Shown here in pieces: positions 1 through 64,000 of a stretch of DNA of 64,000 nt (the stretch's first letter is position 1; every line of letters begins with the position of its first letter). The stretch covers positions 4,092,001 through 4,156,000 of the forward strand of contig NZ_CP031598.1 in assembly GCF_008728195.1 (NCBI RefSeq). The letters run 5' to 3'. Under the pieces are notes generated by a model, which was not told the origin of the DNA, made no database searches, and was given only the letters and a program-made list of their open reading frames with translations. The stretch is from Roseovarius indicus (GTDB lineage: Bacteria; Pseudomonadota; Alphaproteobacteria; Rhodobacterales; Rhodobacteraceae). Both the position numbers and the translations under genes were made by a program.

Positions 1-801
1 AGCCTGGTCTCGATCCGGAAATTCAAGAAGGACAAGCTCGGCATCGACGATCTCGTCCGCTTCGGCGCCTTCTCCGAGGAAATGGCCGCCTACCTTCAGG
101 CCGCCGTGGCCACCCGGCTCAACGTCATCGTCTCGGGCGGTACGGGCTCCGGCAAGACGACCACGCTCAACGCGCTCTCGTCCTTCATCGACAACGCCGA
201 ACGCATCCTCACCATCGAGGACACCGCCGAACTTCAGCTGCAACAAACGCACGTTGGCCGGATGGAAAGCCGCCCGCCCAACGTCGAGGGCAAGGGCGAG
301 GTCTCGCCTCGCGACTGTCTCAAGAACGCCCTGCGGATGCGCCCCGACCGCATCATCGTCGGCGAGACGCGCGGCGAAGAGGTGATCGACATGCTACAGG
401 CCATGAACACCGGCCACGACGGCTCGATGACCACGATCCACGCCAACAACGCCCGCGACGGCATCTCGCGTCTGGAAAACATGGTCGCCATGGCCGGCAT
501 CGAAATGCCGCTCAAGGCCGTCCGCAGCCAGATCGCCAGCGCCGTGAACCTCATCGTGCAGGCCTCGCGCCTTCAGGACGGCTCCCGCCGCATGGTCTCG
601 ATCACCGAGATCACCGGCATGGAAGGCGACGTCATCTCGATGCAGGAAATCTTCCGCTTCCAGCGCACCGGCCTGACCCCCGACAACAAGATCATCGGGC
701 ACTTCACCGGCACCGGCGTGCGCTCGAACTTCTCGGAACGCTTCCGCCTGTGGGGCTACGACCTGCCCCCCAGCATCTATGAACCCGTCGCGGCAGAGTA
801 A
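1..801 (+). CDS. cpaF: CpaF/TadA-type pilus secretion ATPase (5' partial)
   Basis: This is the motor ATPase of the tad (Flp) pilus assembly system. It hydrolyses ATP at the cytoplasmic face of the inner membrane to drive pilin polymerisation. The reading frame is open from base 1, so the N-terminus lies outside the window and 266 residues are visible. A Walker A motif (GGTGSGKTT) lies near visible residue 45, a Walker B-like segment ([11 protein letters not shown]) near residue 117, and a His-containing segment (TTIHANNA) follows. This layout is the C-terminal core of the type II/IV secretion GspE superfamily. It is followed after 5 bp by tadB and tadC, the usual operon order. The identification is firm; only the missing N-terminus is uncertain. 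Confidence 0.93.
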
Positions 802-806
802 GAGCC

Positions 807-1775
807 ATGAGCATCAGCATCGAACCCATCATCTACGGCCTGATCTTCATCGGCGTGCTCGTGCTCGTCGAGGGCCTCTACCTGACCGTCTTCGGCAAAT
901 CGATCAGCCTCAACAGCCGCGTCAACCGCCGGCTCGACATGCTCGACAAGATGGGCAACCGCGAGCAGGTGATGGAGAAACTCCGCAAGGAGATGACCCA
1001 GCACCTCAAGGCGCGCAACATCCCGATCTACGCGATCCTGTCGTCCAAGGCGCAAAAGGCGGCCATCGCCTTCACCCCGAAACAGCTCATCATGCTGATG
1101 GGCGCCGTTTCGGTCTTCGCCTTCGTCGGCCTCACCATCGGCACCGACACCCAGGTGCCGATCCGCGCCGCGGTATCGCTCGGCATCGGCATCGGCGGCG
1201 TCTTCGTCTGGATCAACTCCAAGGCGTCCAAGCGCATGAAACTGCTCGAGGAACAGCTTCCCGACGCGATCGAACTGATGGTCCGCAGCTTGCGCGTGGG
1301 GCACCCCTTCTCCTCGGCCATCTCCATCGTCGCCAACGAGGTCTCCGACCCGCTCGCCACCGAATTCGGCATCATCGCCGACGAAAGCGCCTATGGCCGC
1401 GACGTGGGCGAGGCGCTCAAGGACATGGCCGAACGGCTCGACATGCAGGATCTCCGCTTCCTCGCCGTCGCCGTCACCATCCAGCAGCAGTCGGGCGGCA
1501 ACCTCGCCGAAATCCTCGACGGTCTCGCCAAGGTGATCCGCGCCCGCTTCCGCCTGTTCCGCCGCGTCAAGGCCATCACCGCCGAGGCGCAATGGTCGGG
1601 CAATTTCCTGTCGGCCTTCCCGGTGCTGGCCCTCGTCGGCATCCAGATGATCAAGCCCGACTACTACGACGAGTCGATGACCCACCCGCTCTTCATCCCG
1701 GCCTGCATCGCCGTCGGCGGGTTCCTCGTGACGAACATCTTCGTCATGCGCTCACTCGTGAACATCAAGGTCTGA
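807..1775 (+). CDS. tadB: TadB, inner-membrane platform protein of the Flp pilus
   Basis: TadB and TadC form the inner-membrane platform on which the CpaF ATPase acts. The protein has 322 residues with an N-terminal hydrophobic segment (about 5-25), further membrane segments near 85-130, a cytoplasmic T2SSF-type domain (about 145-270) containing the family-typical phrase LAVAVTIQQQSGGNLAEIL, and a C-terminal membrane pair. The length matches the family. The ATG is 5 bp after the cpaF stop and 7 bp separate it from tadC, so the three are almost certainly cotranscribed. Long antisense open frames over this gene are G+C artefacts. Confidence 0.92.
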   Translation: MSISIEPIIYGLIFIGVLVLVEGLYLTVFGKSISLNSRVNRRLDMLDKMGNREQVMEKLRKEMTQHLKARNIPIYAILSSKAQKAAIAFTPKQLIMLMGAVSVFAFVGLTIGTDTQVPIRAAVSLGIGIGGVFVWINSKASKRMKLLEEQLPDAIELMVRSLRVGHPFSSAISIVANEVSDPLATEFGIIADESAYGRDVGEALKDMAERLDMQDLRFLAVAVTIQQQSGGNLAEILDGLAKVIRARFRLFRRVKAITAEAQWSGNFLSAFPVLALVGIQMIKPDYYDESMTHPLFIPACIAVGGFLVTNIFVMRSLVNIKV

Positions 1776-1782
1776 GGTCCCC

Positions 1783-2766
1783 ATGGGCATTTTCGATCAA
1801 ATCACCGGCACCCTGACCGATCAGCTCGGGCCCTTTGGCCCGCTGATCGCCGTCGGCACGCTCGGCGTCGTCCTGATCCTGATCTGCATCCCGATCCTCA
1901 TCAAGCAGTCGCAGGACCCGCTCGACAAGCTGAAGAAGGCCAACAACACCGGCAAGGCGCCCGACACCAACAAGGACCGCCTGCGCACCAAGTCGCGCAA
2001 CGAGAAGCTGGAAAAATACGCCACCTTCCTCGAACCGCAGGACGAGAAACAGCTCAGCCAGATGCGGCTGACCCTGATGCAGGCCGGCTACCGCGACCGC
2101 GACGCCGTGCGCTACTTCCACTTCGCCCAGTTCGCCCTCGGCATCGGCGGGCTGGTGCTGGGCACGATCTACTTCGTCTTCTTCATGTCCGGCGAAGACA
2201 CCACCACCCAGCAGACGCTGATGTACACGCTCGGCCCCGGCGGAATCGGCTACATGCTGCCCAAGTACTGGGTCACCAAGCGCAAGCAGAAGCGCCAGGA
2301 AGAGATCGAACAGGGTTTCCCCGACAGTCTCGACATGATGCTCACCTGCGTCGAGGCGGGCCAGTCGATGGACCAGGCCATCATCCGCGTCTCCCGCGAG
2401 ATGCACGCCTCCTACCCCGCCCTCGCCGAGGAATACGAAATCGTCTCGCACCAGATGAAGGCCGGCCGCGACAAGCCCTCCGTGCTGGGCGACATGGCCG
2501 AACGCTGCGGCGTGCAGGACATCTCAAGCTTCGTCACCGTGCTGATCCAGTCGCAATCCTTCGGCACCTCGATCGCCGACGCCCTGCGCGTCTATGCCAG
2601 CGAGATGCGTGACAAACGCGTCATGCGCGCCGAAGAAAAGGCCAACAAGCTTCCGACGAAGATGACATTGTCCACGATGATGTTTACAGTGCCCCCACTA
2701 CTGATCATTCTGGTCGGTCCGTCGGTTCTGGGCATCATGGAACTCTTCTCGATGGGCGGCCCGTAA
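1783..2766 (+). CDS. tadC: TadC, inner-membrane platform protein of the Flp pilus
   Basis: This is the second membrane-platform protein of the tad system and pairs with TadB. It has 327 residues with an N-terminal membrane segment (about 20-40), a membrane pair near 105-150, and a T2SSF domain (about 180-305) with the family phrase DMAERCGVQDISSFVTVL. The C-terminus is hydrophobic and ends close to the last membrane helix, as expected for TadC. It starts 7 bp after tadB. The two proteins are paralogues, so order in the operon and the different N-terminus were used to assign B and C. Confidence 0.92.
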   Translation: MGIFDQITGTLTDQLGPFGPLIAVGTLGVVLILICIPILIKQSQDPLDKLKKANNTGKAPDTNKDRLRTKSRNEKLEKYATFLEPQDEKQLSQMRLTLMQAGYRDRDAVRYFHFAQFALGIGGLVLGTIYFVFFMSGEDTTTQQTLMYTLGPGGIGYMLPKYWVTKRKQKRQEEIEQGFPDSLDMMLTCVEAGQSMDQAIIRVSREMHASYPALAEEYEIVSHQMKAGRDKPSVLGDMAERCGVQDISSFVTVLIQSQSFGTSIADALRVYASEMRDKRVMRAEEKANKLPTKMTLSTMMFTVPPLLIILVGPSVLGIMELFSMGGP

Positions 2767-2794
2767 CAACAACGCCAAAAATGGCGGGGCTTAC

Positions 2795-3343
2795 ATGAGA
2801 CAGGCACGAGCAGTCGTCCTGATTTGCATCGCCCTTGCTGCCTGCAGCGAGGGCGTTTCGCGCGACACCCCCTTTGCGCCGGGCATCAAGACCGGCGCCG
2901 AGGCCGTTGACGGCATGCTCGTCGGTCACCGGCTGATGGACGCGGGCGAATACGAACTGGCCATCGACGCCTATTCCCGCGCCGCCCTCCAGCAGGGCAT
3001 GACCGCCGAGGTCCTCTCCAGCATCGGCACCGCCAACCTCAAGCTCAGCCGCCTCCACACCGCCGAACGCCTCCTCCGCCAGGCGCTCGACAAGGACGAG
3101 GACAGCCCCGAGATCTGGAACAATCTCGGCGTCGTGCTGATGGAAAAGGGCGAAATCGCCGAAGCCGAACAGGTTTTCCGCCGCGCCTACGCCTTCGACA
3201 ATGGCCAAAGTGACTCAATTCGCGACAATTTGCGCTTAGCATTGGAAAAATCCGACAATACCGACTATGCTGTGGAAAACGAGCAAGACTACAAATTGGT
3301 ACGGCGGGGCACCAGCGACTACCTGATCCGCAAGATACCATGA
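2795..3343 (+). CDS. tadD: TadD-type TPR lipoprotein
   Basis: The 182-residue protein begins with a lipoprotein signal peptide whose lipobox LAAC places the modified cysteine near residue 17. TPR-like helix pairs follow (residues about 45-160), including the phrase EIWNNLGVVLMEKGEIAEAEQVFRRA split over two repeats. Tad loci regularly encode such a lipoprotein (TadD), thought to act in the periplasm with the secretin. It lies 28 bp after tadC on the same strand. Its exact function is not established from sequence. The next gene is a second TPR lipoprotein, and which of the two corresponds to classical TadD is unclear. Confidence 0.8.
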   Translation: MRQARAVVLICIALAACSEGVSRDTPFAPGIKTGAEAVDGMLVGHRLMDAGEYELAIDAYSRAALQQGMTAEVLSSIGTANLKLSRLHTAERLLRQALDKDEDSPEIWNNLGVVLMEKGEIAEAEQVFRRAYAFDNGQSDSIRDNLRLALEKSDNTDYAVENEQDYKLVRRGTSDYLIRKIP

Positions 3344-3372
3344 CGAGGCAAGAGCAGTAAAAGGACGCAAAA

Positions 3373-4230
3373 ATGCGCCATCTGATTACTCTGAGCGTAT
3401 GCGCTGTCAGTGCATTTGCGCTGTCGGCATGCGACAAGAAAACAGGCACCGACGTCGATCGCGCCTTCCAGGGCGTCAACGTGGTCGATGAATCCAACCT
3501 CAATGACGTGATGCTCTCCGTGGCCGACCCGAACGAGGCGGTCTCCTACTTCCAGCGCGCCACCGGCGAACAGCCCGAACGGCTCGAACTGGCCCGCGGG
3601 CTCGCCAAGTCGCTCGTCCGCGCCAAGCGCACGACCGAGGCCGTCTCGGCATGGAAGGAAGTGACCGACCACAAGGATGCCACCGATGACGACCGCGTCG
3701 ACTTCGCCGACGCGCTCATCCGCAACAACGAGTGGGAGCGCGCCGAGCAGGTGCTCGACCGTATCCCGCCGACCTTCGAAAGCTTCAAGCGCTACCGGCT
3801 CGAGGCGATGGTCGCCGACAGCAACCAGGAATGGCAGAAGGCCGACACCTTCTACGAAACCGCCATCGGCCTGACGACCCGCCCTGCCAACGTGATGAAC
3901 AACTGGGGCTATTCCAAGCTCACCCGCGGCGATTACATCGGCGCCGAAAAGCTCTTTTCCGATGCCATCCGGCAGGACAACTCGCTCTTCACCGCCAAGA
4001 ACAACCTCGTTCTCGCCCGCGGCGCCCAGAAGAACTACGCCATGCCCGTCGTCCCGGTCTCCCAGACCGAACGCGCCCAGCTCCTCTACACGCTGGCGCT
4101 GTCGGCCATCAAGCAGGGCGACACCACCATCGGCAAGGGCCTCCTGCGCGACGCGATCGACACCCATCCCCAGCATTTCGAGGCCGCCGCGCGGTCTCTT
4201 GCCGCGCTCGAGGACAACGTGAGCAACTAG
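3373..4230 (+). CDS. TPR lipoprotein of the tad operon
   Basis: The 285-residue protein has a signal peptide with lipobox LSAC (cysteine near residue 20). A series of TPR-like repeats spans about residues 55-270, for example NVMNNWGYSKLTRGDYIGAEKLF split across repeats. It is a likely periplasmic, outer-membrane-anchored helper of pilus assembly, cotranscribed with the preceding TPR lipoprotein and overlapping nothing. The stop codon TAG is immediately followed by the ATG of the prepilin peptidase, which suggests translational coupling. Rhodobacterales tad loci often carry two such proteins in tandem. The function is inferred from context and fold only. Confidence 0.8.
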   Translation: MRHLITLSVCAVSAFALSACDKKTGTDVDRAFQGVNVVDESNLNDVMLSVADPNEAVSYFQRATGEQPERLELARGLAKSLVRAKRTTEAVSAWKEVTDHKDATDDDRVDFADALIRNNEWERAEQVLDRIPPTFESFKRYRLEAMVADSNQEWQKADTFYETAIGLTTRPANVMNNWGYSKLTRGDYIGAEKLFSDAIRQDNSLFTAKNNLVLARGAQKNYAMPVVPVSQTERAQLLYTLALSAIKQGDTTIGKGLLRDAIDTHPQHFEAAARSLAALEDNVSN

Positions 4231-4731
4231 ATGGCCCTCGCGATCTCGCCGACCGAGGCGCTCTGGTTCCTGCCCTTCGTCGTGCCGCTCTGCCTCTGGG
4301 TGATGTGGAGCGACCTTTCGGCCATGCGCATCCCCAACGTCGCGGTGCTGACGCTGGCGGCGATCTTCCTCGTCGTGGGCCTCATCGCCCTGCCCTGGGC
4401 CGACTACCCCTGGCGCCTGCTGACCATGATCGTCGTCCTGGTCCTGATGTTCGGCGCCAACGTCATCGGCGTGATGGGCGCAGGCGACAGCAAGTTCATC
4501 GCCGCCGCCGCCCCCTTCATCGACCCGGGCGACGTCGGCCCCCTCTGCTTCATCTTCGCGGCCAACCTTCTGGCCTGCTTCGTCACCCACCGCATCGCCA
4601 AGCACACCGCGCTGCGCCGCCTCGCCCCCAACTGGACAAGCTGGGACCGCGGCCGCAAATTCCCCATGGGCTTCGCGCTCGGCGCCACGCTCATCGCCTA
4701 CCTCGCCCTCGGGGCCGCCTACGGCACCTGA
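4231..4731 (+). CDS. tadV: TadV/CpaA-type prepilin peptidase (A24 family)
   Basis: This membrane aspartic protease should cleave the leader of Flp-type prepilins and pseudopilins. The 166-residue protein is highly hydrophobic with about five membrane helices. Both catalytic aspartate contexts of the A24 family are visible: the first in WSDLSAMRIPN (about residue 30) and the second in the GxGD motif MGAGDSKF (about residue 87). It lacks the N-terminal methylase domain of PilD, as is normal for TadV/CpaA. The ATG abuts the upstream stop codon. The pilin gene itself is not in the window and presumably lies upstream. Confidence 0.88.
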   Translation: MALAISPTEALWFLPFVVPLCLWVMWSDLSAMRIPNVAVLTLAAIFLVVGLIALPWADYPWRLLTMIVVLVLMFGANVIGVMGAGDSKFIAAAAPFIDPGDVGPLCFIFAANLLACFVTHRIAKHTALRRLAPNWTSWDRGRKFPMGFALGATLIAYLALGAAYGT

Positions 4732-4863
4732 GGCACATTCCGACGCGCCCGCAACGCCCACACCACGCCTACCCCGTTTCACATTTTCACCGCTTTTCCC
4801 CCCGATATTGCCCCCAACCCGGCATGACCGCCGGACCGTGAACAACCACAGGGGCACTCACGA

Positions 4864-6174
4864 ATGAACATGCAGGCATCCCAAGGCGTCCAGCCGCCCC
4901 CGCCCCCCAAGGGGCTGGAGGACATGAAACTTCCGATCGTGATGATGCGCGACATCCTGATCAAGACGATGTTCCGCAAGAATCTCGACACGGTCAGCGA
5001 CCTGGCCGAGGCCATCTGCCTCCCCCGCGCCGTCACCCAGGAGCTGATGGACATGGCCCGCTCCCAGTCGATGGTCGAGGCGATGGGCACGCTCAGCGCC
5101 ACCGCCGGCAGCGAGATGGGCTACCAGCTCACCGACAGCGGCAAGTCCCGCGCCCTCGACGCGCTCTCGCAATCGGAATATTTCGGCGCCATGCCCGTCC
5201 CGCTCGAGGTCTACCGCGAGCAGGTCAAGCGCCAGTCGATCCGCAACATCCAGATCACCCGCGAGGAGCTCGTGCAGTCCATGGGCCATCTCGTCCTGCC
5301 CAACAGCCTGCTCGACTATCTCGGGCCGGCCGTTTCCGCCGGCCGCTCGATCCTGATGTACGGGCCGCCGGGCAACGGGAAATCCTCGATCTCCAACGGC
5401 ATCCGCGACGCGATGGGCGACAAGATCTACGTCCCCCGCGCCATCGAATATTCGGGCCAGGTCATCACCGTCTACGACCCCATCGTCCATTCCAAGGCCG
5501 AGGTCGAGGCCGACGACCCGAACAGCCTCCGCCGCCGCCGCACATGGGATACCCGCTACGTGCGCTGCGAACGCCCCACCGTGGTCACCGGCGGCGAGCT
5601 GTCGCTGTCGATGCTCGACCTCGTCTACAACCCCACCGCCCGCACCTACCAGGCGCCGCTGCAGCTCAAATCCTCCGGCGGCATCTTCATCGTCGACGAC
5701 CTCGGCCGCCAGCAGGAACCGCCGCAGGCGCTCGTCAACCGCTGGATCGTCCCGCTCGAGGAATCGAAGGATATCCTCGCCCTGCAATCGGGCGAGAAAT
5801 TCGAGGTGCCCTTCGACACGCTGGTGATCTTCTCCACCAACTTCCACCCCAACGAGATCTTCGACCAGGCCGCGCTCCGCCGGATCTTCTTCAAGATCAA
5901 GATCGACGGCCCAAGCCAGGCCGACTTCCTCAAGATCTTCGCCATGGTCGCCAAGAAAAAGCAGATCCCGCTGGACGAAGCCGCGCTCCTGCACCTGCTC
6001 AAGAAGAAATACCCGACGATCAAGAACATCTACGCCAACTACCAGCCGGTCTTCCTCATCGACCAGATGATCGCCATCTGCGAATTCGAGGGCATCCCCT
6101 ACCAGATGAGCCCCGAGCTGATCGACCGCGCCTGGGCCAACATGTTCGTGAAGGACGAAACCATCGTGAAGTGA
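4864..6174 (+). CDS. AAA+ ATPase downstream of the tad genes
   Basis: The 436-residue protein has a helical N-terminal region resembling a winged helix (about 25-110) and then an AAA+ ATPase domain. The Walker A motif GPPGNGKS is near residue 165, a Walker B-like GGIFIVDDLGR near 275, and a sensor-type FSTN near 323. Acidic and Arg-rich segments after Walker A (EADDPNSLRRRR) are unusual. Genes of this type are often found beside tad clusters in Rhodobacterales, but no reaction is established and a regulatory or remodelling role in pilus assembly is only inferred. It is 132 bp after tadV, so it may have its own promoter. A hairpin 64 bp downstream may terminate it. Confidence 0.75.
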   Translation: MNMQASQGVQPPPPPKGLEDMKLPIVMMRDILIKTMFRKNLDTVSDLAEAICLPRAVTQELMDMARSQSMVEAMGTLSATAGSEMGYQLTDSGKSRALDALSQSEYFGAMPVPLEVYREQVKRQSIRNIQITREELVQSMGHLVLPNSLLDYLGPAVSAGRSILMYGPPGNGKSSISNGIRDAMGDKIYVPRAIEYSGQVITVYDPIVHSKAEVEADDPNSLRRRRTWDTRYVRCERPTVVTGGELSLSMLDLVYNPTARTYQAPLQLKSSGGIFIVDDLGRQQEPPQALVNRWIVPLEESKDILALQSGEKFEVPFDTLVIFSTNFHPNEIFDQAALRRIFFKIKIDGPSQADFLKIFAMVAKKKQIPLDEAALLHLLKKKYPTIKNIYANYQPVFLIDQMIAICEFEGIPYQMSPELIDRAWANMFVKDETIVK

Positions 6175-6194
6175 CGGCCGGAAAGTCGGCCGGG

Positions 6195-6542
6195 TCAGCC
6201 CACGAAGAACCCCCACCCGTCCGGACGGAACCCGCAAGAAAGAGCGACCTCCGTGGTCGCTCTTTCATGTTTCCAGATCCCGTCGAGCGTCAGCGGGACA
6301 TCCGCAACGGCCACCTCGAACCAGTCGCCCTCTTCATCGGCCACGGCTTGCCCCGCGTACCCCGCATCCGCCAGCGCCGCGACGACCCCCGCCCAGTCCG
6401 CGCCGGCCACCGGCAGGAATTGCAGGTCGAGGGTCGCGCGGGCAGGCAGGTCGTGGCGGTCGGCCAGGTCCTCCAGCACCGCTTCCGTCGTCCGGCGCTG
6501 TTCCTCGAAATCGTGCTCCATGGCCTGCGCTCCGCTCTTCAT
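6195..6542 (-). CDS. RraB-like (regulator of RNase E) domain protein
   Basis: The frame encodes up to 115 residues; the likely start is the second Met (MEHDFEEQ), giving about 108. The sequence fits the RraB/DUF695-like fold: an N-terminal helix with EQRRTTEAVLEDL, a middle segment with an acidic GDWFEVAV strand, and the conserved C-terminal DGWGFF. RraB proteins bind RNase E and modulate RNA decay in the cytoplasm. Whether this distant alphaproteobacterial version does so is not known. The gene converges with the upstream AAA+ ATPase gene, and its 3' end contains a perfect hairpin that may terminate that operon. Confidence 0.65.
   Translation of the reverse strand: MKSGAQAMEHDFEEQRRTTEAVLEDLADRHDLPARATLDLQFLPVAGADWAGVVAALADAGYAGQAVADEEGDWFEVAVADVPLTLDGIWKHERATTEVALSCGFRPDGWGFFVG
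6238..6266 (+). terminator. Hairpin inside the 3' end of rraB-like gene, candidate terminator of the tad operon
   Basis: A perfect 12-bp stem (GAAAGAGCGACC with its complement) closes on a 5-base loop, TCCGT. On the + strand it is followed by a short T-containing stretch rather than a strong T-run. It lies within the coding sequence of the convergent RraB-like gene, so the same bases encode protein on the minus strand. Confidence 0.45.
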
Positions 6543-6712
6543 ACCGGCGCGGATCTCGAACCCGCCCGTCGAACATCGCGCCTTCCGGCCATCTTTTCAA
6601 CACCTCGAGCCAGGTCGCCGCGCCTGCGCCGCCCAGACCGGCCCCCGGACCCGCCCAGCCTCCATCGCCATCCCCTGCGAGGCCGCCCGCAAGGGCGGAC
6701 GAGCGCGCGACG

Positions 6713-7372
6713 TCAGAAATCGATCCGCAGCCCCACACGCAAGGCGTGCTGCTCCACCGACACCGGCATCACCACGCCCGGAAAGGCCGGCGCCAGCGCC
6801 CCGCGCGCCGTGCCGTAATCGGTATAGCGGTACTCCACCCGCAGCGACGACCGCGCCGTCAAACGCGCGTCCATCCCGACACCCACCGTCCAGCCGTCCA
6901 GCTCGTCGCTATAGCGGTTGGTGGCCGCCGCCGCGGGCCCGCCCGTGAAATCGAAATCGCCATAGGCATAGCCCAGCGTGCCGTAAAACAGCGTCGGCGT
7001 GTTGAACATCTGCCCGGCATAGCCCAGCACGCCCCGGATCGAGCTTTGCCAGTTCAGTTCGGCCGCCCCGCCCGAGGTCGCCCCGACAGGGTTGATGAAC
7101 GATCCCGACGCATCCGAGATGTCGGCATCCATCTCCACCCCGTAGACCATGGTCCCCGACTGTCTCGCATAGCCAACGAACGCCCCCAGCAATCGCCCCT
7201 CGGCATCCGAGTTGCCGGTCGGCGCGCCGTTGCTGAACGTGTGGGTCGAATCGTGCCACGCGTAGGCCGCTGTCAAACCGCCGTAAAACCCGCTCCAATC
7301 CTGGGCAGACGCCGAAATCGGCGCCCCCGCGACAAGCGCGGCGACGGCATATATTTTCAGATTTTTGATCAT
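6713..7372 (-). CDS. Outer-membrane beta-barrel protein (OmpA-like/Omp25 type)
   Basis: The start chosen is the ATG at 7372, because it begins a clear Sec signal peptide (MIKNLKIYAVAALVAGAP, cleavage after SASAQ) and a G-rich ribosome site lies upstream. The mature part of about 195 residues shows alternating aromatic beta-strands, opening with DWSGFYGG and closing with HALRVGLRIDF. The terminal phenylalanine is the hallmark of Bam-inserted barrels. It resembles the eight-stranded Omp25/Omp31 porin-like family common in alphaproteobacteria. It stands alone with a 247-bp upstream region. Confidence 0.85.
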   Translation of the reverse strand: MIKNLKIYAVAALVAGAPISASAQDWSGFYGGLTAAYAWHDSTHTFSNGAPTGNSDAEGRLLGAFVGYARQSGTMVYGVEMDADISDASGSFINPVGATSGGAAELNWQSSIRGVLGYAGQMFNTPTLFYGTLGYAYGDFDFTGGPAAAATNRYSDELDGWTVGVGMDARLTARSSLRVEYRYTDYGTARGALAPAFPGVVMPVSVEQHALRVGLRIDF

Positions 7373-7619
7373 GGTACTTTCCCCGGTTGGCGCTTTCCCC
7401 CGAAAGCGCGGGCCGGCCTCCCAAAGTCCCGCCGACACCTGCAGCCATTTTACATTACGTTACGTAAAGCACCAAATTAACCGAGGTTAACAAGGTCCGG
7501 GAAATCGGCCTCTACCCATGAAATTCAATCACTTGGCAGCCGTTTCGGCCGCATGGCTGACGTTGCGGCCGGGCCCCGGCGCCCGCCTCCGGGCGCCGCA
7601 AAAAGGCCCGACACCCGAA
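7373..7619. promoter_or_regulatory. Intergenic region between the barrel gene and the DUF4405 gene, with AT-rich palindromes
   Basis: The 247-bp interval precedes the barrel gene and includes an AT-rich patch unlike the surrounding G+C. Within it are the palindrome TTACGTAA (about 7460-7467) and the split palindrome TTAACC-GA-GGTTAA (7477-7490). They could be regulator sites upstream of the barrel gene, but no regulator can be named. Confidence 0.35.
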
Positions 7620-8108
7620 TCACTCGGCGAAAAGCACCCCGATCACCTGCGCCTGAACGCCCCGGTCCCCTCCGGTCAGCACCTGCATCGGCATCCCTGC
7701 CTCCGCCACGAACCCGGCCTCCGCCAGCCGCGCCAGCCCGGCCGCCTCCTCCTGCCCGCTCAGCGCGATGACCGTGCCCACATCCGCCCGCTCCACGGCC
7801 TGCATCACCGCGCTCACCGGGCTGCCCCCGGCCCCGGCCATCGGCACGAAAGACAATGCCAGCACCGCCACCATCGCTCCCATGATCCCCCGCGCCAGCG
7901 GCTTCCTCAGATGCGACAGGAACGCCCGCGCATTCACCGCCAGGTGCGCGCCTACCCCGGCCACCATCACCCAGCCCAGCCATTCATGCGCCGCCTTGTT
8001 CAGCCCCATGTCGAGGTGGAAGAACATCAAGATGCCCGTCACCGCCATCAGCAGGAACACCCCCATCGTCAGCGGCGTCGCCCATTTCCTCATCTGTGTC
8101 ATCGTCAA
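7620..8108 (-). CDS. DUF4405-type membrane protein
   Basis: The 162-residue protein has an N-terminal membrane segment (MRKWATPLTMGVFLLMAVTG region), a second segment around residues 40-60 containing HEWLGW, and a third near 75-95. Conserved histidines in these helices (FFHLDMG, AAHEWLGW, GAHLAVN) are typical of DUF4405/cytochrome b561-like helices and might bind haem, although that is not shown. The C-terminal about 60 residues are soluble and carry no family signature I recognise. It is divergent from the helicase gene with 150 bp between them. Confidence 0.65.
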   Translation of the reverse strand: MTMTQMRKWATPLTMGVFLLMAVTGILMFFHLDMGLNKAAHEWLGWVMVAGVGAHLAVNARAFLSHLRKPLARGIMGAMVAVLALSFVPMAGAGGSPVSAVMQAVERADVGTVIALSGQEEAAGLARLAEAGFVAEAGMPMQVLTGGDRGVQAQVIGVLFAE

Positions 8109-8258
8109 ATCTCCGGATCATGTGGCGCGCGTCTCACCCGGTAAAACGCCCCATCGCCGCCTTTCCGTCGCCCACCGTACAAACTTTTCCGCACCGCGGC
8201 ATTCTGCCCATGTTCACGCCCCGTTCCCATCACCCCCGAACCGCGCTACATCTGCCGC

Positions 8259-10664
8259 ATGACCGCCCTGCCCCCGCTCTTCACCGACTGGTTCGCCGCC
8301 CGCGGCTGGCACATCCACCCGCACCAGCAGGCCATGCTCGACCGCGCCGACGCCCCGGCGCAACTGCTCATCGCCCCCACCGGCGGCGGCAAGACGCTCG
8401 CGGGCTTCCTGCCCACCCTCACCGACCTCGCCGAAAACGACCACCAAGGCCTCCACACCCTCTACATCTCGCCCCTCAAGGCGCTCGCCGCCGACATCAA
8501 GCGCAACCTCACCACGCCCGTCGACGAGATGGGCCTCCCCATCCGCATCGACGACCGCACCGGCGACACGCCGTCATCGCGCAAGAAACGCCAGCGCGCC
8601 GACCCGCCCCATATCCTGCTCACCACGCCGGAAAGCCTCGCGCTCCTCACCTCCTACGAGGACGCCGCCCGCACCTTCGCCGGCCTCAAACGCGTGGTCA
8701 TCGACGAAATCCACGCCCTCGCCGAGTCGAAACGCGGCGACCAGCTCATGCTCGCCCTCTCCCGCCTCCAGGCCCTCTGCCCCGGCCTCCGCCGCGTCGG
8801 CCTCTCCGCCACCGTCGAAGATCCCGCCGCCATCGCCCGCCTCCTCGCCTGCCACCCCGACCCCTGCGACATCCTCCAAGCCGACCCCGGCCCCGAACCG
8901 GATATCGCCATGCTGGAAACCGAGGAACGCCCCCCCTGGTCCGGCGGCGGCGCCGCCTACGCCATCCCCGCCGTGCTCGACCAGATCCGCCGCCACCGCA
9001 CCACGCTCATCTTCCACAACACCCGCGCGCAGGCCGAGATCTTCTTCCACAACCTCTGGCTCGCCAACGAGGAAAGCCTGCCCATCGGCATCCACCACGG
9101 CTCCCTCGACCGGGTTCAGCGCGAGCGCGTCGAAGCCGCCATGCAACAGGGTCTCCTCCGCGCCATCGTCTGCACCGGCTCGCTCGACCTCGGCATCGAC
9201 TGGGGCGATGTCGATCTCGTCATCCAGGTCGGCGCGCCCAAGAACGTCAAGCGCCTCGTCCAGCGCATCGGCCGGGCGAACCACAATTACAACGCCCCCT
9301 CCAAGGCCCTCCTCGTCCCCGCCAACCGCTTCGAGGTGGTCGAATGCCAGGCCGCCCTGCAAGCCGTCCGCGACCGCGACCTCGACGGCGAACCGCGCGG
9401 CCGCGGCCCCCAGGACGTGCTGTGCCAGCACATCCTGATCCGCGCTTGCGCCGGCCCCTTCTCCGCCGACGCGCTCTACTCTGAAGTCACCACCGCCGGC
9501 GCCTATGCCGACCTCACCCGCGCCGAATTCGACGCCTGCCTCAATTTCTGTGCCACCGGCGGCTATGCCCTGCGCGCCTACGACCAGTGGCAACGCCTCA
9601 AGCAGACCGACGGCCTCTGGCACCTCCGCGACCCGCGCAGCGCCCGCCTCATCCGCATGAATATCGGCACCATCCAGGACAGCGACCTCCTCAAGGTCCG
9701 CATGCAGCGCTCCCGCGGCGGCAAACCCCTGGGCGAGGTCGAGGAAGGCTTCGCCGCCTCCCTCACCCCCGGCGACACCTTCCTCATCGGCGGCGAGATC
9801 GTCCGATACGAATCCTTGCGCGAAATGACCGTCGAGGTCAGCCGCGACCGCGGCCGCCAGCCCAAGGTCGCCGTCTTCTCCGGCACCAAGTTCGCCACCT
9901 CCACCCAGCTCAGCCAGCGCATCCTGTCGCTCCTGAACGGCGGCGACTGGTCGGCGCTCCCCGCCCACACCGCCGACTGGCTGCGCCTGCAATCCGACAT
10001 GTCGCGCCTCCCCAAATCCGGCGAGCTGCTGATCGAAAGCTTCCCCCACGAGGGCCGCGAACACGCCTGCATCTACGGCTTCGCCGGCCGCAACGCCCAG
10101 CAAACCCTCGGCCTCATCCTCACCAAGCGGATGGAGGAGCTGGGCCTCCACCCGCTTGGCTTCGTCTCCACCGATTACGCCACCCTCATCTGGGGCCTCG
10201 ACCCGCTCACCGACCCCGGCCCGCTCTTCGAAATGGCGGCCCTCCGCGAGGGCCTCGACCGCTGGCTCGCCGGCAACCAGCTGATGAAACGCACCTTCCG
10301 CGCCTCGGCCACCATCGCCGGCCTCATCCAGCGCAACACGCCCTCAGCCAAGAAATCCGGGCGCCAGGCGACCTTTTCGTCGGACATCCTCTACGACACG
10401 CTGGCCAAGTACGACCCCGACCACCTCCTCCTGCAGATCACCCGCGCCGAGGCGATGCGCGGCCTGATCGATTTCGGCCGCATCGAGGAAATGATCGCCC
10501 GCATCGACGGACGCATCGACCTCCTCCGCCTGCCCCGCGTCACCCCCTTCGCCGCCCCCCTCTTCCTCGAACAGGGCCGCACCCCCGTCGAAGGCGCGGC
10601 ACAGGAACGGCTGCTGGCCGAGGAAACCGAGAAACTCATGGCCGCCGCCGGCCTCTCCGCGTGA
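8259..10664 (+). CDS. Ligase-associated DEXH-box DNA helicase (Lhr-like)
   Basis: An 801-residue superfamily 2 helicase. Walker A (APTGGGKT) lies near residue 47, the DEIH box (VVIDEIHAL) near 150, and motif III (GLSATVED) near 187. The helicase C-terminal domain contains QRIGRANH, the arginine-finger motif VI, near 345. The remaining about 400 residues are the winged-helix/Lhr C-terminal region. The length and architecture match the 'ligase-associated DNA damage response DEXH box helicase' family, which in many bacteria is encoded with an ATP-dependent DNA ligase, an exonuclease and PdeM. Here only PdeM follows. It acts on DNA in the cytoplasm. Confidence 0.9.
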   Translation: MTALPPLFTDWFAARGWHIHPHQQAMLDRADAPAQLLIAPTGGGKTLAGFLPTLTDLAENDHQGLHTLYISPLKALAADIKRNLTTPVDEMGLPIRIDDRTGDTPSSRKKRQRADPPHILLTTPESLALLTSYEDAARTFAGLKRVVIDEIHALAESKRGDQLMLALSRLQALCPGLRRVGLSATVEDPAAIARLLACHPDPCDILQADPGPEPDIAMLETEERPPWSGGGAAYAIPAVLDQIRRHRTTLIFHNTRAQAEIFFHNLWLANEESLPIGIHHGSLDRVQRERVEAAMQQGLLRAIVCTGSLDLGIDWGDVDLVIQVGAPKNVKRLVQRIGRANHNYNAPSKALLVPANRFEVVECQAALQAVRDRDLDGEPRGRGPQDVLCQHILIRACAGPFSADALYSEVTTAGAYADLTRAEFDACLNFCATGGYALRAYDQWQRLKQTDGLWHLRDPRSARLIRMNIGTIQDSDLLKVRMQRSRGGKPLGEVEEGFAASLTPGDTFLIGGEIVRYESLREMTVEVSRDRGRQPKVAVFSGTKFATSTQLSQRILSLLNGGDWSALPAHTADWLRLQSDMSRLPKSGELLIESFPHEGREHACIYGFAGRNAQQTLGLILTKRMEELGLHPLGFVSTDYATLIWGLDPLTDPGPLFEMAALREGLDRWLAGNQLMKRTFRASATIAGLIQRNTPSAKKSGRQATFSSDILYDTLAKYDPDHLLLQITRAEAMRGLIDFGRIEEMIARIDGRIDLLRLPRVTPFAAPLFLEQGRTPVEGAAQERLLAEETEKLMAAAGLSA

Positions 10665-10717
10665 ATTTCCGAAGGCAGGGTCTTGAATTCGCCCCATTTC
10701 CGCGCGAAGAACAATGC

Positions 10718-11383
10718 ATGAACGGGCATGACTTCTCCCTCGCGGGCACGCCGCTGGTGGCGCTCGGCTCCGGCGCGCTCTACTGGCCGTCCGAGGGGCT
10801 GCTCTGCATCTCCGACCTGCACCTCGGAAAATCCGAACGCCGCGCCCGTCTGGGCGACGGCTACCTGCCCCCCTATGAAACCCAAGACACCCTCACCCGC
10901 CTCGAAAACGACCTGCGCCTGACCGAGGCCACCACCGTCATCTGCCTCGGCGACAGCTTCGACGACCGCGCCGCGGCACAGGCCCTGCGCGAAGAAGAAA
11001 AGCTCTGGATCGCCGCGCTGCAAGCGGGGCGCCGCTGGGTCTGGATCGAGGGCAACCACGACCCGGGCCCCGTCGAACTCGGCGGTACGCACTTGGCCGA
11101 GCTTCCCCTCCCGCCGCTGCTCTTCCGCCACATCGCCAAACCCGGCCAAAGCGGAGAGATTTCAGGCCATTACCACCCGAAGACAACCCTGCGCACCCGC
11201 GGCCGCGCCATCACCCGCCCCGCCTTCCTGATCGACGCCGACCGCGTGATCATGCCCGCTTACGGCACCTATACCGGGGGCCTGCGCAGCGACGACCGGG
11301 TCTTCACCGACCTCATGCGCGACGAGGCCATCGCGGTGCTCACCGGTCCGGTGCCCCACGCCGTCCCCCTCCCCCGGCGCTGA
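10718..11383 (+). CDS. pdeM: Ligase-associated metallophosphoesterase PdeM
   Basis: A 221-residue calcineurin-like phosphoesterase, proposed as an endonuclease in ligase-associated DNA repair. Metal-ligand motifs are all present in order: DLH in SDLHLGKS (about residue 31), GDSFDD (about 79), GNHD (about 110) and GHYH (about 148). The ATG at 10718 was chosen because the protein aligns from here with the family length. The open frame extends much further upstream only as an out-of-frame shadow of the helicase. It begins 53 bp after the helicase stop, so the two are probably cotranscribed. Confidence 0.88.
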   Translation: MNGHDFSLAGTPLVALGSGALYWPSEGLLCISDLHLGKSERRARLGDGYLPPYETQDTLTRLENDLRLTEATTVICLGDSFDDRAAAQALREEEKLWIAALQAGRRWVWIEGNHDPGPVELGGTHLAELPLPPLLFRHIAKPGQSGEISGHYHPKTTLRTRGRAITRPAFLIDADRVIMPAYGTYTGGLRSDDRVFTDLMRDEAIAVLTGPVPHAVPLPRR

Positions 11384-11443
11384 AATCCGTTCCCCTTCCC
11401 GCAGCGCCGCGGTACCCTGCGGACCGAACAGGAAAGGCCCGCC

Positions 11444-11869
11444 ATGACCCCCCAGATGAAAGAGAAGATCCGCCAAAGCTTCGACAAACAGTCGATGATG
11501 ACCACCCTCGGCGCCCGTCTTGGCCATCTCGAAACCGGCGCCATCGAGGTCGAGGCTCCCATCCTCCCCGGCAGCCTTCAGCAACAGGGCTTCGCCCATG
11601 CCGGCCTCACCTTCGCCATCGGCGATTCCGCCGCCGGCTACTCGGCCCTCTCGGTCATGCCGGACGACAGCGAAATCCTCACCACCGAACTCAAGATCAA
11701 CCTCCTCGCCCCCGGCAAAGGCGACCACCTCATCGCCCGCGGCAAGGTCATCAAACCGGGCCGCCGGCTGGTGATCGTGCAATCCGATGTCTACGCCGTG
11801 GAAGACGGAAACGAGACCCACATCGCCATGCTCGTGGGCACGACGATCGCGGTAAAGGTGGCCACCTGA
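11444..11869 (+). CDS. PaaI-family hotdog thioesterase
   Basis: A 141-residue single hotdog domain. The helix-strand signature QQQGFAHAGLTFAIGDSAAG (about 48-67) carries the conserved H-A-G context and acidic residue of PaaI/YbgC-type acyl-CoA thioesterases. A strand (TTELKINLLAP) follows and then the GRRLVIVQSDVYA strand near 110. It probably hydrolyses an acyl-CoA or aryl-CoA in the cytoplasm; the substrate cannot be read from the sequence. It sits 60 bp after pdeM on the same strand and is followed by a REP-like repeat. Confidence 0.82.
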   Translation: MTPQMKEKIRQSFDKQSMMTTLGARLGHLETGAIEVEAPILPGSLQQQGFAHAGLTFAIGDSAAGYSALSVMPDDSEILTTELKINLLAPGKGDHLIARGKVIKPGRRLVIVQSDVYAVEDGNETHIAMLVGTTIAVKVAT

Positions 11870-11887
11870 AATCGCGCGTCACGGCCC

Positions 11888-11910
11888 CGTAGGGTGGGTG
11901 CCAACCCACC
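11888..11910. repeat. REP-like palindromic repeat, copy 1
   Basis: The unit reads CGTAGGGTGGGTG-CC-AACCCACC and contains the imperfect palindrome GGTGGGT/AACCCACC. Near-identical units occur at 12911-12963 (two in inverted orientation) and a variant occurs at 20867-20888. It lies in the gap between two convergent genes. Confidence 0.75.
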
Positions 11911-11921
11911 ACCCTCAAACG

Positions 11922-11948
11922 AAAAAACGCCCCGAAGACCCCGGGGCG
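11922..11948 (-). terminator. Intrinsic terminator of folD
   Basis: On the minus strand the stem CGCCCCG/CGGGGCG (7 bp, 7-base loop) is followed directly by six T residues. It lies 25 bp beyond the folD stop codon. This is a textbook rho-independent signal. Confidence 0.85.
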
Positions 11949-11972
11949 CCCTTCATTCCAATACCCGACAAA

Positions 11973-12890
11973 TCAGGCCGTCAGCCCCTCCGGCTCTTCG
12001 ACCCCGTTTGCCCGGCAACAGGCCGTCACCGTATTCGCCAAGAGGCAGGCAATCGTCATCGGCCCGACACCACCCGGCACTGGCGTGATCGCCCCCGCCC
12101 GCTCCGAGGCAGACGCAAACTCCACGTCGCCCACGAGCCGCGTCTTCACCGACCCGTCCTCGTTGGTGCCCTTCTCCGGCGCCTCGATCCGGTTGATGCC
12201 CACGTCGATCACCGTGGCGCCCTCCTTGATCCAGTCGCCCGGCACCATCTCGGGCCGGCCCACGGCCGCCACGACGATATCCGCCCGGCGCACGACACCC
12301 GGCAGGTCCTTCGTCCGCGAATGCGCGATCGTCACGGTGCAGCTGTCGCCCAGCAGCAGCTGCGCCATCGGCTTGCCCACGATATTCGACCGCCCGATCA
12401 CCACGGCATCCATGCCCGACAGGCTCCCGTGATGCTCCCGAAGCATCATCAGGCAGCCCAGCGGCGTGCAGGGCACCATGCTCTTCTGTCCGGTCCCCAG
12501 CAGCCCCACGTTCGAAATGTGAAACCCGTCCACATCCTTCTCGGGGCTGATCGAGTTGATCACAAGGTCCTCGTCCAGATGCTTCGGCAACGGCAATTGC
12601 ACAAGGATCCCATGCACATCGGGGTCATTGTTCAACTGGTCGATCAGCGAAAGCAGATCGGCTTCCGACGTGTCGGCATCCAGCTTGTGCTCGTAGGAGT
12701 TCATCCCCGCCTCGACGGTCTGCTTCCCCTTCGAGCGCACATAGACCTGGCTGGCCGGGTCTTCCCCCACCAGCACCACGGCCAGACCGGGCGTGATCCC
12801 GTGCTCGTCTTTCAGTTTTGCGACATGCGCCGCAACCTTTTCCCTGACTTTCGCGCTGAAAGCTTTCCCGTCGATGATCTGAGCGGTCAT
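11973..12890 (-). CDS. folD: Bifunctional methylene-THF dehydrogenase/methenyl-THF cyclohydrolase
   Basis: FolD interconverts 5,10-methylene- and 10-formyl-tetrahydrofolate in the cytoplasm using NADP. The 305-residue protein carries the active-site segment YVRSKGKQ (Tyr and Lys separated as in E. coli FolD) near residue 52 and the family signature PGGVGPMTI near 275. The Rossmann GRSNIVGKP motif lies near 165. The length is normal. It lies downstream of fhs on the same strand, separated by a pair of inverted REP-like repeats. The pair FolD and Fhs together connects formate to the folate C1 pool. Confidence 0.95.
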
Positions 12891-12910
12891 TTATTCATCC
12901 CTGACATAGC

Positions 12911-12963
12911 GGTGGGTTTCACCCACCCTACGCATCGCACCGTAGGGTGGGTGTCAACCCACC
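12911..12963. repeat. Inverted pair of REP-like repeats between folD and fhs
   Basis: Two units, 12911-12932 and 12941-12963, lie head to head with an 8-base spacer and can form a long hairpin of about 22 bp. Each unit resembles the copy at 11888-11910. Placed between fhs and folD, the hairpin could stabilise mRNA or attenuate readthrough. Confidence 0.8.
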
Positions 12964-12969
12964 AGCCTC

Positions 12970-14646
12970 TTAAAACAGACCTTCGATCTCGCCCGCGTCG
13001 TTCAGGCGAATGTTCTCGGCCGCCGGCTTCGAGGGCAGGCCCGGCATGGTCATGATCTCACCGCAGACCACCACCACGAACCCGGCCCCCGCCGAGAGCC
13101 GAACCTCGCGCACCGGCACCGAATGGCCCGTGGGCGCGCCGCGCAGGTTGGGGTCGGTCGTGAAGCTGTACTGGGTCTTCGCCATGCAGACCGGCAGGTT
13201 GCCGTATCCCTGCTCTTCCCACAGCTTCAGCTGATCGCGGATCTTCTTGTCGGCCAGAACCTCGTCGGCGCGGTAGATGCGCTTGGCGATGGTCTCGATC
13301 TTCTCGAAAAGCGGCATGTCGTCGGGGTAGAGCGGGCCGAAATTGGCGTTCCCGGCATCGACCACCTCGACCACTTTCTTGGCCAGGTCTTCCGACCCTT
13401 TCGAGCCCTCCGCCCAGTGACGCGACAGAACCGCCTCGGCCCCGTGCTCCTTGACGTAATCCTTCACCGCCTGCACCTCGGCCTCGGTGTCGTGCACGAA
13501 GTGGTTGATCGCCACGACAACCGGCACGCCGAAGGATTTGACGTTCTCGATATGGCGACCAAGGTTCGGGCAGCCCTTCTTCACGGCATCGACATTCTCT
13601 TCGCCAAGGTCCGCCTTGGCCACGCCGCCATTCATCTTCATCGCCCGCACCGTGGCGACCAGAACCACCGCCGAAGGCGACAGCCCAGCCTTGCGGCACT
13701 TGATGTTCATGAACTTCTCGGCGCCCAGGTCGGCGCCGAACCCGGCCTCCGTCACCACGTAATCCGAGATCTTCAGCGCGGTCGTCGTCGCGATGACCGA
13801 GTTGCAGCCATGCGCGATGTTGGCGAACGGGCCGCCATGCACGAAGGCGGGGTTGTTTTCCAGCGTCTGCACCAGGTTCGGCTGCATCGCGTCCTTCAGC
13901 AGAACGGTCATCGCCCCTTCCGCCTTGATGTCGCGGCAGTAAACCGGCGAGCGGTCACGGCGATAGGCCACGATCATCGCGCCCAGCCGCTTTTCCAGGT
14001 CCTTGAGGTTCGAGGCCAGGCACAGGATCGCCATGACTTCCGACGCCACGGTGATGTCGAACCCGTCCTCGCGGGCAAAGCCGTTGGACACGCCGCCAAG
14101 GCTCGAGGTGATCTGACGCAGGCTGCGGTCGTTCATGTCGACCACGCGGCGCCACGTCACCCGGCGGGTGTCGATCGCCTGCTCGTTGCCCCAGTAGATG
14201 TGATTGTCGAGCATCGCGCTCAACAGCGAGTGCGCGCTGGTGATCGCGTGGAAATCGCCGGTGAAGTGAAGGTTCATGTCCTCCATCGGCACAACCTGCG
14301 CGTAACCGCCACCGGCGGCCCCGCCCTTCATCCCGAAGTTCGGGCCGAGGCTTGCCTCGCGGATACAGATCATCGCCTTCTTGCCGATCCGGTTCAGACC
14401 GTCGCCCAGCCCCACGGTCGTCGTGGTCTTGCCTTCGCCCGCGGGCGTCGGGTTGATCGCGGTCACCAGGATCAGCTTGCCGGTCTCGTTCTTCTGGACC
14501 GAGTCGATATACTCCTGGCTCACCTTGGCCTTGTCATGGCCATAGGGCAGCAGGTGGTCGGACGGAATGCCCAGCTTGTCGCCGATCTCCTGGATCGGCT
14601 TCTTCTTGGCTTCGCGGGCAATCTCGATGTCGGATTTATGGCTCAT
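12970..14646 (-). CDS. fhs: Formate--tetrahydrofolate ligase
   Basis: Fhs makes 10-formyl-THF from formate, THF and ATP. The 558-residue protein matches the family length. The nucleotide-binding loop [18 protein letters not shown] is near residue 67, and the family phrases [18 protein letters not shown] (about 100) and [15 protein letters not shown] (about 300) are present. The ATG at 14646 is preceded by a purine-rich site. It is upstream of folD on the same strand with the inverted REP-like pair between. In marine Rhodobacterales these genes support C1 oxidation of methylated compounds, which is general knowledge and not shown here. Confidence 0.95.
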
Positions 14647-14901
14647 GACGGGTCCTCTGGTGGCCTTGTGCGGCGGAGTGTCTCGATCCGGTCAATACAG
14701 AACCCTTGAAACCGGACGAATTGCGAATCCGACATTTCCCGCGCCTGTTGCGGCGGGCTGTCGCAGAATGGTTTCATATCGGAAACGCTGATCCCCGCCC
14801 GGACCCCTATGGAACACACCCGGGGGCGGTTCCGTTGGGGCCCCATAAGGCGGCGGAAGACCGCCAACCGGGATCCTCCCGGACCTGAAAGGAGGAAACA
14901 T

Positions 14902-15867
14902 ATGACACGTATCTTCACTACTCTTCTCGCGTCCACCATGCTGGTCAGCGCCCCCGCGCTCGCCGCAACCGACAGTGCCGACAGCGGCAAGTCGGGCAAC
15001 AACATCTGCGAGAACGCCTTCAACTGGGGCGACGCCGACCAGAACGCCAAGCTGACCCGCACGGAAGTCGAGAACATGCGCGACGAGGATTATGGCGCCA
15101 TCGACGCCAATTCCGACGGCGAGATCAGCAAACAGGAATATGTCGACTGCCTCGGCAAATCCGAGAAACTGATCCGGCAGGACGCCGCGGCCGGCCAGGA
15201 CGACGGCACCTACAACATGGCCGACTGGTCCAACCTCGCCGATGACGATCAATCCGAACTCAGCGCCGAGGAATGGGCCGACAAGGCCCAGAGCGCCTGG
15301 GAAGACGGCGACGCGAAAATGCAGGACGCGATGAGCTACGGCGGCTCCGAGTCGGCATCGAGCGAGGAATTCGCCCGCGCCGCAACCGCCCGCTTCCGGA
15401 TGCATGACGAAAACGGCGACGGCATCATCACCGCAAGCGAATATGAAACCGACGTGTCGGAAACCCGCTTCGACGAATCCGCCGTCGAGGCCCGCTTCGA
15501 GGAACTCGACGCCGATAACAGCGGCGGCATCTCGCCCCAGGAATACCGCGGCGCCGGTGTCTGGGCGGCCCAGCCGGCCGGCCTGAAATCGAGCGGCGGC
15601 TCCAACGCCGACACCGATGGCGAAACCGCCAGCGGCGGCTCGGCCAGCGCCGACGTCGATGTCGACGGCGAGAACAAGACCAGCGTCGCGGCCGACGGCC
15701 TGTCTGAAGGCACCGAAAGCTCCGACATGAACGGCGGCTCGGGCTCGGCCGACAGCGAGATCAACGAAGACACCGACGCACCGGCCAATGAAGACCAGGC
15801 CGCCAACGAGATGAAAGACGACACCTACACGGTGCCCGTCTATCACTACTACATCCGGATCCTGTAA
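14902..15867 (+). CDS. Secreted EF-hand calcium-binding protein
   Basis: The start ATG at 14902 follows a strong ribosome site (AGGAGG, 5 bases upstream) and begins a signal peptide cleaved near ALAATDS. The 321-residue acidic protein contains several EF-hand loops: DANSDGEISKQE (about 68-79), DDDQSELSAEEW (about 114), DENGDGIITASE (about 171) and DADNSGGISPQE (about 207), plus a weaker one near residue 46. The C-terminal 100 residues are Ser/Gly/Asp/Glu-rich and of low complexity. It probably binds calcium in the periplasm or outside the cell. It is divergent from fhs and ends at a strong terminator. Confidence 0.85.
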   Translation: MTRIFTTLLASTMLVSAPALAATDSADSGKSGNNICENAFNWGDADQNAKLTRTEVENMRDEDYGAIDANSDGEISKQEYVDCLGKSEKLIRQDAAAGQDDGTYNMADWSNLADDDQSELSAEEWADKAQSAWEDGDAKMQDAMSYGGSESASSEEFARAATARFRMHDENGDGIITASEYETDVSETRFDESAVEARFEELDADNSGGISPQEYRGAGVWAAQPAGLKSSGGSNADTDGETASGGSASADVDVDGENKTSVAADGLSEGTESSDMNGGSGSADSEINEDTDAPANEDQAANEMKDDTYTVPVYHYYIRIL

Positions 15868-15887
15868 CCCGTCACCGATCCGATGAA

Positions 15888-15920
15888 AAAGCCCGCCGCG
15901 TACCCCACGCGGCGGGCTTT
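15888..15920. terminator. Bidirectional terminator between the EF-hand gene and ileS
   Basis: A perfect 13-bp stem (AAAGCCCGCCGCG with its complement) closes on a 7-base loop. It lies 20 bp after the EF-hand gene and 37 bp after the ileS stop. On the minus strand five T residues follow the stem, favouring termination of ileS; the + strand tail is weaker. Confidence 0.88.
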
Positions 15921-15957
15921 CCTGTTCATTCCCCCACCGGGGGACTGCGCCGGAAAC

Positions 15958-18870
15958 CTAACCCAGCGCCTCGTCACACCGCTTGCAGGTACCCGGATGC
16001 TTATGCGTCCCCACGTCCGGCAGGATCTTCCAGCACCGCTGGCATTTCTCCCCCTCGGCCTTCTCGAACACCACCGTCACACCCTCGACCTCCGGCAGAC
16101 GATACGCCTCCGCCGGGCTCGGGTCGCCGGTCAGCCAGATCGCCGAGGTGATGCAGATATCCTCGAAATTCACCGATTTCAGAACCTTCAGCATCTCGGC
16201 ATCCTCGACATGCACCACCGGCGCGGCCTCGAGGCTCGCCCCGATGACCTTGTCGGTCCGCTGCACCTCCAGCGCCGCGGTCACGACCCGCCTTGCCCGC
16301 CGCACATGCGCCCATTTCTGCGCCAGCGGCTCGTCCAGCCAATCCGCCGGCGTCTCCGGGATATCCACCAGGTGCACCGAGCTCTCCTCGCCCGGGAACC
16401 GCTCCAGCCAGACTTCCTCCATGGTGAACACCAGCACCGGCGCCAGCCACGTCGTCAGCCGGTGGAACAGGATATCCATCACCGTCCTTGCCGCCCGCCG
16501 CCGCGTCGTATCGCCGTCGCAGTAAAGCGCATCCTTCCGGATATCGAAGTAGAACGCGCTCAGTTCCACCGTGGCAAAGTTGAACAGCGCCTGGAACACG
16601 CCCTGGAAGTCATACTCGGCATAGCCCGTGCGCACCTTGTGGTCGAGCTCCGCCAACCGGTGCAGCACCCAGCGCTCCAGCTCCGGCATATCCTCCGGCG
16701 CAACCCGATCCTCTTCGCTGAAATGGCTCAGCGCCCCCAGCATGAACCGCATCGTGTTGCGCAGCCGGCGATAGCCATCGGCCACCCCTTTCAGGATCTC
16801 CGGACCGATCCGCAGATCGGCGGTATAATCCGACTGCGCCACCCAAAGCCGCAGAATATCCGCCCCGTACTGCTTCACCACCTCCTCGGGCGCGACCGTG
16901 TTGCCCAACGACTTGGACATCTTGTTGCCCTTCTCGTCGAGCGTGAATCCATGCGTCAGAACCCCGCGATAGGGCGCATGCCCGATCGTGCCGCAGGCCT
17001 GCAGCATCGAGGAATGGAACCACCCCCGGTGCTGGTCGGTGCCTTCAAGGTAGAGGTCGGCCATCCCGTCCTCGCTGCCATCCTCCCGGTCGCGCAGCAC
17101 GAAGGCATGGGTCGAGCCACTGTCGAACCACACGTCGAGAATGTCGTCGACCTTCTCCCACTCGCTGGGGTCATAGTCATTCCCCAGGAACCGCTCCTTG
17201 GCGCCGGGCTTGTACCACGCATCCGCGCCCTCTTCCTCGAAGGCCTCCAGGATCCGCGCATTGACCTTTTCATCCCGCAGAAGGAAATCGGCATCGGTCG
17301 GCATCGCCCCCTTCTTCTTGAAGCAGGTCAGCGGCACACCCCAGGCCCTCTGGCGAGACAACACCCAATCCGGCCGCGCCTCGATCATCGAATACAGCCG
17401 GTTCCGCCCGGTCTTCGGGGTCCACTTCACCTGGTCGATCGAGGTAAGCGCCCGCTCGCGGATCGTGGTGCCGCACGCGTCCTGCCCGTCCCCCACGGCC
17501 CGGTCGATCGCGGCAAACCACTGCGGCGTGTTCCGATAGATCACCGGCGCCTTCGACCGCCAGGAATGGGGATAGGAGTGCTTGATCTTGCCCCGCGCCA
17601 GCAGGCCGCCGACCTCGACAAGCTTGTCGATGATGGCCTTGTTGGCATTCCCTTCCTTGCCCTTCCGGTTGAGGATCTCGGTGCCCCCAAAGAACGGAAG
17701 ATCCTCGCGGAAGGTCCCGTCATCCAGCACATTGTAGGTGATCACCTGCTCGAGCATCCCCAGCCCGCGATAGAGCTCGTATTCCTCCATCCCGTGGCTC
17801 GGCGCGCAATGCACGAACCCGGTGCCTTCCTCGTCGGTGACGAAATCGGCGGCGCGGAAATCCCGCAGGTCGTCCCACTCGCCGTTCGACCCCTCGGCCC
17901 CGGCCAGCGGATGCTTCAGGCTCAGCCCCGACAATTCCTCGGCGCTCACATCCCGGACGCGTTTCCACATATCCGGCTCCAGCCGCGCCCGGCCCATCAC
18001 GTCGCCCGCCAGCTTGTCGGCCAGGATGAACCGGTCACCCACGTTCGCCCAGCATTGCTCCGGCGTGCCGGTGACCTCGTAAAGGCCATAGGCAAAATCC
18101 TCGCCGTAAACGACGGCCTTGTTGGACGGGATCGTCCACGGCGTCGTGGTCCAGATGACAACGCTCGCGCCCTGAAGGTCCCCCTCGGTCGCAACCTCGA
18201 ACTTCACCCAGATCGTGAAGCTCTCCTTGTCGTGATACTCCACCTCCGCCTCGGCCAGCGCGGTCTTCTCGACGGGCGACCACATCACCGGCTTCGAGCC
18301 CTGGTACAGCGTCCCGTTCATCAGGAACTTCTGGAACTCCTCCGCGATGATCCGCTCGGCCCGGAAATCCATCGTCAGGTAGGGCTTCGACCACTTGCCG
18401 GTCACGCCCAGCCGCTTGAACTCGTCCCGCTGCACGTCGATCCAGCCCTCGGCGAACTTCCGGCATTCCTGCCGGAAATCGACGATATCGACCTTGTCCT
18501 TGCTCTCGCCCTTGGCGCGGTACTGCTCCTCGATCTTCCACTCGATCGGCAGGCCGTGACAATCCCAGCCCGGGATGTAACGCGCATCGCGCCCCATCAT
18601 CTGCTGGCTGCGCACCACCATGTCCTTCAGGATCTTGTTCAGCGCGTGCCCGATATGCAGGTGCCCGTTGGCATAGGGAGGGCCATCATGCAGGGTGAAC
18701 GGCGTCCGGTCCCCCTCGGCCACGGCCTTGTCGCGCAGGCGGGTATAGATGCGCAGAGCGTTCCAGCGCTCCAGCCACTCGGGCTCGCGCTTGGGCAGCC
18801 CCGCGCGCATCGGGAAATCGGTCTTCGGCAGGTTCAGCGTGTCTTTGTATTCGGGCGTGTCGGCACACAT
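15958..18870 (-). CDS. ileS: Isoleucyl-tRNA synthetase
   Basis: IleRS charges tRNA-Ile with isoleucine. The 970-residue protein is a class I synthetase with the HIGH motif (HLHIGHALNK, about residue 71), the CP1 editing domain after it, and KMSKS (GNKMSKSLGN) near residue 650. The C-terminal zinc knuckle has paired cysteines CQRC and CKRC, typical of bacterial-type IleRS. Start MCADTPEYKDTLNLPKT matches the family N-terminus. Downstream is the shared terminator; upstream is a 660-bp gene-free region with palindromes. Confidence 0.97.
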   Translation of the reverse strand: MCADTPEYKDTLNLPKTDFPMRAGLPKREPEWLERWNALRIYTRLRDKAVAEGDRTPFTLHDGPPYANGHLHIGHALNKILKDMVVRSQQMMGRDARYIPGWDCHGLPIEWKIEEQYRAKGESKDKVDIVDFRQECRKFAEGWIDVQRDEFKRLGVTGKWSKPYLTMDFRAERIIAEEFQKFLMNGTLYQGSKPVMWSPVEKTALAEAEVEYHDKESFTIWVKFEVATEGDLQGASVVIWTTTPWTIPSNKAVVYGEDFAYGLYEVTGTPEQCWANVGDRFILADKLAGDVMGRARLEPDMWKRVRDVSAEELSGLSLKHPLAGAEGSNGEWDDLRDFRAADFVTDEEGTGFVHCAPSHGMEEYELYRGLGMLEQVITYNVLDDGTFREDLPFFGGTEILNRKGKEGNANKAIIDKLVEVGGLLARGKIKHSYPHSWRSKAPVIYRNTPQWFAAIDRAVGDGQDACGTTIRERALTSIDQVKWTPKTGRNRLYSMIEARPDWVLSRQRAWGVPLTCFKKKGAMPTDADFLLRDEKVNARILEAFEEEGADAWYKPGAKERFLGNDYDPSEWEKVDDILDVWFDSGSTHAFVLRDREDGSEDGMADLYLEGTDQHRGWFHSSMLQACGTIGHAPYRGVLTHGFTLDEKGNKMSKSLGNTVAPEEVVKQYGADILRLWVAQSDYTADLRIGPEILKGVADGYRRLRNTMRFMLGALSHFSEEDRVAPEDMPELERWVLHRLAELDHKVRTGYAEYDFQGVFQALFNFATVELSAFYFDIRKDALYCDGDTTRRRAARTVMDILFHRLTTWLAPVLVFTMEEVWLERFPGEESSVHLVDIPETPADWLDEPLAQKWAHVRRARRVVTAALEVQRTDKVIGASLEAAPVVHVEDAEMLKVLKSVNFEDICITSAIWLTGDPSPAEAYRLPEVEGVTVVFEKAEGEKCQRCWKILPDVGTHKHPGTCKRCDEALG

Positions 18871-19193
18871 GGGTGACGTCCTTTGTCACTTGGGTGGTGT
18901 CAGGTCTGGATGAAGGGGCGGCGCGGTGGTCCATACGCCTTGTCCCGGCGGCTCGTCAGTCTCAGAGCGCCGGGCATGTAATTCGAATGATGATCGCGTA
19001 AGGGTGCATCATGCGCCGGGTTATAGGCCCCGTGCCCGGCGGCGTCCAGAGCCGAGGCGCCGCAGCGCTCTCCAGCCTCCCCGCCATCAGAAAAACACAC
19101 CCCGCCCCCGCTTCATCTTGCCAAAAATACTCAAACTCCTACCCCCGCCTCATGCGCCACGCGCAGGATTGGCACCACCCCCGCCACGCCCCC

Positions 19194-19324
19194 CGTTTTC
19201 CGCGCGGAAAACGAGCTGGAAAATGCACATTTTCCAGCCCCGGGATTTGCGCAAATTCCGGCCCTCCCCTCTCGGCCCGCGACGGAAAATTCGAATTTTC
19301 CGACCCGGAATTTTCAAAAATTCC
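19194..19324. repeat. Cluster of five consecutive palindromes
   Basis: Palindromes are at 19194-19213 (CGTTTTCC-GCGC-GGAAAACG, perfect), 19216-19237 (10-bp arms CTGGAAAATG, 2-base centre), 19245-19256 (ATTTGCGCAAAT, perfect), 19283-19302 (CGGAAAATTC with its complement, perfect) and 19307-19324 (8-bp arms GGAATTTT, 2-base centre). The shared GGAAAA/TTTTCC arms suggest repeated copies of one kind of site. The role is unknown. Confidence 0.85.
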
Positions 19325-19408
19325 GCCCCGCCCCCGTTGCGCCCGACACATCATCTCGCCCGTTGCGCACCGCCCGCCACATCAACCATCGCGCTTACAG
19401 ACCCCGAC

Positions 19409-19452
19409 ACCGACGCGATACCGACAAAATACCGACGTGATACCGACGTCCC
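19409..19452. repeat. Four 11-bp direct repeats (ACCGAC units)
   Basis: Four tandem 11-mers, all starting ACCGAC, with variable ends (GCGAT, AAAAT, GTGAT, GTCCC). They lie 80 bp upstream of the haemoglobin gene. They may be an expanded microsatellite or spaced binding sites at one helical turn; nothing decides between these. Confidence 0.7.
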
Positions 19453-19534
19453 GATCCCTTCAAAACAAGGCCATTAACCTTCGAATCGCCCCCGGCCCTT
19501 GCAACTCCCCTGTCCCGCGGTCAAATCTCTGCCC

Positions 19535-19945
19535 ATGACCACCGCCCTGCCCCCGCGCTTCGACATCACCCGCCCCGAGATCGAGCGGGTCGTGGCCGTG
19601 TTCTACGAGCGCATCCGCAACCACCCCGGCCTCGGCCCCGTCTTCGCCGTCCACGTCACCGACTGGCCAGCCCACGAGGCCAAGGTCGCATCCTTCTGGG
19701 CCAACACCATCCTCCACGAGCGCAGCTACGAGGGCACCCCCGTCGCCGCCCATGTCAACGCCGGCAACGTGCGGCCGGGCATGTTCTCCACCTGGCTCGC
19801 GCTCTTCGACATCGTCCTGAACGCCGAGCTCCGCCCAGACCAGGCCGCCGCATGGTCTGCCCTCGCCCACCGCATCGGCCGCTCCATGCGCGCCAGCGTG
19901 GTCGAGCGCGAAACCCATGACGGCGGCGTGCCAAAGTTGCGCTGA
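19535..19945 (+). CDS. Group III truncated haemoglobin
   Basis: A 136-residue single globin domain of the 2/2 type. Group III features seen are the HPGLGPVF segment near residue 30, the tryptophan/phenylalanine-rich FWANTILHERSYEG helix near 55, and a probable proximal histidine in VAAHVNAG near 74 followed by FSTWLALF. The ATG at 19535 was chosen because the globin begins directly after it. A role in nitric oxide, oxygen or redox handling is typical of the family but not proven. It is monocistronic or cotranscribed with the GNAT gene 121 bp downstream. Confidence 0.88.
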   Translation: MTTALPPRFDITRPEIERVVAVFYERIRNHPGLGPVFAVHVTDWPAHEAKVASFWANTILHERSYEGTPVAAHVNAGNVRPGMFSTWLALFDIVLNAELRPDQAAAWSALAHRIGRSMRASVVERETHDGGVPKLR

Positions 19946-20066
19946 CCCGAGGCGGCGCGCGGCTGTCAGGCGGTGCGCAGTGAGTATTTTCAGAACGGTG
20001 AAAGTCCGGGCGCGGCGCTTTCCGACCCCTGTGCTATACTTCGGCAGGTGTGGAAGGAGAGGTCTC

Positions 20067-20870
20067 GTGTCGCCCCGGTTCTTCGGCTCGGACACACAGA
20101 AACAGATGGAACGCGTGGCCCACGATCTCTGGCCGCTCCTGAAGGACGACCCGGCCTACGGCACCGAAGGCCGCATGATCGGCATCGACGCGCCCTCCGA
20201 GAACCAGATCGACAAGGTCGCCGCCCTCACCCGCATCCAGGGCGCCTCGGTCAACCACTACGTCCCGAAGGCCGAAGAAGACGCCCTCGCCGCCCGCTAC
20301 GTGGGCCTCGGCCTTGCCTCCGACCGATGGGACCAGTTCATGGGCGGCACGGCCTGTCTCGAGGCCGCCACCGCGCTGCTCGACCGTTTCACCCTGCCCG
20401 AAGGCTACACCCTCCACCGCCTCTCGCCCGACACGCCCGCCCATATCCTCGACGGGCTGGAGACAACGGCGGCCGCCTGCGGCGTCCTCCCGCCCATGTC
20501 GCCCATCCTCTTCGGAACGCTTCGACCGGCCGCCTATGTCTGCCTCGAAGCCCCCGATGGCGGCGTCGCCGCCTGCGCCGGCTCGGTCATGCGCAACCAC
20601 CCCGACAGCCGCTTCGCCAAGACAGCCTGGTGGGGCATGCTCGCCACCCGCGAGCAGGATCGCGGCCGTGGCCTCTCGCTCTATCTCGGCGCGCTCGCCG
20701 CCCGGCACATGCACGACCGCCACGGCGTCACCGAATTCTACACCGGCGTCCGAAGCGACAACGCCGTCTCCCGCCATGTTTGCGAAAAGCTGGGCGTCCA
20801 CGACAGCGCCTATGCCTGCGTCGCCATCCTCGACCCGCAGGCCTTCGGCGAAGGCGGCTACACCAAGTAG
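20067..20870 (+). CDS. GNAT-family acetyltransferase
   Basis: The GTG at 20067 is chosen because a strong ribosome site (GGAAGGAGAGG) lies just upstream; the open frame extends further only as low-quality sequence. The 267-residue protein has an N-terminal helical part and a C-terminal GNAT domain (about 155-255) with the acetyl-CoA pyrophosphate-binding loop EQDRGRGLSLYLGA and a following helix LAARHMHDRHG. The substrate is unknown. A REP-like unit overlaps the stop codon. Confidence 0.75.
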   Translation: MSPRFFGSDTQKQMERVAHDLWPLLKDDPAYGTEGRMIGIDAPSENQIDKVAALTRIQGASVNHYVPKAEEDALAARYVGLGLASDRWDQFMGGTACLEAATALLDRFTLPEGYTLHRLSPDTPAHILDGLETTAAACGVLPPMSPILFGTLRPAAYVCLEAPDGGVAACAGSVMRNHPDSRFAKTAWWGMLATREQDRGRGLSLYLGALAARHMHDRHGVTEFYTGVRSDNAVSRHVCEKLGVHDSAYACVAILDPQAFGEGGYTK

Positions 20871-20888
20871 GGCGGGTGCCACCCCACC
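20867..20888. repeat. REP-like repeat, variant copy
   Basis: The unit GTAGGGCGGGTGCCACCCCACC is a divergent relative of the repeats around folD. It overlaps the stop codon of the GNAT gene and lies between two convergent genes. Confidence 0.55.
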
Positions 20889-20899
20889 ATTCCGGCGCC

Positions 20900-21901
20900 T
20901 CAGCCGCCCTGCCCGAAGAGCCCCGTCAGGGCCCGCCGCACCAGCGACGTCACCGACGGCCGCCGCACGCGCGCAAAGGGCAGCGGCCGGCACACCTCCA
21001 TCGCCGCCACGCCCACGCGCGCGGTCAGCGCCCCGTTGACCACCCCCTCACCGAACCGCCGCGACAGCCGCGACAGCACCCCGCCGCCCGCGATCGAGCC
21101 CAGCATGTCATCGCCCACCGCCACGGCGCCCGTCGCCACCAGGTGCGTCATCACCGCCCGCGCCAGTCGCCAGCTGCCCAGCGTGCCCGACCGCCCGCCA
21201 TAGACCTCGGCAATCCGCCGGATCATCCGCAAATTCGCCGTCAGCGCCGCCACCACGTCGGCCAGCGCCAGCGGCACCACGGCCGTCACCGCCGCCACCT
21301 GCCGGGCCGCCGCCTCGACCTCCCGCGTCGCCACGGCATCCAGCGGCCCCAGCAATTCCGTCTCCGCCACGCCCAACAGCGCCGCCGCGTCGAACTGATC
21401 CGCCTGCGCCTCGGCCAGCCGCTCCCGGCCCCAGCGCGTATCCTCACGGCCCGAGTAAAGCTTCACCAAGTCCCGCGTCACCTCGCGCGCCTTGCCAAGG
21501 TCATCGCCCGAAAGCGCCTCCTCGGCCTTGCGAAACAGCGTATCCAGCCGCCCCAGCCGCGCAAACGCCGCCAGCTCCTTCACAGAGATCGCCAGCAAGA
21601 GAACCAGCACCGCCAAGATCAGCGCCGAAATCGCATAGCCCACCACCGGCCACCGCCCGATCAGCCCCATGGCGAAATCCCACGCCGCCACCGAAAGCAC
21701 GGCGCCCAGAAGCGTCAGCAGCAACCCCCAGAACCACCGGGCCAGCCGCGAGGGCCGCCGTGCCGCCAGCGTCGCCACGGTCAGCATCGCCCGCCCCTCC
21801 GGCGCCTCCGGCATCTCGGGGTCCGGCACCGGCGGCGCGGCATCCGGGCCCGGCGCCGCGTCGGTTTCGTCAAGGTCAAACAGGATCGGACCCTTCGTCA
21901 T
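20900..21901 (-). CDS. YcjF/TIGR01620 family membrane protein (DUF697)
   Basis: The 333-residue protein starts with a Pro/Asp-rich cytoplasmic stretch, has two membrane helices near 50-105 and a helical C-terminal DUF697 domain rich in Ala/Val with LVATGAVAVGDDMLGS near 265. This is the YcjF type, which is regularly paired with the YcjX GTPase. The ATG at 21901 overlaps the TGA of ycjX by 4 bp (ATGA), indicating translational coupling and deciding the start over longer upstream frames. The pair is linked in general to envelope stress in proteobacteria; the exact role is unknown. Confidence 0.82.
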   Translation of the reverse strand: MTKGPILFDLDETDAAPGPDAAPPVPDPEMPEAPEGRAMLTVATLAARRPSRLARWFWGLLLTLLGAVLSVAAWDFAMGLIGRWPVVGYAISALILAVLVLLLAISVKELAAFARLGRLDTLFRKAEEALSGDDLGKAREVTRDLVKLYSGREDTRWGRERLAEAQADQFDAAALLGVAETELLGPLDAVATREVEAAARQVAAVTAVVPLALADVVAALTANLRMIRRIAEVYGGRSGTLGSWRLARAVMTHLVATGAVAVGDDMLGSIAGGGVLSRLSRRFGEGVVNGALTARVGVAAMEVCRPLPFARVRRPSVTSLVRRALTGLFGQGG

Positions 21902-23370
21902 AGCCGGTCCCCGAACAAGAACTGCGCCGCCCGGTCGAGCCGGATATGCGGCGGCCCATCGCCGGGCCGCAGCGTCAGCGGCGCCGGCGCGAAGCGCATC
22001 ACCTGGTAATCGGCATCGAGCCATTTCTCGGCCCCCTGCCGCGCGGGCGTCAGCAGCCGCGCCGGATCATCCGGCAACGCGCCCGGATAGAACGCCGCCT
22101 GCTTCCCGCGCGACCCGTCCTCGTTCAACAACGTCCCCCGCACACAGTCGACCGAGCCGCCCTCGTGCGGCCGCGTCTCCTCGGTCGTCGCCCGCAAAGC
22201 GGCAATCGCCATCGCCCGTGTTTCGGCCCCCGCGAAATCGGCCCGGTCGCGCGCCTCGCGCATCAGCGCCGACATGATCCCCGCCAGCGCCCCGTGCTGC
22301 GTGTGGTGCAGATGGTCCGCCTTGGTCGCGGCAAACAATATCTTCTCCACCCGCCGCCCGCGCAGCAGCCGGCTCAGAAACGCGTTCCGACCCGGCCGGA
22401 AGGCACCGAGAATATCCGCCATCGCCTGCCGCATATCCTCCACCGCCGCCGGCCCCCGATGGATCGCCCCCAGCACGTCGACCAGCACGACCTGCCGGTC
22501 GATCCGGGCAAAGTGATCGCGGAAGAACGGCGTCACCACCCGCGACTTATACGCCTCGAACCGCCGCTCCATCTCGCGCCACAGCGACTTGCGCGGCGTG
22601 GTCTCGGGCTTCGGCAACGGCGCGAAAGTCAGCACCGGCGAGCCCTCCAGATCCCCCGGCAACAGGAAGCGCCCCGGCGTGCAATCCGAATACCCCGCGT
22701 CCCGCGCCTGCGTCAGATAAGCCGTATAAGCCCTTGCCAGCGCCTGCGCTTTCGGCTCTTCCAAGGCCGCCGCCCCATCCGTCTCCTTGGCCAAGGCAAG
22801 GTACTCCGCCCCCTCGCCCCGGCCCTCCAGCCGGGTCAGCATCTCCGCCGACCACGTGGCGAAATCCTTGTCCATCAGGCCAAGATCAAGCAGCCACTCG
22901 CCGGGGTAATCCACGATATCGAGATGCACCGTCCGCGGCCCCGAGAACCCCGACAGCAACCCTGATGGCCGCACCCGTAAAGACAGCCGCAACTGGGACA
23001 CCGCTCGCGTACTCTCGGGCCAGTGCGGCGCGGCCCCGGTCAGCGCCCCCAGATGCGTCTCGTAATCGAAGCGCGGCACCGTATCGTCAGGCTGCGGCTG
23101 CAGGAACGCCGCCGAGATCCGCCCGTCACCGGCGGCCACCAGCCCCGGCATCCGCCCCCGGTCCATCAGGTTGGCCACAAGCGAGGTGATGAACACCGTC
23201 TTGCCCGCCCGCGACAGCCCCGTCACCCCCAGCCGGATCACCGGCTCGAAGAAGGTCTCGGAAATCGAGTCCGACACGCCTTCAATCCCGCGTGTCAGCC
23301 CGTCTGCGATGGAGGAAATGACCAATGGGCCTGCCCCTGTCTGCCTGTTCGTGTCTGCCTGTCCGTTCAC
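21898..23370 (-). CDS. YcjX-type P-loop GTPase (DUF463)
   Basis: The 490-residue protein has an N-terminal P-loop (GLSRAGKT, about residue 50), followed by DUF463 family segments such as VDYPGEWLLDLGLM (about 153) and VLVDVLGAIHRGPAA (about 297). FAATKADHLHHTQ near 345 carries the TKAD guanine-specificity motif. It is the upstream partner of the ycjF-like gene, with which it overlaps by 4 bp. It is divergent from truA with 213 bp between. In other bacteria YcjX is a stress-induced dynamin-like GTPase; the same role is inferred here. Confidence 0.85.
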   Translation of the reverse strand: MNGQADTNRQTGAGPLVISSIADGLTRGIEGVSDSISETFFEPVIRLGVTGLSRAGKTVFITSLVANLMDRGRMPGLVAAGDGRISAAFLQPQPDDTVPRFDYETHLGALTGAAPHWPESTRAVSQLRLSLRVRPSGLLSGFSGPRTVHLDIVDYPGEWLLDLGLMDKDFATWSAEMLTRLEGRGEGAEYLALAKETDGAAALEEPKAQALARAYTAYLTQARDAGYSDCTPGRFLLPGDLEGSPVLTFAPLPKPETTPRKSLWREMERRFEAYKSRVVTPFFRDHFARIDRQVVLVDVLGAIHRGPAAVEDMRQAMADILGAFRPGRNAFLSRLLRGRRVEKILFAATKADHLHHTQHGALAGIMSALMREARDRADFAGAETRAMAIAALRATTEETRPHEGGSVDCVRGTLLNEDGSRGKQAAFYPGALPDDPARLLTPARQGAEKWLDADYQVMRFAPAPLTLRPGDGPPHIRLDRAAQFLFGDRL

Positions 23371-23583
23371 TGTCTTGCGTCAAGATAGACACCACGGCGG
23401 GCACTTGCCAGTGGGGGTGTTGCATCCGCCACCGCGCGCAGGGCCAACACCTCCTCAACGCCACAGCCTTAAACCACGGGGTGCAACGACCTCGCCCCGC
23501 ACCGCGCCTGCCCGAAACGCCCCTGTCGTTAACCTTTCGTCAAGGGATTGTCCGCAGACCGGCCCCGCGCTAAGAGCCGCGTC

Positions 23584-24351
23584 ATGCCACGCTACGCGCT
23601 CAAGGTCGAATATAACGGCGCCCCCTTTGCCGGCTGGCAAAGGCAGGCCGATCAACCCTCGGTGCAAGGCGCGATCGAGGCGGCGCTGGCACGCCTCGAA
23701 CCCGGCCCGCACACCATCGCCGCGGCCGGCCGCACCGATGCCGGCGTCCACGGTCTCGGCCAGGTCGCCCACTGCGACCTGACGAAAGACTGGGAGCCGT
23801 TCCGCCTCTCCGAGGCCCTGAACTACCACCTCAAACCCCAGCCCGTCGCCATCCTCGCCTGCGCCCGCGTCGCCGACGACTGGCACGCCCGCTTCTCGGC
23901 CACCGAGCGCCGCTACCTCTTCCGCCTCCTCATGCGCCGTGCCCCCGCCACCCATGACAAGGGTCTGGTCTGGCATGTCCGCAATCCGCTCGACCTAGAC
24001 GCCATGCGCGAAGGCGCGGCACATCTCATCGGCCACCACGACTTCACCACCTTCCGCTCGACCATCTGCCAGGCCAAGAGCCCCGTCAAAACCCTCGACG
24101 AAATCACCATCACCGCCACCAAAGGCCTCTCCGGCCCCGAATTCCACTTCCGCCTCCGCGCCCGCTCCTTCCTGCACAACCAGGTCCGCTCCATCGTCGG
24201 CACCCTGGAACGCGTGGGCAGCGGCGCCTGGGCCCCCTCCGACGTCGCCACCGCACTGGCCGCCCGCGACCGCGCCGCTTGCGGGCCGGTCTGCCCGCCC
24301 CACGGCCTCTACCTGGCTGCCGTCCGCTACCCGGATGACCCCTTCGCGTGA
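23584..24351 (+). CDS. truA: tRNA pseudouridine(38-40) synthase TruA
   Basis: TruA converts uridines 38-40 of tRNA anticodon arms to pseudouridine. The 255-residue protein carries the catalytic aspartate in [10 protein letters not shown] (about residue 52) and family segments [10 protein letters not shown] (about 103), [18 protein letters not shown] (about 190) and the C-terminal APPHGLYL-like [11 protein letters not shown]. The ATG at 23584 begins the conserved [12 protein letters not shown] strand. It is directly upstream of the tRNA-Arg gene and the island boundary. Confidence 0.95.
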
Positions 24352-24511
24352 TGAGGGCGGTTCGCGAAAAATCCGGGCACGGATTTTCGCGGAACGCTTC
24401 GCAACGCCTGATCGCGGCGCAGGTTTCGCACCTCACCGATCCACCGGATCATAGCCGCAACGCTTTTGCCTTTGATCTTGCCCCAATGCCCCGCTAAACG
24501 AAGGCGCAAGC

Positions 24512-24588
24512 GGTCCCGTAGCTCAACTGGATAGAGCAGCTGACTTCTAATCAGCAGGTTCGGGGTTCGAGTCCTCGCGGGATCGCCA
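24512..24588 (+). tRNA. tRNA-Arg (anticodon UCU), with encoded CCA
   Basis: The cloverleaf is intact: acceptor GGTCCCG pairs with CGGGATC (one G-U), the anticodon stem GCTGA/TCAGC encloses loop CTTCTAA giving anticodon TCT, the T-loop is GGTTCGAGTCC, and discriminator G is followed by CCA. A tyrosine integrase gene begins 33 bp downstream, so the 3' end of this tRNA is the likely attachment site of the adjoining island. Confidence 0.95.
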
Positions 24589-24620
24589 ACCATACCGATT
24601 AGTCTCCTTTTTTCAGTGCT

Positions 24621-25703
24621 TTATGCGCATCTTTGGCGAACCTCTTCCGCAGGTTCACCAAGTTTTTTTTCACCATTCGGCCTTGCGATGAGCTTGCCAA
24701 ATGCAGAGTCGGCCATGCCTCCGCGCTGCGCCTCCGCAGTGTATCGCTGGACCTCGGCGAGGGTCTTGTGCCCGGTCACGGCGCCGATTTCGTGGGCGGT
24801 GGCCCCAGCTTCTGCCAGACGCCGGGCGCAGGCTTTACGAAGGCCATGGGCGCTGCACAGCGGCAAGCCAGCCTCATCGCACCATTCGCGCATCATATTG
24901 CCCAGTCCGTTCGGCGAGCGGGACGCGCCACGATTGGTCTGCAGGAATGTCAGAGCATCCCGCGCGCAGTCGGCCAGCACCTCCGCAAGGTCGGGGTGTA
25001 TCGGCATGGAAACGGCCGAGCCCGTCTTGCTGCGCCGATATTCGAGCCGCTCGCCCTTCACGTTCTGCCATCCGAGTGCCACGGCATCGATACGCGCCAC
25101 GCCCGTATAAAGCATGAGCGTTACCGCCCTGTGTGCGAGCGTGCCAGGCTGATGCACTTCAAAGAAGCGGGCAATCTCGCCCTCGTCCCACGTGTGATGC
25201 CCGCCGCCGTCGAGCCGATAGGGTTTCGTCGACCGGGCCGGGTTGTCGGGGCGCCAGTCTAGAGACACGGCATGGTCAAGCAACGTGATCAGACGTTTCC
25301 GAAGATTGTTAGCGGCAGCCGGAGTTTCCGCCTTCTCCGCGAGGATCTTCTGCACGTGTCGACGCTGCATCAACGTCACGGGCTTGTCGCCATGCTCTTG
25401 TCGGAAGCGTTCGATCACGCCCCGATAGGTGCGCTTCGTGCTGTCGGATAGTCCGAGGAAATCGGGCGAGCGATAGTAGGACGCGACAAGAGCCGAGACA
25501 GAGCCCGGCCGCGTACGCTCCACGCCAACAAGTCCCCTTGTCCGGTGCCCCTCTAGTGCCGCCTCATAGCGGCGCTGAAAGTCGTCTGAGCCGTAGTCGG
25601 TGCCAAGCTCGGCAGCGAAGCCACCCTTACGAAAACGCCAACGGCGCCGGCCGTGTCGGTCTGTGTAGGGCGATGCGCCTGGGTATTGTTTCCGATGCTT
25701 CAT
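24621..25703 (-). CDS. int: Tyrosine-type site-specific integrase
   Basis: The 360-residue phage-type integrase has an N-terminal arm/SAM-like core-binding domain (about 60-165) and a catalytic domain. Catalytic residues are readable: Arg in TGVARIDA (about 208), Lys in RRSKTGS (about 230), His-x-x-Arg in AHGLRKA (about 288), His in VTGHKT (about 311) and Tyr in VQRYTAEA (about 321). The ATG at 25703 overlaps the TGA of the small upstream gene (ATGA), which decides the start. It lies next to the tRNA-Arg, with its 3' end toward it, the usual arrangement at an attL. Confidence 0.9.
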   Translation of the reverse strand: MKHRKQYPGASPYTDRHGRRRWRFRKGGFAAELGTDYGSDDFQRRYEAALEGHRTRGLVGVERTRPGSVSALVASYYRSPDFLGLSDSTKRTYRGVIERFRQEHGDKPVTLMQRRHVQKILAEKAETPAAANNLRKRLITLLDHAVSLDWRPDNPARSTKPYRLDGGGHHTWDEGEIARFFEVHQPGTLAHRAVTLMLYTGVARIDAVALGWQNVKGERLEYRRSKTGSAVSMPIHPDLAEVLADCARDALTFLQTNRGASRSPNGLGNMMREWCDEAGLPLCSAHGLRKACARRLAEAGATAHEIGAVTGHKTLAEVQRYTAEAQRGGMADSAFGKLIARPNGEKKLGEPAEEVRQRCA

Positions 25704-25873
25704 CCCGCATCCCAAGGGTTCGCATCCTCGCTGGCAGTGCTGTCATTCGTGAAGATCACCACCTTACCGTCGCGGCTGATTTCCGTACGCGCCACCGGAT
25801 AGCCGGCGTCCCGATACGCCTTGAGGTATCGGGTCAACGCGGTTTGAGTGATGGTGGCGCGGCGGGCGGTCAT
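25700..25873 (-). CDS. Small protein upstream of the integrase (57 aa)
   Basis: A short frame beginning ATG-ACC-GCC and ending with a TGA that overlaps the integrase ATG by 4 bp. The product starts MTARRATITQTALTRYLKAY and has a basic helical N-terminus followed by the strands TEISRDGKVVIF. This resembles the small helix-strand proteins often found just before integrases in alphaproteobacterial prophages and islands. No family name is certain. It could be a recombination directionality factor or simply a coupled accessory gene. It is separated by 1 bp from the next upstream gene. Confidence 0.7.
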   Translation of the reverse strand: MTARRATITQTALTRYLKAYRDAGYPVARTEISRDGKVVIFTNDSTASEDANPWDAG

Positions 25874-25874
25874 G

Positions 25875-26087
25875 TCAGGCGTCTTTGATCTCGTCCAAGA
25901 AGCTGCGAATGCCCTTTGCTACGCGCTCCTCGATGTCATCCGGGATCGGGCAGTTCGACTTTACGATCTCGTGCACCATGAATTGCGCGGCAATGTTGAA
26001 CCCGACCGCAGACGCATCGACTTCCAGTCGGTCAGTACCGTCTTCGTCGATCCGAGAAATTCTCTGAATTACGATCTTCATTGTCAT
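25875..26087 (-). CDS. Small hypothetical island protein (70 aa)
   Basis: The 70-residue protein has the pattern of a strand (MKIVIQRISRID), a central helix and an amphipathic C-terminal helix (EERVAKGIRSFLDEIKD). I do not recognise a family. It is one base upstream of the 57-residue gene and therefore probably part of the integrase transcript. An ATG two codons in (MKIV) is an alternative start. Codon use is less G+C-biased than the backbone genes. Confidence 0.6.
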   Translation of the reverse strand: MTMKIVIQRISRIDEDGTDRLEVDASAVGFNIAAQFMVHEIVKSNCPIPDDIEERVAKGIRSFLDEIKDA

Positions 26088-26131
26088 GTCCTCCTTGACA
26101 CAATGATAGTTAACCTTGTCAGCACAGTTCT

Positions 26132-26692
26132 TTAGCCGTCTTCACCACCGATCTCGATGTAGACGCCGTCACGGCCAGGACCGGCCAAGCCGTGGAGCAT
26201 GACGCGCCTTAGGTCTCTGGGAAGGCTCAGCGCCAACCTATCGGCGTCAATGACATGAGCGTGTGCGGTCGGGTCAGTGACTTGCCACAGTTCCTCGATG
26301 GTTTCCGCGCTGCGCGTGTTCAGATACTCGTTTTCGTCTTGCTCTCCATAGATCTTGGTAGAGACCCGAAACGCCCAGAAGCGCTTGTGCGGTCTGGCGG
26401 TATCGAGGAATACAACTCCATCGTGCTTGCGGAGTGCATACGTCACGGGGATCACCGAAATGCCGGCAATCCACTGGCACACCACTATGGTGGGGATGCT
26501 GGGCAGAAGTTCCCGCACAATGGCAAGCTCGACCGTCTCGTGCAGAGAGTACTGCCAACGGCGACTATCATTCTGTTCACCCACGCCATCGAGAATTTGC
26601 CTGCGGCGCCAGTCCCGCAATACGTCATTCTTAATGCCCGATAAGTGGGAAACCATCGACTGAGAAACGTAGCGCTCTACAAAATTCGGCAT
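26132..26692 (-). CDS. MerR-like helix-turn-helix regulator of the island
   Basis: The 186-residue protein has an N-terminal segment YVSQSMVSHLSGIKNDVLRDWRRR (HTH split by a turn) followed by RRWQYSLHETVELAIVRELL, resembling the winged HTH and following helix of MerR-type proteins. The C-terminal half is a mixed domain without a recognised signature. The ATG at 26692 is preferred over 26701 because a GAAAG ribosome site stands about 9 bases upstream of it. A 39-bp inverted repeat ends directly upstream, suggesting autoregulation. The assignment of the HTH is by inspection only. Confidence 0.55.
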   Translation of the reverse strand: MPNFVERYVSQSMVSHLSGIKNDVLRDWRRRQILDGVGEQNDSRRWQYSLHETVELAIVRELLPSIPTIVVCQWIAGISVIPVTYALRKHDGVVFLDTARPHKRFWAFRVSTKIYGEQDENEYLNTRSAETIEELWQVTDPTAHAHVIDADRLALSLPRDLRRVMLHGLAGPGRDGVYIEIGGEDG

Positions 26693-26706
26693 TTGATGCA
26701 TCTTTC

Positions 26707-26745
26707 GTGTGATCCCTCACAAACCTTAATTGTGAGAGATCACAC
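26707..26745. promoter_or_regulatory. 39-bp inverted repeat upstream of the MerR-like gene, candidate operator
   Basis: Arms GTGTGATCCCTCACAA (26707-26722) and TTGTGAGAGATCACAC (26730-26745) match at 15 of 16 positions across a 7-base AT-rich spacer. The repeat begins 14 bp upstream of the chosen start codon of the MerR-like gene, where a repressor would block its promoter. It could also control a divergent + strand transcript. Confidence 0.7.
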
Positions 26746-26754
26746 AGTTAAGCC

Positions 26755-26996
26755 CTATTGCTGCCTCACCCTCCACTCGGCTTCATGCATTTCCAACGCT
26801 AAGCGCGCCTTCTCGCGGGCGACCTCCAGCATGGCCATCAACTGCACAGCCTCCGGGTCGGACGAGCCAAGCGTGTTGCTATCCATCGCCAAATCGTAAA
26901 GCGCGTTGAGCAAGGCGCTGGTCAGGCCTAGTGCTTGGTTCGTTTCCCTGGTGCTTGGTCCGTTTCGCTGAACGCATCTCTATATGCATCGGTCAT
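26755..26996 (-). pseudogene. Small helical island protein, frameshifted by a 20-bp tandem duplication
   Basis: Read from the ATG at 26996 the product starts MTDAYRDAFSET and soon stops. Another frame then continues as an Ala/Glu/Leu-rich helical protein ending VRQQ at 26755. The two halves are joined by two adjacent 20-bp units (26947-26966 and 26927-26946) that differ at two positions. Removing one unit restores a single frame of about 73 codons. The duplication therefore appears to have broken the gene. The ATG overlaps the stop of the next upstream fragment (ATGA). No family is recognised. Confidence 0.65.
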
Positions 26997-27072
26997 GCTG
27001 CACCTCTGCTGTCTTCGAGTTTCTCAAGCTCGTTTGCGATGGCTTCGGCGCGGCGGCGCATATCTTCGAAGT
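26993..27072 (-). pseudogene. 3' end of an island gene cut by the IS110 element
   Basis: About 26 codons remain, with a charged helical ending (DMRRRAEAIANELEKLED) and a TGA overlapping the next ATG. The frame enters directly from the end of the IS110-containing element at 27073, so the 5' part was displaced by that insertion. The missing part is not found in the window. Confidence 0.6.
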
Positions 27073-27184
27073 GTCTAACGTCAGTACCTACCGGACAGAT
27101 TTAGGTGTTTGAGGAACAGAGATGCGGTCATCGGGCCGATTCGCCACCATTATCGTGGTGGTTTTCGGCAAAGAGGAGATGACC

Positions 27185-28198
27185 ATGGCGTATTACATAG
27201 GGCTTGATGTTTCAGTTGAGAGTACGGCCGTTTGCGTGATCGACGCAGCTGGCTGCGTCAAGAAAGAGTTTTCTGCGCGGAGCCATCCTGAGGATCTCGC
27301 AAATTCGCTGAATCCGTTTTCTGATGAGATTGCTGGGATCGGCCTCGAAGCTGGGCCCATGTCGGGCTTCCTTGTTGAGGGCCTCAAGCAAAGAGGCTTG
27401 GACAGCGTTCTGATGGAGACGCGTAGGGTTCATGCCGCTTTATCTGCCATTCCGGTAAAAACGGATCGGCGGGATGCCCGTGGCATCGCCGAGCTTCTTC
27501 GGATGGGCTGGTTTCAACCTGTGCATTTGAAGACGCCTGTCGCTCGGGACCTGCGATTGATGCTGTCGGCGCGGGTCAGTTTGGGTCGTCGCGTCCGTGA
27601 ACTCGACAATTCGGTTCGTGGCCTTCTCCGTGGATTTGGCTTGAGGGTTCCCACAGGAGCACGAGGCCGGTTCTGTGACCTGGTTCGTGACTTGATCGCA
27701 GGCAATCCCGTGCTGGAGGCGGCAATCTTCCCGCTCCTATCAGCACGCGATACGATGGCAGCGGAATTTGCCAAATTGGACAAGCTGGTTCGTGATCAGT
27801 CTCGCAACGATAACGTCTGCCGTCGCCTTATGACCATTCCCGGCGTTGGTGCCGTGGTGGCGATGACGTTCCGGGCCGCTATAGACGACCCAACACGGTT
27901 TCGTTCATCAAAGTCGGTCGGTGCCTGCTTTGGCCTGACGCCGAGACGGTATCAATCCGGCGAAACGGATCGTGTCACGTCGATCACCAAGGCTGGCGAT
28001 GCAAGTGTGCGGGCTGCGCTTTATGAAGCAGCGCATGTGATGCTGGTGAGAACCACCAGATGGACCCCACTTAGGGCATGGGCGATGCGCGTTGCTGCTC
28101 GACGGGGCGCAAAGCGCGCCAAGATTGCCCTTGCCCGGAAACTGGCCGTCATCATGCATCGGTTGTGGATAGACGGCACAAAGTTCAAAACCGCCTGA
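27185..28198 (+). CDS. IS110-family transposase (copy 1)
   Basis: The 337-residue recombinase starts MAYYIGLDVSVEST, the N-terminal RuvC-like DEDD domain with the first catalytic Asp in GLDVS. Further acidic motifs include LEAGPMS and KTDRRDARGIAELLRMG. The C-terminal transposase domain has IPGVGAVVAMTFRAAI (about 220) and SVGACFGLTPRRYQSGE (about 250) with the catalytic-serine type context GxxRYQSGxT of IS110/IS1111 enzymes. The ATG at 27185 has AGAGGAG 7 bases upstream. The gene is intact and about 90% identical at protein level by eye to copy 2. Confidence 0.9.
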   Translation: MAYYIGLDVSVESTAVCVIDAAGCVKKEFSARSHPEDLANSLNPFSDEIAGIGLEAGPMSGFLVEGLKQRGLDSVLMETRRVHAALSAIPVKTDRRDARGIAELLRMGWFQPVHLKTPVARDLRLMLSARVSLGRRVRELDNSVRGLLRGFGLRVPTGARGRFCDLVRDLIAGNPVLEAAIFPLLSARDTMAAEFAKLDKLVRDQSRNDNVCRRLMTIPGVGAVVAMTFRAAIDDPTRFRSSKSVGACFGLTPRRYQSGETDRVTSITKAGDASVRAALYEAAHVMLVRTTRWTPLRAWAMRVAARRGAKRAKIALARKLAVIMHRLWIDGTKFKTA

Positions 28199-28471
28199 CA
28201 GACAACCAACACCAGAGCTTCCGCAAGGAAGGCGACCCTGAAGGGACGTGGTGAGGGAAAAGCCGACAGAAATCCTGACTTAAATATGAAGTCGCAACGG
28301 AGATGGGCTTTCCTGAGCCAAAGCCAACCGCATCATGTGAGTGCAATGCGCAGATCACGGACAGAAGCATGCGCCTTCAGTCGCTAATTCCTTGCAAAAC
28401 CAGGCCCGATTACAGAAGGATTTCTGGTTCATCGAAGCCATAATGGAGCGAAGATGAACAAGAAATCCTTC
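28199..28471 (+). ncRNA. Long 3' noncoding end of the IS110 element; candidate bridge RNA region
   Basis: This 270-bp stretch has no gene yet is well conserved with the equivalent part of copy 2 (58641 to 58540, continuing at 57266 to about 57094 after the inserted IS). IS110/IS1111 elements encode a structured bridge RNA in one noncoding end. Here the long end is 3' of the transposase. A strong hairpin (arms GGATTTCTGGTTCATC and GATGAACAAGAAATCC, about 28420-28470) lies at its end. RNA expression and exact limits are unknown. Confidence 0.4.
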
Positions 28472-28602
28472 GTTACTCAAATACCTAAATCTGTCCAGTA
28501 GGTGCTGACGTTAGACATGCGATTGAAAACGTCTTTCGGTTTTGTCATTGTCCGTCCCGACCCTCGTGTAACTGGTCGCTCGACGTCATGTTGTCATCTG
28601 GG

Positions 28603-29511
28603 TTACTTGAATGCGCTGTCGAGGTTGGAAAGCGTTCGGGCGTGGACTGCCTCGACGGCGCCGCGGCCGTTGTTGGCGTTATGCGACGAGACCACCACGT
28701 TGTCGAAGCCGAGCAGGCTGTGGCCGGCAGGTAGGGGTTCGTCTTCGAACACGTCGAGCGCCGCGCCCCCAAGGTGACCACTTTGAAGGGCGTCCACGAG
28801 AGCCTTCGTGTCGACCAGCGGACCGCGGGCCACGTTGGCGACGATGGCACCCGGCTTCATGCTTTTGAGCAGGTCGGCATTGACCAGATGGTGGTTTTCG
28901 GGCGTGAGCGCACAGGCGAGGCAGAGCACGTCCGCCGCCTTGGCCACCTCTACGACGGACTCGGAGCCGTCAACGAAAGGATCGGAAAAGCGCACGTTCA
29001 TTCCGAAGGCCACGCCGAGTTCGCCGATCCGCCGGCCGATCGCACCGTAGCCGATCATCCCCAGCGTTGCGCTTTTCAGTTCGAGCCCCTGCGGTTTGGG
29101 CCAGCCGCCGGTGCGGACTTCCCGGTCGATCCGGCCCAGATGGCGCGTTACCATGAGGATCAGACCGATCGCCACTTCAGCAACCGCGTCGGCAAATGCC
29201 CCGGCCGCATTCAGGACGGGCACGCCAAGCTCTTTCGCCGAGGTCAAATCGATGCTGTCGATGCCAGTGCCCCATTTGGCGATGACCTTGAGGCGGGGCA
29301 GGGCCTTTTCAAGTACGGCCCGGGTGATCTGGTCGTCGCCGGCCAGCCAGCCGTCGATATCAACAACCAGGTCAAGGCAGCGTTCTTCGGTCAGAAACTG
29401 CTCGACATCGACCCAGATCGGCTCGTATCCGCGATCGCGCAATTCCTTGTCGAAACGGTCTCGTTCCTTGAGCATCATCATGTTAGTGACAAGGACGCGC
29501 GCAGGGTTCAT
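28603..29511 (-). CDS. D-isomer-specific 2-hydroxyacid dehydrogenase
   Basis: The 302-residue NAD-dependent dehydrogenase has the catalytic domain split around a Rossmann fold with GYGAIGRRIG (about 153). Family residues are Arg in VARGPLVD (about 228), Glu in DVFEDEPLP (about 257) and His in VSSHNAN (about 278). It resembles phosphoglycerate/glycerate dehydrogenases and would interconvert a D-2-hydroxy acid and its 2-keto acid. It is divergent from an oxidoreductase gene (143 bp). In this polysaccharide locus it may supply or oxidise a precursor sugar acid. It sits just right of IS110 copy 1. Confidence 0.85.
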   Translation of the reverse strand: MNPARVLVTNMMMLKERDRFDKELRDRGYEPIWVDVEQFLTEERCLDLVVDIDGWLAGDDQITRAVLEKALPRLKVIAKWGTGIDSIDLTSAKELGVPVLNAAGAFADAVAEVAIGLILMVTRHLGRIDREVRTGGWPKPQGLELKSATLGMIGYGAIGRRIGELGVAFGMNVRFSDPFVDGSESVVEVAKAADVLCLACALTPENHHLVNADLLKSMKPGAIVANVARGPLVDTKALVDALQSGHLGGAALDVFEDEPLPAGHSLLGFDNVVVSSHNANNGRGAVEAVHARTLSNLDSAFK

Positions 29512-29653
29512 GTCAGTAGCTCCGCCAACTAGTAATGCAAGTTGACACGCTCTATAAGACGGCTAAGACACGTCCACAAGCGACGAAGTCGCTGCAGCAA
29601 ATACCAGTTTGAAATCGACGCATGGTCGCGTCTTGATCTTCCGGGGACATTCA

Positions 29654-30691
29654 ATGTTGAAATTTGGAATTATTGGCTATGGCAAAATGGGGCAGACACG
29701 TCATTCAGCCATTCTCAGGACGGATGTGGGCGTTGTGACGGCCATCTACGGCTATCCGGGCGACCCGGTACCGGAGGACAAGTCGGTCGCCACGCCAGAA
29801 GACGTTCTGGTGGACAAGGACATCGAAGCCGTATTCGTCTGCACGATCAATTCGTTGAACAAGGACCTGACGATTGCGGCCCTGAAGAGCGGCAAGCACG
29901 TCTTCTGCGAGAAGCCGCCGGCCTTCACCTCGGCAGAGGTTGAAGAGATCCGCAAGGTTGAGGCCCAGTCAGGCAAGATTCTGATGTACGGTTTCAACCA
30001 CCGCCACCACGGCGCGGCCGTGAAGATGCGTGAGATCGTTGACGAGGGCGAGCTGGGCAAGGTTCTCTGGATGCGCGGACGCTACGGCAAGTCTGTGGAT
30101 GAGGATTACCTTTCGACATGGCGCGCCGACCCGAAGCTTTCCGGCGGTGGCATCCTAATCGACCAAGGCATCCACATGCTCGACCTGTTCCTCTACCTCG
30201 GCGGCGACTTCGACCAGGTGCAGGCCATGGTCTCGCACCTCTACTGGCACCTGCCGGGGATCGAGGACAATGTGTTCATCCAGTTGCGGAACTCCGAGAC
30301 GGGGCGCTGTGCTTCGCTGCACTCCACCATGATCCAGTGGCGGCACCTGTTTGCGCTCGAAGTTTTCATGGAGCGTGGCTACATGGTGCTCAACGGTCTG
30401 AAGACCTCCTCCAACACCTACGGGGCGGAACAGTTGATTGTCGCGCGCAACCGGACCAAAGCGCCAGCCGCATCGTGGGAGCAGGAAAGCTCGCTGACCT
30501 ACGATAAGGACGAAAGCTGGGATCGGGAAGCGCGTGCTTTCTCGGACTGGATACTATCGGGCAAGCCGGGCATTGGTAGTGGCGACTCTCTAGGTGCGCT
30601 CAAGGTAATGAAACTGGTCGACGAGATCTACTCAACCGAACGCCACGTCGCGCCGCAGCTTTATAACAGGCTTAACGCGGCGACTGGCTAA
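29654..30691 (+). CDS. Gfo/Idh/MocA-family oxidoreductase
   Basis: The 345-residue protein opens with the dinucleotide fold IIGYGKMGQTRH (about 5-16), then KHVFCEKPPA (about 90), the family EKP motif with the catalytic lysine, and GGGILIDQGIHMLDL (about 172) with the conserved Asp/His pair. Such enzymes oxidise or reduce sugars and sugar-nucleotides with NAD(P). The ATG at 29654 was chosen as it starts directly at the Rossmann strand. It is divergently arranged with the hydroxyacid dehydrogenase, suggesting a shared precursor pathway. Substrate unknown. Confidence 0.88.
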   Translation: MLKFGIIGYGKMGQTRHSAILRTDVGVVTAIYGYPGDPVPEDKSVATPEDVLVDKDIEAVFVCTINSLNKDLTIAALKSGKHVFCEKPPAFTSAEVEEIRKVEAQSGKILMYGFNHRHHGAAVKMREIVDEGELGKVLWMRGRYGKSVDEDYLSTWRADPKLSGGGILIDQGIHMLDLFLYLGGDFDQVQAMVSHLYWHLPGIEDNVFIQLRNSETGRCASLHSTMIQWRHLFALEVFMERGYMVLNGLKTSSNTYGAEQLIVARNRTKAPAASWEQESSLTYDKDESWDREARAFSDWILSGKPGIGSGDSLGALKVMKLVDEIYSTERHVAPQLYNRLNAATG

Positions 30692-31082
30692 TGAGGCCTT
30701 GAGCTCGGTGGTGCTCCTTTATTTTCTTGGGCGTTGCCTGGCGACACACTTGTAACGTAGCGAGCATGTAATACGTGTATTCCGCCGCCAAGCGTCATCG
30801 TGAGACAGCCGGAAAAATCCAGCTTCCGGCGGTCCAGAATTGGGGAGCAGTGCATCAACCCCCGGACTCTCCGAAAATCCGGAGGAGAGTCGGGTCTCAG
30901 GTCATCGAGACCGGCAACGAAAGCTGGTGCTTCAAGAACCGCGCATAGCGCCAACCCGAAACCCCGCAGGCACTCCGCCGCTACGCGATTTGAGAGCTAC
31001 GTAGCGCCAGTCCTTCTCAGCACAAATGGGTCAATGTTGGATGCCGATAGGGGGTCAAACTTTAACGCCGATTGACATCAGG
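30692..31082. other. 391-bp gap with a possible IS21-like end remnant
   Basis: No convincing gene is seen. The segment 31030-31080 (TGTTGGATGCCGATAGGGGG followed by an ACGCCGATTGACA-type tail) resembles an end of an IS21-type element, but no istA/istB remains, so this is tentative. The open frame at 30688-30954 on the minus strand shows no family features. Confidence 0.3.
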
Positions 31083-33185
31083 TCATCCCGAATCAGCAGG
31101 TTGCCCCTTTCTGCGCGCATCCATCAACTCTGCAATCCTCTTGGCCACGCTGCTGGTTTCCAGACCCGATGCACGCAACTGTCCCATAGCTTTTTCACGC
31201 AGGTCGGGGTCGCTTTCCGGCAGAGATATTGCCAGTTCCGCAAATCCCGTAACACTCGGATTGTGACTCAGCTCAGCGCCAACCCACATCCATTTGCGCG
31301 CTAGGTCGTCGGACTTCGGCAACCCGCCGGCTCCGGTCAAATATGCATCCGCGACGGCGTAGCTGCGGTTACCCGGCGGGCTTTCCGACGTCTTCATAGC
31401 AATGAGAGCCAGCGCATTTTCTTGCTCGGCGGGCGCGCCAAAGCTGCGGGAGATCATCGCGAACGCAGCCGCTTCCGAAAACCTGTTTTGCGATACCTCC
31501 ACGGCAGCCGCACGAGAGACTGTGACCGGAGCTGCTACAGAATTCTTCCGTTCTCCATTGGCGACGAAAAAACGCGCGATCTTATTGTAGCCCTCATCGT
31601 CAATGGCCTTGTCGGCTCGGCCGTCATCAAGCTGCGCTATCGCTTTCGAGAAAACGGAACCGGCCGATGTATCCGAAAACCGCCCATGCGCCAGGCCATC
31701 CACAGTCTGCTGGCTTACGAAATTGCGCGTTGCGCCCCTGCGAGATGGCACAGTTCTCGCCAACTGCTTGTCCTTTGAATTGAAAACGTCACGAAGGTGC
31801 GCATCCGGAAGTCGCTCGGCTGGGAGCGGTCTGCTGTCAGCGATGAAGAAACCATCCGAAATGACCCGCCAACCGAACGCAATCGCACGCGCAAGCGCTT
31901 CGGGTACCTCGTCCTCCCCTGCTGTTTCCGACCACGCCATTAGCGCTCGGGCGGATGCGAATGCGTCTAAGCCCGCGTGATAGGATCGATAGAGCGGGCT
32001 CTCTCGAAACCAGGGGCTAGCCGCCCAGCGCGTTTCCACACCCGTCCATGCATCCTTCGCATCAAACTGCATTTCACCACTCAGGGTCGTCGCAATCATG
32101 GTTTCGATGTCTGACCGGTATCCATAATTGATTATATCACTTATGTGCAGCGGAATGCCGGCTCGCACCATTCGTACAGATACAACACCCTCCAGCGGCG
32201 AGTATGGACCGGAGGGTTGTGGTACGTCCTGAAGGACTGGTCGAAACGCCTCGATATGCGGAGCGCATTTGTCCGTGCGAAGCTTGAAAATGCAATCTGC
32301 ACCTCCCGCAGCGTCTATTCCACGCTGTAAGGCTGCCGCTTGTATCCACGCAACCCACATCGCCAGGGGCCTGATCGACTGCGGCGGGCACTCTGATTCC
32401 ACGATGTCCACACCTGAGGAAGTAAGGTCCTCTCTCAGGCCGGGATATCGGTCGATTTCTCCATACCATGTCGACAGGACAATCTTCTCGAGCAGCCCTT
32501 CTCCCCTTAGGTTGACCGCCTTGTGCAAGGTTGCGTATGCGTCACTGATGTCCCGAAGACGCCCAGTGATCACTCCGGCCGTGCGCGGACGGACCGGGAC
32601 ACACTTGGAGAACGCGTCATACTCATCGGGAGTGCCACTGAATGCGACATCGTCCGAGCCGATATGGTGGTACCGGATGTTTTGGCCCGCTTCGATTAGC
32701 AGATTGTAGAGGGGGACAACGTAGCGCTCGCCACCTTGCAGCTCGGACAGGCCGACGCCCTCGGTCCTACTGTAAGTGTTCAAAAAAGACTGGACTGTGC
32801 GGAAATGATACAAACCGGTGGAACAGAGATCCGAGATTCTCGTCTTTTCCGCGACCTCCGCAACCTTCGCGCTCGGGTCTTTTTCATCGGCAGGACGCAC
32901 AAAGGACCAGTGATCGCCCGGAGCCGAAAAGGTCTCAAGGTAGCCGTCAACTCCATTTACGTCGAAGTGTTCGGGAAAGCGAAAACTGCGCCGCATCGAG
33001 TCAGTATTGAAGATCGTCAGAGGTTTCTGAAAGTCGCATTCCGAATGGCGGAGGCCATTAGCAACGGTCTCGGCTTGGACCGACGTCGGGGCGTCGCATG
33101 ATGCGAATAACGGCCGTAACACCTTCGAGTCGGTGCACGCCCTGCACCCCAGACAACCTCGACAGCGCGTTCGCGTGATCCCCAT
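31083..33185 (-). CDS. WavE-type glycosyltransferase fused to a nucleotidyltransferase-like remnant
   Basis: The 700-residue frame has three parts. Residues about 35-170 match the C-terminal half of sugar-phosphate nucleotidyltransferases (LTIFNTDS, then KTRISDLCSTGLYHF, and YVVPLYNLLIEAGQNI), while the N-terminal part with the G-x-G-x-R nucleotide loop is missing. Residues about 180-420 resemble WavE-family LPS glycosyltransferases, with FKLRTDKCAPH as the acidic motif. The C-terminal about 250 residues are helical and unassigned. The gene faces the SGNH-like gene divergently. The true start is uncertain; the nucleotidyltransferase part is probably degenerate or a structural relic. Confidence 0.6.
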   Translation of the reverse strand: MGITRTRCRGCLGCRACTDSKVLRPLFASCDAPTSVQAETVANGLRHSECDFQKPLTIFNTDSMRRSFRFPEHFDVNGVDGYLETFSAPGDHWSFVRPADEKDPSAKVAEVAEKTRISDLCSTGLYHFRTVQSFLNTYSRTEGVGLSELQGGERYVVPLYNLLIEAGQNIRYHHIGSDDVAFSGTPDEYDAFSKCVPVRPRTAGVITGRLRDISDAYATLHKAVNLRGEGLLEKIVLSTWYGEIDRYPGLREDLTSSGVDIVESECPPQSIRPLAMWVAWIQAAALQRGIDAAGGADCIFKLRTDKCAPHIEAFRPVLQDVPQPSGPYSPLEGVVSVRMVRAGIPLHISDIINYGYRSDIETMIATTLSGEMQFDAKDAWTGVETRWAASPWFRESPLYRSYHAGLDAFASARALMAWSETAGEDEVPEALARAIAFGWRVISDGFFIADSRPLPAERLPDAHLRDVFNSKDKQLARTVPSRRGATRNFVSQQTVDGLAHGRFSDTSAGSVFSKAIAQLDDGRADKAIDDEGYNKIARFFVANGERKNSVAAPVTVSRAAAVEVSQNRFSEAAAFAMISRSFGAPAEQENALALIAMKTSESPPGNRSYAVADAYLTGAGGLPKSDDLARKWMWVGAELSHNPSVTGFAELAISLPESDPDLREKAMGQLRASGLETSSVAKRIAELMDARRKGQPADSG

Positions 33186-33331
33186 CGCTGCCAGAAGTCA
33201 TCCGGCCAGCAACGTGAGGCCGGGAAACGAGCGCTGTCAGGGCACCTTGACGCGCGAGTCGCTACAACGTATTGCGAAAAAGTCCGTCCAACGCGCGGTT
33301 AAGCCCATTCAACCAAGGCACAGGATATCGA

Positions 33332-34405
33332 ATGAAAACTGCCCTTCTCGGAACGTCGAATCTTGTAATGAAGAATGGGTTCTCGTCGGGATTTCAATAT
33401 GCTCTTCCCAAATCGCAGATCGACAATTTTTCAGTCGGAATCGGTGGAGTATTTCTGAATGAAGGGATCGAAAAAGTAGAGCGCGGCGACTATGACGTGG
33501 TGGTCATAGACTGTGCGGTGAATGATGAAATTCTCGCGCAACGCAAACCTGAGCTTCAGAGAATTTTCCTTCGGAACTTCGAAAATCTAATTTTTCGCAT
33601 TTGCCGATCCGGCAGTATACCGCTTGTGGCCATTCTCCCCCGCCTTGAATGGCTTGAGAACAACCAGGCGCCTCCCGTCGCCAATTCCTACATGTCGTTC
33701 TGCCAGGATAATTCCATTCCCTTCCTTAACGGTTACTCGCTCATACGCCGCGTCCTGGATATCGAGACCTCGTTGACTTTAGCCGACTTGTTCAACAACG
33801 CGGCGCACTTGAAACGGCCGCTCGCAGGTATCATCGGTTCGATGATGGGTATCGAGGCCCGAAAGCTTAAGCAATTTACCACGCAGAAGCGTGAAATCAG
33901 GTCTTCCGCAGAATTTAGATACGTTCCTTTTACCCATGATGCGGAACAGACCGGTGTCGTGGTGCACAAGAACTCCCTGCGCTGCGACAAACTTCGAAAA
34001 CTCTCCGAAGGAGAAAGCTTGTCAGTCCCATTGGCGCCCGGCGCAAAAGTAGCAGCGGTCTTGTATAATTCGAACGTTTCTGACGGAACGCTGATAGCGG
34101 AAGCAGCGGGCACCCGCTGCACGTTGATTGTGTCTTCCAAGAACGATAGCCCGCATTCCAAGTATCAAATTGGCGGTGTCGTTACCAACTGGAGTTACAA
34201 AAACGATAAAGACGTTACGGTGACAGTCTCACTGTCGGAAACCGAGGAAGGAAAATCGTACTTTGAGCTTCTGGGACTTGTGGTACTCAGAGATAAGAAT
34301 CGCCGAACTCAAATCGAACTGCCCCAGCTGAAGGATTACGAGGTCAGTGCACGAATGGCTGCTCTCCCGCCCGCGATTGCCGTAGCAGCCCTGACGAAAA
34401 CCTGA
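33332..34405 (+). CDS. SGNH-hydrolase-like protein of the polysaccharide locus
   Basis: The 357-residue protein starts MKTALLGTSNL, where GTSN takes the place of the SGNH block I serine motif. DCAVNDE near residue 68 fits block III (G-x-N-D type) with Asn. A basic residue-rich linker separates this N-terminal domain (1-185) from a C-terminal beta-rich half with VVTNWSYKND. It may be a carbohydrate O-acetyl esterase or transferase. The final Asp-His of block V is not clear, so activity is doubtful. It lies 14 bp before the sulfotransferase gene. Confidence 0.55.
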   Translation: MKTALLGTSNLVMKNGFSSGFQYALPKSQIDNFSVGIGGVFLNEGIEKVERGDYDVVVIDCAVNDEILAQRKPELQRIFLRNFENLIFRICRSGSIPLVAILPRLEWLENNQAPPVANSYMSFCQDNSIPFLNGYSLIRRVLDIETSLTLADLFNNAAHLKRPLAGIIGSMMGIEARKLKQFTTQKREIRSSAEFRYVPFTHDAEQTGVVVHKNSLRCDKLRKLSEGESLSVPLAPGAKVAAVLYNSNVSDGTLIAEAAGTRCTLIVSSKNDSPHSKYQIGGVVTNWSYKNDKDVTVTVSLSETEEGKSYFELLGLVVLRDKNRRTQIELPQLKDYEVSARMAALPPAIAVAALTKT

Positions 34406-34419
34406 GTAGGGCCACCAAC

Positions 34420-35460
34420 ATGAAGACGCTCGTCATTCACATTGGATGCCACAAGACAGGCACCACCAGCCTTCAGAACTACTTGCATGAAAACTCAGAG
34501 ACATTGAAATCGGATGGCATCCATTATTTGGCAGCCGGGCGTGGCAAACGAATTTCGAGCCACAAGCCTATGGCGATCGACCTGCAGCAATCGGGGAAGC
34601 AGCACGACAGAGGTCCATGGCGTGCAGCGGCAGACGAGATAAAAGCATCCGAAACAAGCGAGATATTCGTGATGTCGGCCGAGGGCTTTTGCCTCGTAGA
34701 GCCGGACATTTTGCACGGCGCTCTCCGCGATGTTGCCGATACAGGGACGGCGATAAAGGTTGTCTGTTACGTCCGCCCGCACGCGGCCGCGATCGCTTCG
34801 CTGTTCTCGCAAACGGCGAAGTTCGGTCGCCAGACCCCAATCTCCGATTACATCAAAATTACCGCCCGGAATAACCTGTTCCGGTATCATACCCAGTACA
34901 CTCAATGGTCTGCAATCTTCGGGGAAGAGAATGTTTCTTGGAGACCGTACATCAAGTCCCGTCTGACAGGTGGCGACGTGATAGAAGATTACCTGGCAGA
35001 ACTTGGTTACGACGTCGAAAACAAGCCCTTCAAACCAGCGTCGGATAATTCTAACGTGTCTCCCGGACATGGGGCATTGGCTCAGATCGCCCAGATATGG
35101 CGTTTTGCGAAAGCTGCCAAAGGCAGGAAAGACGAGTTCGAGCCAGACTTCCGAATCCGGCTTGGCGAGTATCTGATATCGGAAATTTCCAGCCTTCACG
35201 CAAACGATCAGAAGTTCCGCCTTCCTGCCGACGACTACGCTAGCGTCGTGGAACTGTACCATGAAGACGCAAGTCTGCTGGACAAACAGGTCTTCGGAGA
35301 GCCGATTTTCGAAAAAGCGCTCCTTGAGTACGAACCCGGTCTGGACACATTCACAATGGACCCGCGGGACATTCTCGGAGATAAAACCGGCGAACAAGCT
35401 TTGAGATACGCGAAAATAATTGGCGAGGTTATCGAACTGTCGGAACGTTCAGGCAAATAA
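34420..35460 (+). CDS. Sulfotransferase-like protein
   Basis: The 346-residue protein opens with a P-loop (HIGCHKTGTTSLQNYL, about residues 7-22), the PAPS 5'-phosphosulfate-binding motif of the sulfotransferase superfamily. A second nucleotide-binding segment, VVCYVRPHAAAIAS (about 110), fits the 3'-phosphate-binding loop. The rest is helical. It would transfer sulfate from PAPS to a saccharide. It is 14 bp downstream of the SGNH-like gene and 42 bp upstream of an acyltransferase, so a small decoration operon is likely. The sequence is typical of the divergent bacterial sulfotransferases and the acceptor is unknown. Confidence 0.75.
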   Translation: MKTLVIHIGCHKTGTTSLQNYLHENSETLKSDGIHYLAAGRGKRISSHKPMAIDLQQSGKQHDRGPWRAAADEIKASETSEIFVMSAEGFCLVEPDILHGALRDVADTGTAIKVVCYVRPHAAAIASLFSQTAKFGRQTPISDYIKITARNNLFRYHTQYTQWSAIFGEENVSWRPYIKSRLTGGDVIEDYLAELGYDVENKPFKPASDNSNVSPGHGALAQIAQIWRFAKAAKGRKDEFEPDFRIRLGEYLISEISSLHANDQKFRLPADDYASVVELYHEDASLLDKQVFGEPIFEKALLEYEPGLDTFTMDPRDILGDKTGEQALRYAKIIGEVIELSERSGK

Positions 35461-35502
35461 CGCCACTCCGACGGGTGAAATTTTCAAATCAGGAGACTTC
35501 CG

Positions 35503-36114
35503 ATGTCTTTATTAGAAGAGGGTTACGAGTGCTATCGCGAAGGCGTATTTGTGAGGCGTTCTGCTGAAAGTACGAGCTTCACCTTGGGAAACGTAGTTGT
35601 GGCGAAAGATTCCCAGATCGCAATCGATATCAAGAATGGTGCGACAGTGGATATTCGCAATCTGAAGGTGAACGGAGCGGCCTTCACCACAGTGGGCGAG
35701 AACTCCAAGGTTCGCGGGATGAACCTTCAGGCCAGAGGCGCAGGGGTACAGATCAATATTGGTTCCAATTTCCGCTGCGGAAATCTTTTGCTGGTCGCGC
35801 AATTCGGGAATGTCGATATCGGTGACAACGTGCTATTCTCGCACGGCATCACGATCCGCACATCAGATATGCACAGCGTTTTTGACACGAAAACAGGAGA
35901 GCGGATCAATCCTCCTCAGGACGTCTCAGTTTCTGATCAGGTATGGATTGGCCAAGACGTCGTGATAGGCAAAGGCGCAAGGATTGGCCGAGATAGTATC
36001 GTGGCCGCGCGTGCCTTTGTTTCGGGCACCGTTGATGAAAACACGCTTGTAGGTGGAACGCCGGCACGCGTTATTCGTAGAGATGTGACGTGGTCGCGTG
36101 ACGATGCGCCATAG
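35503..36114 (+). CDS. Hexapeptide-repeat (LbH) acyltransferase
   Basis: The 203-residue protein is a left-handed beta-helix O- or N-acyltransferase. Hexapeptide-type turns run from about residue 25 to 190, with the acceptor-site loop HGITIRTSDMHSVFD (His near 125) and the closing QVWIGQDVVIGKGARIGRDS and VGGTPARVI typical of maltose/galactoside acetyltransferases. The start is supported by AGGAG 8 bases upstream. It likely acetylates the polysaccharide using acyl-CoA in the cytoplasm. It follows the sulfotransferase gene on the same strand. Confidence 0.85.
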   Translation: MSLLEEGYECYREGVFVRRSAESTSFTLGNVVVAKDSQIAIDIKNGATVDIRNLKVNGAAFTTVGENSKVRGMNLQARGAGVQINIGSNFRCGNLLLVAQFGNVDIGDNVLFSHGITIRTSDMHSVFDTKTGERINPPQDVSVSDQVWIGQDVVIGKGARIGRDSIVAARAFVSGTVDENTLVGGTPARVIRRDVTWSRDDAP

Positions 36115-36230
36115 CTTGGGAACAACGCCCCGTCCATCAGTATTCAGAAGCTCCCAAGTTCAAGGCGCCTTCCCCAACCAGCGACCAAGACCCTGATATA
36201 TTTCCCTGATCTCCGCCGTTGCAATAAGGC

Positions 36231-37055
36231 TCACTTGAGCCATTCAACGGCCGCCAAGCGCCTACGGTGCTCTTTCACATACTGCTCACGCAGTTTCTCG
36301 TTGAGTTCGGTACGTACAACTTTAAAATCCGTATCCACCACGGCCTTGTCAATTTTTTGACCAAGTACGGAAGAAACTTCATTCAGGATTTTCTTGGGGT
36401 CACTTGCCAGCTCTTCATACGATATGCGATGAACCTTGAGACCCTCAGAGGCAAATAACCGCTCCCAGTCACTCTGCATTCTAATCAGGTGCTCCATATG
36501 GTGACGAATCTTGTCGTAGTCGAATCCAACTTCGATCTTACCTCCTTCGGGAAGTTCGTTCACGCTGTGGAAATAATTCGACTCGGTGGCGACGTAGCGA
36601 GAAATGGCCTGCGCCAGAATGTCGGATCGCGTAAGGTAGAAGAACTCCGCATCGCGCAAGTAATGCGCGTGCAGTCCTGAAACGTAAATCGGTGCGTATT
36701 GCGGCCAGTCGCACTTAACCCCGAATAAACCATTTTTGCTCGTGAGGTGCTCGACTTTTTTGCGAAAATACGCTTCATACGTCTTGTCATCTAGCTTTTC
36801 GGCATCCCGCTCAATTGATCCGCCCTGAATGCGAAAATGTTCCTGCACGTTCGCGATTTCGTTCGCTGCAAGCACGGAACCGAGATAACTGCTGCCTGAC
36901 CGCGGCGTCATGCAAATGACGAAGAATTTCCGGTCAGTGTACTCCGGCTCACGCACTTGGTCGATCGAAAGCTCCCTAGAGATTTTTCTGAGTAGACCTG
37001 TGACAGCGGCGCTTTCAGACTCCAGTGGGTTGTCCTGCCCCTTTTCTTCAGTCAA
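36231..37055 (-). CDS. Stf0-type sulfotransferase
   Basis: The 274-residue protein has the PAPS-binding signature ICMTPRSGSSYLGSVL (about 47-62) and the 3'-phosphate-binding segment FFYLTRSDILAQAISRYVA (about 138-156) of the Stf0 family, which includes the trehalose 2-sulfotransferase type. Its C-terminal helix carries a basic tail. It sits alone on the minus strand between two + strand groups. The acceptor could be the capsule sugar or a glycolipid. It is one of three sulfotransferases in the window. Confidence 0.85.
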   Translation of the reverse strand: MTEEKGQDNPLESESAAVTGLLRKISRELSIDQVREPEYTDRKFFVICMTPRSGSSYLGSVLAANEIANVQEHFRIQGGSIERDAEKLDDKTYEAYFRKKVEHLTSKNGLFGVKCDWPQYAPIYVSGLHAHYLRDAEFFYLTRSDILAQAISRYVATESNYFHSVNELPEGGKIEVGFDYDKIRHHMEHLIRMQSDWERLFASEGLKVHRISYEELASDPKKILNEVSSVLGQKIDKAVVDTDFKVVRTELNEKLREQYVKEHRRRLAAVEWLK

Positions 37056-37498
37056 ACCGCTCTCCTCTTCCAGTCTTCTTCCCTTTTTGAACGTCGACGC
37101 GACAAGGTCAAGACGATTTCAGCGAACTAACGTGATAATGTGCGCTGTCTGCGGCTTCACGGTTTTTTAAACTCCAAGGCTTGCCCCCCTTCAGCAAAAA
37201 TCCATGACGGCAACCTGTGGCTGTACAGGAGGGGCCTCTTCAGACGCATGTCCGATAAGCTTACCTCGGACCTCGGATAACTCCTGAAGTCCAGGACCAG
37301 AACTCAATCCAGCGACCGAGCGCTTATCGAGGCGTGCCTCTCTTCAGCCGCGCTCAACCAAGGGTATAACAGCGTCGATCCTTTATCAGCGTGCGTCGGT
37401 CGACAAAACATTATTGTCAAAAAATGGTGTGTATCTTTTCATTCAAGCGGTGCTAATAGGTTTTGCGTAACGCTCTGGACCGGTATCAAACTTTAGAC
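37056..37498. other. 443-bp gap between the Stf0 gene and the hydratase gene
   Basis: No gene is visible. The right third is AT-rich with TTGTCA at about 37415 and AT-rich stretches after it, and must contain the promoter of the hydratase operon. No good -10 hexamer can be assigned at the usual spacing. The left part contains low-complexity C/T runs and nothing recognised. Confidence 0.35.
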
Positions 37499-38221
37499 AT
37501 GACTTACATTAGAAACCGTATTACGCCAACAGAACGATTTTCGATCGATCACGCGGACATCCCGACAGATATCTCGACAGCGTACGACGGACTCCTCGAA
37601 ATCGTCAGAAACGATTGCAAGGTATGGAAGGGCTGGAAGCTTGGCGGCTCCAACCACGGCACGCAGGCTGCCTTCAACGTTTCTAAACCATACTTCGGAC
37701 CTCTCCACGAAACAGAGATCATGTCGTCCCCGAAAATTGCCCCGGGTCTGTCGCTTTGCCAACTTCAGGGAGAAGTCGAGATTTCCCTTAGGATATCCGC
37801 TGACGGCGAGGGCTACGATGCTTGGTGCGTCAGCCTTGAAATGCCCGCTTCGGCCTTGAAGAACCTACCCGCCGCTGGCGTAGAGGCCCTCGTGGCCGAT
37901 CGTTGCGGCGCCGGGGCGCTTGTACTCGGACCAACACAGGACGGTCCGCTCCCTGACATGTACGGCAAACTGTTTTCTCTTTGGAGAGAAGGCGAATGCC
38001 TGTCCGAGGCTGGGCTTGATTCGCTGATCGCGTCTCCCGGCGCCATACTTTCCGAATTTCTCGGACTGGCCCGCGGGCTTGGTTTCTCCCCGGCTCCGGG
38101 CGATTGGGTTGCGACCGGCGGCATTACGTCTTGCTGTCCTTTTTCCGACGGTGATAAAATAAGTGTTCTTATGAGCGATCAATTGGTTTTGGCATTTGTG
38201 GCGCAACGTGGCTCTCAATGA
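37499..38221 (+). CDS. 2-keto-4-pentenoate hydratase/FAH-fold-like protein
   Basis: The 240-residue protein resembles MhpD-type hydratases of the fumarylacetoacetase fold. The phrase WKGWKLGGSNHGTQAAF (about 41-57) corresponds to the family K-x-G segment, the acidic metal ligands may be in LQGEVEISLR, and the C-terminal part contains GDWVATGGITSCCPF (G-x-V-x-T-G type loop). Such enzymes hydrate, dehydrate or decarboxylate keto acids. The next gene starts in ATGA overlap, so they are coupled. In a polysaccharide locus this points to keto-acid sugar chemistry, although the substrate is unknown. Confidence 0.65.
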   Translation: MTYIRNRITPTERFSIDHADIPTDISTAYDGLLEIVRNDCKVWKGWKLGGSNHGTQAAFNVSKPYFGPLHETEIMSSPKIAPGLSLCQLQGEVEISLRISADGEGYDAWCVSLEMPASALKNLPAAGVEALVADRCGAGALVLGPTQDGPLPDMYGKLFSLWREGECLSEAGLDSLIASPGAILSEFLGLARGLGFSPAPGDWVATGGITSCCPFSDGDKISVLMSDQLVLAFVAQRGSQ

Positions 38222-39009
38222 ATGATCGAAATTTCAGCGCAAGAATCCCAACTATACTCAGCAAGGCCGTCGAGCTGACGACGCGTAGCCCCCGTAAAGT
38301 ACATAAAAAGTCCCACCAAGATCACGTCACAGATATTGACACAGCGATAGACCGGCTGCTCAGCGACGAGCTCCCGAAGATCGCCGACGTTCCAGTACTC
38401 AGCGAGGAACGGGTGGCTGACGCACCGGCAAGCCTCGACACCTACTGGATGATCGATCCTCTTGACGGCACGGCCAACCTGATTGCCGGGTTGCCGTTTT
38501 ACGCGGTGTCCGTAGCGCTTGTCGACCCGCTTGGCCCCCGGCTCGCAGCGGTTGTGTCTTGTACCGATGGCAACATTTGGAGCGCGCAAAGAGATCAGGG
38601 CGCAACGTTCAATGGCCGGCCCGTGAGCATGCCGAAATCTCCCCAAAGTGAACTGATCGTTCTATCGACAGGTCTGATTGACTGGCTCCAAAGTTATCCG
38701 ATTGCCTACAAATCGGTCAGGAGCGTTGGAAAAATACGCAATCTGGGATCTCAGGCACTTCACCTTTGCGGGGCCGCTATGGGTCACTTTGCCGCAGTCG
38801 CATCTCGGGAGGCAAGGGTCTGGGACGAGGCTGCCGGTGGTTTGATTGTTCGTGAAGCGGGCGGTGAATGGCAATCTGCCGCAGACACCGCAGACTGGAC
38901 GAAACCGGGTGCACTCATGGAAGCTGACCAAAACAGTGTTGCTGGCCACCCGGCTTCAACCGACATAATGATGCGGATGCTGGGACCAGCGTTCGCTATA
39001 GAATCGTAA
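38218..39009 (+). CDS. Inositol monophosphatase-family phosphatase
   Basis: The 263-residue protein has the lithium-sensitive phosphatase motifs: SEER (about 61), DPLDGTANLIAGLPFYAVSVAL (split; about 80-100) with the metal-binding Asp-Pro-Leu-Asp-Gly-Thr, and WDEAAGGLIVREAGG (about 202). It is a Mg-dependent sugar-phosphate phosphatase. It overlaps the hydratase stop by 4 bp and precedes a phosphoheptose-isomerase-like gene by 33 bp. In this setting it probably removes the phosphate from an acidic sugar phosphate before activation. Confidence 0.88.
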   Translation: MNDRNFSARIPTILSKAVELTTRSPRKVHKKSHQDHVTDIDTAIDRLLSDELPKIADVPVLSEERVADAPASLDTYWMIDPLDGTANLIAGLPFYAVSVALVDPLGPRLAAVVSCTDGNIWSAQRDQGATFNGRPVSMPKSPQSELIVLSTGLIDWLQSYPIAYKSVRSVGKIRNLGSQALHLCGAAMGHFAAVASREARVWDEAAGGLIVREAGGEWQSAADTADWTKPGALMEADQNSVAGHPASTDIMMRMLGPAFAIES

Positions 39010-39041
39010 TTGACTGCAGACTGCTGAGAGGATCATCAATA

Positions 39042-39605
39042 ATGTCTGATTGGAACGCGTGGCTCGACGATTACTTCAAACGGTTTTCCCCGGCTTTCGA
39101 AACAGACGTTTACGTGAAGCTGAAGGAATTTCGCGAACTCGCAATCAACATCCGCGCGAATGGCAAGAAGATGATGTTCGCGGGAAACGGCGCCAGCGCG
39201 TCCATTTCGTCGCACGGTGCCGTGGACTTCACCAAGCAGGCGAAGGTCCGCTCGATGGATTTCAATGAGCCAAACCTCATTACTGCGTTTTCCAACGACT
39301 ATGGTTATGAAAACTGGATGGCGCGCGCCTTGGAATGCTATGCGGACGAAGGCGACGCCGTTGTCCTGACCTCCGTCAGCGGCACGTCACCGAACGTCGT
39401 CAAAGCGGCTGAGTATGCCAGAGACCACGGTCTGAAAATCGTTACATTCTCGGGCAAATCTCCAGACAACCCGCTACGCGGAATAGGTGACATCAACTTC
39501 TGGATTGGCTCGTTTGCATATAATGTGGTCGAAGCGGTCCACATGCTTTGGCTAACAACTGTTGTCGACATGGTCGTTGGGCAGGCCGAGTATTCAGTAG
39601 ACTAA
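39042..39605 (+). CDS. SIS-domain sugar-phosphate isomerase (GmhA-like)
   Basis: The 187-residue single SIS domain resembles phosphoheptose isomerase GmhA: MMFAGNGASASISSHGAVDF (about 45-64), the acidic/DYG segment FSNDYGYENWM, then LTSVSGTSPNVVKAAEYAR (about 107-125). GmhA converts sedoheptulose-7-phosphate to heptose-7-phosphate. Here the substrate is a ketose or aldose phosphate not determined. Together with the phosphatase and hydratase in the same operon it supplies a sugar precursor. It starts shortly after the phosphatase gene. Confidence 0.85.
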   Translation: MSDWNAWLDDYFKRFSPAFETDVYVKLKEFRELAINIRANGKKMMFAGNGASASISSHGAVDFTKQAKVRSMDFNEPNLITAFSNDYGYENWMARALECYADEGDAVVLTSVSGTSPNVVKAAEYARDHGLKIVTFSGKSPDNPLRGIGDINFWIGSFAYNVVEAVHMLWLTTVVDMVVGQAEYSVD

Positions 39606-39623
39606 ATCGACTTGGATAAAATC

Positions 39624-41762
39624 ATGACTAATGATCACCCTTCCGTTCTACTGGTTGTGGGACAGTCAGCGCTGGCGAACCGGTTTGAAAAGTCACGGGT
39701 GCACTCGATTTGGCGCGGGCTATGCCAGTGTGTGGAAACCTGGCGGCTTGAAGTCGCAACCACTTCAGACGAACGCTTTTCCGGCAAACGTTACGTGAAG
39801 ACCACCCCGGAAGCTCTCAAATCAGAGTTCTATACGTTCCTGGTAGAAAGCCAGGCCGAAACCGTGATCTTGGCTGGCGACTCCGATCTTACCGACGATC
39901 TCCTTGGGTCCGGTTTGCGTGTGATTTCGCTCGCAGACGGCTACGGCACGGTTCCGGAATGCGCGACAGAAATCTGGACGCGCCATGCCGACCAGATCGA
40001 CCCCGGTCTGATCGGTTCGCGTACCGTTGAAATCATACCCGATGCGTTCGAGCCGGCAACGGACAACGTCAGCCCCACGACCAGAGGCAACCGGATTGCA
40101 GTAATCGGCGACCCCGAGAGCCTGACGGATAATTCTCTGCAGAAAGTTACTAGGGACTTCAGCGAATTCGCAGTGACACCGGCATTCTCGGAGGCCCTTG
40201 CCCAGCGCGGCGTCGGCCCGCTATTCGTATTTGACACGGAGGGAGAAACACTTGAGGAGGCCGCTGCCTGTGCCATTCTCGGTACCGAAAGCAACATGGT
40301 ACCACTCCTGACTTGGTCAATGCTGAACGGGTGCAGCATTGTCTGGCCAGCGGGCCACGAATTGGAAGATGACAATCTGACCTGTATTGATCCGTTGGCG
40401 ACACTCAAGGCGATCTCCGATGCCCTGCAGGTAGAGATGCCGGACGACGAGGCAGAGACGGGCGCGCTCGTCGCCCGGAACCTCGAAACCGATATCTCGC
40501 TGGTAAGGGCGATGTTTCATCCCGCAGTTCGGCTCTATGACGCGATATGTGAATGCAAAGGAAGCGCTCCTGCCGGGTGCATAACGGGCCAGGTTCGGCT
40601 TGAGAAAGGGGACCCGGATGGACTCCTCAATGCTTGGATAACGGAGATGGCGCCTAATCCAAATTATGAGGGAGCGAGATTTCGGGGATCGGCTGCTTTG
40701 CGAGATGACGTCGACTTGGAAGATGTTATCGTCGATATCGACGCCTGGGGCTGGCATGTAGCAAGTATTAGAGTTCCCAGCGACCTCGAAGTACAAGTTG
40801 CCGGGCTCATCTCCATGTCCACCTTGCACGACAGATCCAAGGCCGAAGTGCAATACTGGAGCCGCATGCCAGACACGCGTATCCAGCTTGGCAAGAAGTT
40901 GTATCAGGAAGAACCGGTTCTTAGAGATGATGATGGTCCTTTTCTCTACCGTCAGACAGGCGATTTTCCGTTCAATCGGGACAGCCTGACCGTATTACCA
41001 CCAGAGAATTTCGGTCAAAAATTCACCCGGTTCCATCTCTTCAACAAGCGAAGCGTCTCATCCGTACTTCTTGAATCTTTGCGGGATAGTTACAGGGGCC
41101 GTGTGGGTTGGCTCATCGGAAATGGTCCCAGCGTCCGTCTGGAAGATCTCGACCAATTGGCAGAGTCAGAATGTCTTTGCTTTGGGTTTAATCGGTTCTA
41201 CCTAGCCCATGAAGACACGAAACTTCGCCCCAAATTCACGGTAACAGGCGACCTGCAGATGATCGAGGATTTCGGTCAGGAGGTGGTCGACAGTTCCGGC
41301 GGGACCGTCTTCGTAGCTCATGAGGAGGCGCCGGATCTTGTAGGCGACTACATCTGGGTCAGACAGATAAGCGTCTCCCCTTCACTTTTCTCTACCAACG
41401 CTGCCGACTTCGTGACGCCAGGCGGGTCCTCCGTCTATGTCGCGCTGCAGATTGGATATTATCTCGGTATTCGGAAGTGGTACATGTACGGGGCCGATTT
41501 TACTTTCAAGTTCATGCCGCCGCGGCGGGGTTCCAGCGCCTTCCGCACGGCCACCGGCGACGGCAATCACTTCATTTCAAACTACAGAAGCGGCCGCGCC
41601 TGGTGCCCGCCTTCTATCGAGAACATTCTTCCGTCATTCTATTCTGCACGCTTGGCGATGGAGATGGACGGCGGCTTTATTCGCAACGCCACGCGCGGGG
41701 GCAATCTGCACGTGTTCGAGCGTATGGATTTCGAGGATGCACTTGCGGATACGATCTCCTAA
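39624..41762 (+). CDS. Large protein with a sialyltransferase/DUF115-like C-terminal domain
   Basis: The ATG at 39624 is used (an upstream TTG is in the same frame), giving 712 residues. Residues about 490-712 match the Campylobacter CstI/CstII (GT42) and Maf/DUF115 layout: WLIGNGPSVRLEDLD, FGFNRFYL, then SSVYVALQIGYYLGIRKWYM, GADF and NHFISNYRSG with the conserved His. Residues 1-490 carry no family I can name. The N-terminal third has a beta-strand-rich start like a Rossmann fold. With a CMP-sugar synthetase 5 kb downstream, it is a strong candidate for the enzyme that uses the CMP-activated sugar. Function is inferred. Confidence 0.65.
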   Translation: MTNDHPSVLLVVGQSALANRFEKSRVHSIWRGLCQCVETWRLEVATTSDERFSGKRYVKTTPEALKSEFYTFLVESQAETVILAGDSDLTDDLLGSGLRVISLADGYGTVPECATEIWTRHADQIDPGLIGSRTVEIIPDAFEPATDNVSPTTRGNRIAVIGDPESLTDNSLQKVTRDFSEFAVTPAFSEALAQRGVGPLFVFDTEGETLEEAAACAILGTESNMVPLLTWSMLNGCSIVWPAGHELEDDNLTCIDPLATLKAISDALQVEMPDDEAETGALVARNLETDISLVRAMFHPAVRLYDAICECKGSAPAGCITGQVRLEKGDPDGLLNAWITEMAPNPNYEGARFRGSAALRDDVDLEDVIVDIDAWGWHVASIRVPSDLEVQVAGLISMSTLHDRSKAEVQYWSRMPDTRIQLGKKLYQEEPVLRDDDGPFLYRQTGDFPFNRDSLTVLPPENFGQKFTRFHLFNKRSVSSVLLESLRDSYRGRVGWLIGNGPSVRLEDLDQLAESECLCFGFNRFYLAHEDTKLRPKFTVTGDLQMIEDFGQEVVDSSGGTVFVAHEEAPDLVGDYIWVRQISVSPSLFSTNAADFVTPGGSSVYVALQIGYYLGIRKWYMYGADFTFKFMPPRRGSSAFRTATGDGNHFISNYRSGRAWCPPSIENILPSFYSARLAMEMDGGFIRNATRGGNLHVFERMDFEDALADTIS

Positions 41763-41806
41763 GACACTCAGGCCGAAACCTTTCTACATGATTCTGAATT
41801 AGAACA

Positions 41807-44800
41807 ATGATCAAAACCTCTTCCCCAATGCGCATCGCAATCGCTGGAACGAACAACGATTCTATGTATTCCGGCGGGCGCTATCACGCCCTGATTGTCG
41901 CCTATGCGCTCGCACGCATCGGGATGGATGTTACTTTCATAACGAACAAGCGTCCCCGGTTCGTCGATGATCTCGATCCTCTTGCACCGGGTCAGGTGAA
42001 ATATGTTTTCACGCCAGATTTCCGCAGTTCCATACCGAAGGAGAATTTTGATTACGTCATTCTGATACCGACCGGTATCTTCCTGCCGGAGTTTTACGAA
42101 GCAGTCTTCGAATTCGCCCGTGGCGCCAGGGCGCGCATGGCACTTATCAATTTCGAAAGCGGCAACTGGTTCAATGCAGTGTCGCCGGCACCGCGCGATC
42201 TTCGTTTGTGGGAGTATTGGCGCCGGGCGGTTGCCGAGTCTGGCTTGGTGATTTCGAGCCTGCGGACAAGCGACCTTTACGCGCGAGAGTTCTACGATGC
42301 CGTTAATCCTGAGGATCTGAGGTTCGAAGTATGCGGCCCGCCCATCAACAGCCTTGCGGCAGCGGGCGGCCTCAACAAGCCGAAAGACGGTTCCGTCATC
42401 GCGTTTGTTCGTTCGAGCGATGCCCACAAAGGAGGGGCAGACCTTCTCGAACTTGACCCCGAAATACTTGCCGGCAGAACGCTTAAGATCGTCGCCGGAG
42501 GTCCGATCGACTCTGTATTCGCCGAGGACTTGAAGGCGCGCTTCATACCGGCAGGCGCAAAAGTTGAGTTTCACACCGCGATTTCCGACGCCGAGAAGTT
42601 CGTTTTGATCGGAAAGGCCCAAGCACTGCTATTCCCCAGCCGTTTCGAAGGTTTCGGCTATCCGCCGGTCGAAGCCGCCTACATGGGAACGGAAGTCGCC
42701 TGCTACGATCTTGAAGTTCTTGAGGAAACCGTCGGATCTGTGGCGCATTTTGCGCCGGTCGGTGACGTTGCAGCCTTGGGAGATGCCCTGGCAGAAGCCT
42801 TGGAGCGGGAGCCAAGGCAGGAAACATTGCACGCCGCCGTCAGGTCCATCGTCGACATCGACGAGGTGGCGTTGCGTCTGTCCGATATCCTCTTGCGCAG
42901 CATGAACGCCATCCGCGCAACCCCTGATACACGTGGTCATGCCTGCTGGGGGCCGTTTGTTCTAAGCGATGCAGACGCGAACATCAACTCCGTCCCCGCC
43001 ATGCCAGCGCTATTGCGCAGTTTCCGGAAAACCGGCGAAAACGCCTACCTTCTCTCTGTCCTGATGTGCGCGCCGACCCGTCACGTCACCGGTACGATCG
43101 AAGGAAAGGTCATGGAAGCTGTGCCTGTGTGCATAAAGGAGATAGACAGGCGGTTCGGTGAAGTCATATTCGAGGTTTCCGCGCACCTACCGGACTGGAC
43201 GGATAAGGATAAGGAACTGACGATAACGCTGCGTGATGCTCACGGCGCGGTTGTGCTTCAAGAACAGATTCGACTGAAGCAGTCGGCGCAATCGCTGAAC
43301 GCGACGCTATCACTTACTGACTTGGAGGAAGAGCCCGGCCAAACCAAACTAACGCTCAAAGCCAGCAAGAATGTGGACCGAATATCCTTCTCTCATGACC
43401 AGATAACTTGGGTGCATGCCGATGTGGTCGAAGGGGACGTGGAGTTCATCGTTCCCCAGACCAACTTGCACATGAGTGATCCGGTTTTTTACCTGTTTGC
43501 GGACGACCAGATCATCGACGTTTTTTCCGGAGTGCCGCCCTTTCCCGGTCTCCATGCTCATATTCCCGTTCATGATCATGGTCAGGGTATTATCGAGATT
43601 GCCGACCTAACGAACGAACACTGGAATTGCGGTGTTCTGCGCCGCCCGGGCAACAAGAGCGCCGGGGTCGTTGCCTGCATCACGCCGCATCAATCAAGAA
43701 GACCGCATGCCGGTGACACGATACGCTTGGCTTCAGGCAGGATCGTCAGGATTGAATCGATAGACTACAAGGGCAAGGTTGCAAACCTCCATTTCGGCGT
43801 CGAGATCGACCCTGACAACGAGGGGTATCCCAACGCATTGGTCAGGGTCGACCGCGCTACCGGCGTGTCGCCGGTACATGTCTCTGCCGAGAACTGGTCA
43901 AAGGGCTTCTGGAGCGGTGACGGCACGTCAGGCTCGCGCGTTGTTCTCCTGCCGTATGAAGCCATAGACGCTTTTGATCCGTCGCTTCCGGTTTCGCTTG
44001 TCGTTGACGGCTCGAAAGAGATAGAAATCGAACGGTTCGTTGACAACGGCTACGGTTACGTCGCCCGACTGAGCGAACCGCTGAACGTGTTCGGTTCTGA
44101 AATGCCGGAGTTCGATCTCATACCCTCGACAAGCCATGTCGGGCTGGACCAACCCGCTGACGAAAGCGCAGACGGATGGCCAGACAAGCCCCATTGGTCG
44201 ATGGGTGACAAATCCGGCCGAATCATCAACCTGTCTCCTGGCGCCAGAGTTGTCAGGAACGACGCACTCATCTTTCAGGACGGATCGGTACGCGGTATTC
44301 AGGATATCGCGTTCGACAAGGCTGCTGTATACATTTTGCTCGATCTTGCCCCGGCTGCGGATCATGCACGTCCGGCGCGGCTCGCAAGTTTCCGTGAGAA
44401 ATCCGATCTTTGGCATGGTCAGTCCGTGTATCCTTCGCCCGTGGAAAACCCCGGCGCCAACAAGGTACTCCGGATGAGCGACAATTTCCGCAAAAGTCGT
44501 ATCGCATTGCCCCAGGTGCCCGCAAAGGATCGGCCACGGGTTCTTTTCGCGTCCATCGTTCCGCCAGATCCCGCGAACCAGGGCAACAGGATTGTTACCC
44601 GCAATTTTATCACGCACCTCATCTCCCAGGGGTTCGACGTTGACCTGCTTTTGGTCGGTCATGTTTTGCCCGAACGTATGTTCCACCAGTTCGGCGACCG
44701 CGTCCGTGTGTTTCCGTTGCCCTTTCCGAACTGGACGGCGGAGCCGTCCACTCGGCTGAGACGCCACGTAACCGAAGAATTGCGCCAGATGAACCGGTCG

Positions 44801-46762
44801 CCGGCGGAGTCGGAAATATTCGACAGGTTGCTAGAGGATGCCTCACATTACCATCCGTTCTACATCGTGCCGGATTCCGTTGTCCGCACGGCGCGTGCGC
44901 TGTACCGATCAAACGAATACCATTCGATTGTTTGCAATTACACGCATATGATCCGCATCGCTTGCGAACTCGCGCCAATACGCCCGCTCCCCCCGGTCAC
45001 CATCGTAACCCATGACGCCTTGTCACGCTTGCCACTCAAGTTCGATGGCAAGCCTTTTGATACGATGTACCGGCGCTGCACGCCCGACATGGAAAGGGAT
45101 GTGCTCAATGCCGTGCCGGGTGCAACCATCCTCGCCATCTCGACCAGCGAACAGGCCTACTTCAAAGAAATCGGGGTGACCAATCCAATCGAACTCTGCG
45201 AGTATGATGGCCTTAAGGAGTGTGCGCTTTACAAGGTCTTCCCCACGGCGTTCGACAAGCGGCGCCTGATCTTTCACGCCAGTAACAATCCAATGAACCA
45301 GGTCGCAATTGACTGGTTTCTCAACAATTGCTGGAGCAAGGTCCAGCGGGTCGTGTCTCACGCAAAGCTGGTAATATGCGGCGCGATTTCGCAGCACGTT
45401 GATGCTTCAATTCCCGGGATCGAACGGCATGGACCCGTCGAGCGCGAGACGTTGATGGGGCTGCTGGGCACAAGCAGCGTGGCCATCAATCCAACGCTTG
45501 TCGGCACCGGCCTCAAGATTAAGACCGTGGAAGCGATCTGCGCTGGTCTGCCCAGTGTCTGCCTGCCTGCGGCAATTGAAGGCTTGGAGGCGGTGGCCGA
45601 TGATTTCTGTATTCTAGCGGAAGATGCGCCATCCTTTGTCGACGCCTGCGTAAGACTTTTGACGGAAAAGGACACTTGGAACGGGTTGAACCAAAGTTCG
45701 ATGGCTCTCGCCCAGAAACGATTTTCCGAGGCCGCCATCTATGGCGCGGTTGATGCACGTATGGGCTGGGACAAAGGTACCGACGAGCGATTTGCGGCAG
45801 CAAGGTCCGAGTACTCGTTTTCGGAAGCTCCAAGCCTGGACGATCTGGTTAACTCAGTCAGCGAGACGGACAGGAGTAACATTACAACCGCGCGGCACCT
45901 TCAGTCGATAGGCAAGGTCAAATGGGCAAGCCATATCCTGAACAGAGCGAGTGAACAGTTGGAGTGCAACGGACCATTTGGCCTGTGGCTCAAGTCCGCT
46001 CAAACTGCAAATTTGGTTACCCCGCCTAGCATTGCGCTGAATTCAACCGCGCGATGCTTAGCCGAACGACCAACCGAGGGAGCTGCTTACGCAGAGGCAA
46101 TCAAGGCGGCGCTGGCTCAGAACGAAATGGAACTTGCCGAGAATATTTGGCAACACATGGCTCTGACCATGCCCGGGAGTCCGGCCTCTGCGCAGTTTGC
46201 AGAGGATATGGGCCTGTTACGCGGCACGTCCATTTCCGCTGGCTGGAAGCCATCACCACTCAGCATTCCTTTGAACTCGAAACGAGAGTTGAACACGCTT
46301 CTCTCAAAGGGCGATAAGGTCGGCCCCGGCTGGAGCTCGGTGGAACAATTGGGCGCCTGGACCTGTAGTCGCTATGCCCGACTTGACCTGACTTTTCCCG
46401 CAACAAACGCGCCACTCAAGCTTGTCCTGACTGGCCATCAACATCAGAAAGGCCAGGACTCTGGAGACCGCATTATCAGGTTTTCTATCGACGGCGCGGA
46501 CGTCGGGGTGGTAACGATTCCTTTCAACAGTCCCAGGCATAGCCTTGAGTTCGAAGTGCCGGCGCAGGGAGCTGAGGCTAGGACGTCGCTGACGATCTCG
46601 CTTGAAATACGCAACCCTTCCCCCCTGAGGCTGGAGACTGGCGAACTCAAAGACCCGCGGGCCATGGGGTACTCCCTTCGCGCCATTCTCTTGGAAGAGA
46701 AGTCCGAGAGGAAGAAGAAAAGGGCTGGCAAGTCACGCAGGTCTGCGAATTCCGGAGCGTAG
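41807..46762 (+). CDS. Giant two-domain glycosyltransferase (two GT4-like modules)
   Basis: The 1651-residue protein starts with a GT4-type glycosyltransferase (about 8-375; PSRFEGFGYPPVEAAYMG is the C-terminal nucleotide-sugar motif). A middle 500 residues follow with beta-sandwich-like segments. A second GT4-like module spans about 905-1320 (RVLFASIVPPDPANQGN opening and GTGLKIKTVEAICAGLPSV acceptor/donor loop). The end is helical, then a beta-sandwich-like domain and a basic C-terminus (KKKRAGKSRRS). Two fused transferases suggest a polymerase that adds alternating sugars. It follows the sialyltransferase-like gene by 44 bp. An ATG seven codons further in is an alternative start. Confidence 0.75.
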   Translation: MIKTSSPMRIAIAGTNNDSMYSGGRYHALIVAYALARIGMDVTFITNKRPRFVDDLDPLAPGQVKYVFTPDFRSSIPKENFDYVILIPTGIFLPEFYEAVFEFARGARARMALINFESGNWFNAVSPAPRDLRLWEYWRRAVAESGLVISSLRTSDLYAREFYDAVNPEDLRFEVCGPPINSLAAAGGLNKPKDGSVIAFVRSSDAHKGGADLLELDPEILAGRTLKIVAGGPIDSVFAEDLKARFIPAGAKVEFHTAISDAEKFVLIGKAQALLFPSRFEGFGYPPVEAAYMGTEVACYDLEVLEETVGSVAHFAPVGDVAALGDALAEALEREPRQETLHAAVRSIVDIDEVALRLSDILLRSMNAIRATPDTRGHACWGPFVLSDADANINSVPAMPALLRSFRKTGENAYLLSVLMCAPTRHVTGTIEGKVMEAVPVCIKEIDRRFGEVIFEVSAHLPDWTDKDKELTITLRDAHGAVVLQEQIRLKQSAQSLNATLSLTDLEEEPGQTKLTLKASKNVDRISFSHDQITWVHADVVEGDVEFIVPQTNLHMSDPVFYLFADDQIIDVFSGVPPFPGLHAHIPVHDHGQGIIEIADLTNEHWNCGVLRRPGNKSAGVVACITPHQSRRPHAGDTIRLASGRIVRIESIDYKGKVANLHFGVEIDPDNEGYPNALVRVDRATGVSPVHVSAENWSKGFWSGDGTSGSRVVLLPYEAIDAFDPSLPVSLVVDGSKEIEIERFVDNGYGYVARLSEPLNVFGSEMPEFDLIPSTSHVGLDQPADESADGWPDKPHWSMGDKSGRIINLSPGARVVRNDALIFQDGSVRGIQDIAFDKAAVYILLDLAPAADHARPARLASFREKSDLWHGQSVYPSPVENPGANKVLRMSDNFRKSRIALPQVPAKDRPRVLFASIVPPDPANQGNRIVTRNFITHLISQGFDVDLLLVGHVLPERMFHQFGDRVRVFPLPFPNWTAEPSTRLRRHVTEELRQMNRSPAESEIFDRLLEDASHYHPFYIVPDSVVRTARALYRSNEYHSIVCNYTHMIRIACELAPIRPLPPVTIVTHDALSRLPLKFDGKPFDTMYRRCTPDMERDVLNAVPGATILAISTSEQAYFKEIGVTNPIELCEYDGLKECALYKVFPTAFDKRRLIFHASNNPMNQVAIDWFLNNCWSKVQRVVSHAKLVICGAISQHVDASIPGIERHGPVERETLMGLLGTSSVAINPTLVGTGLKIKTVEAICAGLPSVCLPAAIEGLEAVADDFCILAEDAPSFVDACVRLLTEKDTWNGLNQSSMALAQKRFSEAAIYGAVDARMGWDKGTDERFAAARSEYSFSEAPSLDDLVNSVSETDRSNITTARHLQSIGKVKWASHILNRASEQLECNGPFGLWLKSAQTANLVTPPSIALNSTARCLAERPTEGAAYAEAIKAALAQNEMELAENIWQHMALTMPGSPASAQFAEDMGLLRGTSISAGWKPSPLSIPLNSKRELNTLLSKGDKVGPGWSSVEQLGAWTCSRYARLDLTFPATNAPLKLVLTGHQHQKGQDSGDRIIRFSIDGADVGVVTIPFNSPRHSLEFEVPAQGAEARTSLTISLEIRNPSPLRLETGELKDPRAMGYSLRAILLEEKSERKKKRAGKSRRSANSGA

Positions 46763-46957
46763 CCCGATGTGGCGGGTCTGGGGCGCAAAAACTTGCCGAT
46801 TACGACTGCTCGTAATGGCCTTTAGAATTAGCAAAGAATGGTCAATGCTGGCCCGAGTTTTTCAAAGTGATCATGCGGCAAAGTAAGGCGGCAAAAAAAC
46901 GGCCTTTTTTCGGTCACTGGCATCCGGTATATCAAGATCAAAGACAACGAGGGGCTA

Positions 46958-47623
46958 ATGAAAAGTGTTGCGATGATACCCGCCCGCATGGGCAGTCAGC
47001 GTCTTCCCAAAAAAAATCTGGCAGACTTCCACGGCTCGCCCCTGATTGTTCACGCGATACGTAAGTGTTTTGCGACAGGTCTATTCGATGAAGTCTGGGT
47101 CAACTCCGAGCATCCGGATTTCGGGCCAATTGCTGAAGCAGAAGGAGCGCATTTTCATCAGCGTCCAGAAGAGCTTGGCAACAACAACGCAACCTCGGAG
47201 CAGTTCATCGCCGAGTTTCTCGAAAAACAGGATTGCACCTTCATATACCAAGTCCATTCTATCGCGCCGCTTCTGTCGGTGTCAGACCTAAAAAAGTTCG
47301 TCGCTGAAATGCAGACTGACCAATACGACGCGCTCATGAGCGTGGTCGATGAAAACCTTGAATGCCTGTACAAGGATGAGCCTGTCAACTTTACCTTTGC
47401 CGAAAAGACCAACAGCCAATATCTCATACCGGTCAGGCGCATCGTTTGGGCGGTAACGGCATGGAGACGGGAAACCTATCTTGGGGCGATCAAGTCTGGA
47501 AATTGTGCAACGTATTCGGGGCGCATCGGATACATATCGGTCGGGCGCATGGCTGGGCATGTCATCAAAACCCAGGAAGACTTGGATGTCGCAGCTGCGC
47601 TTTACGACATTTTGGCGGACTAA
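46958..47623 (+). CDS. CMP-sugar synthetase (acylneuraminate/Kdo cytidylyltransferase family)
   Basis: The 221-residue protein opens with the CTP-binding loop IPARMGSQRLPKKNL (about 7-21), typical of NeuA and KdsB-type enzymes, and has an acidic motif, SEHPDFG, near 49 and a C-terminal KTQEDLDVA. It activates a keto-acid sugar (sialic, legionaminic or Kdo-like) as CMP-sugar. The class between NeuA and KdsB cannot be resolved here. No neuB/kdsA condensing enzyme is in the window. It is 195 bp after the giant transferase gene and 17 bp before fkbM. Confidence 0.85.
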   Translation: MKSVAMIPARMGSQRLPKKNLADFHGSPLIVHAIRKCFATGLFDEVWVNSEHPDFGPIAEAEGAHFHQRPEELGNNNATSEQFIAEFLEKQDCTFIYQVHSIAPLLSVSDLKKFVAEMQTDQYDALMSVVDENLECLYKDEPVNFTFAEKTNSQYLIPVRRIVWAVTAWRRETYLGAIKSGNCATYSGRIGYISVGRMAGHVIKTQEDLDVAAALYDILAD

Positions 47624-47640
47624 CAACAGGATTCATGTAA

Positions 47641-48459
47641 GTGACCATTGATACGACCCCATACTGGAAAGCCCTCTGCAAGACAGGCTCACCTGCAAAG
47701 CTTGCGCAGTTCCGCGAGGCAATTATTGAACATTCCTACAGATACAGGCTAGCCAGTGGCGACACCGCCGTCGATGTGGGGGCTCACCGAGCACGGCACA
47801 CCATTCCTATGGCGGAAACCGTTGGTCGGCAGGGCACCGTCTTCGCAATTGAGGCGGCGCCCGAAATGCAGAAGAAACTGCGAGCTCAAGTCAATCACTC
47901 CGGCGTCAAAGACATACGGAATATTGTAATATATTTAGACTATGCTTTGTCCGACAAGGAAGCAAAAGCAGAGTTCTTCTATCTCCCCAAGCACGGCTCA
48001 GGACTGAGTTCGCTGTCCAAACCGGCGAATGTTCCGGAAAACGCAGAGGTCGTGGTCGAGAAAGTTGAGATGCGTCGGCTTGACGACCTGATAGATGCAC
48101 ATACACCTGTCCGTTTTATCAAGGCCGACATCGAAGGCGCCGAATACCATGCGTTTCGCGGCGCAAAGAAACTGATTTCGGCCAACCGACCGATGATGGT
48201 GTTTGAACACCAGGCTCAAAATGATGCAGAGCGCTTCGGCTATACTGAGCAGGATTTTTTCGACCTTTGGCGTGATATTGATTATTCCCTTTACAGCGTC
48301 TTCGGTCGGGCGGTCACAACAGAAAATTGGGGGGAACCCAACGCTCATGACATTTTCGCCGTACCGAACGAGGAAAAAGAAGTGCACAGGGAGATCATCT
48401 CGTTGAGCATCGTTCGCGCCATCGAAGATCTTCTCAAGGAAGATGACGAAAAGGCGTAG
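47641..48459 (+). CDS. FkbM-family SAM methyltransferase
   Basis: The start is a GTG; the next ATG would lose the N-terminal helices. The 272-residue protein has a SAM-binding segment DTAVDVGAHRARHTIP (about 40-55; a G-x-x-x-G variant), EAAPEM (about 71), and the FkbM signature RFIKADIEGAEYHAFRGAKKL (split; about 157-178). It would O-methylate a sugar. The SAM loop has AHRARH in place of the usual GxGxH, a small deviation. It lies in the operon after the CMP-sugar synthetase. Confidence 0.82.
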   Translation: MTIDTTPYWKALCKTGSPAKLAQFREAIIEHSYRYRLASGDTAVDVGAHRARHTIPMAETVGRQGTVFAIEAAPEMQKKLRAQVNHSGVKDIRNIVIYLDYALSDKEAKAEFFYLPKHGSGLSSLSKPANVPENAEVVVEKVEMRRLDDLIDAHTPVRFIKADIEGAEYHAFRGAKKLISANRPMMVFEHQAQNDAERFGYTEQDFFDLWRDIDYSLYSVFGRAVTTENWGEPNAHDIFAVPNEEKEVHREIISLSIVRAIEDLLKEDDEKA

Positions 48460-48494
48460 CCGCCAAGCTTCCCCTTGAATCTGCGGCGGGCGAG

Positions 48495-49190
48495 ATGACG
48501 CTTGAAACCTTACCTTTTTCAAACAAGGGCGCGGCAGAGGCGGCATGCTCTGACTGGCTGGCCGGCAAGTTGGTGTCGGCGTTGGAGAATACTCCGGATC
48601 GCGTTACCGTTCTTGTGTCAGGCGGATCCACACCCACCCGTGTCCTGCCAGCCATACTCACACGTGACCTCGATTGGAACCGAATTGACTGCGTCGCAAG
48701 CGACGAACGCATAGTAGCCCCCTCTGATCCAGACTCGACGGAAGGCATGATCCACCGTCTCTTCTCCGAGGCTGGCCGACCACTCAATTACGCAGGCCTC
48801 GGTAGCGCCACTGTTCCAGATGCAGCCCTCGCTGAATGGCGACGCGCCCGCGCTGACATTGCATGGCCTCCGGCAGTGGGCCTGCTCGGAATCGGGGAAG
48901 ACGGGCATACCGCCTCTTTGTTTCCCGGACGACCTGAAGCGGAGGATCCATTCTTGGAGGATGCGCTGGTTCCCGAAACCGCCCCTCACCGCCACCCTCG
49001 CGTAACCCTTGGTCTAAAGACACTCGGCCAGTGCCCCGCACTGGGCCTCGTAATCGCCGGAGCCGGCAAACGGCAGGCTCTGAAGTTGGACCCTGCCGGC
49101 CTTTTCCGAAGTCTTGCGGTGATCACCCGCGTTATGGTGTTCTCGGAAGAGGAGCCTACTGGGAGAAATAGACTAACGAGTGTAAAATGA
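48495..49190 (+). CDS. 6-phosphogluconolactonase-type (NagB/SOL) protein
   Basis: The 231-residue protein has the family phrases VLVSGGSTPT (about 39-48) and GIGEDGHTASLFPG (about 131-144) of 6-phosphogluconolactonase. The catalytic His is in GEDGHTAS. Here it sits within the polysaccharide locus rather than beside zwf, so it may act on another sugar lactone. Its last codons (TSVK) reach the end of an IS3 remnant at about 49190, so the natural C-terminus may have been altered. It is 35 bp after fkbM. Confidence 0.8.
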   Translation: MTLETLPFSNKGAAEAACSDWLAGKLVSALENTPDRVTVLVSGGSTPTRVLPAILTRDLDWNRIDCVASDERIVAPSDPDSTEGMIHRLFSEAGRPLNYAGLGSATVPDAALAEWRRARADIAWPPAVGLLGIGEDGHTASLFPGRPEAEDPFLEDALVPETAPHRHPRVTLGLKTLGQCPALGLVIAGAGKRQALKLDPAGLFRSLAVITRVMVFSEEEPTGRNRLTSVK

Positions 49191-49225
49191 CCCATTTGAT
49201 CTGCCTCCGTTGGGTCCCTCGTTCA

Positions 49226-49582
49226 TTACGAGAATCTGCCGGTTTGAGATTGGTAGTCTGGGCGGTCTTTCTGGGCAAGCGCGTTGGGCGCGGAGCCTCC
49301 AAATTGCTCAAGCGTCCGGCGCGCTGCGAGCGACGTTTGGTTTCCCAGAGACGAGTGCGGCCTGACGGCGTTGTAATCGTAGCGCCAGAGCGCCAGCTTG
49401 CACCCGGCGTCGTCCAGAGTGTCGAATATCTTCTCGTTCAAGAGCTCGTCGCGCAAGTTGCCATTGAAGCTTTCAATTAAGGCGTTCTGCTGGGGCTTGC
49501 CCGGGTCGATGTAGTGCCAGGGCACCCCGTTCTTGTCGGCCTACTTCAGGATGGCGCGGCTGGTGAACTCGTTGCCGATGTA
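49226..49582 (-). pseudogene. IS3-family orfB, 3' part (split by IS66)
   Basis: The frame reads VSYIGNEFTSRAILK, then an in-frame TAG (49541-49543), then [37 protein letters not shown] and a C-terminal domain with [11 protein letters not shown]. These are DDE rve-domain segments of IS3-family transposases. The 5' half lies at 52130-52706 across an IS66 insertion, whose left duplicate target site ends at 49590. The in-frame stop makes it nonfunctional. Confidence 0.85.
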
Positions 49583-49649
49583 ACTGACGAGTATCCCTGC
49601 GGCGGAGGCCGTCTGACGGGATTTCGACGTCGGTGCTAAGTCCGACCTT

Positions 49650-50063
49650 ATGGCCGACCATAAGTTCAGACCCGAGTTCGAAGTCCTCTCTGCCGCGGAT
49701 GTGCCGCGTCGGCGATATTGGAGCGATACGGATAAGATCCGGATCGTGGAGGAGAGTTTTCTGGGGCATCGCCAGGTGGCGGCAACGGCACGGCGGCATG
49801 GTGTGTCGCGCTCGCTGCTGACGATATGGCGGCGGCAGTATCGCGACGGTGAGCTTGGCGACGAGACGCCGCCTTCATTCATCTCGCTGGCGGTTTCGCC
49901 CATGGCGCCTGCGGCAGTGCCCGCGACCGCCCAGGAGACGCCGCGCGACACCCCGGACGTTCAGCTCGAGATCGTGCTGAGGAACGGGCGGCGGCTTCTC
50001 GTCCCCTCGTCGGTGGCCCCGGAGGTTTTGGCGCGGCTGCTTCCGGCCCTGGAAGGCCGATGA
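49650..50063 (+). CDS. tnpA: IS66 TnpA
   Basis: The 137-residue protein is the IS66 accessory protein TnpA with an HTH: RYWSDTDKIRIVEESFLG then ARRHGVSRSLLTIWRRQYRDG. The C-terminal half is proline-rich. The stop overlaps the start of tnpB by 4 bp (ATGA), indicating coupled translation. Confidence 0.9.
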   Translation: MADHKFRPEFEVLSAADVPRRRYWSDTDKIRIVEESFLGHRQVAATARRHGVSRSLLTIWRRQYRDGELGDETPPSFISLAVSPMAPAAVPATAQETPRDTPDVQLEIVLRNGRRLLVPSSVAPEVLARLLPALEGR

Positions 50064-50410
50064 TCGCCTTCCCGGCGGGGGTGCGAGTGTGGATCGCAGG
50101 CGGGGTCACCGACATGCGGCGCGGCATGAACACCCTGGCGCTGACGGTGCAGCAGGGTCTGGGGCGCGATCCGCATGCCGGCGAGATCTTCTGCTTTCGC
50201 GGGCGCAAAGGCGACCTCGTCAAACTGCTGTGGCACGACGGGGTCGGCATGTCGCTCTACACCAAGCGGCTGGAGGCCGGGAAGTTCATCTGGCCAACCA
50301 GTGGGAGCGGCGACGCGGTGCAGATCTCTGCGGCCCAGCTCGGGTATCTTCTGGAGGGGATCGACTGGCGCAATCCGCGCTGGACCCAACGCCCTGCAAA
50401 GGCGGGGTAA
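50060..50410 (+). CDS. tnpB: IS66 TnpB (Orf2)
   Basis: The 116-residue protein has the TnpB signature of IS66-family elements: VWIAGGVTDMRRGMNTLA, then FCFRGRKGDLVKLLWHDG and GMSLYTKRLEAGKFIWP. It overlaps tnpA by 4 bp. Its role in transposition is required in several IS66-type elements, but mechanism is uncertain. Confidence 0.92.
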   Translation: MIAFPAGVRVWIAGGVTDMRRGMNTLALTVQQGLGRDPHAGEIFCFRGRKGDLVKLLWHDGVGMSLYTKRLEAGKFIWPTSGSGDAVQISAAQLGYLLEGIDWRNPRWTQRPAKAG

Positions 50411-50470
50411 ATCGGCGTCATTCGCCTTATTTGCATGGGCTTTCCAATACCGGAATGGTAAGTCTTGGCC

Positions 50471-52096
50471 ATGTCAGATGCCGCTTCCGAGATCGCCAGA
50501 TTGCGCGCCGCGCTCGCGGCCTCGGAGGCCCGTGCGGCGGCAGCCGAGAGCGAGCTGGGGCAGGCCCGGGCGGTGGTCTCGACCTCCGAGGCGATGATCA
50601 AGCATCTCCGGCTCGAGATCGCCAAGCTCCGGCGCGAGCAATACGGCCACAGCTCGGAACGCCGCGACCGCCTGATCGACCAGATGGAATTGCAGCTCGA
50701 GGAACTCGAGGCCGCGGCCACCGAAGACGAGATCGCCGCCGAGAAGGTGGCGAAGACCATGACCGTCGCCGGGCTCAAACGTCGCCGTCCGGCGCGCAAG
50801 CCCTTCCCGGAGCATCTGCCGCGCGAGCACGTGGTGATCGCGGCGCCCACAGCCTGTTCCTGCTGCGGCTCGGATCGCATCGTGAAGATGGGTGAGGATG
50901 TCACCGAGACGCTCGAAGTCATTCCCCGGCAGTGGAAGGTAATCCAGACGGTCCGGGAGAAGTTCACCTGCCGCCATTGCGAGAAGATCAGCCAGCCGCC
51001 GGCGCCGTTCCACCCCACGCCCCGTGGCTGGGCCGGTCCGAACCTGCTGGCGATGATCCTCTTCGAGAAGTTCGGCCAGCACCAGCCTTTGAACCGCCAG
51101 GCCGAACGCTATGCGAAGGAAGGTGTCGAGATCAGCCTCTCGACTCTTGCCGATCAGGTCGGGGCCTGCGCTGCTGCGCTCGAGCCGATCCATGCGCTGA
51201 TCCGCGCGCATGTCCTCGCCGCCGAGCGGCTGCACGGCGACGACACGACGGTGCCGCTGCTGGCGAAGGGCGGCACGCAAACCGCGCGGCTCTGGACCTA
51301 TGTCCGGGACGACCGCCCCTTCGGCGGCGACAGCCCACCTGCCGCGCTGTTCCACTTCTCGCGTGACCGTGGAATGGCCAACCCCAACCGGCATCTCGCC
51401 GGATGGCAGGGCATTCTGCAAGCCGATGCCTATGGCGGCTACAATGACCTCTACCGCGCCGACCGCGATCCGGGGCCCGTCGAGTCTGCGCTCTGCTGGA
51501 GCCATGCCCGGCGCAAGTTCTTCGAGCTCGCCGACATCAAGGGGAATGCCCGGAAGGGCAAGCCGGCTCATGACATCTCCCCAATCGCGCTGGAGGCCGT
51601 CGCCCGAATAGACGCGATCTTCGACATCGAACGCGGGATCAATGGCCTGACGGCTGCGGACCGTCAGGTGGCCAGGCACCAGCTGTCCCGGCCTCTGGTC
51701 GAGGAGCTTCATGACTGGCTGCGTGCCGAGCGCGACCGGCTGTCGAGGCACAATCCGGTCGCCAAGGCGATCGACTACATGTTCAAAGCGGAGCGCTGGC
51801 CCGCCTTCACCCGGTTCCTCGACGATGGCAGGGTCTGCCTGACGAACAATGCGGCGGAGCGGGCGCTGCGCGGTGTCGCGCTTGGCCGCAGGTCCTGGCT
51901 CTTCGCCGGCTCCGAGCGCGGCGGGGACCGCGCAGCATTCATGTATTCCCTGATCGTCACCGCCAAGATGAACGACGTCGATCCTCAGGCCTGGCTCGCC
52001 GATGTCCTGGCCAGACTGCCCGGCACGACGGCTTCTCGGGTGCCGGATCTGCTGCCATGGAACTGGAAGGCGTCCGAACTTCGCCGAGCGGGCTAA
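50471..52096 (+). CDS. tnpC: IS66 transposase TnpC
   Basis: The ATG at 50471 begins MSDAASEIARLRAAL, a coiled-coil-like N-terminus. A zinc-finger-like pair (CSCCGSD and CRHCEK) lies near 135-175. The DDE core has LHGDDTTVPLL (about 255), QADAYGGYNDL (about 320) and the C-terminal acidic residue in NNAAERALRGVALGR (about 460). The full 541 residues are the usual length. The open frame ends 25 bp before the right end of the element. Confidence 0.93.
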   Translation: MSDAASEIARLRAALAASEARAAAAESELGQARAVVSTSEAMIKHLRLEIAKLRREQYGHSSERRDRLIDQMELQLEELEAAATEDEIAAEKVAKTMTVAGLKRRRPARKPFPEHLPREHVVIAAPTACSCCGSDRIVKMGEDVTETLEVIPRQWKVIQTVREKFTCRHCEKISQPPAPFHPTPRGWAGPNLLAMILFEKFGQHQPLNRQAERYAKEGVEISLSTLADQVGACAAALEPIHALIRAHVLAAERLHGDDTTVPLLAKGGTQTARLWTYVRDDRPFGGDSPPAALFHFSRDRGMANPNRHLAGWQGILQADAYGGYNDLYRADRDPGPVESALCWSHARRKFFELADIKGNARKGKPAHDISPIALEAVARIDAIFDIERGINGLTAADRQVARHQLSRPLVEELHDWLRAERDRLSRHNPVAKAIDYMFKAERWPAFTRFLDDGRVCLTNNAAERALRGVALGRRSWLFAGSERGGDRAAFMYSLIVTAKMNDVDPQAWLADVLARLPGTTASRVPDLLPWNWKASELRRAG

Positions 52097-52129
52097 CCCG
52101 CGGCCCACGCCGGATGGTTACACTGACGA

Positions 52130-52706
52130 TGCAAGCGGGCTTTTCGTAGTTCCGCACCAGCGCATCCAGCTCGCGGGCGACACGGGTGACCGACATGCTG
52201 GTGTCGGCGATCAGGCACAGGTTTTCCCGGCAGCAATCGCCGATCACCGCCAGAATGCGGAACTTGCGCGAGGCGCCGAAGCTGTCGGCCAGAAAGTCGA
52301 GCGACCAGCGGGCATTGGGATGCGCCGCCTCCGGCAGCAGCGTGCGAGACCCACGGGCCCGCTCGCGTCCACGCAGTCACTTCACCGACAGCCCTTGTTC
52401 CCGGTAGAGCTGATAAAGCTTCTTGTGGTTCATGAGCATGCCCTTGCGCTCTAGCAGGGTACCGATCCAACGATAGCCGAACCGGCGCCGCTTTCCGGCG
52501 ATCTCCTTCATCTCCTCGCGGATCTCGGGGCAGTCCGGCGGGCGTCTGCGCCGGACTGTCTTGGGATCGACACCGACAAGCTGGCAGGCCTGGCGTTGCG
52601 AGATCTCATGATCCCGCATTGCCCTGAGCGCCGCCTCTCGCCGCTTGGTCAATGTCGTCAGTAATGGGATGACCCGCGCCGCATCCAGACGCCAATGTTG
52701 GCGCAA
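52130..52706 (-). pseudogene. IS3-family orfB, 5' part with in-frame stop
   Basis: The frame reads MRQHWRLDAARVIPLL, then HEISQRQACQLVGVDPKTV, and YRWIGTLLERKGMLMNHKKL in split motifs, an in-frame TGA (52377-52379) in place of an Arg/Lys codon, then LCLIADTSMSVTRVARELD and KPACIVS up to the IS66 target site. The 3' part is at 49226-49582. Two in-frame stops and the IS66 insertion make it dead. Confidence 0.85.
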
Positions 52707-52756
52707 TTGAACTCAAGGAGGATTGACGGGTGTGTACATAACCAAACCCCGAAACT

Positions 52757-52860
52757 GCTGTGTATGGCATCGATATTGGGAAGAAGATCTTTCATGTCGT
52801 CGCGATGGATGCCGAGGGGTACCCCATACAGCGCGGAAAGTTTGCTCGAAGGAGTTTGAC
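52757..52860 (+). pseudogene. IS110-family transposase N-terminal remnant
   Basis: The frame from 52757 reads VYGIDIGKKIFHVVAMDA, then EGYPIQRGKFARRSL, matching the N-terminal RuvC-like part of IS110 transposases. It stops being recognisable after about 35 codons. It is unrelated to the two larger IS110 copies and shows another IS110 lineage in this deposit. Confidence 0.65.
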
Positions 52861-53016
52861 AGCGCCTTCAGGACCGGTTCCGGAAGGCCGCCTTTCCGCG
52901 GGTCGGGAACGTGGACGAGCGCCCGCTTTTTCTCATCGGCAACCAAAGGTCGGCTTACCCGTGCCGCGACGGTGTAACAGGCGCGGCGTGTCCGGCGCGA
53001 TGTGCGGCGGGTGTCG

Positions 53017-54150
53017 TCACGCCTGCGTTCTCAGCGCGGGCGGTTCGGCGGCAAGCGCCTCTTCGCGTTCGAGAAACATCCGGACGGCGACCAGGATGTG
53101 ATAGAAGGTCGAGGCCGGCATCATGTCGGAGACCAGGTCGCCATCGGTGGTGCGCTTGTCATACCAGCCGCCGGTGACCGGCACGTCGAGATAGTCACGC
53201 CGAAGCATGGCGAGGATCGTTTCCGGGTCGGCGCCGCCGGGCAGGGCATGGCCACGGCGCTCGAGCACGATCGAGGCCTTGAGCAGCTCGGTCTGCGGCC
53301 AGCAGCGGCGCGTCGTGGCCCGCGGAACCGAGTGGTCGGGCAGGGCGCCCGAGCCATCGCGCGCCGCCCAGGCCGTGTCGAAGATGCGGGCGAGATCGAC
53401 CCCGGTGTCCTGGCGGGTGACCTCTTCGTAGGCGTCGATCAGGAAGATCCACTCGGTCATGTGGCCCGGTTCGACCACCTGATCGGCGACGCGCGGCTGC
53501 CAGTCCGGCTCGAAGCGCTCGAAGACCGAGCCGTCGGGTTGCAGGAACACGGTGCGGAAGAGGTCGAGGCATTCGTCGGCGATGGCCTTGAACCGCGGCT
53601 CGCCGGTCGCGTCGTACAGCGCGGTCGCGCATTCGAAGAGGTGCATATGGGGGTTCTGGCGGCGTATCCCGGCGCCGGTACCGCATTCGTGCCAGCCCTT
53701 GGGCGCCTTGAGCCGGGCCAGCATGGCCTCTGCCTTGGCCAGTTCGGGCGCGATGTCGTAGCCCAGCCGGATCAGGGCCGAGGCCGCCAGCAACACGAAG
53801 GCCACGTCATAGAGATCGTTCGGCGCCGACCGGATCGTGCCGTCGGGATTGAACTGCGCGGCCAGGTGGCCGGTGTCGCGGTGGATGCCCTTGTCGAGGA
53901 GGGTGGCGAACAGGGCGCGCGCGGTGTCGCCGAGATCGGCCAGCCCGGGTTCAAGGGCGGCGCCGGTCGCAAAGCAATAGGCCTGACGCGCCTGCACGCG
54001 AAGGCGCTTGGTCATGTCTTCGAGGGGCTGACCGTCGTGATCGAGCGCTTCCCAGGCGAGACCGCTCGACCTGTCCAGCCCTTTGCCGGACCATAAGGGG
54101 AATGCACGGTTTACCAACCAATTGCTGATCGGATGATTCTCCATAAACAA
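53017..54150 (-). CDS. AGE-type N-acylglucosamine 2-epimerase family protein
   Basis: The 377-residue (alpha/alpha)6 barrel protein resembles mannose-6-phosphate isomerase/N-acylglucosamine 2-epimerase. Conserved His residues appear in PHMHLFECATALYD (about 166-179), VEPGHMTEWIF (about 236) and MPASTFYHILVAV (about 350). It interconverts sugar epimers such as GlcNAc/ManNAc or mannose/glucose. Its G+C is higher than in the adjacent locus and IS debris flanks both sides, suggesting independent origin. An ATG two codons in (MENHP) is an alternative start. A role in making a precursor for the CMP-sugar is only a possibility. Confidence 0.8.
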   Translation of the reverse strand: MFMENHPISNWLVNRAFPLWSGKGLDRSSGLAWEALDHDGQPLEDMTKRLRVQARQAYCFATGAALEPGLADLGDTARALFATLLDKGIHRDTGHLAAQFNPDGTIRSAPNDLYDVAFVLLAASALIRLGYDIAPELAKAEAMLARLKAPKGWHECGTGAGIRRQNPHMHLFECATALYDATGEPRFKAIADECLDLFRTVFLQPDGSVFERFEPDWQPRVADQVVEPGHMTEWIFLIDAYEEVTRQDTGVDLARIFDTAWAARDGSGALPDHSVPRATTRRCWPQTELLKASIVLERRGHALPGGADPETILAMLRRDYLDVPVTGGWYDKRTTDGDLVSDMMPASTFYHILVAVRMFLEREEALAAEPPALRTQA

Positions 54151-54457
54151 TCACCTGTTTCTTGCAAATGCCGTCGACGGTCTCGTAAACGAGAGTACTC
54201 ATGACGTGACAGACATACTAAAGCAAGCAAATCTGCACCACCAATGGCGAATGGTGGAAAGATCACCGGTTATCTTGGAATCCCTGCCCGGAGATCGACT
54301 GCTTTCGACGAAGTGGCGCTTTTCATGGCAGGATCATGCCGCTTTCCAGTGGAGCGGCGCGCGGACTCCTCCAAGCGAAGGTGCGAAATCCAAGCCGGTC
54401 GTAGCCGTGAATCCCCTGAGCGTTCCGCTCGCGTGGCCAATCAGCTGAGGACGCCAC
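54151..54457. other. 307-bp gap upstream of the epimerase gene
   Basis: No credible gene is seen. The frame 54206-54448 has no family features. The left 60 bp must contain the promoter of the minus-strand epimerase gene; nothing diagnostic is visible. Confidence 0.4.
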
Positions 54458-54861
54458 TTACGGCTTCTTGATCCACCACACCGCGCCAAGGACGTGAAGC
54501 TCGGTTTTCCAGCGTTTTGCGAGCCGCGATACCTCGGTCATTATGTCGTAATGGTTGGGGTCGAAATCGTGTCCTGAGACGATCCCGCCCGATTTGACCA
54601 GTTTCCCCCAGTGCTGAAGGTTCTCCAGAAAAATCGGATTCGTGTGAACGGCGTCGTCAAAGAACAAATCCACGGGCTCAGACCAGTCGAGGAAGTCCTT
54701 GGGGGAATATCCTTTGTGCTGAGTTATGTTCGCGCAATCCTTGACGTTTTCGGCAAACACCTCCGGGCTCAGATCGGGTGCGTCGAACTCGGCTTTCACC
54801 TTGTCCATCCATGCCGCGTGCTCCCAAGGGTCGATACAGTGCACAGTCACTGTTGGGTCTG
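54458..54861 (-). pseudogene. SAM-dependent methyltransferase, 3' fragment
   Basis: About 134 codons of a class I methyltransferase of the Methyltransf_24 type are present: VHCIDPWEHAAW, then PVDLFFDDAVHTNP, and GKLVKSGGIVSGHDF with the conserved GHDF. The 5' part with the SAM-binding glycine motif is missing because an IS3-type end (TGAGGTGCCCC, from about 54862) cuts the frame. The gene is therefore broken. Its original start is not in the window. Confidence 0.7.
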
Positions 54862-55193
54862 TGAGGTGCCCCTAGATTTGTAGACGCTTTGCCCCTTTAC
54901 TTTGAGGCGAGGAGGCCGACATGGGGACAAGCAATTACAGTGATGAGTTCAAGCGGGACGCGGTGCATCAGATCACCGTGCGGGGGTCTCCGGTTCGAGA
55001 GGTGTCGCAGCGTTTGGGCGTCAGCACGCATTCTCTTTACAAGTGGCTGAAGCTGTTCGCGGAGCCGGTTCCAAAGCCCGGCGTGGATCATGAAGCTGAG
55101 AGCCGGCGGCTGAAGCGCGAGTTGGCCAAGGTGACCGAGGAGCGCGACATCCTAACCAACCGTTCCGGGCCGCAGCCCGCCTGTGCGCGGTAG
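54862..55193 (+). pseudogene. IS3-family element remnant (orfA, truncated)
   Basis: The segment begins at about 54862 with an IS3-type end and contains orfA from 54921: MGTSNYSDEFKRDAVHQI, then VSQRLGVSTHSLYKWLKLF (HTH) and VTEERDIL, the leucine-zipper part of IS3 OrfA. It then loses homology at about 55156, before the stop. No orfB follows. Confidence 0.75.
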
Positions 55194-55385
55194 AAACAGC
55201 CTGTGTTACGCTCTTGGCGAAGGGCAGTTGCCGATCGCTTTTTGGTGGGCTGGACCCCGTTAAAAAACGTGGCACATGGGCCGATGCGCACTTGAGAGTG
55301 GTGACGTCGCAGTCGCGGCGATCCCGGTTAGGAAGATGAAGAACTTGCATGGCCCACGCCCTTCGCCTTGAACGGAGGAGATGCC

Positions 55386-55637
55386 ATGTCAAAGCGCAAG
55401 ACCGGCGACCACCCGGATTTGAAGATGGTCAACCCCGCAGCGGCCGCGATCGATATTGGCTCAACGATGCATATGGCGGCGGTGAACCCGTCCACCTGTG
55501 ACATGCCGGTGCGCGCTTTCGGCACCTTCACCCAGGACCTGCATGCCTTGGCCGATTGGTTTCTCGATTGCGGTGTCACCAGCGTGGCGATGGAGTCGAC
55601 CGGCGTCTACTGGATACCGGCGTTCGAGATCCTCGAA
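55386..55637 (+). pseudogene. IS110-family transposase N-terminal fragment, cut by an IS3 element
   Basis: The frame starting MSKRKTGDHPDLK carries AAAIDIGSTMHMAAV and VAMESTGVYWIPAFEILE, the RuvC-like part of IS110-family transposases. Its homology stops at about 55637, exactly where the IS3 element end begins. About 190 bp of noncoding sequence lies upstream and could be its left end. This is a third IS110 type distinct from copies 1 and 2. Confidence 0.78.
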
Positions 55638-55712
55638 GTGTCCGTCTTCAGGGTTTTTCGGACAAGTCGTTTGTTTTGGTAACGGAGGCTCTGGCTCGGT
55701 TTCTGTTTGAGT

Positions 55713-56703
55713 TTAGGCGGCCGCGGCTTTGTGCTGCAACCGGCGCTTTCGGATTGTCTGTTTCTTGATCTCCTCTCTCATTTTCAGGATCGTCCGACCC
55801 CGACCGTGGTGGACGTCGGCCGGCGTTAGGTTATCCAGGCTCTCGTGGTATCGCCGAGTGTTGTAGTATCCGACGAAGGCGCCGATCTGGCGTTCAAGAT
55901 CCCCCGGCAGATAGTAGTTCTCCAGCAGAACCCGGTTCTTCATGGTCTGGTGCCAGCGTTCGATCTTGCCCTGGGTCTGTGGGTGGTGCGGCGCTCCGCG
56001 GACGTGATCCATACCCTTGGTATCGAGGTAGTCGGCCAAGTCGGCCGCAACATAGGACGAGCCGTTGTCGCTGAGCAGCCGGGGCTTGTGAACGACTGTC
56101 GCATGAGCACAGCCCGAGGTCTCCAGCGCCTGATCCAGCGTGTCCGTCACATCCACGGCCTTCATTGTCGTGCAGAGCTTCCACGCGATGATGTAGCGGC
56201 TGTAATCGTCGAGGATCGTGCTGAGATAGAACCAGCCCCAACCGATGACCTTGAGATAGGTGAAGTCGGTTTGCCAGAGTTCGGTGGGCCGAGTTGTCTT
56301 GTCCCGGAACTCATCGGCGGCACGGATCACCACATGGGCCGGAGCCGTGATCAGGTCCTCGGCCTTGAGAATGCGGTATGCCGAGGACTCAGATACAAAA
56401 TACCGTTTCTCATCGGTGTATTTGACAGCCAATTCCCGTGGCGTCAGATCCTCATGATCCAGCGCGAACTCAACGAAGGCGTCGCGGATCTCGTCCGGGA
56501 TGCGGTTCCACACCGACCGAGGCCGCGGGGACGTGTCACGCAAAGCGTCAACGCCGCCATCGGCCCACCGCGCATACCACTGGTAATAGGTGCTGCTGGG
56601 AATGCCGAGCATGGCCAGGGTCCGCCTGACCGGCAAATGCGAGGCTTCGACTGTCCGACTGATCTCGAGCTTCTCCGAGGCCGCCCTTGCGGCAGATTTG
56701 GCC
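55713..56703 (-). CDS. IS3-family transposase OrfB
   Basis: The frame is open from about 56703. The conservative start is a TTG at 56636; an upstream or frameshifted start is likely. It carries the HTH-like STYYQWYARW, then the rve catalytic core: WQTDFTYLKVIGWGWFYLS, STILDDYSRYIIAWK, then LLSDNGSSYVAADLADYL and the final Glu in HPQTQGKIERWHQTMKNR. The DDE triad is thus complete. Downstream is the element end. The protein probably is made by fusion with OrfA. Confidence 0.85.
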
Positions 56704-56734
56704 TAGCCAACTCGCCTGCCGGGTATCAGACATC

Positions 56735-57109
56735 TCATGCGTCGTCCTCCCCATCCCCGAACGTGCTTTTTTTGAGCAGCCTGTTCTCCAGTGTCAGCTC
56801 CGCGACCACTTCTTTCAGCGCGGCTGCCTCAGAGCGCAGTCCCTTGACCTCGGGAGCTGTCGCCTGACGGGCCGCGTCACCCGCCAGCCGGTTCTTCCCA
56901 GCCTCAAGAAATTCCTTCGACCAGCTGTAATAAAGGCTCTCGGCGATCCCTTCACGACGGCACAGGGCCGCTATGCTTTCTTCGCCCCGCATTCCGGCAA
57001 GCACGATGCGGATCTTCTCCTCCGCCGAGTAGTGCTTACGGGTCTTACGCTTGATACCCCTGACAAGCTTGTCAGCAGCATCCTTGGATGTTCCGGATTT
57101 CTTGTTCAT
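56735..57109 (-). CDS. IS3-family OrfA
   Basis: The ATG at 57109 begins MNKKSGTSKDAADKL; longer frames extend into IS110 copy 2 and are not natural. The HTH region is YSAEEKIRIVLAGMRGEES, then ALCRREGIAESLYYSWSKE, followed by a leucine-zipper-like VVAELTLENRLLKK. It ends 31 bp before the orfB frame opens. Its first codons are shared with the tail of IS110 copy 1 at 28454-28469. Confidence 0.85.
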   Translation of the reverse strand: MNKKSGTSKDAADKLVRGIKRKTRKHYSAEEKIRIVLAGMRGEESIAALCRREGIAESLYYSWSKEFLEAGKNRLAGDAARQATAPEVKGLRSEAAALKEVVAELTLENRLLKKSTFGDGEDDA

Positions 57110-57346
57110 CTTCGCTCCATTATGGCTTCGATGAACCAGAAATCCTTCTGTAATCGGGCCTGGTTTTGCAAGGATATAGCGACTGAAGGTGCATGCTTCT
57201 GTCTGTGATCTGCATATCGCACTCACATAATGCGGTTGGCTTTGGCTCGGGAAAGCCCATCTCCGTTGAGCTACCCCCCGAAATTCGGACAGTGACGTAA
57301 GCCACGATTTGCAGTCTGCTGATCTTCGACGAGAAGGAGATCAGAG

Positions 57347-57640
57347 ATGTCGAAACGCAAGCAGCACGCGCCTGAGTTCAAGGCGAAGGTCGCGCTGGAA
57401 GCCCTGAAGGGTGAAGAGACGGCGGCCGAGCTGGCGAGCCGGTTCGGAGTGCATCCGACGATGATCCATCAATGGAAGCGCGGCCTGCTCGAAGGCGCGT
57501 CCGGCGTGTTCGAGCGTGGGGGCCGAAAGAGACCCGAGATCGACGAGGAGCAGGTGAAGGAGCTCCACGCCAAGATCGGGGAGCTGGCGGTGGCCAACTC
57601 TTTTTTGGAACGAAAGCTGAAGCCCTGGGGCGGGAAGTGA
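57347..57640 (+). CDS. IS3-family OrfA with a TTTTTTG frameshift site
   Basis: The 97-residue OrfA has HTH segments PEFKAKVALEALKGEET, then LASRFGVHPTMIHQWKRG, and a leucine-rich tail ending LERKLKPW. In its frame the heptamer T-TTT-TTG (57601-57607) is a canonical -1 slippery site, just before the stop, and the orfB frame is at -1. The OrfAB transposase would result. Confidence 0.9.
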   Translation: MSKRKQHAPEFKAKVALEALKGEETAAELASRFGVHPTMIHQWKRGLLEGASGVFERGGRKRPEIDEEQVKELHAKIGELAVANSFLERKLKPWGGK

Positions 57641-57648
57641 GGCGCGGT

Positions 57649-58500
57649 ATGATCGAGCCTGACCATCCTCAGCTGTCCATCGGTCAGCAGTGCAGGCTGC
57701 TGTCGATTGCGCGCTCGTCCTATTACGACGAGCCGAAGGGAGAGACCGCACAGAACCTCGGCCTGATGCGGCAGATCGACGAGCAGTTCCTGGAGACACC
57801 GTTCTTCGGTGTCCGCCAGATGACCTGGCACCTGCGCAATGACGGGCATCTCGTGAAAGAGAAGCGAATACGCCGGCTAATGCGCCTCATGGGGCTGATG
57901 CCGATTTACCAGAAGCCCAACACGAGCAGGCCGGCGAAAGGACACAAGACCTATCCTTACCTTCTGAAAGGGCTGCACGTGGATCGTCCGAACCAGGTCT
58001 GGTGCTCGGACATCACCTACCTGCCCATGCGCCGCGGGTTCCTATACCTCATAGCGATCATGGACTGGCACACGCGCAAGGTTCTATCCTGGCGGATCTC
58101 GAACACCCTGGAGGCCGACTTCTGCGTCGAAGCGCTGAGCGAGGCCATCCACAAGTTCGGCCCGCCCGAGATCATGAACACGGATCAGGGCAGTCAGTTC
58201 ACGTCCTTCGCCTGGACCGACCGGCTCCGCCGATCCGGTGTGCACATCTCGATGGATGGGAAAGGCCGATTCCTCGACAACATCTTCATCGAGCGGCTGT
58301 GGCGAACCCTGAAATACGAATGCGTCTACTTGCATGCCTGGGAGACCGGATCAGAGACGAAAGGGGCTATCCAGAAATGGATGACCTTCTACAACCACCG
58401 GCGTCCTCACTCAGCCCTCGGCGGCAAGCCACCGGCGCTGGTTTATTGGCAGAGACATGATATCAACCAACCCGATCAGCAGGTGCAAAGAGTAGCTTAA
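57649..58500 (+). CDS. IS3-family OrfB (DDE transposase)
   Basis: The ATG at 57649 gives 283 residues; the frame is open further upstream for OrfAB fusion. The HTH part includes QQCRLLSIARSSYYDEP and FFGVRQMTWHLRNDGH. The catalytic core has VWCSDITYLPMRRGFLYL, then IMNTDQGSQFTS and RFLDNIFIERLWRTLKYE, giving D, D and E in order. Ends NHRRPHSALGGKPPALVYW are family-typical. It appears functional. Confidence 0.92.
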   Translation: MIEPDHPQLSIGQQCRLLSIARSSYYDEPKGETAQNLGLMRQIDEQFLETPFFGVRQMTWHLRNDGHLVKEKRIRRLMRLMGLMPIYQKPNTSRPAKGHKTYPYLLKGLHVDRPNQVWCSDITYLPMRRGFLYLIAIMDWHTRKVLSWRISNTLEADFCVEALSEAIHKFGPPEIMNTDQGSQFTSFAWTDRLRRSGVHISMDGKGRFLDNIFIERLWRTLKYECVYLHAWETGSETKGAIQKWMTFYNHRRPHSALGGKPPALVYWQRHDINQPDQQVQRVA

Positions 58501-58641
58501 ACTACGCCAGATACTGTCCAACCGATGGGGAGTAGCTCACCGTTGCGACTTTAAGTTCAAGCCAGAATTTCTGTCGGCTTTTCCCTCACCTAGTCTCTTC
58601 AGGGCCGCCTTCCTTGCGGAAGAATTGGTGCTCCTCGTCTG

Positions 58642-59655
58642 TCAGGCGGTTCGGAACTCTGTGCCGTCTATCCACATCCGGTGCATGATGACGGCCAATT
58701 TTCTCGCGAGAGCAATCTTGGCGCGCTTTGCGCACCGTCGAGCGGAAACGCGCATCACCCATGCCTTGAGCGGGGTCCACCGGTTGGTTCTCACGAGCAT
58801 CACATGCGCTGCTTCATAGAGCGCAGCCCGCACACTTGCATCGCCAGCCTTGGTGATCGACGTGACCCGATCAGTTTCGCCGGATTGGTATCGTCGCGAC
58901 GTCAGGCCAAAGCAGGCACCCACCGACTTTGATGAACGAAATCGTTTCGGGTCGTCGATAGCGGCTCGGAACGTCATCGCGACCACGGCACCTACGCCGG
59001 GAATGGTCATAAGGCGACGGCAGACGTCATCGTTGCGAGACTGATCCCGAACCAACTTGTCCAATTTGGTAAACTCCTCTGCCATCGCATCGCGTGCTGA
59101 TAGGAGCGGGGAGATTGCCGCCTCCAGCACCGGGTTGTCTGCGATCGGGTCGCGAACCAGATCACAAAATCGGCCTCGCGCTCCTGTAGGAACCCTCAAG
59201 CCAAACCCTCGAACAAGGCCGCGAACCGAATTGTCGAGTTCGCGGACACGACGACCCAGAGTATCGCGCGCCGACAGCATCAACCGCAGGTCCCGGGCAA
59301 CAGGGATCTTCAAATGAACCGGTTGAAACCAACCCATTCGAAGTAACTCGGCGATCCCGCGGGCATCCCGACGATCCGTCTTGACCGGAACGGCAGACAA
59401 TGCCGCATGGTCCCGTCGCGTCTCCATCAAAACGCTGTCCAGACCTCTCTGCTTCAGCCCATCGGCCAGAAAAGCTGACATGGGTCCAGCTTCGAGGCCA
59501 ATTGCGCCAATCATCTTAGAAAACGGATCAAGCACTGTTGCGAGATTATCAGGATGGCAGCGCGCAGAAAATTCCTTTTCGATGTGGCCAGTGGCGTCAA
59601 TCACGCAAATGGCTGTGTTTTCGACTGAAACATCAAGTCCAATATAGTAAGTCAT
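58642..59655 (-). CDS. IS110-family transposase (copy 2)
   Basis: The 337-residue protein starts MTYYIGLDVSVENT, with the same domain layout as copy 1: RuvC-like N-terminus, KTDRRDARGIAELLRMG and IPGVGAVVAMTFRAAI, then LTSRRYQSGETDR with the catalytic-serine context. Differences to copy 1 are scattered conservative substitutions (for example LTSRR versus LTPRR), so the copies diverged before or independently of each other. Intact. Confidence 0.9.
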   Translation of the reverse strand: MTYYIGLDVSVENTAICVIDATGHIEKEFSARCHPDNLATVLDPFSKMIGAIGLEAGPMSAFLADGLKQRGLDSVLMETRRDHAALSAVPVKTDRRDARGIAELLRMGWFQPVHLKIPVARDLRLMLSARDTLGRRVRELDNSVRGLVRGFGLRVPTGARGRFCDLVRDPIADNPVLEAAISPLLSARDAMAEEFTKLDKLVRDQSRNDDVCRRLMTIPGVGAVVAMTFRAAIDDPKRFRSSKSVGACFGLTSRRYQSGETDRVTSITKAGDASVRAALYEAAHVMLVRTNRWTPLKAWVMRVSARRCAKRAKIALARKLAVIMHRMWIDGTEFRTA

Positions 59656-59767
59656 GGTCATCTCCTCTGAGCTGTAAATCACCACAACAATTGTGGCGAC
59701 TCGGCCCGATGACCGCATCTCCGTTACTCAAACACCTAAATCTGTCCGGTAGGTGCTGACGTTAGAC

Positions 59768-59942
59768 AGTACACGCGAGAGCCGTCGTCCGACCCGTTAT
59801 CGACGAGAAGGAAACGCTCTACCCCGAGCTGCCAGTAATGGTCCAGAAGCCACGGCAACCGCAGCATCTCGTTCCGCAGGCATCCGACAACCAGAACCTC
59901 GTCCGGCCCGATCTCAGGCCTCTCGGACAGACAAGTCAGCAT
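59768..59942 (-). pseudogene. Family 2 glycosyltransferase, 5' fragment cut by IS110 copy 2
   Basis: From the ATG at 59942, 58 codons remain: MLTCLSERPEIGPDEV, then CLRNEMLRLPWLLDHYWQ and RFLLVDNGSDDGS with the GT2 nucleotide-sugar DNGSDDG motif. The frame ends in the terminal repeat of the IS110 element at 59767. The C-terminal part is not found in the window. The ATG overlaps the stop of the upstream sulfotransferase gene (ATGA), showing that both formed one operon. Confidence 0.8.
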
Positions 59943-60793
59943 CAAGAAACATCCGGCACATCCGTGCTGTATCCCAAGCTGCGCATCAGCCCGAGATACT
60001 TGCTTCCGAAATGGCGCAAGACATCGTCGACGCGTAGTTTGTCCGCCTTTCGGCGGTCGATTTCCCCTGTGGCGGCCAGCATCCAATCGGCCTCAAACCG
60101 CAACCCGGTAAACCGGGCGACACGCTCAAGCGTCGCGGCCGGTGACGCCAAAACGTCCTCGTGCCTGATTTCGATGTAGCTGCCCGGTCTGAGGCGTTCG
60201 CTTTCATTCCTGATCCGCATCAGTCTGCGGCACCAAAGCTCGACCAAATCGGCGGTTTGCTCGCGCGACGCGTCACCTTCGAATCCGGGGTAGTCTAACG
60301 ACTGCGGGCACCAGTTCTGATGCCCCAGCGCCACCAACGCTTTGTACCCAGGATGCCCCGCCATCGAACGCACTACGTTGGCCCCACCCCGGATAAGGTG
60401 GATGATCTTGCAGTCAGGCCAGTAAAGCTGAAGCGTGGCGGCGAAATACCCGTAATCCGGCGTCTTGTCCGCCCAGGTCGTCTTGCCTTCGCGTGCAGCA
60501 AGGAACCGGCCCGCCGCATAGGCAAAGGCGGACGGCATCATCGCCCCGGCCCCGGCGTGTTCCGCACGGAACGCGTCCGCGTCGAGCTCCGTGATCCGCG
60601 CCCCGTCCACGAACCGTGTCCGCAGCACGATATCGAGCATCTCCTCCATCGGCACCTCCGCAGTGCCGAATGCATCGTGAAGATTGACCAGCCAGTGGGT
60701 CTCGTTGAACATGAACAGCTCGGGATGCGTGTTCAGCATGCTGCGCAAAAGACGCGTTCCGCAGCGCCCCGTTCCCACAACACAGAATTTCAT
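59942..60793 (-). CDS. Sulfotransferase family protein
   Basis: The ATG at 60793 is preferred over an upstream TTG. The 283-residue protein has the PAPS loop VVGTGRCGTRLLRSMLNTHP (about 5-24) and the second loop KIIHLIRGGANVVRSM (about 158), both sulfotransferase signatures; FNETHWL is near 30. It probably sulfates a sugar of the surface polysaccharide. It overlaps the truncated glycosyltransferase by 4 bp and is divergent from a DUF1624 gene. Confidence 0.85.
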   Translation of the reverse strand: MKFCVVGTGRCGTRLLRSMLNTHPELFMFNETHWLVNLHDAFGTAEVPMEEMLDIVLRTRFVDGARITELDADAFRAEHAGAGAMMPSAFAYAAGRFLAAREGKTTWADKTPDYGYFAATLQLYWPDCKIIHLIRGGANVVRSMAGHPGYKALVALGHQNWCPQSLDYPGFEGDASREQTADLVELWCRRLMRIRNESERLRPGSYIEIRHEDVLASPAATLERVARFTGLRFEADWMLAATGEIDRRKADKLRVDDVLRHFGSKYLGLMRSLGYSTDVPDVS

Positions 60794-60968
60794 GGCAGGC
60801 CCCGGCTTCAATCAAATTCCCGCCAGCGTGTCGTTCCGTGGCGTGCAGATGGGATAGTCGCTGAACGACCGGGCTGGCAATCGAATTTTCCCGTTCCCCC
60901 GCCACGCCCGCACCTGCCGCCCGACCCAACGGGAAACTGCCGGAAACAGCGGCAACGTCCAAAGACCT

Positions 60969-61778
60969 ATGGAACAGCGGCGCATCCCGCGCTACCTGTC
61001 GGTTCGAACCAGCCCGCCGGAGCTCCCTATCGCACACCATCCTCCTCCCGCCCGGATCGAAGAACTCGACATCGCCCGCGCCGTGGCGCTGGTGGCGATG
61101 GCCGTTTTCCACTTCACCTTCGATCTCGAGCTTTTCGGCATTGCCGCGCCCGGCACGATGCAGATGACCTTCTGGCGCGTATTCGCCATGCTGACCGCCG
61201 GAAGCTTCATCCTGATCGCAGGCCTCAGCCTGCGCCTCGCCCACCGCGACCGCATCCACTGGCGGCCCTTCTTCCGCCGCTTCGCCAAGGTCGCACTCGC
61301 CGCCGCTCTGGTTACCGCGGCGACCTATCTCTTCATCCCGCAAGGGTTCGTCTATTACGGCATCCTGCATTCCATCGCGGTCTCCAGCCTCGTCGGGCTG
61401 GCCTTCCTGCGCGCGCCGACCCTCTTGCTGGTGCTTGTGGCAGGTGGCGTCATCTGGCTGCCCCTGGCCTTCCGAAGCGACGTCTTCACCGCGCCGTGGC
61501 TGCTCTGGACGGGCCTTGCGCCCACCATGCCCTACACGGTCGATTTCGAACCCTTCTTCCCGTGGTTCGCCCCCTTCCTTCTGGGCATCGCACTGATCAG
61601 GCTGGCAGAGCGCGCCGACATGCTGCACCGGCTCAAGGCAAAACCGCCCCGAACGTCCCGCCTTGCACGGGCCGCGATATGGGCCGGCCGTCACAGCCTG
61701 CTCGTCTACCTGGTTCACCAGCCGGTTCTGATCGCGATAACCTGGACGCTGGCCAAGACACTCGGCGCCCTGCCCTGA
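60969..61778 (+). CDS. DUF1624/heparan-alpha-glucosaminide N-acetyltransferase-like membrane protein
   Basis: The 269-residue protein has about seven membrane helices after the cytoplasmic start, where RIEELDIARAVALVAMAVFHF contains the conserved D-x-x-R and helix-1 His (HFTFDLELFG). It matches the DUF1624 group of the acyltransferase superfamily and ends near SLLVYLVHQPVLIA. It likely transfers an acyl group across the membrane to a saccharide. It stands beside other polysaccharide modification genes. Confidence 0.8.
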   Translation: MEQRRIPRYLSVRTSPPELPIAHHPPPARIEELDIARAVALVAMAVFHFTFDLELFGIAAPGTMQMTFWRVFAMLTAGSFILIAGLSLRLAHRDRIHWRPFFRRFAKVALAAALVTAATYLFIPQGFVYYGILHSIAVSSLVGLAFLRAPTLLLVLVAGGVIWLPLAFRSDVFTAPWLLWTGLAPTMPYTVDFEPFFPWFAPFLLGIALIRLAERADMLHRLKAKPPRTSRLARAAIWAGRHSLLVYLVHQPVLIAITWTLAKTLGALP

Positions 61779-61784
61779 CAGCCG

Positions 61785-62849
61785 TCAGGACGAGACCGAG
61801 CGATCCACTTCTTCCTCGTCGCAGATGATGCCGGCAACGTCCTGATACGCCTCGGCATCCTCCTGGCCCAGGCCCATGTCGGCGCGGTCTCCACCGTCTT
61901 CGGTATAGGCGCCGACGAAACTGCGCATCGCGTGGGCCACCCCGACGGAATTCACCTCGCGGCTGTCATCCTCGAAATACATGCCACCCGTCGGGCTGCC
62001 GGTGATGATCTCGTAAGAGGGGAAGTAATCCACCCTGTCCGATGCATCGCAGGCCGCTTGCGCCGCCACCCGCAGCACCGACTTGCTGTAGTTGGTCGAA
62101 ACCAGCACGTGCCGATCCTCATAGGTGGCGATCAGCGGCACCGGCGAAACGGTCAGCAGCACCTTCACCTCCGGGTTCACCTCCCGCAGGCGGTCTAGAA
62201 AGGCGGCCAGTTCGGCCCGCGTCTCGTCGATGTCGAAATTGTGGAACTCGTGCCGCGTCTCGTCGAACGCCCCTCCGGCCACACCCGGCGCCAGCGGAAA
62301 CACCGCCCCATCCTCGGTCGACCGCCACGCCTCGGTCAGACCGAGAGTGAAGACAAAGATATCGGCCTCGGTAAAGACTTTCCGGACGAAGCCGAGATGT
62401 TCTTCCCGCGCCGCCGCAACCTCCTCCGGCGACCCGTAGCCTTCGGGCGCCACGGTCGGGCGGTAGGGGTCGACGAACCGCCCGTCCTCGCGCTGCCATA
62501 CGGTCTCGTGTTTCTGCTCGCCCCGCATCGCCTCGCCAAAAAGCTGGTTCAGCTGGTGAACGGTGTAAAGATTGCCATACCGGGCCGAAAACACGCCATA
62601 TTGGCCACGCGCGCACTCCTCCGCCGAAAGGCCCGTGCCGGCCTCCGGCACGAAGTAGTTGAAGCCGAGCGCCCCAAGCCGTTTCGAGATGTGCTGCGCA
62701 AAACAACTGCCCGCCGTCGCGATCCTGTCGTCACGCGACAGCGTGAACTTCGGATGCGTGACCGGATCGACCAGATGCGCTTCGGTCCGCGATACGGCGC
62801 GCCGCCAGAACTGGTAATCCTGCCCCGAAGCATAGGGATTGTCCGCCAT
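61785..62849 (-). CDS. GSCFA-domain protein
   Basis: The start at 62849 is decided by the site GGAGGG 5 bases upstream and the 2-bp gap to the WcbI-like gene. The 354-residue protein has the defining GSCFA motif in ATAGSCFAQHISKRL (about 42-56), then FVFTLGLTEAWRS (about 163) and LTVSPVPLIATYED (about 226), with EVNSVGVAHAMRSF near 310. The fold is SGNH/GDSL-like. It is common in capsule loci; an esterase or transferase role is proposed in general, not proven. Confidence 0.85.
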   Translation of the reverse strand: MADNPYASGQDYQFWRRAVSRTEAHLVDPVTHPKFTLSRDDRIATAGSCFAQHISKRLGALGFNYFVPEAGTGLSAEECARGQYGVFSARYGNLYTVHQLNQLFGEAMRGEQKHETVWQREDGRFVDPYRPTVAPEGYGSPEEVAAAREEHLGFVRKVFTEADIFVFTLGLTEAWRSTEDGAVFPLAPGVAGGAFDETRHEFHNFDIDETRAELAAFLDRLREVNPEVKVLLTVSPVPLIATYEDRHVLVSTNYSKSVLRVAAQAACDASDRVDYFPSYEIITGSPTGGMYFEDDSREVNSVGVAHAMRSFVGAYTEDGGDRADMGLGQEDAEAYQDVAGIICDEEEVDRSVSS

Positions 62850-62851
62850 CG

Positions 62852-63859
62852 TTACCCTCCGAACCGGCCCAGCACCGTGTCTTCGAAGATCTTGGTCTTG
62901 CGGGGCCGCCAGCCCCGAATCCTCAGCGACCCGTGCGGGAATTGCGAATAGGCCTCGTGGCACATCGCCACGAATTCGGTCAAGGTCATGAGCTCGTCAG
63001 ACTGGACCGGCTTGAAGTAGTAACCGCCCCGACAGCCATTCGCCTCGGCGATCTCGGGATAACACGGGTAGATCGCACCGTTGGCCAGCGCATCGGGCAC
63101 CGGCAAATCGACCTCGCGGCGCTCGACGGGCAGCTTCGTGGCTGCCAGCCCAGCAATGTCGACGAACACATGCGCGTGCGGGTGGTTGACCGTATGCATG
63201 AAACACCCGTTCCTCGCCCAGCGGCGGAACATCTGGTCGATCGGCAGCCCGGCACCGGTAAAGGCCCCCAGAAGGTTCTCCCGCGAGCTCTGCCACGCGG
63301 CAAAGAACTCCATGTCCCGGTATGTCTGCTCGTTGAAGAGCGAAACCGTATCCTCGACCCCCAGCCCCGCCTGATGCGCAAGGTAGCACAGGCTCGAATG
63401 ATAGGCTCCGAACCGCGTGGTGAACGACTTGTTGTCGGGTTTCACCATGTAGACGGTGTCCGGGTGGTAGCCCGAGAAGAAAAACGGCGGCAGGTCGATG
63501 ATCTTGCTTTCATCGACACCGTCCTGCACCGCCGCTTCACGGCGCATTGGCATTAGGAACACGGCATCCGACGCGGCGGCGTCCTTCAAAAATTTCGCCC
63601 GATCCCGTATTGCGACCCGATCGTCGTAGAAGGTGACGCTGACGGTCGGGCACAACCGCTCCAGGACCTTGGCATAGGTCCGCCTCGCGCAATTGGACAC
63701 GAGAAGAACCTTGTAGGTTCCGCCCCGGTTCACGTTCGGCGCAACGCTCGTCTGCTCACCCGCGCCCCGCTTCAGGAAACGGACCACCGGAGAGGGAAGC
63801 ACGGTCTTGGCCGTGCGGGCCAGAATTCCGCGTGTTTCTTCGGACATGTACCCATCCAT
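62852..63859 (-). CDS. WcbI-type polysaccharide biosynthesis putative acetyltransferase
   Basis: The 335-residue protein has the WcbI signature segment KVLLVSNCARRTYAKVLERL (about 50-69), FFFSGYHPD (about 127) and HPHAHVFVDIAGLAA (about 225). WcbI of Burkholderia capsule binds coenzyme A and is implicated in O-acetylation. It is the first gene of a pair with the GSCFA gene (2-bp gap). An ATG four codons further in (MSEETRG) is an alternative start. Confidence 0.8.
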   Translation of the reverse strand: MDGYMSEETRGILARTAKTVLPSPVVRFLKRGAGEQTSVAPNVNRGGTYKVLLVSNCARRTYAKVLERLCPTVSVTFYDDRVAIRDRAKFLKDAAASDAVFLMPMRREAAVQDGVDESKIIDLPPFFFSGYHPDTVYMVKPDNKSFTTRFGAYHSSLCYLAHQAGLGVEDTVSLFNEQTYRDMEFFAAWQSSRENLLGAFTGAGLPIDQMFRRWARNGCFMHTVNHPHAHVFVDIAGLAATKLPVERREVDLPVPDALANGAIYPCYPEIAEANGCRGGYYFKPVQSDELMTLTEFVAMCHEAYSQFPHGSLRIRGWRPRKTKIFEDTVLGRFGG

Positions 63860-63920
63860 AGGCCAGCGGGCAAAAACCTGGTCCGGACCTTGCTGGCGAA
63901 GGCCCGGAAATCCGCCACGT

Positions 63921-64000
63921 ATGACTATCGCAATCCCGCAGCAGCTGCCAGCCGTTTCCGAGCGTTCCCCCTCAGGCCCACGCCGTCCGTCGCCCCCGCA
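63921..64000 (+). CDS. Possible start of a gene running off the window (3' partial)
   Basis: From the ATG at 63921 the frame stays open to the end with a Pro/Ser-rich start (MTIAIPQQLPAVSERS). A GGAAA site about 10 bases upstream supports it weakly. It is divergent from the WcbI-like gene. Too short to identify. Confidence 0.25.
   Translation, partial: MTIAIPQQLPAVSERSPSGPRRPSPP

Follow-up and report, generated by a model that had tools for sequence, protein, structure and literature searches.

Genes at the locus

The window analysed, a 64,000-nucleotide stretch of the Roseovarius indicus genome, carries a surface-polysaccharide island with the genes listed in Table 1. All genes named in an earlier sequence-only reading of this DNA were recovered in place, including a gluconolactonase-like gene, which matches the 6-phosphogluconolactonase type (PF01182), and a hydratase gene coupled to a phosphatase gene via ATGA, seen here as a 4-base overlap of the MhpD-like and phosphatase genes (38218). 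That reading had also mentioned a sialyltransferase-like protein without specifying the gene; we took it to be the DUF115-type protein, for whose family profile (A4) sialyltransferases were the nine best PDB matches. A tRNA-Arg gene borders the island, as does a phage integrase; IS elements are present, and its GC content is 53-58% vs. 63-70% upstream. It was also noticed that a homologue of the 1651-aa glycosyltransferase protein adjoins the cassette in another locus, L014.

Table 1. Genes of the R. indicus locus (positions in the window)
Gene product	Position	Strand	Basis
2-Hacid_dh D-2-hydroxyacid dehydrogenase (SerA/PdxB-type)	28603-29511	-	PF02826 1.1e-51; nearest PDB sequence 1wwk, phosphoglycerate dehydrogenase
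Gfo/Idh/MocA oxidoreductase	ORF 29609-30691, likely start ATG 29654	+	PF01408/PF22725
MhpD-like protein, distinct subfamily	37499-38221	+	Family profile vs 1sv6, 7.5e-13
Inositol-monophosphatase-fold phosphatase (Inositol_P)	38218-39009	+	PF00459 3.2e-37
GmhA-like SIS isomerase (SIS_2)	39042-39605	+	PF13580 1.5e-9; nearest PDB sequences phosphoheptose isomerases
Large protein, DUF115/MptE-like, GT42-like domain at its C-terminus	39612-41762	+	Weak PF01973 below cut-off; family profile
1651-aa protein carrying group 1 glycosyltransferase domains	41807-46762	+	PF13692, PF00534
NeuA-like cytidylyltransferase (CTP_transf_3), distinct subfamily	46958-47623	+	PF02348 1.6e-22
FkbM-type methyltransferase, between cytidylyltransferase and lactonase	47641-48459	+	PF05050 1.4e-18
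6-phosphogluconolactonase-type protein	48495-49190	+	PF01182 2.5e-32; TIGR01198 106 bits vs cut-off 124; GIGEDGHTASLFPG present

Conservation of the gene set

A non-exhaustive scan for the MhpD-like "hydratase" with two short peptide patterns, blind to neighbouring genes, yielded 23 loci, the titles of whose records span several alphaproteobacterial groups. Five partners were scored: the GmhA-like SIS isomerase, the Gfo/Idh/MocA enzyme, the SerA-type 2-hydroxyacid dehydrogenase (2HADH), the inositol-phosphatase-fold phosphatase and the NeuA-like cytidylyltransferase. Homologues of all five lay nearby in 19 of the 23 loci compared with none of 20 ordinary MhpD loci, the latter being the next-best ordinary MhpD matches in the family survey, one per genome, with G545 and G550 passed over; the partner queries included variants from L016, L021, L023, L028, L036 and L038, so that those loci match partly by construction, and the figure of 19 was unchanged with the window proteins alone as queries (E 1e-5). 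Departures were that 1) L009 and L015 had the MhpD subfamily without the set, 2) L014 was missing the Gfo and SIS genes, 3) L011 was missing a close cytidylyltransferase, and 4) in L019 the partners were scattered and weakly similar.

A cytidylyltransferase homologue was present in 20/23 loci, weakly in L019. Among 394 genomes of the same family, the cytidylyltransferase (E 1e-35) and MhpD subfamilies were confined to the same five genomes, where the MhpD subfamily scored at least 268 bits and the next MhpD 83 bits, this line having been set after the gap was seen and up to seven candidates scored per genome; four of the five (G000, G514, G639 and G783, the genomes of the window, L008, L006 and L016) had given rows to the profiles and one (G523, with the same matches as L017) had given none. 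The sequence-only reading had stated that its proposal would fall if the trio of hydratase, isomerase and phosphatase occurred in most genomes without CMP-sugar genes; these counts show the opposite. Three of 72,556 plasmid records held the cytidylyltransferase, namely those of S. fredii, Leisingera and Paenibacillus, each together with the other four partners; MhpD was present in the first two and absent in Paenibacillus, whose set was found without its own proteins as queries. A cytidylyltransferase relative occurred without the set in L030, and in L039 other enzymes were kept beside a distant version. No MhpD relative was found in the viral_contigs collection and no cytidylyltransferase match in phages.

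The tRNA-Arg gene, integrase, IS elements and low GC content would suit genes brought together by chance within a mobile polysaccharide island, but the control comparison (19/23 vs. 0/20) and the spread over several alphaproteobacterial groups contradict this explanation, which we rejected as extremely improbable. The co-localisation that the sequence-only reading had pointed out is real and conserved.

The cytidylyltransferase and candidate transferases

The cytidylyltransferase has the fold and belongs to the sequence family (PF02348) of NeuA/CMP-ulosonate synthetases: its AF2 model (pLDDT 90) best matched mouse CMP-Neu5Ac synthetase (TM 0.84), and the best folds (1qwj, 9t4z) were CMP-sialate, CMP-Kdn and CMP-Pse synthetases. 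Alignment of 20 cytidylyltransferases, window included and L019 left out, revealed GHVIKT or near variants (GYVVKT in L014, GIIIKV in L025) at what we read as the place of the C-terminal Asp metal motif of NeuA, and the Asp motif itself was not found in this subfamily; donor chemistry could therefore differ.

For the DUF115-type profile A4, the best sialyltransferase match was 1ro8 (E 1.7e-5), followed by weak matches to an MptE-type enzyme (0.0038) and to 5mu5 (Maf; 0.042). The protein has GT42/Maf-type profile similarity, via weak matches. Flagellin glycosylation was considered for the Maf resemblance and set aside, the best profile matches being sialyltransferases instead. GT42-like DUF115 proteins were present in 16/23 loci and 0/20 controls, and two PF05159 capsule protein genes adjoin the S. 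fredii cassette. Judged by family, these neighbours suggest a CMP-ulosonate donor, and the window protein is a candidate CMP-ulosonate transferase.

The departure at the metal motif would be compatible with activation of something other than a 2-ulosonate, such as an aldonic acid, a branched or cyclic sugar acid or a phosphonate, with the DUF115 or other transferases using the product; so would the distant relative in L039, which is fused to a cupin and has a DHQ-synthase-like protein and two SDRs nearby. We consider this unlikely, however, in view of the best-matching folds, the sialyltransferase-like and PF05159 proteins adjoining cassettes, and a DUF386 gene, of the family of the E. coli sialate anomerase, that abuts the Paenibacillus copy.

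The MhpD-like protein and the dehydrogenases

Searched singly, the MhpD-like protein gave no Pfam match; its family profile matched 2-keto-4-pentenoate hydratase 1sv6, which was also the best fold match of its AF2 model (pLDDT 96). K47, E92, E94, E114 and D134 were invariant (n = 17), and the protein has the MhpD/FAH superfamily fold with its Glu-Glu-Glu metal-site triad. It reached 21 bits against TIGR03220 (cut-off 409), and in the family survey its scores stood well apart from those of ordinary MhpD proteins. In the 2HADH, Arg/Glu/His positions, presumably catalytic, were kept in 11 aligned sequences, and EKPP and DQGIHM were invariant in 10 aligned Gfo/Idh/MocA proteins.

The sequence-only reading had suggested that the hydratase/isomerase/phosphatase trio could build the keto-acid sugar. 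With the MhpD-like enzyme as the key step, its hydration or dehydration would turn a sugar acid into the keto acid. Both the family survey and the loci tie this subfamily to the set, and its kept glutamate triad agrees with such a step, but MhpD-fold enzymes are known to act on compounds that are 2-keto acids beforehand, and the Paenibacillus set of five partners is without MhpD; we regard it as very doubtful. The 2HADH and Gfo enzymes are equally constant and the Paenibacillus set dispenses with MhpD, so that the trio is not supported as the essential part; MhpD looks like an add-on or modifying step. The keto acid would arise more simply by 2HADH oxidation, and the MhpD-like enzyme is most simply predicted to be a 4-dehydratase or a tautomerase/epimerase of a 2-keto-acid intermediate.

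The isomerase and the lactonases

The SIS isomerase is related to GmhA but, at 72.8 against TIGR00441 (cut-off 209), is not GmhA proper. Lactonase homologues of one of two unrelated families were found in 15/23 loci vs. 2/20 controls. The SMP-30 type occurred in all 11 roseobacter-type loci, and the PGL type in the window, L006, L008 and L019, as well as beside a distant copy in L040. At E 1e-8 none was found in L007, L010, L012, L013, L014, L025, L036 or L038, L025 having a 29% match only (E 5e-5); the match in L011 was weak (29%) and on the opposite strand. The window protein, above the PF01182 cut-off and below the curated one of TIGR01198, retains DGHTASLFPG and is one of two PF01182 matches in the genome, the stronger lying elsewhere.

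Condensing enzymes

To our knowledge, the characterised routes to CMP-Kdo, CMP-sialic, CMP-legionaminic and CMP-pseudaminic donors all add three carbons from PEP. The sequence-only reading noted that NeuB/KdsA-type enzymes are missing from the locus and that a housekeeping kdsA elsewhere could supply the sugar. A whole-genome profile search found no NeuB (PF03102), the sole KdsA lies at C1:405727-406494, about 3.7 Mb from the locus in contig coordinates, and neither NeuB nor a dedicated KdsA-type enzyme was recognised with the cassette.

The cassette might then modify housekeeping Kdo or another PEP-derived ulosonate, the dehydrogenases and MhpD altering a CMP-Kdo-like product. Besides the distant KdsA, the membership of the cytidylyltransferase in the NeuA/KdsB superfamily fits this, and Maf enzymes are reported to accept CMP-Kdo (PMC11339370). 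Against it, a sugar-phosphate precursor is suggested by the GmhA-like isomerase and the phosphatase that are kept with the cassette, and Kdo requires no lactonase. Moreover, one version resides in Paenibacillus, a Gram-positive in which Kdo is not expected. On balance, Kdo modification seems quite unlikely.

Proposed pathway

With conservation, co-occurrence, folds and kept catalytic-type positions established, we infer every reaction, the order and the sugar from the enzyme families. We propose, at a probability of roughly 0.5, a dedicated pathway to a CMP-2-ulosonic acid for a surface glycan in which an intact sugar phosphate is oxidised, in place of PEP condensation. In this pathway, 1) the SIS isomerase would convert a ketose phosphate to an aldose phosphate (GmhA acts on sedoheptulose-7-P), 2) the Gfo/Idh/MocA enzyme would oxidise C1 of the aldose(-P) to an aldonolactone, 3) the lactonase, of the 6PGL type here and the SMP-30 type in roseobacters, would open the aldonolactone(-P), 4) the SerA/PdxB-type dehydrogenase would oxidise the C2 hydroxyl of the aldonate(-P) to a 2-keto-aldonate, comparable to PdxB acting on 4-phosphoerythronate, 5) the inositol-phosphatase-fold enzyme would take off the terminal phosphate, 6) the NeuA-like enzyme would attach CMP, and 7) the GT42-like DUF115 protein, or the PF05159 proteins in S. 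fredii, would transfer the sugar. The MhpD-like enzyme would act on the 2-keto-acid intermediate; it is missing from at least one version, and the core logic would run without it. Of the earlier proposal, co-conservation thus favours a route to a CMP-activated keto-acid sugar that is dedicated and apparently undescribed, and the trio as its essential part finds no support. Among the matches listed in open-licence PMC text, no description of this gene set was found in titles or abstract openings.

If true, this would be a second biochemical solution to CMP-keto-acid sugar donors, oxidising the whole sugar rather than adding PEP. It could account for capsular ulosonic acids whose origin is unexplained and points to candidate enzymes, and it would offer a function class for genes annotated merely "SIS domain", "NTP transferase", "phosphoglycerate dehydrogenase" or "hypothetical protein", annotations of this kind being seen in L037.

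Comparison with known systems

The E. coli K3 capsule reportedly contains 4-deoxy-2-hexulosonic acid, a finding attributed to Dengler in 1988; this sugar type corresponds to a 2-ketoaldonate dehydrated at C4 and then reduced at the new 3-keto group. A further-reaching and rather improbable reading would give bacteria a purely oxidative, PEP-independent route to CMP-2-ulosonic acids, with an MhpD-type enzyme in Alphaproteobacteria then removing the C4 hydroxyl to yield a K3-like CMP-4-deoxy-2-ulosonic acid. The K3 kps cluster serves as a reference cluster in PMC13171606. A search of 5426 E. coli genomes with a "capsular polysaccharide biosynthesis" gene from an E. coli plasmid matched 196 genomes; in seven capsule loci from among the matches listed (60 of 202 records), the annotation over 19-20 kb on each side showed no such cassette, and none was identifiable as K3. 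The Paenibacillus cassette DNA had no match in E. coli genomes, a DNA search being weak across such distance.

The Kdo pathway (KdsD-KdsA-KdsC-KdsB) has an SIS isomerase, a phosphatase and a CMP transferase in matching logical places, whereas the cassette is without a KdsA-type condensing enzyme, its phosphatase fold differs, and in place of condensation stand two dehydrogenases and, in many cases, a lactonase. The nonulosonic acid pathways (NeuB/LegI/PseI with NeuA/LegF/PseF; Maf/GT42) share the NeuA fold and the sialyltransferase-like DUF115 protein beside many cassettes, but no NeuB was found in the genome and no PEP-condensing enzyme was recognised in the cassette. The Epd-PdxB steps of vitamin B6 synthesis follow the same logic from aldose-P through aldonate-P to 2-keto-aldonate-P with a SerA/PdxB-type dehydrogenase; in the cassette, a Gfo-family enzyme and a lactonase would replace Epd, and the end product would be a nucleotide sugar. 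Oxidative sugar catabolism likewise brings together a dehydrogenase, a lactonase and an FAH-superfamily enzyme, to which the cassette adds an isomerase, a phosphatase, a cytidylyltransferase and glycosyltransferases.

Conservation of the gene set

Family searches agreed with the genes named in the sequence-only reading at 28.6-49.2 kb of the window, and the ATGA overlap of the MhpD-like and phosphatase genes was borne out. When the MhpD subfamily profile was run against genome_contigs (84,980 species, each represented by one genome) without regard to neighbouring genes, it found 23 loci; homologues of SIS, Gfo, 2HADH, the phosphatase and the cytidylyltransferase were all present at 19, both with the window proteins and with extra variant queries, a co-localisation stronger than first stated. 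L011 had four of the five partners, with a more distant cytidylyltransferase on a contig of equal length, L014 had three, and L009 and L015 one each; L019 had all five, yet scattered and with partly weak similarity. As controls, 20 regions around ordinary MhpD genes were taken from that family sample; 18 had no partner and two had one. The Cohaesibacter loci L009 and L015 carry their MhpD-subfamily member without the cassette, in a different gene context common to both.

The cytidylyltransferase (387 bits or more at E 1e-35) and MhpD (268 bits or more, the next match 83) subfamilies occurred in the same 5 of 394 family genomes, separated by 0.8 to 8.7 kb; profile rows came from four of these carriers, G523 giving none, and the sample includes Rubrimonas cliftonensis, Alterinioella nitratireducens and Heliomarina baculiformis (genomes of L008, L006 and L016, respectively). 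The cytidylyltransferase subfamily is rare at the survey cut-off: the class sample (385 genomes) gave the own genome and one weaker match, the phylum sample (398 genomes) the own genome and two, and plasmids 3 of 72,556 records (E 1e-20). In a protein search it extended outside Alphaproteobacteria; proteins assigned to Pseudoalteromonas spongiae and to an Alloacidobacterium MAG, for example, shared 57-58% identity with that of the window. No description of the gene set was found among the papers listed in searches of open-licence literature text.

Layouts and island setting

The order Gfo-SIS-MhpD-phosphatase was conserved in L006-L008, L010-L013 and L036 (S. fredii), with 2HADH adjoining the run and the cytidylyltransferase likewise, except in L011. 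The window deviates: its order is MhpD-phosphatase-SIS, Gfo and 2HADH lie 6.8 kb upstream of this run, and two large genes separate it from the cytidylyltransferase. Eleven roseobacter loci (type B: L016-L018, L020-L024, L026-L028) had SMP-30 lactonase (PF08450, confirmed in two)-DUF115-2HADH-cytidylyltransferase-phosphatase-SIS-methyltransferase-like-Gfo with a divergent MhpD; L020 lacks the DUF115 protein, and a Leisingera plasmid shows this arrangement with its annotated gene names visible. Paenibacillus cellulosilyticus (Bacillota) had DUF386-cytidylyltransferase-SIS-2HADH-phosphatase-methyltransferase-like-Gfo, with neither MhpD nor lactonase within the 20.6 kb read. These layouts suggest a core of five enzymes; MhpD was seen alongside it in Alphaproteobacteria only, among the loci examined. 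The methyltransferase-like protein, whose N-terminal part is rich in cysteine, was found in 11/11 type B loci, L025 and the Paenibacillus locus, which suggests a methylated sugar in these versions. L039, from a different genome of the phylum, holds a more remote version that may lead to a cyclic or branched acid.

In the 6.17-Mb host genome, the polysaccharide island adjoins a tRNA-Arg gene and a phage integrase, holds IS110, IS66 and other transposase genes, and has a GC content of 53-58% (28-48 kb) vs 63-70% at 1-24 kb; it looks like a mobile island. Its sulfotransferase-type genes suggest a sulfated surface glycan.

Coordinates of features in the window and in related loci
Feature	Position	Remark
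tRNA-Arg(tct) and adjacent phage integrase	24512-27122	
IS110 transposases	27122-28198; 58642-59718	near both ends
700-aa protein	31083-33185	no match in Pfam or NCBIfam
377-aa protein	33272-34405	no match in Pfam or NCBIfam
Sulfotransferase-type gene at 34420	34420	P-loop-like start HKTGTTS; no Pfam match
Stf0 sulfotransferase-type gene	36231	within 34420-37055
IS66	50465-52096	
GlcNAc 2-epimerase family gene	53017-54150	minus strand; not part of cassette
rve integrase-core genes	55713-56636; 57472-58500	
Sulfotransfer_3 gene	59942-60811	
GSCFA and WcbI-family genes	61785-63859	side by side
GSCFA-WcbI fused ORF, S. fredii	L036:17319-19343	~1.7 kb past cassette cytidylyltransferase
Methyltransferase-like gene, type B	L016:7572-8642	example
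DUF386 (YhcH/YjgK/YiaL) gene, Paenibacillus	L038:9520-9999	overlaps cytidylyltransferase
Distant version	L039:8786-14924	single run: cytidylyltransferase-cupin fusion, SDR, 2HADH, DHQ-synthase-like, SDR, Gfo, SIS

Proposed chemistry

The sequence-only reading had proposed a hydratase/isomerase/phosphatase route to a CMP-activated keto-acid sugar. This is supported in part: a dedicated route to a CMP-linked keto acid that bypasses NeuB/KdsA-type condensation is still the best reading, but the keto acid is most likely formed by the dehydrogenases rather than by the hydratase. The enzymes match one sequence, in which isomerisation would be followed by C1 oxidation, lactone opening, C2 oxidation, dephosphorylation and activation. 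Known catalytic positions in 2HADH, Gfo and the phosphatase were kept in most aligned sequences. The strongest hint of a lactone step is that two unrelated lactonase families occupy that place, the SMP-30 type in 11/11 type B loci and the 6PGL type in the window, L006 (beside the cytidylyltransferase), L008, L019 (beside MhpD) and L040 (beside 2HADH and a distant cytidylyltransferase). Against this step, a lactonase also occurred at 2/20 control loci. None was detected at E 1e-8 in L007, L010, L012, L013, L014, L025, L036 and L038; a housekeeping lactonase could serve where the cassette has none.

Proposed donor activation and transfer, and comparison with known systems

The cytidylyltransferase model (pLDDT 90) was nearest to mouse CMP-Neu5Ac synthetase, and also to CMP-Kdn and CMP-Pse synthetases. 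In the subfamily alignment, GHVIKT replaces the metal-binding Asp residues of the known enzymes, so the specificity could differ. By sequence, sialyltransferases (GT42) were the best structural relatives of the DUF115 family, members of which lay near 16/23 MhpD-subfamily loci vs 0/20 controls, and S. fredii had two PF05159 capsule genes (KpsC/KpsS family) ahead of the cassette in place of DUF115. The set is thus accompanied by likely CMP-ulosonate transferases of two kinds that are unrelated to each other. The DUF386 gene of Paenibacillus, whose E. coli relative is a sialate anomerase, would fit a 2-ulosonic acid.

The MhpD subfamily retains the glutamate triad and lysine. Going by MhpD chemistry, such an enzyme would act on a 2-keto-aldonate by enolising C3, upon which the C4 hydroxyl could be expelled to give a 4-deoxy compound following reduction; alternatively, a shift or epimerisation could result. 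The E. coli K3 capsule cluster, sought among E. coli genomes and annotated capsule loci, was not identified; the K3 capsule itself reportedly has a 4-deoxy-2-hexulosonic acid.
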